Positions 1-21,589 of a stretch of DNA of 21,589 bases are shown here, piece after piece. The notes under the pieces were generated by a model. The model did not search any database, had not been told where the DNA came from, and saw only the letters and a list, made by a program, of their open reading frames with translations. The stretch comes from a virus: IMG/VR virus record IMGVR_UViG_3300037119_004758, positions 1 through 21,589 of that record. One strand, written 5' to 3'. Numbering within the stretch: position 1 is the stretch's first letter; every line of letters starts with the position of its first letter. The translations under genes and the position numbers were made by a program.

Positions 1-2
1 AG

Positions 3-80
3 CCCGCCCTGGTGGTCGCTGGGACCGCCACAGCGCCCACAACACGGTCCGGGACGGACCCGGCGCCCACATCCCGCTAA
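3..80 (+). CDS. 3' end of an unidentified upstream gene (partial)
   Basis: An open frame runs in from the left edge and stops at TAA 78-80, giving a 25-residue Ala/Thr/Pro-rich tail that ends in APTSR. The ribosome-binding site of the next gene begins 3 nt later, as expected for a gene end in this compact region. By position just before the head-tail adaptor it could be the end of a capsid-region gene, but nothing in this fragment identifies it. One of the other two frames is also open here, so even the frame is not certain. Confidence 0.35.
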   Translation, partial: PALVVAGTATAPTTRSGTDPAPTSR

Positions 81-97
81 CCCGGAGGGAGGCCCCG

Positions 98-916
98 GTG
101 TTGGATCTCGGCGACACTCATACGACCTCCATCCGCGTCTACGACGCGCCCCCCGACCAAGGCGGGGTTCTCATCAACGCGGGCACCGTCACCCTGACGA
201 TCACCCTGCCGGACGGGACGGTGAGCACCCCGACGCCGGTGAACTCCTCCACCGGCCGCTACAAGTACGACTTGATCACCACCCAGGAGGGTTTGCACAG
301 CATCCGGTGGCAGACGCTGAACCCGGCGACGGCGCAACCGGACGTCGCGATCGTCCGCGCCACGGCGCCGCTGTTCATGCTCAGCCTCGCCGACGCGAAA
401 CGCGCTTTGAACAAGAGTTCGTCGATCACCGTCGACGACGAGGAGATCCGCGACCTGCTGGAGGCGACGACCCTCGTCGTCGAAGACTGGTTGAAGCAGG
501 TCGTGCCGCCGCGTGTCGTCACCCAACGGATCGACACCTACGGGCAGGACCGGCTGCTGCTGAAGCCCCCGGTGATCTCCCTGACGTCGATCACGAGGGT
601 CGCGCCGGACGCCGGCACGTACCCGGTCGGCGGGCTCGTCGTCAACAAGCCGTTCGGCATCGTCGACACCTACGGCGCGCCGTTCTACGGCGCCCTCGAC
701 GTCGTGTACCGCGCCGGGTACACGAGCCCCCCACCGAACTACGTGGAGGCCGCGAAGGTCACCCTGCAGCACCTGTGGCAGGGGCAGCAGCAGCCCGGCG
801 TCGGTCCGCCCAGCCCGTTCGGGGAGCAGGAGTTGTCGGTCCCGTCGGGTAGTTTCTTCGCCCTCCCCCCGCGGGCGATGGAGCTGCTCGGCGGCCGAGG
901 CCCCGGCTTCGCATGA
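98..916 (+). CDS. Head-to-tail adaptor with N-terminal Ig-like domain
   Basis: This 272-aa protein probably joins the capsid portal to the tail. Residues 1-90 look like a beta-sandwich of the Ig-like kind, with alternating hydrophobic strands around VTLTITLPDGTV and GLHSIRW. Residues 95-135 (LSLADAKRAL, then DDEEIRDLLEAT and VVEDWLKQ) match the helical start of gp6-like head-tail connectors. The rest is beta-rich and ends in a Pro/Gly tail. The GTG start at 98 is chosen because GGAGGGAGG lies 6 nt upstream; the frame is open further left but without a comparable ribosome-binding site. The last bases overlap the next gene as ATGA. Family assignment is from fold-like pattern and position, not a search. 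Confidence 0.75.
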   Translation: MLDLGDTHTTSIRVYDAPPDQGGVLINAGTVTLTITLPDGTVSTPTPVNSSTGRYKYDLITTQEGLHSIRWQTLNPATAQPDVAIVRATAPLFMLSLADAKRALNKSSSITVDDEEIRDLLEATTLVVEDWLKQVVPPRVVTQRIDTYGQDRLLLKPPVISLTSITRVAPDAGTYPVGGLVVNKPFGIVDTYGAPFYGALDVVYRAGYTSPPPNYVEAAKVTLQHLWQGQQQPGVGPPSPFGEQELSVPSGSFFALPPRAMELLGGRGPGFA

Positions 917-1341
917 CTGCCATACCGCTCGTGCTCGACGCGCTCGTCGCCGCCCTCCGGCTGGCGCCCGACCTCGCCGCGGTCGACGTCTTCGACGGCC
1001 CCCAACCGATCGCCGCCGGTGGTGAGGGCATCGCGGTCGGCGCCAGCCGCGAGGACAACTCGGTGGAGTTCACATGGCCCCCCGCGGACCTCGCCGGGGG
1101 CGACGCCGAGCACGCGACGATCGCCTGCCTCGTGTGGTCCGGCAGTGGCGACACCACCTTCGCGCCCGCCCGCCTCCGGGTTGCTGAACTCCTCGACGCC
1201 GTCGACGCGGCGCTGTCCGCGAACCGCACGCTCAGCGGCGCCGTCACCCGCGCGTGGATCACCGACGGGGTCCTGCAGCAGCAGCAGGCCAATGGGGCGC
1301 TCGTCACCTGCGAGTTCCACGTCGAGACCGACCTGTTCTAG
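913..1341 (+). CDS. Probable tail terminator / tail-completion protein
   Basis: The product has 142 aa. An N-terminal helix (residues 1-20, LVLDALVAALRLAP) is followed by alternating strands and a second long helix near RLRVAELLDAVDAAL, then a C-terminal strand pair ending VTCEFHVETDLF. This helix-sheet layout and size fit the tail terminator proteins that cap siphovirus tail tubes, and the position between adaptor and tail tube is the expected one. The ATG at 913 overlaps the previous stop (ATGA), so translation is probably coupled. A neck or stopper role is the alternative; no catalytic motif is visible. Confidence 0.6.
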   Translation: MTAIPLVLDALVAALRLAPDLAAVDVFDGPQPIAAGGEGIAVGASREDNSVEFTWPPADLAGGDAEHATIACLVWSGSGDTTFAPARLRVAELLDAVDAALSANRTLSGAVTRAWITDGVLQQQQANGALVTCEFHVETDLF

Positions 1342-1355
1342 AAGGGACACCGCTC

Positions 1356-1697
1356 ATGGCTCTACTCGCGCGTCAGGACGCCTCCGCGCTCGCCGGCGCT
1401 CTCATCACCCCCGTCTCGGCTGCGGGCGGTGGCGACACGATGGTCGGCGCCCAAGGGGTGCACCTCTACGTCAACAACGGCGGCGGCGCACCGATCACCG
1501 TCACGCTGGTGACCCCGGAGGTCGTCGAGGGCAGCCTCGCCGTCACCGACCGGACCGTGTCGGTGACGAACGGGACGTGGAAGCTGATCCCCGTCCCGAG
1601 CCGCTACAACGACTCGACGACCGGCCTCGCGAGCATCACCTACTCGGCGGTCACGACGGTGACGGTCGCGGCGATCCTCTGCAGCGTGCAGCCATGA
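1356..1697 (+). CDS. Small conserved-looking phage structural-region protein
   Basis: This is a 113-aa beta-rich protein. The ATG at 1356 is preceded by GAAGGGA 8 nt upstream. The same frame is open to 1254, but that part lies inside the previous gene and is not used. It begins MALLARQDASALAGALITP, has a Gly-rich turn (AAGGGDTM), and then regular beta strands (HLYVNNGG, ITVTLVTP, TWKLIPVP). Proteins of this type recur between tail terminator and tail tube genes in actinophages, usually without a function; a small capsid decoration or neck protein would fit. It overlaps the next gene by 4 nt (ATGA). Confidence 0.65.
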   Translation: MALLARQDASALAGALITPVSAAGGGDTMVGAQGVHLYVNNGGGAPITVTLVTPEVVEGSLAVTDRTVSVTNGTWKLIPVPSRYNDSTTGLASITYSAVTTVTVAAILCSVQP

Positions 1698-1984
1698 GCG
1701 ACACCGTGTGGATCACCCACCCCGGCACCGGCGGGGTCGTCGAGGTCCCCGAGGAAGCCCTCCCCCAGTACCGGCAGTCGGGGTGGGATGTGATGCCCGA
1801 GAAAGAGGTCGAGCGGCGCGCGAAGGCCGCCGCCGACGAGGCTGCCGCCGCCGAGGCGGCGATGGTCGAGGCCGGGAAGGTCGCGCTCGGGCAGGTCCCG
1901 CCGCCGCCGACCGCCGAGCCTCCCCCCGAGGTATCCGAGGTTGAGGTCACGGACGCGAAGTCCACGAAGAAGGGGAACGGCTGA
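1694..1984 (+). CDS. Hypothetical small protein with Ala/Glu-rich helix
   Basis: This 96-aa protein starts at the ATG overlapping the previous stop. Residues 1-35 (VWITHPGTGGVVEVPEEAL, then YRQSGWDVM) form a compact motif found in small phage proteins that contact the capsid or neck. Residues 36-65 are a charged Ala-rich helix, and the tail is Pro-rich (PPPPTAEPPP) and ends in a Lys-rich stretch. No enzyme motif is present. The stop TGA at 1982-1984 shares a base with the ATG of the tail tube gene (TGATG), so the two are likely translated together. Function is unknown; a structural or scaffolding-like role is inferred only from the neighbours. Confidence 0.65.
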   Translation: MSDTVWITHPGTGGVVEVPEEALPQYRQSGWDVMPEKEVERRAKAAADEAAAAEAAMVEAGKVALGQVPPPPTAEPPPEVSEVEVTDAKSTKKGNG

Positions 1985-2469
1985 TGGCTGCGCCGGCTAT
2001 TACCGCGAGCGTCCGTTACACGTCTCGCGGCACCACGAAGATTTACTGGGTCGCGACGATCGCGAACTACCTGTCGCCGAGCCGCGGTGAGCTGAACGCG
2101 GGGGTGGATCTGAGCCCGCAGCTCAACGACTCCGCCGGGTGGTCGATGTCGAGCGAGCAGATCGACACCCCCGACATGGCCAACCGTTTCACCAGCAAGA
2201 TCCCCGGCGCGATCACGGCGGAGGACTCGTCGCTGACGATGTACGCGTCGAAGACCGGCGTGGACGCGCGGATCACGATGCCGCAGGACGCCGTCGGCAA
2301 CATCGTGTTGCTCTACGGTGGGGACACCGCGGGCAACAAAATGGATGTCTGGCCCGTGACGGTAGCCTCGGTCGCGAAGCAGATCAGCGTGCAGGGCGGC
2401 GACGCCGACACCCTCGTCATCGCCTACTCGCCGACGAACGTGCCCGCGCAGAACGTCACCATCCCGTAG
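1984..2469 (+). CDS. Major tail (tail tube) protein
   Basis: This 161-aa protein lies immediately before the tail assembly chaperone and so is the best candidate for the tail tube subunit. The sequence alternates strands and turns throughout (residues 8-30 TSRGTTKIYWVATIANY, 60-85 around SSEQIDTPDMANRFTSKI, then SSLTMYASK and NIVLLYGG). The last third (MDVWPVTVASVAKQISV, TLVIAYSPT) matches the layout of siphovirus tube proteins, where the C-terminal part sits on the outside. The start shares a base with the upstream stop and the stop TAG overlaps the next GTG, so three genes are coupled. No extra C-terminal Ig domain is seen. Confidence 0.75.
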   Translation: MAAPAITASVRYTSRGTTKIYWVATIANYLSPSRGELNAGVDLSPQLNDSAGWSMSSEQIDTPDMANRFTSKIPGAITAEDSSLTMYASKTGVDARITMPQDAVGNIVLLYGGDTAGNKMDVWPVTVASVAKQISVQGGDADTLVIAYSPTNVPAQNVTIP

Positions 2470-2975
2470 TGAGCCTGCTCGACCGGCTCCGCGCGCGGGA
2501 GCTGCCGACCGCTGTCGTGCCGATCCCCGTCGACGCCGTCGCCTACGCGCGGCTCGACGGGGCGCTGCAGCAGGCGGTGTGGCGGCTGGAGGACGCCCGC
2601 TCGCGGGGTGGTGGGGACATCGGGGTGCTCCGCGCCGAGGCGCAGGCGGCGCAGGCCGCGTTGGACGGGTGCGCGGTCGATTTGGTGACGTTGCGCGCGT
2701 TGCCTCCCGCTGAGTGGGAAGCCCTCGTCGACGCGCACCCACCCACCGAGGAGCAGCTCAACGGCGGCGCGCAGTGGAACCTGCAGTCGTTCCGGCCGGC
2801 GCTTCTCGCCGTGTCGGTGGTCGCCGATGACGGGGACGCCCCCGTGTCGGAGTCCGACTGGGCGGCATTGGCGAAGGAACCGTCGCTCACTGGCGGGGAG
2901 CTCGCCGCGCTGTTCCACGCCGCCGTCACACTGAACCTCCGCGGCCCGAGCGCATCGGTGGGAAAAGATCACTGA
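2469..2975 (+). CDS. Tail assembly chaperone, short (zero-frame) product
   Basis: The 168-aa protein starts at GTG 2469, sharing one base with the tail tube stop. It has a helical N-terminal half with a heptad-like segment (ALQQAVWRLEDA, LRAEAQAAQAALDG). A second half carries ALPPAEWEALVDAHPPTEEQ and FRPALLAV, then a helix near LTGGELAALFHAAVTLN, a pattern I recognise from actinophage tail assembly chaperones (the lambda gpG role). Such proteins hold the tape measure protein ready before the tube polymerises around it. Its last codons contain the slippery heptamer at 2960-2966, and termination at TGA 2973-2975 gives the short form. Confidence 0.75.
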   Translation: MSLLDRLRARELPTAVVPIPVDAVAYARLDGALQQAVWRLEDARSRGGGDIGVLRAEAQAAQAALDGCAVDLVTLRALPPAEWEALVDAHPPTEEQLNGGAQWNLQSFRPALLAVSVVADDGDAPVSESDWAALAKEPSLTGGELAALFHAAVTLNLRGPSASVGKDH

Positions 2976-3304
2976 CCAACCCGCAGCTGCGGCTGGAACT
3001 CGCCTACTGCGCGCCCCGCGGCATCCCCCACAGCTCGTTCTTGGAGTGGCCGCAGGCCGACCAGGACAAAGCCTTGTGGTGGTTCATCCACGAGCAGCAG
3101 GCGTGCGGGTCGTGCGGCACCCGGCCGGACGAATGGGACGAAGACGCGGGCGGCGACCCCGACGCGTACATCATGGAGCCGTACCTCTGCAAGGGCTGCC
3201 GGGTGAAAGCCGACGGCGAGGAATGGTACGAGAAGAACCGGAAGAACATCCCGAGGGGGACGCAGATGCGGATGCGCCGACCCGACCCCGTCGAGGCGGA
3301 CTGA
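2469..3304 (+). CDS. Tail assembly chaperone, long form made by -1 frameshift
   Basis: If ribosomes slip back one base on GGA AAA (zero-frame codons 2961-2966), decoding continues from 2966 in the -1 frame without a stop to TGA 3302-3304. The product is about 278 aa: 166 from the zero frame plus 112. The added part starts RSLTNPQLRLELAY, contains GIPHSSFLEW, and has two CxxC pairs (CGSCGTR and CKGC) that look like a zinc ribbon. This corresponds to the gpGT type of product, in which the extension binds the tail tube protein. The -1 frame has no convincing start of its own: the first candidate is a TTG at 3041 in the middle of the conserved-looking part. The stop overlaps the next ATG. Confidence 0.72.
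2960..2966 (+). promoter_or_regulatory. -1 ribosomal frameshift slippery heptamer
   Basis: The heptamer GGGAAAA is read in the zero frame as G GGA AAA, exactly the X XXY YYZ form that allows both tRNAs to re-pair after a -1 slip. It lies 6 nt before the zero-frame stop. A 12-bp palindrome (CCGCAGCTGCGG, 2981-2992) begins 14 nt after it and might form a small stimulatory hairpin, although many phage chaperone sites work without a strong structure. Confidence 0.75.
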
Positions 3305-3780
3305 TGCCGAGCGCGTGGCGGATCGTCAGCGCCGAACTCGTGCAGCGCGGCCGAACCGACCTCTCCTCCGGGTTGCGGGCGGCAGTGCGCCGCGAGGGCG
3401 CCGTCGCGCTCGCCGAGACGAAGGCGGCGTGGCTGACCGTCGACGTCACCAGCACCAAGGGCGGCATCGCACCCCCCGACAAATCCACCGGGCTCCGCGC
3501 CCGCGTGTCCGGCGCCACCAGAATTCAGACGACGATGACCGGCGTCCGGATCACCGTCGCCCCCGGCAAGGTCGACCCCCGCTACGGCCGCACCCTCCCC
3601 TGGTATTTGAACGGGAGCGGCAGGCCGTGGCGGCACCCCGTGTTCGGCCGCACCGCGAACCCGCAAGACTGGCAGATTCAACGCGGGCAAGAGGTGTTCT
3701 TCTCGACGATCGGCGGCCACGCCCCGGCGTTCCGGGCGGGCATCGAACGGGCGATGGAGGACGTCGCCCGACGATTCTGA
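3304..3780 (+). CDS. gp10-like tail-completion / neck protein
   Basis: The product has 158 aa. The ATG at 3304 shares a base with the stop of the frameshift product. An amphipathic, Arg/Ala-rich N-terminal helix (SSGLRAAVRREGAVALAETK) is followed by a strand region (RIQTTMTGVRITVAPGK). A conserved-looking stretch then reads RPWRHPVFGRTANPQDWQ, and a C-terminal helix (FRAGIERAMEDVARRF) closes the protein. The HPVFG...W element followed by a terminal helix is typical of HK97 gp10-like proteins that join head and tail. Its position after the chaperone instead of before the tube is somewhat unusual but does occur in actinophages. Confidence 0.6.
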   Translation: MPSAWRIVSAELVQRGRTDLSSGLRAAVRREGAVALAETKAAWLTVDVTSTKGGIAPPDKSTGLRARVSGATRIQTTMTGVRITVAPGKVDPRYGRTLPWYLNGSGRPWRHPVFGRTANPQDWQIQRGQEVFFSTIGGHAPAFRAGIERAMEDVARRF

Positions 3781-3793
3781 CCAGGGGAGCGGC

Positions 3794-4156
3794 ATGGCTG
3801 AGATCACGATGGTTATCAACGGGGAGCGGTTCTCGATCGGGAACGACCCGCAGAAGTTCACCGCCGAAGAACTCATCGCCGTCGAGCAGCACACCGGGAT
3901 GATGGTCACCGAGTGGGCGGAGAAACTCGCCGACGAGCGGATCAGCCCGAAGGCGTGGACGGCGCTCGCGTTCATCGCGGTGCGCCGCGCCGGCCGGATG
4001 GTCCGCTGGGATGACTTCGCGGCGACCCTGTCCGTGTACGACCTCGTCCAGGGCCTCGGCGGCATTCCCGACCCGCCCGCGGTCGTGCCGAACCGGGCGG
4101 AGCGTCGCGCGAAGCCGCAGCCGAAGACCGCGCCGGTGCACCCCGCCAGCGCGTGA
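3794..4156 (+). CDS. Second tail assembly chaperone-like protein
   Basis: This 120-aa protein has GGGGAG 6 nt before its ATG. It opens with a strand-turn pair (MAEITMVINGERFSIGND) and a helix (FTAEELIAVEQHTGMMVTEW), then a second helix (ALAFIAVRRAGRMVRWDDFA), and ends in a Pro/Lys/Ala tail. The pattern of a short beta hairpin, then a helix of the AIE-x-TGL-type, then a hydrophobic helix ending RRxG is what I associate with actinophage tail assembly chaperones encoded just before the tape measure gene. The window therefore has two chaperone candidates. The stop overlaps the next GTG, and I saw no slippery heptamer near its end. Confidence 0.6.
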   Translation: MAEITMVINGERFSIGNDPQKFTAEELIAVEQHTGMMVTEWAEKLADERISPKAWTALAFIAVRRAGRMVRWDDFAATLSVYDLVQGLGGIPDPPAVVPNRAERRAKPQPKTAPVHPASA

Positions 4157-4392
4157 CCCACGTCGACGCCTCGCACGCGGTCGGCCGCGACGAGTTCCGG
4201 GCGTGGCTCGCCGAGTACGGCATCGACCCCAGCGACGTCTACACGATCGGCGTCCGCTTCTGGTGCCGCGATGACGTCGTCGTCGCCGCCTTCGATGTCG
4301 AGTGGAGCCGAGGCCACTGCGATGCCCTGCCCATCACGGTGCTGTGGCCGACGGGGCTCCGCTCCTGGCCGCCGCTGACGCCTATCGAGTAA
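4153..4392 (+). CDS. Hypothetical protein upstream of the tape measure gene
   Basis: This 79-aa protein has its GTG start in the GTGA overlap with the previous gene. An N-terminal helix (DEFRAWLAEYGIDP) is followed by strands (YTIGVRFWCRDD, VVVAAFDVEW) and a Trp/Pro-rich end. It has one Cys in the first strand and another in RGHCDAL. No family is recognised. It sits in the -1 frame relative to the preceding chaperone-like gene, the arrangement of a chaperone extension, but with a normal overlapping start and no slippery run, so separate translation is more likely. Confidence 0.55.
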   Translation: MTHVDASHAVGRDEFRAWLAEYGIDPSDVYTIGVRFWCRDDVVVAAFDVEWSRGHCDALPITVLWPTGLRSWPPLTPIE

Positions 4393-4433
4393 CCCGTCCA
4401 CCGCCCCCGGAGTAGCTCGCGGAGGGGGGCGCT

Positions 4434-7400
4434 GTGGCGACTCTGCGATACGACGTCGACGTCGACACCAAACGCGCCGAAGCCCGCATCGGCGCGTTCG
4501 CGCTGCGAATGCGGAAGCAGATCAGCGACGCCATCAAGTCGCTGCCGGAGATCGAACTCGACGCGAACAGCACCAAGGCGCAGGTCGAGATCGCCCGCAT
4601 CCGCCGCGAGCTGAAGGAACTCTCGAGCAAGCGCATCGGCATCGACATCGACGCCAAAGCGGCGGAGGCCGAGCTTAAACGGCTCGGTGGGCAGCTCCGC
4701 GAACTGTCCGGTAAGTCCGGCAGCATCCAGGTCGACGCGGACGTCGCCTCCGCGCTGGCGGCGCTGAAACTCGTCGACAAGGAGGTCGACAAACTCGACG
4801 GGCGGAAGGCGACCGTCAAGGTCGACGTCGACCGCTCGTTGGGCGACAGCATCATCCAGGTGACGCGGCTCGCCGGCGCGTTGAAGGCCCTCACGCTCCC
4901 CGCCGCAGCGCTCGCGGTGGTGCCGCAACTCGCGTCGATCGGCAACGCCCTCATCGACGTGTCCGGCGCTGCCGGGTTGGTGCCCGCCGCTGTCGCGGTC
5001 GCGGGTGGCGCGATCGCCACGCTGGCCGTCGGTTTCGCGCACGTCACCGACGCGCTCGGCCCCGCCGGGACGCCGGCGCAGTTGAAGAAGGTCACCGAGG
5101 CGCTCGCGCTGTTGTCGCCGAACGCGCGCACCGCGGTTGAGGCGGTCCGCGGGTTCGCCGGGGCGTGGACCGACCTGCGGCTTGACGTGCAGCAGAAGCT
5201 GTTCGCGGGGATGTCTGCCGAGGTGAAAGACCTCGGCAAGGTCGCGCTCCCCCAGTTGCGGACGGGGCTCGGCGGGATCGCGGAGGAACTGAACCTCAGC
5301 GCCCGCGGCTTGCTCGACTGGGCGAAGCGGGGCAGCACGATCCGCGACGTCGGGGTGCTGTTCTTCGGGGTGAAGCAAACCCTCCACGAGCTCGTCCCGG
5401 CCGGCGCGAACGTGGCGCAGGCGTTCCTCGACATCGGTGTCGTCGGCATGAAATTCCTGCCGGGGCTGGCGGCGGAGGCGGAGAAGCTCACCGAGCGGTT
5501 CCGCAACTTCATCGGGGAGGCTCGCGAGTCGGGGAAGCTCCAAGAGTGGATCTCCACGGGGATCGACAAGCTCGCCGAGCTGGGCAAGATCGTCCTGAAC
5601 GTCGGGTCGGCGCTCGGCGCGTTCTTCAAGGCCGGCGCGGTCAGCGGCGCCGACTTCCTCGGCACCCTGCAGAAGGTCACCGGGGAGGTCGCGAAGTTCC
5701 TGAACAGCGCGGAGGGGCAGAACGCCCTCGTTGCGATCTTCCGCACGATCCGCGACGTCGTCGACGCGCTGCTGCCGGCGGTCATCGCGGTCGGGAAGGA
5801 AATCGCGGAGGGCATCGGCACCCTCGCGCCGAAGATTAAGCCGCTCGCGGAGGCGTTCGCCGACACGTTGAAAGCGGCGGCTCCGATGGTGGGGGTGCTC
5901 GCCGAATTGGCGTCGGCGGTCCTACCTCCGATCACCGCAGCGCTCGCCGTCATCGGCCCGTTCCTCGCGCCGATCGTCGTCGGGTTCGCCGCGTTCGCCC
6001 TCGCGTCGAAGGGCATCCTCGCCGTCGCGCAGTCGCTCGTCGCCGTGAAGACCGCGCTGATGGGCATCAGCGCCGCGAACGTCGTGCTCGGCGCCGTCAC
6101 CCTCGCGGCCGTCGGCCTCGCCGTGCTGTTCGATCAACTGCGGGACAAGTCGGGGGAGCTGGCGCAGAAGATCGTCGACGGGTCGATCACCATGCATCAG
6201 GCCATCGCCGAGGAGACCGCGCAGATCGAGCGGCGGAACCTCGCGATGGACGCGGCGACGACCGCCGCGAACGAGGGCATCGTCTCCTCCCGGGAAAGTG
6301 CCAGCGCTTCCGAGGTCAACGCCGAGGCCACCGCGAAGGTCACCGAGGAGCACAAGAAGCTCCTCGCGGCGATGGACCCGCTCACCCGGGCGCAGACCCA
6401 GGTACGGGAAGCGCAGACGGCGTTCAACGAGGCCGTCGCGGCGTTCGGCGCAGGTTCCCCAGCGGCCCAAGCCGCCGCGGGCGAGCTGGCGACCGCGAAC
6501 CAGCACCTCAAGGACATCACCCAGCAGACCGCGGACGCGACGAAAACCCTCGGCGACCGCATCGTGGAGACGTCGCAGCATGGCGCCGCCGCGGCGAACT
6601 CCCAGGTCGGCTACAAGCAGTCGCTGCTCGACCTGGCGGACGCGACGAAGCGGGCCGCCGCCGCCACGCGGGAGCACGGCGCCAGCTCGGATGAGGCGAC
6701 CAGGGCGAACCTCGCCGTCGAACAGGCGAGCCTGCGGGCCGCCGCCGCAGCGCAGAAGCTGGCGGAGGACAACGCGAGGGCGAGCGGCTCGACGAACGTC
6801 GCGGAGATCGGCGCGCAAGCCTACAAGGAGGAGTTGCTGCGGCAGGCGTCGACGATGACCGGCCCGTTGAAGCAGGCGCTCATCGACCAGGCCAACGGAT
6901 TGGACACCGCGAAGCGCGCGACGTCGACGGCGGAGATCCAGAGCCGCTTGTATAAGGACCAGTTGGGGTTGCTCGCCGGGCAGACCTCCGGCCCGTTGGC
7001 GGCGGCGCTGCGGGGCGCCATGCAGAACTTCGACACGCTCGGCGGCGCGCACGCCACCGCGCAGCAACGCGCGGAGGCGCAGAAAGCGGAACTGCTCCGG
7101 CTCGCCGCTATGGCGAGCGGCCCGCTCCGCGCGTCGCTGCTGGCGATGGCAGCTCAAATCAACACCCTCCCCGACGGGTCGTTCACGATCACCGGCACCG
7201 GGGTCATCAACCCCCTGCAAATCAGCAGCGGCACCGGCCGGGGTGCGTCGACGTTCGGGCTCGCCGAAGGCGGCGTCATCGGTCAGATGGCCGATGGCGG
7301 CGTCATGCCCGGCTACACCCCCGGCCGCGACGTGCACCGCTTCGTCAGCGCCACCGGGGGGATTCTGGACCTGGCCGGCGGTGAGCCGGTGATGCGCCCC

Positions 7401-8288
7401 GAGTTCGGCCGCGCCGTCGGCCACCAGTGGATCCACGCGGCGAACAAAGCGGCCCGCACCGGTGGTGTCGCCGGGGTGACGAGCTTCATCAGCCGCACCG
7501 CACCCCGCGGCCCCGGCGTCGAAGGGCGGCAGGGCGACGGCAGCGCATTCGCCCGAGGTGGTGTCGTCCCGCATCAGCGGCTCGCGTTCGGCGGGTACGT
7601 CGCCGCCGGCACGCAACCGTTCCCGCGGGTCGCGACCGAGTCGTACATCGCGGCCCGCAACAAGCTCGTCGCGATGGAAGCCGAGAAGATCAAAGCGCAG
7701 ATCAAGAAGTGGTTGGAGGCCGGCGGCAACGGCCTCGCGTTCGCGCGCACCCAAGTCGGCAAACCCTACATATGGGGCGCCAGCGGACCGGGCGGTTACG
7801 ACTGCTCCGGGTTCATGTCCGCGATCGTCAACGTGATGCGCGGCCGGTACCCCTACTCGCGGGTCGGGTCGACGGGGACGTTCCCGTGGGCGGGGTTCTC
7901 CCCCGGCCTCGGTGCCGGGTTGAACATCGGCGCGTTCCGCGGCAACCCCGGGCACATGGCGGGCACCATCGCCGGCGTCAACGTCGAGTCCGCCGGGTCG
8001 GTCGGTGTGCGAGTCGGTGGGCCGGTCGGCGCCACGAGTGGCATGTTCAACATCCGAGCGCACCTCGCCGACAAGGGCGGGTTGCTGCCCAGCGGGCACG
8101 CCGCGGTGAACCTGTCCGGCCGTGACGAGTACGTCGTCGCCCCGCAGACGGCTCAGACGATGGGGAGTACGTACAACGTGAGCGTGATCTTCCAGAACGC
8201 GATCAACGCGATGGATGACTCCCTCATGCGGCAGGCCGCCATCAAAGTCGCCGACGCGATCAAGCAGGTTGAGCGGAGCCGGTCGTGA
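4434..8288 (+). CDS. Tape measure protein with C-terminal NlpC/P60-type domain
   Basis: The 1284-aa protein sets tail length and is ejected with the DNA. GTG 4434 follows a GGAGGGGGG run. Residues 1-135 carry five short strand-helix units starting near residues 6, 40, 70, 98 and 128. Hydrophobic, probably membrane-active stretches lie near 148-205 and 485-565. Ala/Gln-rich coiled helices fill about 600-960, and a Gly-rich linker follows. Residues 1105-1200 resemble an NlpC/P60 cysteine peptidase: KPYIWGASGPGGYDCSG places the candidate Cys at 1124, and GHMAGT places His at 1174. This would let the incoming phage cut peptidoglycan. At about 1.5 angstrom per residue the tail would be roughly 190 nm. 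Confidence 0.92.
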   Translation: MATLRYDVDVDTKRAEARIGAFALRMRKQISDAIKSLPEIELDANSTKAQVEIARIRRELKELSSKRIGIDIDAKAAEAELKRLGGQLRELSGKSGSIQVDADVASALAALKLVDKEVDKLDGRKATVKVDVDRSLGDSIIQVTRLAGALKALTLPAAALAVVPQLASIGNALIDVSGAAGLVPAAVAVAGGAIATLAVGFAHVTDALGPAGTPAQLKKVTEALALLSPNARTAVEAVRGFAGAWTDLRLDVQQKLFAGMSAEVKDLGKVALPQLRTGLGGIAEELNLSARGLLDWAKRGSTIRDVGVLFFGVKQTLHELVPAGANVAQAFLDIGVVGMKFLPGLAAEAEKLTERFRNFIGEARESGKLQEWISTGIDKLAELGKIVLNVGSALGAFFKAGAVSGADFLGTLQKVTGEVAKFLNSAEGQNALVAIFRTIRDVVDALLPAVIAVGKEIAEGIGTLAPKIKPLAEAFADTLKAAAPMVGVLAELASAVLPPITAALAVIGPFLAPIVVGFAAFALASKGILAVAQSLVAVKTALMGISAANVVLGAVTLAAVGLAVLFDQLRDKSGELAQKIVDGSITMHQAIAEETAQIERRNLAMDAATTAANEGIVSSRESASASEVNAEATAKVTEEHKKLLAAMDPLTRAQTQVREAQTAFNEAVAAFGAGSPAAQAAAGELATANQHLKDITQQTADATKTLGDRIVETSQHGAAAANSQVGYKQSLLDLADATKRAAAATREHGASSDEATRANLAVEQASLRAAAAAQKLAEDNARASGSTNVAEIGAQAYKEELLRQASTMTGPLKQALIDQANGLDTAKRATSTAEIQSRLYKDQLGLLAGQTSGPLAAALRGAMQNFDTLGGAHATAQQRAEAQKAELLRLAAMASGPLRASLLAMAAQINTLPDGSFTITGTGVINPLQISSGTGRGASTFGLAEGGVIGQMADGGVMPGYTPGRDVHRFVSATGGILDLAGGEPVMRPEFGRAVGHQWIHAANKAARTGGVAGVTSFISRTAPRGPGVEGRQGDGSAFARGGVVPHQRLAFGGYVAAGTQPFPRVATESYIAARNKLVAMEAEKIKAQIKKWLEAGGNGLAFARTQVGKPYIWGASGPGGYDCSGFMSAIVNVMRGRYPYSRVGSTGTFPWAGFSPGLGAGLNIGAFRGNPGHMAGTIAGVNVESAGSVGVRVGGPVGATSGMFNIRAHLADKGGLLPSGHAAVNLSGRDEYVVAPQTAQTMGSTYNVSVIFQNAINAMDDSLMRQAAIKVADAIKQVERSRS

Positions 8289-9502
8289 CGAGCCTCTACG
8301 GGACCGTCACGCTGGGCCGGCTGCCCGCGTTGTTCGAGGCGTTCGAGGTCACCCAAAGCGGCGACGGGGTCCTCGCGCTGGCGGTGCAGGCGAGCTCGAC
8401 GGCGCTGAGCACCTCGCGCGTCGAACGCTTGCGCGACGACCTCCTCGGGCTGCCCGGCAAACTGATCCCCGTCACTTGGTCGGACAAATCGTTCCTCGGC
8501 GGCTTCTACACCGTGTCGTCGGTCAACGTGAAGCACTGGTCCTACCCCGGGCTCGCCGCCGCCGGCACCCGCCGCGTCTTCGGCTCCGCCGACGTGCAAC
8601 TCCAGCCGGGCGGCTACTCGAACACCGCGGACATCGAGAGCCGCCTGTCGGGGGCGCAGACCCGGCTCAACGACTTCTCTGGCACCGGGGAGATTTGGCA
8701 CGCCCCGCCGATCGGGCACAGCGGCTACCTCGCCGGCACCGCCGTCCCCACTGCCGTGACCCGCACCGGGGAGGACGGCGCCGTCGTCGTCTACCGGGGG
8801 CTCGCGTTCGGCGCGAACCCCCGCTGGGGCGCCACGACGACGACGTTCCCGCAGGGCCGGGTGCGGTTCGTCGACTCCAACAATGAGGAACGCTCGGGGC
8901 AGGGCGTCGCGCTGTCACCGGTCGGCTGGGTGCTCAGCAACGGCTTGGTGCGCGTCACGCCGCTGGTGTCCGGTGGGGTGTTCAGCGTCGACGCGTACAC
9001 GGGCGGCGCGTGGCGGGCGAAGGCGTGGGACGTCCTCGATAACGCCGCTTCGATCACCCCCGTCGACGGGGTCGACATCCTGCAGAACGACTACGAGACG
9101 GTCGTCGTCCGGCTCTACAAGGGACAGTCGCAGGGCCGCGTCACCGTCGACCTCACGCTCCGCCGGGGCTCCCGCTTCGTGGAGCTGTTCGTGCAGTCCG
9201 ACACGAGCGCGACGCTGAAGGTCGTCAAAGCGGTGACGGAGGCCGGGACGAACGCGACCGCCGGGATGGTCATCGCCAGCAGCAACGACGCCGACGGCAA
9301 CAAGTACGTCGTCGGCTCCTCCAAGACGTTCACGGCGGACACCACCATCGGCGGCCTCTCCAAAGCCTCGGTCGTGGCGCTCGATGCGTTCGTCGGTGTC
9401 ATCGCCGGCGGCACCGCAGCGGTCACCGGCGACCAGGCCGCGAACCTGTATGCCCAGTACCTCGGGTCGAGCACCGAGGTCGTCGCCGCGGTGCGCCGCT
9501 GA
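8285..9502 (+). CDS. Minor tail protein (distal tail type)
   Basis: The 405-aa protein starts at a GTG in the GTGA overlap with the tape measure gene, the usual place of the distal tail protein that caps the tube. Residues 1-110 (SLYGTVTLGRLPALFEAF, then LPGKLIPVTWSDKSFLGGFY) form a strand-rich N-terminal domain like those of siphovirus distal tail proteins. From about 145 to the end the sequence is a long regular beta structure with repeated Gly-Asn turns and Trp (WVLSNGLVRVTPL, FSVDAYTGGAWRAKAWDV, FVELFVQSDTSATLKV). This could be a jelly-roll or carbohydrate-binding module. It shares a base with the next ATG. Exact role is inferred from order. Confidence 0.75.
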   Translation: MTSLYGTVTLGRLPALFEAFEVTQSGDGVLALAVQASSTALSTSRVERLRDDLLGLPGKLIPVTWSDKSFLGGFYTVSSVNVKHWSYPGLAAAGTRRVFGSADVQLQPGGYSNTADIESRLSGAQTRLNDFSGTGEIWHAPPIGHSGYLAGTAVPTAVTRTGEDGAVVVYRGLAFGANPRWGATTTTFPQGRVRFVDSNNEERSGQGVALSPVGWVLSNGLVRVTPLVSGGVFSVDAYTGGAWRAKAWDVLDNAASITPVDGVDILQNDYETVVVRLYKGQSQGRVTVDLTLRRGSRFVELFVQSDTSATLKVVKAVTEAGTNATAGMVIASSNDADGNKYVVGSSKTFTADTTIGGLSKASVVALDAFVGVIAGGTAAVTGDQAANLYAQYLGSSTEVVAAVRR

Positions 9503-12500
9503 TGCCGATCACGGAGAGTCTGCAGGCCCTCGGGCAGTGGTCGATCAGCTTGAAGGCCACGACGCCGAAGTCGGTGACCGACGCGATCCTCGACCTCGGG
9601 CACATCTGCGTGCACGCTGCGCGGCAGAACCCGCGGATCAGCGGCGACGCGCTCCTCGCGTCCGCGCGGTATGTGGGGGTGGTGCGGACCCGCGAGTTCA
9701 CCGATGAGACCCGGCGGCTCGGCGGGCCGGGGATGGCGTTCTGGCTCGGCGACGAGGACGACAAAGGCTCGGTGTTCGAGACGGCCGTCAACTTGTCCGG
9801 CAGCAGCTTCATCACCGGCGTCACGAACCTCCTGCCCGCCTCCGGCAGCATCACCGCCGGCACGATCGGCACCGTCAGCGGCACACCGTTCACCGGGTCG
9901 TTCGTGTATATGACCCCGAAGAAGGCGCTCAGCCAATTCTGCTCGTACTGGTCGAACACCTACGGACAGGCGGAGTGGCAGGTCACCGGCGACGGGAAGC
10001 TCAACGCCGGCACCATCGACCAGCTCTACGTCGTGAACCCCTCTGCGGTCATCGCCCGGAAGATGAGCGGTCAGGACATGGCGCTCCGCGGGCTGCTCGG
10101 CAGCGCCGAGGCGACGTCGGACCTCGCGGACTTCTCCACCCGCGTCGTCGTCCTCGCGCAGGGCGAAGGTCCCGCCACCGCGATCGGGCAGGCGAACATC
10201 ACCGGGGGGCTCAACCCGTACAAAGACATCCACGGCAACACCGCGGTGCTCACCCGCGTCGTGTCCGCCAGCGACACCGAAGCCACCAACGCGACTCCAC
10301 TGGCGCAGCTGCAGCTGAACCGGTTCCTCCGCGCGAAACGCACGTTGAAGGTCGGCACCGATGAGGTCGACATCGACGGGTCGTTCGAGGTCGGCGACTT
10401 CGTGTGGGTGTGGGATCCCGACTCGGGGATGGTCGACACCGCGGTCCCCGCCGCCGAGGTCATGTTCCGCGGGCACCGGCTGAATCCGTTGAAGATCCGC
10501 GTTACGGAGATGACCAGGCCGATCAGCCTCGGCATGGGCGTCGCCTACCGCGACTATCTCGGGAACTGGTTCGACCTCACCGACTACGTCGAGTACGAGG
10601 ACGCGAAGACGACGATCACCGTCGGCTCCGACCCGCGGGGCCTCCTGACGGACCTGACGGAGTCTGTCGGCTCGCGGCCGAAACCCGACGCGAGCATCCC
10701 CGCCGCGCCCTCCTGGACGCTGCCGTTCACCGTCAGCAGCTACCTCCCCACGAGCGGGATCACCCGCTCGCAGGTCGCGGTGCGGTGGTCGCAGCCGCTG
10801 AACACGGACGGCACCCCGATCATCGACGGCGCCTATTACGAGCTGCAGTGGCGCACCACCGACCACCTCGTCAATCCGGCGACGTGGGCGACGGCGAGCG
10901 CCTACGTGTGGAGCCAACTCAACACCTGGGACGCACCCGAACCCCCGGTGGCGAGCGGGCCGTGGACGGCGACGAGCGTCGGCTTCGACATCACCAGTTA
11001 CACGATCGCGGACCTCACCCCCGGCTCGTCCATCGAGCTGCGGATCCGCGCGGTGGACACCGCGTCGCCCCCCAACTTGGGCGGCTGGTCCTCGTCGTCG
11101 ACGGTGACGTTGCCGACCGACCCGTTCCCACCCAGCCCGCCGGCCCCACCTGCGATCGTGTCGTCGCTCCTGGCTGTGCAGATGACGCACACCCTCGGCC
11201 GCGCCAGCGGTGGCACGTACAACCTGGAGGCCGACCTCGGGTGGTTGGAGCTGCACGGGGACCTCGACCCGCTGTTCGCGCCGACCGCGGCGACGCTATT
11301 GGGGAAGGTGCCGGCGACGCGGGGGATGATCGCCGCGCAAACCCCCGTGGTCGAGACGTTCAAGGTCGACCAGGTCCTGTTTCCGACCCAGTTCAAGGTC
11401 ATCGCTGTCGACCTGGCCGGCAACCGCAGCCTTCCCAGCACGGCCACGAGCGCGACGCCCGGCCTCATCAACAGCCAGTACGTGTCGGAGTTGACCGCCA
11501 GCAAGATTTCCGCCGGGTCGATCCTCGTGGACCTCCTCATCGGCGGCAGCATCTCGACCGCGGCGGCGGGTCAGCGCACCCGCATGGACGTCTCCGGGTT
11601 GCACACCTACAACTCGTCGAACACCCTGCTCGTCGACCTCAACAGCGACACCGACGTCAACCTCCTGACCGGCGTGTTCCAGACCGGGCTGACCGGCACC
11701 CGCGTCGTCATCCCCACCACCGGTGAAATCAACTTTTATCCGTCGAGCGGCGCGAACTACTCCCGGTTGAACTTCATCGGCACCACCGACATCTCGGTGC
11801 GCGGCCCGCTCGACGGCAACGGCCGCTCGGGCAGGATGAACGCGAGCAGCACCAACGTCGCGATGACCTTCTGCGACGAGGATAGTTTGGCGACGGGCGG
11901 ATTGTTCACGTTCCTCAATATGACGAAGACCGACACCACGTTGATCAGCCCGACGACGACGTTCGCGATCGACGGCATGTCGGCGCACCCCCCGGCGACA
12001 ACCCGGCTTATCCAGTTCTGCACGAACGATTCGAGCAACGCGAACATCAGCGACAGCTTCATGATTTATAACCGGCGGGCGTCGGGTGGCGGGTCGAACT
12101 TGCTCGCCCCGTCGCAGGGCAGCGGGTTCGCGTTCAACGGCGGCGTCATGTACTGCCGCAACGGCACCGACACCAGCAACGGCAACTTCGAGGCCCTCAC
12201 CCTCTCGCAGCCGTCGTCGCGGGCGGTGAAACGTGCCATCCGCGACATCGACTGGGCCGGCGTGAAGGCCGTCGACCTCGTGACCCGCGTCAAGTCGCAG
12301 CAGTACGAGTATCTCGTCGAGGCCGCCGAGGTGGAGACCCCGCGCCCGCAGTTCGTGCCCGGCGTGACCCGTCGAGTACCCCGGTGGGCGGCGGACGGCA
12401 CGACCCCGGTTCTCGACGCGGACGGCGCGCAGATCGTCGACATGGCGCCCGCCGAGTGGGGGTACCCGCAGCCGACGGTCGTGCCGAAGCATTACGGGCC

Positions 12501-12924
12501 GATGGCCGATGACATCGCTGTGATCGCCCCCGACGTCGTGCAGACGAGCCCCGCGACGGGGGAGATGACCCTCCCGCTGAACGACGTCGTCGGGATTCTG
12601 TGGGACGCGGTCGGCAACGTCGCGCAGCGGGAGGTCCGCGCCAACGACGTGCGGGTCCTGAGCCCCCTGTTGAGCGCCGCCGCGTTCGTCGACGTCCCCG
12701 TCACCTGGCCGGGCGGCCCGCTCGTGATCGAACCCGACGACGCGATGATCTGCCGCGAAGGCTTCACCGTCGCCCAGTCGGTGCGGATGCAGACGACGAT
12801 CGTCCCCCTGTCGATCACCCGCTCGGGCTGCACCGTGCGGGTCACGATCACCGGGGCGGACATCGCCGCCAACGCCGGCCTCCTGCACGTCACCGCCCTG
12901 TCCTGGCGCACCACGATCATCTGA
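9502..12924 (+). CDS. Tail hub/spike protein with FN3-like and S74-type chaperone regions
   Basis: This 1140-aa protein is probably the central tail-tip protein. Residues 1-390 resemble tail-associated hub proteins (WSISLKATTPKSVTDAILD, then WQVTGDGKLNAG and FEVGDFVWVWDPDSG). Residues 395-540 have fibronectin III-like strands (VAVRWSQPLNTDGTPI, YYELQWRT, IELRIRAVDTASPP). Residues 650-890 are a repetitive beta-rich shaft. At 905-1045 there is an S74 intramolecular-chaperone pattern: SSRAVKRAI with Ser905 and Lys910 five apart, then QQYEYL, YGPMADDIAVIAPDVV and LPLNDVVGILWDAV. In that family Ser and Lys carry out self-cleavage after trimer folding. About 95 residues of beta-rich sequence follow, which is more than usual. 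Confidence 0.8.
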   Translation: MPITESLQALGQWSISLKATTPKSVTDAILDLGHICVHAARQNPRISGDALLASARYVGVVRTREFTDETRRLGGPGMAFWLGDEDDKGSVFETAVNLSGSSFITGVTNLLPASGSITAGTIGTVSGTPFTGSFVYMTPKKALSQFCSYWSNTYGQAEWQVTGDGKLNAGTIDQLYVVNPSAVIARKMSGQDMALRGLLGSAEATSDLADFSTRVVVLAQGEGPATAIGQANITGGLNPYKDIHGNTAVLTRVVSASDTEATNATPLAQLQLNRFLRAKRTLKVGTDEVDIDGSFEVGDFVWVWDPDSGMVDTAVPAAEVMFRGHRLNPLKIRVTEMTRPISLGMGVAYRDYLGNWFDLTDYVEYEDAKTTITVGSDPRGLLTDLTESVGSRPKPDASIPAAPSWTLPFTVSSYLPTSGITRSQVAVRWSQPLNTDGTPIIDGAYYELQWRTTDHLVNPATWATASAYVWSQLNTWDAPEPPVASGPWTATSVGFDITSYTIADLTPGSSIELRIRAVDTASPPNLGGWSSSSTVTLPTDPFPPSPPAPPAIVSSLLAVQMTHTLGRASGGTYNLEADLGWLELHGDLDPLFAPTAATLLGKVPATRGMIAAQTPVVETFKVDQVLFPTQFKVIAVDLAGNRSLPSTATSATPGLINSQYVSELTASKISAGSILVDLLIGGSISTAAAGQRTRMDVSGLHTYNSSNTLLVDLNSDTDVNLLTGVFQTGLTGTRVVIPTTGEINFYPSSGANYSRLNFIGTTDISVRGPLDGNGRSGRMNASSTNVAMTFCDEDSLATGGLFTFLNMTKTDTTLISPTTTFAIDGMSAHPPATTRLIQFCTNDSSNANISDSFMIYNRRASGGGSNLLAPSQGSGFAFNGGVMYCRNGTDTSNGNFEALTLSQPSSRAVKRAIRDIDWAGVKAVDLVTRVKSQQYEYLVEAAEVETPRPQFVPGVTRRVPRWAADGTTPVLDADGAQIVDMAPAEWGYPQPTVVPKHYGPMADDIAVIAPDVVQTSPATGEMTLPLNDVVGILWDAVGNVAQREVRANDVRVLSPLLSAAAFVDVPVTWPGGPLVIEPDDAMICREGFTVAQSVRMQTTIVPLSITRSGCTVRVTITGADIAANAGLLHVTALSWRTTII

Positions 12925-12935
12925 GGAGGCGCTGA

Positions 12936-13601
12936 GTGGCGACCCTTACTACGCGGCTCTCGCTGAGGAAGCCGGCGTCCGGCGACACCGTCAACGTCTC
13001 CACCGACCTCGGCGGCCCCTACGACAGCATCGACGCCGCCGTGGGCGCCACGAACGTCACCGCCGCCACCCGACCCGGCTCGCCGTTCACCGGGCAGCAC
13101 ATCGTCGAAACCGACACGAACCGCACCTACGTCTACGACGGCGGGTGGCTGCTCATCGGGTCGATGGTCGCGGTGAAAACGTCGGACAACACGGTCAACA
13201 ACACGTCGACCCTCGCGAGTGACGCGCAGCTCACCCTGCCCGTCGAAGCGAACACCACGTACACGCTGGAGCTGTTCCTCGACTACTCGTCGGGCACCAC
13301 ACCCGACGCGAAGATCGGCCTGTCGGTGCCCGCATCGGCGACGTGGAGCCTCGCCCCCAACGGGATGCTCACCACCGTCGCCGCCACCAGCGGGTCGGTG
13401 GAGACGGCGCCCAGCGTGACCGCCGGCAACCTCTCCTTCGGCGGGAACGGCGCCGGGGTGCACCTCACCGCGAACCCCGTCGGCTGGCTGAAAACGGCGG
13501 GCACCGCCGGCAACGTCGTCGTGCAGTTCGCGCAGGCCACCGCCAACGCCAGCAACACGATCCTCTACACCGGCACCTGGATACGGCTCACCAGGATTTA
13601 G
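12936..13601 (+). CDS. Distal tail fibre / minor tail protein
   Basis: The 221-aa protein begins at GTG 12936 with GAGGAGGCG 5 nt before it. Residues 1-75 (TTRLSLRKPASGDTVNV, DSIDAAVGATNV, TRPGSPFTGQHIVETDTNR, YVYDGGW) are the N-terminal attachment module common at the base of actinophage fibres. Residues 80-221 are a beta-sandwich-like module rich in Thr, Ser and Asn (YTLELFLDYSSGTTPDAKIG, then VVVQFAQATANASN) and end in a hydrophobic strand. This is probably the part that contacts the host surface. Placement after the hub fits a receptor-binding protein; the ligand cannot be read from sequence. Confidence 0.75.
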   Translation: MATLTTRLSLRKPASGDTVNVSTDLGGPYDSIDAAVGATNVTAATRPGSPFTGQHIVETDTNRTYVYDGGWLLIGSMVAVKTSDNTVNNTSTLASDAQLTLPVEANTTYTLELFLDYSSGTTPDAKIGLSVPASATWSLAPNGMLTTVAATSGSVETAPSVTAGNLSFGGNGAGVHLTANPVGWLKTAGTAGNVVVQFAQATANASNTILYTGTWIRLTRI

Positions 13602-13610
13602 GGTGGCGTC

Positions 13611-13724
13611 GTGCGGCTCCTGACGGTGCTGTTCCTGCTGCTGTTCCTGCTGGTGCCCGCGCCGGCCGGTGGGGCGCTGGAGCAGCCGCCGAGCGTGCCG
13701 GGGGGCGTCTGCCAACGCTGTTAG
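13611..13724 (+). CDS. Tiny secreted or membrane peptide with C-terminal CxxC
   Basis: This 37-aa peptide starts at GTG 13611, 10 nt after the fibre stop, with a weak GGGTGG upstream. Residues 1-20 are a classic signal or membrane sequence (MRLLTVLFLLLFLLVPAPAG) with a possible signal-peptidase site after APA. The rest is Pro-rich and ends GGVCQRC. Exported short peptides in this slot next to lysis genes could act in envelope disruption, but there is no family match. The dense Leu/Phe run, the charged N-terminus and the stop placed before the next gene argue that it is real. Confidence 0.5.
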   Translation: MRLLTVLFLLLFLLVPAPAGGALEQPPSVPGGVCQRC

Positions 13725-13789
13725 ATCATGTGTCACAGTGCGCGTCGAGACCCCCGTGGGGTGGGCCGCGAGCGTCGGGAGCAACAGCA

Positions 13790-13960
13790 GTGGGTGACGT
13801 GGTGATCTGGACACGCGACCACGGCGAGATGTGCGTCTGTGGGCACCCCACGCGAGCGCACCACCGGCTGCGGACCCCGCTCGATGAGTGCGTCGACGGC
13901 TGCGACTGCCAGCTGGTGCGCGACCCGCTCACGCTCGCGCCGGCCGGCGAGCCGGAGTGA
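13790..13960 (+). CDS. Cys-rich small protein, probable zinc binding
   Basis: This 56-aa protein starts at GTG 13790 with GGGAG 8 nt upstream. The Cys/His residues cluster as CVCGHPTRAHH in the middle and CVDGCDCQ near the end, giving CxC-H-HH-CxxxCxC. That is enough ligands for one or two metal ions. Similar short CxCGH...HH...C proteins are scattered in actinophage genomes without known function. It overlaps the next gene by 4 nt (GTGA). A DNA- or protein-binding adaptor role is only a guess. Confidence 0.6.
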   Translation: MGDVVIWTRDHGEMCVCGHPTRAHHRLRTPLDECVDGCDCQLVRDPLTLAPAGEPE

Positions 13961-14412
13961 CGCGGCGCGACCCGACGCTGCTCGACCTCCGCCCCCGTGA
14001 TGCCGCTCAGAGCGCGCTGACGCGCCGCAAATTGTCGGCGGGGCAGCGGCGCCACCTCCGCCGTGTGGCGCTGCTGGTGTTCGCTGTGGGCGCTGTTCCG
14101 GCTGTCCTCGTCGGGGTCACCCTCGGCGTGGAGAACCCCCGCGAGCCATGGCCCGCGGCGCCCGCCCCGCTACCTCCCGCGATCACGACGACCACGACGG
14201 CTCGCGCTGCCGCGCCCGCGCCGCTCGTCGTCGTCACCCCACGAACCCCGCAGACCGCGCCGCGGACAACCCCCCGGCTCGTCACCCCGCAGACCCCCGC
14301 GCCAGCGCTCCCCCAGGAGGCCCCGTGTTCGCGTTGCTCGCGCTCATCACGTTCGCCGTCGCGTTCATCCTCAACCTCGTCCGCGTCGACCTCGGCAACG
14401 TCAACCTCGTGA
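13957..14412 (+). CDS. Membrane-anchored Pro/Thr-rich protein
   Basis: This 151-aa product starts at a GTG in the GTGA overlap. Residues 1-35 are basic and probably cytoplasmic, and 36-58 are one membrane helix (RVALLVFAVGAVPAVLVG). Residues 60-122 are Pro/Thr/Ala-rich low-complexity sequence (ITTTTTARAAAPAP, TPRTPQTAPRTTP) of the kind that spans a cell wall. The final 28 residues (CSRCSRSSRSPS onward) are read from DNA that also encodes the next membrane protein, an 88-nt overlap, so the functional part may end near residue 122. The topology suits a lysis accessory protein of a Gram-positive host. Confidence 0.5.
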   Translation: MTRRDPTLLDLRPRDAAQSALTRRKLSAGQRRHLRRVALLVFAVGAVPAVLVGVTLGVENPREPWPAAPAPLPPAITTTTTARAAAPAPLVVVTPRTPQTAPRTTPRLVTPQTPAPALPQEAPCSRCSRSSRSPSRSSSTSSASTSATSTS

Positions 14413-14483
14413 TCCTCGGGCTCGTCCTGTTCTCCGCGCATTTCGTGTTCGGCCCCGTGTGGGCGTTCGGCCGCCGGTCGTGA
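14325..14483 (+). CDS. Small two-helix membrane protein, holin-like
   Basis: This 52-aa protein starts at GTG 14325 with a perfect AGGAGG 4 nt upstream, the clearest ribosome-binding site in the lysis region. Helix one is about residues 2-20 (FALLALITFAVAFILNLV) and helix two 28-48 (LVILGLVLFSAHFVF), with a short polar turn around DLGNVN and a basic end (GRRS). Size and layout fit a holin or antiholin. It lies inside the end of the previous frame and overlaps the next gene as GTGA. A non-lytic membrane role is possible. Confidence 0.65.
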   Translation: MFALLALITFAVAFILNLVRVDLGNVNLVILGLVLFSAHFVFGPVWAFGRRS

Positions 14484-14659
14484 TCCGCCGCGCCGGGTAC
14501 GTCAGCCCCACCGCCCCTCGCAGCGAGTACGACGCGCTCGTCGAACGGCTCCGCGCCAGCATCGGTGGCGCCGTCGACCCCGACGACATCGACGTCGTCA
14601 CCTGGGCCGATGAGGACGGCGGCATCCGCATCGAAGTCACCTGCACAACCGCCGGCTGA
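14480..14659 (+). CDS. Hypothetical 59-aa protein
   Basis: GTG 14480 overlaps the previous stop. The short sequence has a helix (SEYDALVERLRASIG) followed by an acidic strand-turn-strand (VDPDDIDVVTWADEDGG, then IRIEVTCTTAG). There is no membrane segment or metal motif. The regular charge pattern and exact 4-nt overlap support a real gene. No family is recognised; its place among lysis genes is the only clue. Confidence 0.5.
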   Translation: MIRRAGYVSPTAPRSEYDALVERLRASIGGAVDPDDIDVVTWADEDGGIRIEVTCTTAG

Positions 14660-14680
14660 GCCGACCAGGGGGGCCGCGTT

Positions 14681-14968
14681 GTGAAGACCGGTCAAACCGT
14701 CGCCGTCGTCGTCGCCATCGTCTGCATCGTCGTCGCGCTCGTCGCGTTCATCCTCGGCGTCCTCGCGATCACCGAACCCAACGACCAGCGCATCGACCAC
14801 CTCGGGATCTCCACGCTCGCGGTGTTCTCCTCCGCGATCCTCGGGCTCCTCGCGTTCCTCAAAGCCAACGCCGTGCAGAAGGACCTGCATAACGGGGTCG
14901 TCGAGGAAACCGTCGAACGCGCCGTGCGGAAGGTGCTCGACGAGCAGCAACGGAAGGCGGCGCCGTGA
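14681..14968 (+). CDS. Membrane protein with two helices next to endolysin, putative holin/antiholin
   Basis: This 95-aa protein starts at GTG 14681 with GGGGGG about 8 nt upstream. Helix one covers residues 6-30 (VAVVVAIVCIVVALVAFILG) and helix two about 42-62 (GISTLAVFSSAILGLLAF). The C-terminal third is a charged amphipathic helix (VQKDLHNGVVEETVERAV, KVLDEQQRK). A hydrophobic hairpin plus a charged cytoplasmic helix directly before an endolysin is typical of holins and holin partners. A clearer r1t-like holin lies after the endolysin, so this one may be the antiholin or a second pore former. GTGA overlap with the endolysin. Confidence 0.65.
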   Translation: MKTGQTVAVVVAIVCIVVALVAFILGVLAITEPNDQRIDHLGISTLAVFSSAILGLLAFLKANAVQKDLHNGVVEETVERAVRKVLDEQQRKAAP

Positions 14969-15855
14969 GGGTCACGTGGATGTTCGACGTCCTCAAAGCC
15001 GCGGGAGTGCCCGTCGCGCAGGCCCCCGGCTGGCAGGCCCGCGGGCACGGGGAGATGAGCGGCTGCACCGGCGTCCTCGGGCACCACACCGCAGGGCCCG
15101 CCCGCGGCAACGCCCCCAGCTACGGCGTCGTCCTCAACGGGCGGCCGGGGCTCGCGGGGCCGCTCGCGAATCTGTTCCTCGCCCGCGACGGAACGTGGAC
15201 GTGCATCGCGGCCGGCGCGGGCTGGCACGCCGGGACCGGGGGGCTGCCGTGGGTGCCCGCCAACCAGGGCAACCAGTACCTCATCGGCATCGAAGCGGAA
15301 TCGTCCGGGGTGCTGCAGAACGGCCAAGCGGACTGGACAGCGGAGCAGCTCGACAGCTACCCGCGTGGCGTCGCCGCGCTCCTCCAGCACATCGGGCACG
15401 ACGCCGACCGTTTCGCCGGGCACAAGGAATACACCACCCGCAAACCCGACCCGGCGAACTGGCCGGGTGGTATGGCCGGCTTCCGCGGGACCGTCGCGCA
15501 GCACCTCGCCGGGGCGCCAACCACAGCAGCGCCAAGGAAGACGACACACCTGGAGATGGTCGACATGTTGGTCGGGCAGGATCAGACAGACGGGCGGCTC
15601 TACCTCGTGTCGGGGAACTCCGCGCTGGAGTTCCCGCAAGGCGGGGGCGACCCGAAGGGCCGCGGCCACGGCAACCTGTACGCCGACATCCTCCTCGACA
15701 TGCTCGACCAGGCGTACCCGGACGGACCGAAGGCGCAGCTCGTCGCCCTCAACCACGACGTCGTCACCCGCATCCCACCGGCGTGGAGCTTCATCGACGG
15801 GTCGGCAGCCGGGACCACGAAAACCACGCCCGGCGAACAGGTCGCCAGGGGGTGA
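14965..15855 (+). CDS. Endolysin, N-acetylmuramoyl-L-alanine amidase (Amidase_2 type)
   Basis: This 296-aa enzyme cuts the amide between MurNAc and the first Ala of peptidoglycan to release progeny. The zinc site is readable: GHHTAG near residues 39-44 gives the first His, GHKEY gives His153 with the catalytic Lys154, and KPDP gives Asp162. GWHAG (His88) and the EAES strand (Glu110) match the rest of the fold. The catalytic domain spans about 1-185. After a short linker (PTTAAPRKT), residues 200-260 (VGQDQTDGRLYLVSGNSA, then helices) are probably the wall-binding part. No signal peptide is present, so it needs a holin. It overlaps genes on both sides by 4 nt. Confidence 0.9.
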   Translation: MRVTWMFDVLKAAGVPVAQAPGWQARGHGEMSGCTGVLGHHTAGPARGNAPSYGVVLNGRPGLAGPLANLFLARDGTWTCIAAGAGWHAGTGGLPWVPANQGNQYLIGIEAESSGVLQNGQADWTAEQLDSYPRGVAALLQHIGHDADRFAGHKEYTTRKPDPANWPGGMAGFRGTVAQHLAGAPTTAAPRKTTHLEMVDMLVGQDQTDGRLYLVSGNSALEFPQGGGDPKGRGHGNLYADILLDMLDQAYPDGPKAQLVALNHDVVTRIPPAWSFIDGSAAGTTKTTPGEQVARG

Positions 15856-16073
15856 GACCGCCCCGCGCGGCGCCTCGCGCCGCAGCCCGCCGGTTCGCCG
15901 TGCAGGTCGGCGCCGGAGTGTTCGCCCACCCGCCCCGATCACCCAACGACGTCGAGCGGTGGGACGAGCCGTGCCCCGACACCACCGAACACGAGCGGCA
16001 CCCGTGGCACCTCTACCACTGGCGCGGCTGCCCCGGAATCCCGATCATCGTCGACCCCGAGGAGGGCGGCTAA
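15852..16073 (+). CDS. Small Cys/His/Trp-rich protein
   Basis: This 73-aa protein starts at the GTG overlapping the endolysin stop. Residues 1-20 are Arg/Ala-rich. Residues 40-62 hold a dense cluster (CPDTTEHERHPWHLYHWRGC) with two Cys and four His in a 20-residue span, flanked by Pro turns, which suggests a metal site. The end is acidic. No family is known to me. It lies between endolysin and holin and is probably co-translated with them, but its part in lysis is unproven. Confidence 0.6.
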   Translation: MRPPRAAPRAAARRFAVQVGAGVFAHPPRSPNDVERWDEPCPDTTEHERHPWHLYHWRGCPGIPIIVDPEEGG

Positions 16074-16076
16074 CCC

Positions 16077-16379
16077 ATGCTGACCGCGGAGTTCTGGAAG
16101 AACACCGCCGAACGCGCGGTGAAAACGTTCGCGCAAGCATTGCTCGCCGTGCTCGTCGTCGAGCTCGCCACGACCACCGTCGCCGGGGTCGACTGGAAAA
16201 CGATCCTGCTCACCGCGGCCGGCGCGACGCTGCTGTCCGTATTGACATCCGTCGCCGGGGTGGCGGTCGGCCCGAGCGGCTCCCCGTCACTGGTCGTCGA
16301 CACGAACGCGACAGCCGCGACGCTGCCGCTCGCGGAGCCCCCACCACCGACACCCGCGCCGCCGACCGTCTCGCCCTGA
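16077..16379 (+). CDS. Holin, r1t-like family
   Basis: This 100-aa protein follows a GAGGAGGG site by about 9 nt. The N-terminus (EFWKNTAERAVKTFAQALLA) is the signature I associate with r1t-type holins. Membrane helix one is about 18-37 and helix two about 43-67 (ILLTAAGATLLSVLTSVAG), joined by GVDWKT. The tail after residue 70 is Pro-rich and polar. It would form the pore that lets the endolysin reach the wall and sets the time of lysis. It is the last gene of the rightward cluster; its stop is 1 nt from the stop of the convergent minus-strand gene. Confidence 0.88.
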   Translation: MLTAEFWKNTAERAVKTFAQALLAVLVVELATTTVAGVDWKTILLTAAGATLLSVLTSVAGVAVGPSGSPSLVVDTNATAATLPLAEPPPPTPAPPTVSP

Positions 16380-16394
16380 GTTAGGCGTCAGGGC
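16373..16394. terminator. Inverted repeat across two convergent stop codons
   Basis: GCCCTGA (16373-16379) and TCAGGGC (16388-16394) are perfect 7-nt arms with an 8-nt loop. The repeat contains both the holin TGA and the TAA of the minus-strand gene. It could act as a short bidirectional terminator, although neither side has a T-run. Confidence 0.4.
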
Positions 16395-16572
16395 CGGTTC
16401 GCACATCGACACGGAGGTTCGGGTGGAGCCGAGCCAGCGCCCGTACCCGCCGCGTTCTCCGCTGCTGCTGCACGAAGCGCATCACCGCTCGATACACATC
16501 ATCGAGCGGGTCCTGGTGGGAAACGTCGACCAGGCCCTGCCACGCCGCTCGTAGGAACTGCTTCGTACTCAC
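16381..16572 (-). CDS. Hypothetical basic 63-aa protein
   Basis: GTG 16572 is chosen because GGAGAC lies 7 nt upstream on the minus strand; the frame is open to about 16668 but the extra residues look random. The protein starts VSTKQFLRAAWQGLVDV and has a helix through DPLDDVYRAVMRFVQQQRR. It then has a very basic stretch (RTRRVRALARLHPN) and ends in a strand with acidic residues. Small helical basic proteins like this may bind DNA or RNA, but no motif is recognised. It is the last gene of the leftward set and converges with the holin. Confidence 0.55.
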   Translation of the reverse strand: MSTKQFLRAAWQGLVDVSHQDPLDDVYRAVMRFVQQQRRTRRVRALARLHPNLRVDVRTGPDA

Positions 16573-16673
16573 TGGCTGTCTCCGTTCAATGCGCGATGTT
16601 TGACCCGCTCCCCAGTACGTCGCCCCACGGTTGGGTTCTCCCGCGCCGAGGGAACCCGCGGGCGGCACATGAG

Positions 16674-16715
16674 ACGCCCCCGCACCCAGCCCCCCGAGGC
16701 AGGGTGCGGGGGCGT
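16674..16715. terminator. Perfect 14-bp hairpin in a 150-nt gene-free gap
   Basis: Arms 16674-16687 (ACGCCCCCGCACCC) and 16702-16715 pair over all 14 bases with a 14-nt loop, and three more pairs form with one bulged base. It lies 10 nt after the stop of the leftward gene ending at 16726, so a terminator for that operon is the simplest reading; there is no T-run, as is common in high-GC Actinobacteria. The remaining gap (16573-16670) should then hold a promoter for the gene starting at 16572, and it also has a shorter repeat (GGGTTC 16633-16638, GAACCC 16652-16657). I could not pick out clear -35/-10 boxes. Confidence 0.6.
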
Positions 16716-16725
16716 TCTCCTGCGT

Positions 16726-16950
16726 TCAGAGGGGCGGCAGCGCGTCGAGTATCTGCCGCAACTCGTCGGGGTCGATCGCGCCCAACGCCAGGACGGTGCG
16801 GCGGAACTCCACCAGCGCGTAATACTCCTCAGCGTCGACGCGGATGAACGCCGGGTCCGGCTGCAGCATGATCTGGAACGTGTGGCTCGGCCTGATATCC
16901 GGTCGGCTGTTCGGGTCGAGGTCAGCAGCGGTGGCCTGCAAGTCAGTCAC
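16726..16950 (-). CDS. Hypothetical 74-aa protein
   Basis: GTG 16950 has GGGGAGAGGA about 7 nt upstream on the minus strand. An alternative ATG at 17055, 1 nt after the preceding stop and also behind a GGAAGGGA, would give 109 aa, but its extra 35 residues are Arg/Gly/Pro-rich and cover an inverted repeat. The chosen product has a polar start (DLQATAADLDPN), a strand (HTFQIMLQPDPAFIRVDAEE), a helix (YYALVEFRRTVLALG) and a final helix (DPDELRQILDALPPL). No family is recognised. Confidence 0.55.
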   Translation of the reverse strand: MTDLQATAADLDPNSRPDIRPSHTFQIMLQPDPAFIRVDAEEYYALVEFRRTVLALGAIDPDELRQILDALPPL

Positions 16951-16968
16951 GAGCGTTCCTCTCCCCGG

Positions 16969-17045
16969 GTGTCGGGCGTCGAGCCCACGCATCCCCGACG
17001 GCGAACGGGTGGGCGCTAACCCAAGCGGGGCCCGGCGCCCGACAC
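16969..17045. repeat. Widely spaced 10-bp inverted repeat between two small genes
   Basis: GTGTCGGGCG (16969-16978) and CGCCCGACAC (17036-17045) are exact inverse copies 57 nt apart. They lie in the 106-nt gap between the stop at 17057 and the likely start at 16950. This may be a stem in the leader of the downstream gene or a pair of protein sites. Confidence 0.4.
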
Positions 17046-17056
17046 GACAGAGCATG

Positions 17057-17170
17057 TCATCCCTTCCACCCGCGCGAGCGGGCGACCAGCTTCGTTGCCT
17101 CCGGATACTGGGTCATCAGCTCCATCAGCTCAACCTCCAACGCCTTGTCGGCGTGTTCCTCACTGGTCAC
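17057..17170 (-). CDS. Very small helical protein (37 aa)
   Basis: This short gene starts at GTG 17170 in a GTGA overlap with the peptidase gene and stops at TGA 17059-17057. It encodes an acidic amphipathic helix (EEHADKALEVELMELMTQY) followed by a basic end (TKLVARSRGWKG). The overlap, the regular helix and the absence of rare-looking codons support translation. It may be a partner or regulator of the peptidase just upstream, but that is inferred only from coupling. Confidence 0.5.
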   Translation of the reverse strand: MTSEEHADKALEVELMELMTQYPEATKLVARSRGWKG

Positions 17171-17634
17171 GAGACCCGTCCGTTGCGGTCGAGCCTCCGA
17201 GCTGTCGACCGGATCGCACCTTTGTTCGAGCTGACCACGCGCGAAGCCATCGCGCGCGCCTGATCCACGCTCACGCCCGTCCCCCGCAGCAGTTCCCGAG
17301 CTCGGGGGACATCGTCGCTGTACCGGTCGTGAGGGTCGCCCGTGATCTGCTTCGCGCCGATCCCACCAGCGAGCAGGAGAACCGCGTCGTCCACGGCGGT
17401 TGTGGAACCCGGCAGGCTCGCGTCGAAGTACCCGCGCTTGCCGCCGTTGATCAACCGCGCTGACGCGGAACCCCCCATGCGCTTGGCGACCACCACGTGC
17501 GACGCCTCATGCACGGAGGTTCCCCACCGGTCACCGGATCCACCGTGACCGTGCGCAGGCCCGGACTTGCGGCGGCTGAGGAACTTCACCACCAAGAACG
17601 CCAGGACGAGAGCGACGATCAGCTGGCCGCTCAC
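17167..17634 (-). CDS. Membrane-anchored HExxH metallopeptidase, M41-like
   Basis: This is a 155-aa protein with the start GTG 17634 set by GGAAGG 8 nt upstream and a GTGA overlap; the frame is open further but only through neighbouring genes. Residues 2-19 are one membrane helix (SGQLIVALVLAFLVVKFL) followed by a basic stop-transfer (SRRK). Residues 42-46 are HEASH, in SVHEASHVVVAKRMGG, like the HEAGH zinc helix of FtsH peptidases. LLLAGGIGAKQITGD and then SDDVPRARELL (Asp107/108) match the helix that gives the third ligand in M41. There is no AAA ATPase domain, so it is a stand-alone peptidase, perhaps for a membrane or regulatory substrate encoded on the element. Confidence 0.72.
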   Translation of the reverse strand: MSGQLIVALVLAFLVVKFLSRRKSGPAHGHGGSGDRWGTSVHEASHVVVAKRMGGSASARLINGGKRGYFDASLPGSTTAVDDAVLLLAGGIGAKQITGDPHDRYSDDVPRARELLRGTGVSVDQARAMASRVVSSNKGAIRSTARRLDRNGRVS

Positions 17635-17771
17635 TTCGGCGCCTTCCGCACGTCCGCGTGGACCTGCTGCCACTGCTGACAGTGCCGACAGATCGTCACG
17701 TCGTCGGTGGCGTTGAGTTGCACCCGGTGCCAGTCGTGACCCTGGTCGCTGGTGCAGTAGGGGCCGTTCAC
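17631..17771 (-). CDS. 46-aa zinc-finger-like protein
   Basis: This gene runs from GTG 17771, in a GTGA overlap with the gene before it, to TGA 17633-17631, overlapping the peptidase start. The sequence has NGPYCTSDQGHDWHRV, then ICRHCQQWQQVH, giving Cys, two His, CxxC and a final His as likely metal ligands. The layout is that of a tiny treble-clef or zinc-ribbon. No precise family is recognised. Confidence 0.6.
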   Translation of the reverse strand: MNGPYCTSDQGHDWHRVQLNATDDVTICRHCQQWQQVHADVRKAPK

Positions 17772-17851
17772 GACCGCCGCCCGTTGGCGCAGTACCAGCA
17801 GAACTTGTCGAGGCGCCGGCCGTGCGGGCAGTACCCGATGCTCTTGCCCAT
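17768..17851 (-). CDS. 27-aa Cys-containing peptide
   Basis: ATG 17851 has AGGAGA 6 nt upstream on the minus strand, a strong site for so short a gene. The product reads MGKSIGYCPHGRRLDKFCWY and then CANGRRS: Cys-Pro-His and CxxC spaced ten residues apart form a compact CxH...CxxC metal knot. It ends in GTGA shared with the next gene. Its first codons and ribosome-binding site belong to the duplicated junction also found at 18311-18366. Confidence 0.5.
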   Translation of the reverse strand: MGKSIGYCPHGRRLDKFCWYCANGRRS

Positions 17852-17899
17852 GTCCTGTCTCCTGTCATTTCCGTCGGGACAGCAACCGCCGCCCGAGCC
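17843..17899. repeat. Direct repeat copy A (duplicated gene junction)
   Basis: This segment matches 18311-18366. The core 17861-17884 is identical over 24 nt to 18328-18351, followed by a 15-nt stretch with two mismatches, and preceded by an identical 12-nt block covering ATGGGCAAG on the minus strand. It holds an upstream gene's last codons, a stop, a ribosome-binding site and a new start. Confidence 0.85.
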
Positions 17900-17918
17900 C
17901 TGGTGGCGCGTCGCTCAT
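17865..17918 (-). CDS. 17-aa ORF, probable duplication remnant
   Basis: ATG 17918 lies in an ATGA overlap and reads MSDAPPGLGRRLLSRRK. Its last ten residues (LGRRLLSRRK) are the same as the end of the membrane protein encoded at 18332-18541, and the DNA matches too. It may be a translated micro-peptide, but is more likely a leftover 3' end copied together with the ribosome-binding site of the next gene. Confidence 0.3.
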   Translation of the reverse strand: MSDAPPGLGRRLLSRRK

Positions 17919-18088
17919 CCGGTCTCGTGTGTCGGGCAGCGCAACCCGTCAGGACCGTGGACGAAGCAGCTCCCGCATTCCGAGCAGTGATCCCAGCGGT
18001 CGCGGCGGCAGCTCACACAGCGCTTCGGGTTCTCCGTGCTCCTGCTGGTGTCTCGACGCGGCCAGGCGCCCCGTAGTAGTCGGTCCAT
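17915..18088 (-). CDS. 57-aa zinc-ribbon protein
   Basis: ATG 18088 sits 3 nt after the previous stop, with GGAAGGGG about 9 nt upstream. The first 20 residues are basic (MDRLLRGAWPRRDTSRS). The remainder has CVSCRRDRWDHCSECGSC and then FVHGPDGLRCPTH: CxxC, H-C-xx-C-xx-C and a final CxxH, enough for two zinc ions. Proteins of this shape usually contact nucleic acid or another protein. Family unknown. It overlaps the 17-aa ORF as ATGA. Confidence 0.6.
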   Translation of the reverse strand: MDRLLRGAWPRRDTSRSTENPKRCVSCRRDRWDHCSECGSCFVHGPDGLRCPTHETG

Positions 18089-18091
18089 GCG

Positions 18092-18319
18092 TCACAGCCC
18101 CTTCCGGTGGTGGCGGGTGACGGTGTCCTTCGTGCTCTGCACGACCACGTCCTTCGTGGTGAGCGGCCCGCCGTGGCCCCTCCACCTGCCCCAGTGCTGC
18201 TTCTCCAGATCCTCGAACCTGGCCTCGGCCGTGTCCTTATCCCCGGCGTCGTGAGCCTGGCGGTACTCGGATTCGAGGTGCGCCCGGTGCGTCTCGAATG
18301 CCTTCCTGTTCTTGCCCAT
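18092..18319 (-). CDS. Hypothetical charged helical protein (75 aa)
   Basis: ATG 18319 has AGGGGAGAG about 4 nt upstream. Residues 1-45 are one long charged helix (NRKAFETHRAHLESEYRQAH, then KDTAEARFEDLEKQHWGRW), possibly a coiled coil. The end is basic (TKDTVTRHHRKGL). No catalytic or metal motif is seen. Its start region, MGKN, is a near copy of the start of the 27-aa gene at 17851 (MGKS). Function unknown. Confidence 0.6.
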   Translation of the reverse strand: MGKNRKAFETHRAHLESEYRQAHDAGDKDTAEARFEDLEKQHWGRWRGHGGPLTTKDVVVQSTKDTVTRHHRKGL

Positions 18320-18366
18320 GTCTCTCCCCTGTCATTTCCGTCGGGACAGCAGACGCCGCCCGAGCC
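18311..18366. repeat. Direct repeat copy B (duplicated gene junction)
   Basis: Second copy of the junction repeat, about 467 nt from copy A. Here it joins the end of the membrane zinc-knuckle gene to the start of the 75-aa gene. Same orientation, so a tandem duplication or copying by recombination is likely. Confidence 0.85.
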
Positions 18367-18541
18367 GTGTCCTCGAACCCTCGCCGCCGCACCACCAGCA
18401 CGACCGCCACGCGGTGCGCTGCCCTGGTTGGCGGGCTTTACCGCTGCCGTGGCATCCGCGGCAGGTGACGTTCGGGTAAACCACGCACAACCCGACGTAG
18501 ATCACACCCGCGACTGCTAGCGCAAGCGTCAGAGTGTTCAT
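18332..18541 (-). CDS. Membrane-anchored protein with two DnaJ-like CxxCxGxG motifs
   Basis: This 69-aa protein starts at ATG 18541 behind a GGGGGG run and is the first gene of the small-gene operon. Residues 2-22 are a membrane helix (NTLTLALAVAGVIYVGLCVV). Then come CRGCHGSGK and, about 17 residues on, CWWCGGEG. Two CxxC(H/G)G(S/E)G copies are the half-zinc-finger unit of DnaJ and related proteins; a pair can bind one zinc. The basic C-terminus is LGRRLLSRRK. A cytosolic zinc knuckle held at the membrane could recruit a partner; which one is not visible. Confidence 0.65.
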   Translation of the reverse strand: MNTLTLALAVAGVIYVGLCVVYPNVTCRGCHGSGKARQPGQRTAWRSCWWCGGEGSRTRLGRRLLSRRK

Positions 18542-18573
18542 CCGACACCCCCCGAAGCTCCACCAGTGGGGGG

Positions 18574-18680
18574 CGCTAGAACCGCTAACACCGCTAAACC
18601 GCAGGTCACAGACCTGCCCTGTGCGCTAGCGTCAGCGCTAGACCTAGCGCAGGCTGCCGTCGAAGCTAGGGGCATCGCTA
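18574..18680. repeat. Iteron cluster with nested palindromes (candidate clt, origin or operator)
   Basis: Three adjacent 9-mers, CGCTAGAAC, CGCTAACAC and CGCTAAACC, start at 18574, 18583 and 18592. Further CGCTA copies are at 18624, 18636 and 18676, and inverse copies (TAGCG) at 18627 and 18645. Within them are two perfect inverted repeats: GCAGGTC/GACCTGC (18601-18617, 3-nt spacer) and TGCGCTAG/CTAGCGCA (18622-18651). The block occupies nearly all of the 136-nt gap between the translocase stop and the first small gene. Repeats next to a TraB-type gene are where actinomycete plasmids keep the clt transfer locus; replication iterons or an operator for the small-gene operon are the other readings. 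Confidence 0.65.
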
Positions 18681-20807
18681 GGCCCCAACCCGGTCGTCGG
18701 GCTCGTCCAACGCCTCGAAAAGCTCCGCGCGCAGCACCCCGTAGCGGTTGCCGGTCTCCCCGTCCAAGCCCTCGGCCCACACCTGCCGGGTCTTCACCCC
18801 GAACGGCTTCAACGCCGCCGACAACTGCGCGGGCTCCCACCCCGCGTACCGCTCGGGCCACCGGTCCGCCAACCGCGAGCACAGTACGTCGGAGTGGGCC
18901 TTCTTGTCCGTCGCCATCACCGTCGCCAAGTCAGCGGCGACCGAGTAGGCGGGTGGGGTCGCCATCGGAACCAGCCCCGAAGCCATCCCGTCCAACGTGC
19001 CCGCACGCTCCCGCAGCAGCTTCCCGCGCAGGCAGATCGCCTCAGCGTCCAGGCCCTCCGCCAGATACGTGCGGACCGCGCCGGCCAGCACCTCCAAGCC
19101 GTCATCACCCGTGCCGCGGAGCAGGCCGCAGCCCTTCACGTCCGGGCTCAGCAAGCTCGCGTCCAAGCCCTCGCCGTAGGCGCCGGCCCCGAGGATGGCT
19201 TCGGAGGCGTGCATCGTCGTGACCCGCAGCGCGAACTTCACGACGAACTGATCGCGGAACCCCGTCGGGGTGCTCTTCGAGTCCGGTTTCTGTGTCGCCG
19301 CGACTGTGATGATCCCCGTCGACGGGCCCACCTTCACCAGGTCCGTCAGCACCTCGTCGAGTTCCGCGCCGTACGTCTTGTGCCTGAACGCGCGCTGCAC
19401 CTCGTCGATGACGAACAGGATCAGCGGCATCCCCGCGCTCCGCGTCCGCGACAGTTCCTCGGTGAGCTTCCCCTGGGGGCACACCTCCGCGGGCAGCGTG
19501 CGGAGCGTGCGGTTACGCCGGTCGACCTCCGCGAGGAGTTCCTTCGCTCCGTCCAACAGGGCGAGCACCGGGTCGACGCCGGTGTCCGGGTCGGGCCGGT
19601 CGCCGTAGAACAGGCGGTGCGCGACGTGCCGGAACGGCACCCAGTCGGGGCTGCCCTTCATGTCGTGGATGCGGATCTGCACATGCGGGTCCAACGCCGC
19701 AGCCAGCGCGGGGAGCCGAGCGGAGAACGTCTTCCCCTGCCTCGGCACGGCACCGACCAGCATCGACTGCCACAGCAGGCACAGCGGCACGACCACACCG
19801 CGCTCGTTGACGCCGAACGGCCACGGCTCCCAGAAGTTGACACGACCCGTGTCAATCAGCGGGGACATACCAGCGGGCACCGACAGTGGGTCCACGTCGC
19901 ACACCCACAGCGCAACCCTGCGGGCTGAGCCTGACGCGCCGCGGACGCGGGACAGGAACACTTGCCGCTCATCCACGTCCAACCCCGACGCGATCTTCGC
20001 GCGCCTGCTCATCGCGTCGTCGGCGGTCACCCCGAACGGCAGGTCGATGACCACGCGGTAGCCGTTCGCGTCGCGGTGGATCGGCGTCGCGAACGTGATC
20101 GGGGAATCCTCACCGCACAACTTCGCCACCGTGAACGCGCGAGTCACGATCCCCGGCGACAGCTTCCGGGTGGTGTTCGGCACCACCGCCGCGGGGATCA
20201 GTGGCTTACCGGGTGTCGCGCCGAACCTGCCCAGGGCGAACAACGCCACGAACAGGACGGGGATGTGCACCCACCACGCGGTGACCACCCAACCCACCAC
20301 CGCACCCGCCGCGAGGACAGCGCCAACGACGCCGACGATGAGCGCGCGGCGATGCACCGCCGCGTCACGCTCCTTCCGCAGCTTCAAGTAGTCGGCGGTG
20401 TTCGCCTTGTCACGCTCCGCCAACCTCAGCGGCCGAGCCTCCCAGTCGAACACCCACGCCGTGACGATCGCCAACAGCCGCCACAACCCGCGGGGCGCGT
20501 ACCAACCCGCCAGGGCGAGGTACCGGGGCGAGCGGACCGCGTGGAACTGCGACACATGCCGCACCTGCCCCACGGCCCACGTCACGGCCTGCTTCCGCTG
20601 CTCGGCTTCCCGCAGCCATGGCGCCACCACCGGCCGGCGTTCGGGGGCTTCCACCTGCCACGGCGCCGGCACCGGGGCAGCGCGGATCGCCACCTCCGCA
20701 GCCGGTCGCACCGGGAGGTCCACGAGTTCGGCGTCCACCACGGGGCCCGCGACTTCCAACTCGGCGCTCACAGCGTCGCCGTCGGCTGCGTCATCAGCGC
20801 TCGCCAC
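18678..20807 (-). CDS. FtsK/SpoIIIE/TraB-like DNA translocase
   Basis: This protein of about 709 aa is an ATP-driven pump for double-stranded DNA. Residues 1-60 are acidic/Pro-rich, and a membrane hairpin lies at about 155-193 (RALIVGVVGAVLAAGAVVGW, then VLFVALFAL). The motor has Walker A GAVPRQGKT (352-360) and Walker B ILFVIDEV (463-470), followed by GIITVAATQKPDS, FALRVTTMHASEAILG and KGCGLLRGT, the usual FtsK motif order. The C-terminus (640-700: LADRWPERYAGW, LKPFGVKTRQVW) resembles a winged helix for DNA recognition. GTG 20807 is preferred for its GGGAGG site; GTG 20771 (GTGA overlap, 697 aa) and GTG 20819 are alternatives. Family and neighbours suggest TraB/TraSA-type transfer rather than cell division. 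Confidence 0.85.
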   Translation of the reverse strand: MASADDAADGDAVSAELEVAGPVVDAELVDLPVRPAAEVAIRAAPVPAPWQVEAPERRPVVAPWLREAEQRKQAVTWAVGQVRHVSQFHAVRSPRYLALAGWYAPRGLWRLLAIVTAWVFDWEARPLRLAERDKANTADYLKLRKERDAAVHRRALIVGVVGAVLAAGAVVGWVVTAWWVHIPVLFVALFALGRFGATPGKPLIPAAVVPNTTRKLSPGIVTRAFTVAKLCGEDSPITFATPIHRDANGYRVVIDLPFGVTADDAMSRRAKIASGLDVDERQVFLSRVRGASGSARRVALWVCDVDPLSVPAGMSPLIDTGRVNFWEPWPFGVNERGVVVPLCLLWQSMLVGAVPRQGKTFSARLPALAAALDPHVQIRIHDMKGSPDWVPFRHVAHRLFYGDRPDPDTGVDPVLALLDGAKELLAEVDRRNRTLRTLPAEVCPQGKLTEELSRTRSAGMPLILFVIDEVQRAFRHKTYGAELDEVLTDLVKVGPSTGIITVAATQKPDSKSTPTGFRDQFVVKFALRVTTMHASEAILGAGAYGEGLDASLLSPDVKGCGLLRGTGDDGLEVLAGAVRTYLAEGLDAEAICLRGKLLRERAGTLDGMASGLVPMATPPAYSVAADLATVMATDKKAHSDVLCSRLADRWPERYAGWEPAQLSAALKPFGVKTRQVWAEGLDGETGNRYGVLRAELFEALDEPDDRVGA

Positions 20808-21010
20808 GATGCCTCCCACCTACGGAACTGCTGCAACTCCAACTCCTCACGGCGCAACTGCAGCCGGTACATCACCCACCGGAACCCGAGCAGCACCGCC
20901 CACCCACCAGCCACACCGAAGCCGACCCACCCGCCACCCGCATAGGTCATCGCCCCGGTTGAGCCGACGACGAGGAGTGCTGTGTCGGGGACGTCACCCT
21001 GGTTGGTCAC
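20768..21010 (-). CDS. Small membrane protein of the transfer operon
   Basis: This 80-aa protein has GTG 21010 in a GTGA overlap. Residues 10-45 contain two closely spaced hydrophobic stretches (ALLVVGSTGAMTYAGGG and VGFGVAGGWAVLLGF). Then comes a charged helix (YRLQLRREELELQQFRRW) and a short polar end. Small membrane proteins between the DUF2637 gene and the FtsK-like gene are a constant part of actinomycete transfer operons, where some are called Spd (plasmid spread) proteins. No sequence-specific match is claimed. Confidence 0.62.
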   Translation of the reverse strand: MTNQGDVPDTALLVVGSTGAMTYAGGGWVGFGVAGGWAVLLGFRWVMYRLQLRREELELQQFRRWEASWRALMTQPTATL

Positions 21011-21567
21011 GACACACCCACCGAGTGCAGAGGCTCGCGCGTGACATCCGGGTCACGCTGCCGGTCACGCTGACGCGCCTTCCGCTCCCGCGCCAGTCGC
21101 TTCGCCCGGTCCTCGCTGGACTCCTCGACCGTGACCGGCGCTGGCGTGGGTGGCGTGACCTTCGGCGTGACCTTGCGCGGTGCACGTGCAGCCTGGGATT
21201 TCACGGGCTGCCGGCGAGCCAACGACGCCATCACCACAACCGCCTCAACCGCCAGGACGAGCAGGACGGACAGCCACCACTCCTCGCCGTAGGCCACGAG
21301 TAGTCGGACAGCGTGGGTCAGGTTCACCACCGCCGCAGCCCCGCAGATCACCGTCATCACGACGGCGCGGATCGCCCGCGTCCACGGACCCGTGATCGGG
21401 ACACGGGGCCACAGGTGCAGCGACACGGGAACCAGCACGGTGGCGAACACGCCAGCGGCGATACGCGCGGAGCCGTCCGAGGCCGCCCACGCGACGTTCG
21501 CAGCACCGGATGCGAGGACGCCGACGGTCAGTGCGACGTTCGGACTGGTGAACTTCACCTGTACCAC
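21007..21567 (-). CDS. DUF2637/SpdB-like four-helix membrane protein
   Basis: This 186-aa protein starts at GTG 21567 with AGGAGGG 6 nt upstream (21574-21580 on the plus strand). Membrane helices are near residues 10-28, 37-55, 64-85 and 99-117. The third and fourth carry NLTHAVRLLVAYGEEWWLSV and LAVEAVVVMASLARR, close to the H-x6-G-x-xWL...P/L-x-D/E-x-LV pattern I recall for DUF2637. After residue 120 comes a Lys/Arg/Pro-rich cytoplasmic tail with a long charged helix (SSEDRAKRLARERKARQRDR). In AICEs and Streptomyces plasmids DUF2637 genes lie just upstream of the FtsK-like transfer gene, as here. Confidence 0.62.
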   Translation of the reverse strand: MVQVKFTSPNVALTVGVLASGAANVAWAASDGSARIAAGVFATVLVPVSLHLWPRVPITGPWTRAIRAVVMTVICGAAAVVNLTHAVRLLVAYGEEWWLSVLLVLAVEAVVVMASLARRQPVKSQAARAPRKVTPKVTPPTPAPVTVEESSEDRAKRLARERKARQRDRQRDPDVTREPLHSVGVS

Positions 21568-21589
21568 CGGCGACCCTCCTCGGTTGCTT

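Follow-up and report, generated by a model that had tools for sequence, protein, structure and literature searches.

A siphovirus late region beside an AICE-type translocase module with a predicted clt in a virus fragment of probable actinobacterial origin

AICEs are defined as elements in which an integrase and a replication initiator occur together with Tra (Ghinet et al. 2011, PMC3218068). TraB of the plasmid pSVH1 reportedly uses its winged helix to bind repeated 8-bp motifs, and the clt of pWTY27 overlaps traA by 16 bp and extends 159 bp beyond it (both in PMC3583192). Zhong et al. 2010, by its title as cited in the same source, reported the Streptomyces plasmid-phage pZL12 to have a transfer function and a plasmid/lytic phage cycle. 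Given this precedent, the presence of phage genes and transfer in one element is not unprecedented. P1-like phage-plasmids with gained mobilisation functions are reported to have lost phage functions (PMC10879196).

Here, we analyzed a stretch of virus DNA (hereafter the window) that represents a complete IMG/VR record of the linear class, exactly 21,589 b long; because it is the entire record, it has no flanks. Like pZL12 (phage ZL12, GQ919031), the window holds late phage genes and an FtsK/SpoIIIE-type transfer gene in one element, and the best match to its major tail protein in the phage collection is that of ZL12 (35% identity). In contrast, pZL12 is a 90-kb record in which the translocase lies beside the terminase-portal end and not against the lysis genes, and the translocases of the two elements did not match at the settings used. 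With AICEs and pSVH1-type plasmids encoding TraB, the window shares the translocase family, the partner genes and a repeat cluster 3' of the translocase. These elements have Int and/or Rep genes but lack virion genes, whereas the window carries virion genes; it also falls outside the AICE definition, as neither an integrase nor a replication initiator was recognised in this 21.6-kb fragment.

Two further relatives were deposited as plasmids: pPoc2, a 61-kb plasmid of Pseudonocardia oceani KRD185, and pPaSha2 (CP052773.1), a 42-kb circular plasmid of Pseudonocardia alni. A description of pPoc2 as a phage was not found in the one open-access paper that matched. A third relative, L003, is an IMG/VR contig from another metagenome.

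Late phage genes and the leftward arm

An earlier note on this DNA had described a complete tail and lysis region facing a conjugation-type module. The ORFs on which this description was based all exist, from 98-916 to 16077-16379 on the forward strand and at 18678-20819, 20768-21010 and 21007-21567 on the reverse strand (Table 1), and the main ORFs have a coding-type GC3 of ~0.82-0.95. The tail and lysis content was borne out by family matches (phrog_442, PF25595, phrog_6090, PF01510, PF16945). Completeness was not, since the family searches revealed no terminase, portal or capsid gene in the 21,589-b record, which is a fragment. Thus, of the genes expected of a siphovirus, the window has those for the tape measure, tail tube and lysis, while those for head and packaging lie outside the fragment and are present in pPoc2 and pPaSha2. 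No direct DNA relatives of the window were found among phages, and family searches of the record recognised no integrase, repressor or replication genes.

Table 1 Features of the window, with the evidence for each assignment.
Position	Strand	Feature	Evidence
98..916	+	Head-tail adaptor (connector)	phrog_442 E 6.4e-24; 33% to pPoc2, 35% to pPaSha2
913..1341	+	Phage late gene, function unassigned	phrog_22863 E 1.7e-27
1984..2469	+	Major tail (tube) protein	PF25595 E 1.5e-30; 36% to pPoc2
3794..4156	+	Probable tail assembly chaperone	Position before tape measure, coding GC3 0.93; function inferred
4434..8288	+	Tape measure protein	phrog_6090 E 6e-54; 37% over 1185 aa to pPoc2, E 6e-172
8285..9502	+	Distal/minor tail protein (inferred)	Position, GC3 0.94
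9502..12924	+	Minor tail / receptor-binding type protein	fn3 and endosialidase-chaperone-like stretches, weak PF00041, PF13884
14965..15855	+	Endolysin, Amidase_2	PF01510 E 8.5e-14; phrog_880 E 4e-41
16077..16379	+	Holin, r1t type	PF16945 E 2e-20; phrog_443; 44% to pPaSha2 holin
18332..18541	-	Small one-TM protein, CxxCxGxG-type zinc-ribbon motifs	Accompanies AICE-type translocases as partner gene
18517..18681	.	Candidate clt, 9 copies of CGCTAR in both orientations	165 bp, overlaps translocase stop
18678..20819	-	TraB/AICE-type FtsK-like dsDNA translocase, 713 aa	Homology, tree, AF2 model
20768..21010	-	80-aa protein upstream of translocase, overlaps translocase start	ORF; 87% in L003
21007..21567	-	Multi-TM membrane protein, 186 aa, at DUF2637/Spd gene position	Similar size and place

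Among the tail genes, the tape measure has a weak NlpC/P60 match toward its C-terminus (PF00877, E 0.0015), and the product of 9502..12924 is 28% identical over 152 aa to that of pPaSha2 40279-40725. The profile searches (Pfam, PHROG) gave no family match for 8285..9502. Just 5' of the tape measure, the ORF 3794-4156 shares part of its sequence with the ORF 4011-4274 in another frame, an arrangement comparable to that of programmed-frameshift tail chaperone genes.

The late genes and the leftward arm converge, and the GC content is even across their junction. The single nucleotide that the earlier note had placed between the last stop codons is found between the holin stop (16379) and a small leftward ORF (16381-); the stop of the translocase is 2.3 kb from there, at 18678. 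A tRNA search found none between the phage part and the transfer module.

The CxxC zinc-ribbon gene occupies the same position in L003, pPoc2, pPaSha2 and many AICE-like loci. The DUF2637 identity that had been proposed for the 186-aa membrane protein was not supported: the protein has no relevant Pfam/NCBIfam match and no PF10935 match, and hhalign found no match between it and the DUF2637 proteins encoded at related loci (E 0.07 over 12 columns). Hydropathy indicated no TM segment in the 80-aa protein. Elsewhere in the arm, the leftward ORF 17167-17670 encodes a HEASH motif whose spacing, by eye, is like that of an M41 peptidase domain of the FtsH type; Pfam gave no match, and a single hydrophobic stretch lies before it. 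In addition, a 64-bp stretch is duplicated with 89% identity at 17839-17902 and 18307-18370, around the starts of small leftward ORFs, and L003 has a related copy.

A translocase of the TraB/AICE family

The earlier note had read the 18678-20819 product as an FtsK/TraB-like motor with a membrane hairpin and a winged-helix end, and this reading was confirmed. The AlphaFold2 model (pLDDT 83.8) has a two-helix hairpin (residues 141-200), a motor with Walker A around 356-364 and Walker B at D472/E473, and a C-terminal winged helix (627-705); the N-terminal membrane segment was also seen by hydropathy. Foldseek matched the model to the FtsK motor 6t8o (E 6e-15), and profile searches reached FtsK, TcpA and EccC structures. 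The protein aligns with pSVH1 TraB (31.8% over 403 aa, E 1e-38) and is 30-60% identical to translocases of plasmids and AICE-type loci across actinobacteria. Against the NCBIfam TraB equivalog it scored 21 of 800 bits, below the cut-off. Thus, we refer to it as a family relative, and not as TraB in the strict equivalog sense.

We then placed the protein in a maximum-likelihood tree, obtained by a quick, short search and with long branches among the outgroups. The translocases of the window, L003 and pPoc2 form one clade (100) within the family that holds pSVH1 TraB and the AICE-type translocases, while chromosomal FtsK, EccC and the remote pZL12 and Gilgamesh proteins fall outside this family (99). 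On the basis of the tree and the homologues, we rejected an identity as chromosomal FtsK or as a packaging motor. Judged from these comparisons, the 18678-20819 product belongs to the TraB/AICE family and not to chromosomal FtsK.

A translocase of this kind could also serve the phage's own life, with no transfer between cells; for example, it might partition an extrachromosomal prophage as hyphae septate or spores form, or move DNA at the cell membrane while infection proceeds. FtsK-like genes are listed in ordinary phages by PHROG and annotators (a phrog_1358 match; Gilgamesh gp10), and the module occupies the leftward arm, the site of lysogeny genes. However, translocases of this family belong to conjugative plasmids and AICEs, the CxxC partner gene of AICEs is kept, and the clt-type repeat cluster is placed as in pSVH1. 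Moreover, the phage collection contains no close relatives of the translocase, its only weak match being the remote Gilgamesh gp10 (24%). We consider a role confined to the phage unlikely and favor transfer between cells.

A repeat cluster that covaries with the winged helix

Directly behind the translocase gene, the CGCTAR cluster contains 7 of the 8 CTAG sites in the window. The highest count elsewhere is 1 in the window, 2 in L003 (9 in its cluster) and 2 in pPoc2 (6 in its cluster, where the repeat is of the CTAGGA type). Because noise masked the repeats in a generic score of 7-mer clustering (best in 25/110 loci), the CTAG count and base-class tests were used instead. Across 79 AICE/plasmid-type loci, the 450 bp 3' of the translocase contain a mean of 6.4 CTAG against 0.43 expected, and in 67 of them this segment has the highest CTAG count of the locus. 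As a positive control, the pSVH1 record has five GACCCGGA directly after traB, at 8158-8249. We take GACCCGGA to be the TraB-bound clt motif of that plasmid.

The repeats differ among the relatives. pPaSha2 has a weak, CTAG-poor version and a TAGC-type cluster further on, behind its CxxC gene. In a more distant clade, many virus contigs have CTCTA repeats in place of CTAG, and in some translocase subfamilies no such repeats were found.

Between loci, the repeats vary at the base before CTA (CCG-CTAG versus CCT-CTAG). We asked which translocase residues follow this base: residues 693 and 678 rank first and second among 661 alignment columns for association with it, and both are in the winged helix, on wing strands in the AF2 model. 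In the 134 dereplicated loci, Arg693 occurs with G in 76/76, and 17 changes of the base label map onto the motor tree. The choice of motif was partly post hoc; therefore, we repeated the test on a held-out set of loci, non-redundant and drawn from two orders. There, Arg693 occurred with G in 22/22 and residues other than Arg/Lys with T or C in 12/14 (Fisher p 7e-8, with shared ancestry ignored). Both exceptions have Tyr693, and the window and L003 likewise have Tyr with G. The 693 rule is broken in an outer subfamily with a different wing, which has Lys with CG (L165, L168, L180, L269 and L270).

This covariation, over 17 label changes, argues that the translocase reads the CGCTAR repeats via its winged helix. 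Thus, a repeat locus near the gene is present, and covariation points to its recognition by the winged helix, as expected of a clt. We propose that the cluster is probably the clt of AICE-type elements, undescribed in the open-access literature searched. Rep or repressor proteins also use such repeats, and CTAG is rare in this high-GC DNA generally, so the cluster might represent operators or replication iterons and not a transfer site. We regard this as improbable: the variable base follows a winged-helix residue of the translocase, and the cluster lies 3' of the translocase in elements that differ in their replication and regulation genes. A clt read by the translocase remains our preferred reading.

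Recurrence of the combination and a model for its spread

The two plasmids carry head and packaging genes that are missing from the window. pPoc2 encodes terminase, portal and capsid, tail proteins 33-37% identical to those of the window (tape measure, tail tube and head-tail adaptor), a translocase 60% identical, and CxxC and DUF2637 proteins. It differs from the window in its clear DUF2637 homologue, its repeat type and its serine integrase. The pPoc2 circle has a single 21-bp attP, with the integrase gene starting beside it. The same assembly (loci L120-L128) contains, together with pPoc2, a virtually identical, circularly permuted copy that is inserted into the chromosome and bordered on each side by a hybrid att site. 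The attachment site lies within a gene whose start resembles a low-molecular-weight protein tyrosine phosphatase (VFVCTGNICRSP, by eye).

In pPaSha2, the order is terminase, portal, protease, capsid, tape measure, lysin and holin, then the converging CxxC, FtsK and DUF2637 genes, and then integrase and repressor. As in the window, its lysis genes converge on the CxxC-FtsK module; in contrast, its translocase is only 36% identical and sits on another branch of the tree. In L003, the translocase gene, whose product is 92% identical, precedes the CxxC gene, with holin and lysin genes on the opposite strand, and so the module adjoins lysis genes in the window, L003 and pPaSha2. Among 34 virus records encoding a relative of the translocase, roughly half also have portal or capsid genes, taking the IMG/VR provirus borders as deposited. 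Together, the circular relatives, L003 and this survey indicate that the phage-plus-translocase combination recurs and did not arise by accident in a contig.

A clade of virus contigs (L012-L035) encodes related translocases, several of them adjoining terminase and portal genes, and has CCCCTCTA-type repeats 3' of the translocase. This clade is a second phage-borne branch of the same theme.

As pPoc2 and pPaSha2 hold both parts and L003 repeats the arrangement of module and lysis genes, we conclude from these sequence comparisons that the module is not a chance neighbor of the phage genes. That a prophage and an unrelated AICE adjoin by chance in a chromosome, or that the contig is chimeric, is very improbable: the record has no flanks, IMG/VR proviruses can include neighboring elements and AICE-type loci are common in these hosts, but two independent circular plasmids contain both parts, a contig from a second metagenome has the same translocase beside different lysis genes, GC is even over the junction, and no integrase, replication gene or tRNA was recognised between the parts. 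The circular relatives likewise make unlikely an unrelated neighbor with its own att sites, which the earlier note had named as a way to overturn its reading; the other, a translocase grouping with chromosomal FtsK, was not observed in the tree. Its view of a phage joined to an AICE/plasmid-type module therefore stands on homology, the tree, the circular relatives and the covarying clt-like repeats; DUF2637 is not supported for the upstream gene. As to a phage-plasmid state, the window is linear, while its relatives pPoc2 and pPaSha2 were deposited as plasmids, with pPoc2 also integrated.

Consequently, we consider it likely that the window derives from a temperate actinobacterial siphovirus that carries a transfer module of AICE type together with a clt of its own. 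The window would represent the late half and the start of the leftward arm of the genome, and the closest relatives suggest a Pseudonocardiales-like actinobacterial host. In our model, the leftward arm supplies the membrane protein, the small protein, the TraB-like translocase, the CxxC zinc-ribbon protein and the repeat cluster. In the lysogen or plasmid state, the translocase would be anchored in the membrane through its hairpin, and its C-terminal winged helix would bind the CGCTAR repeats on the element's own DNA. A translocase hexamer would then assemble and pump the double-stranded circle into a contacting cell. Upon induction, the rightward genes would produce virions. Thus, two routes of spread may be open to the element, one through virus particles and one through direct cell contact.

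We give about even weight to a wider hypothesis, in which a dual-mode lineage of temperate actinobacterial siphoviruses spreads as virions and, in addition, sends naked double-stranded circles from cell to cell through a TraB-type translocase reading its own CGCTAG-type clt, with the same code used across AICEs and supplying their missing clt. Beyond the pZL12 precedent, our comparisons point to a recurring siphovirus lineage with an AICE-type module, a predicted clt and a putative recognition residue. An element family that keeps both functions, with an intact circular form, would bridge two modes of spread, and the repeat cluster with its residue-to-base rule offers a concrete, testable clt and specificity determinant for a large AICE-type family.
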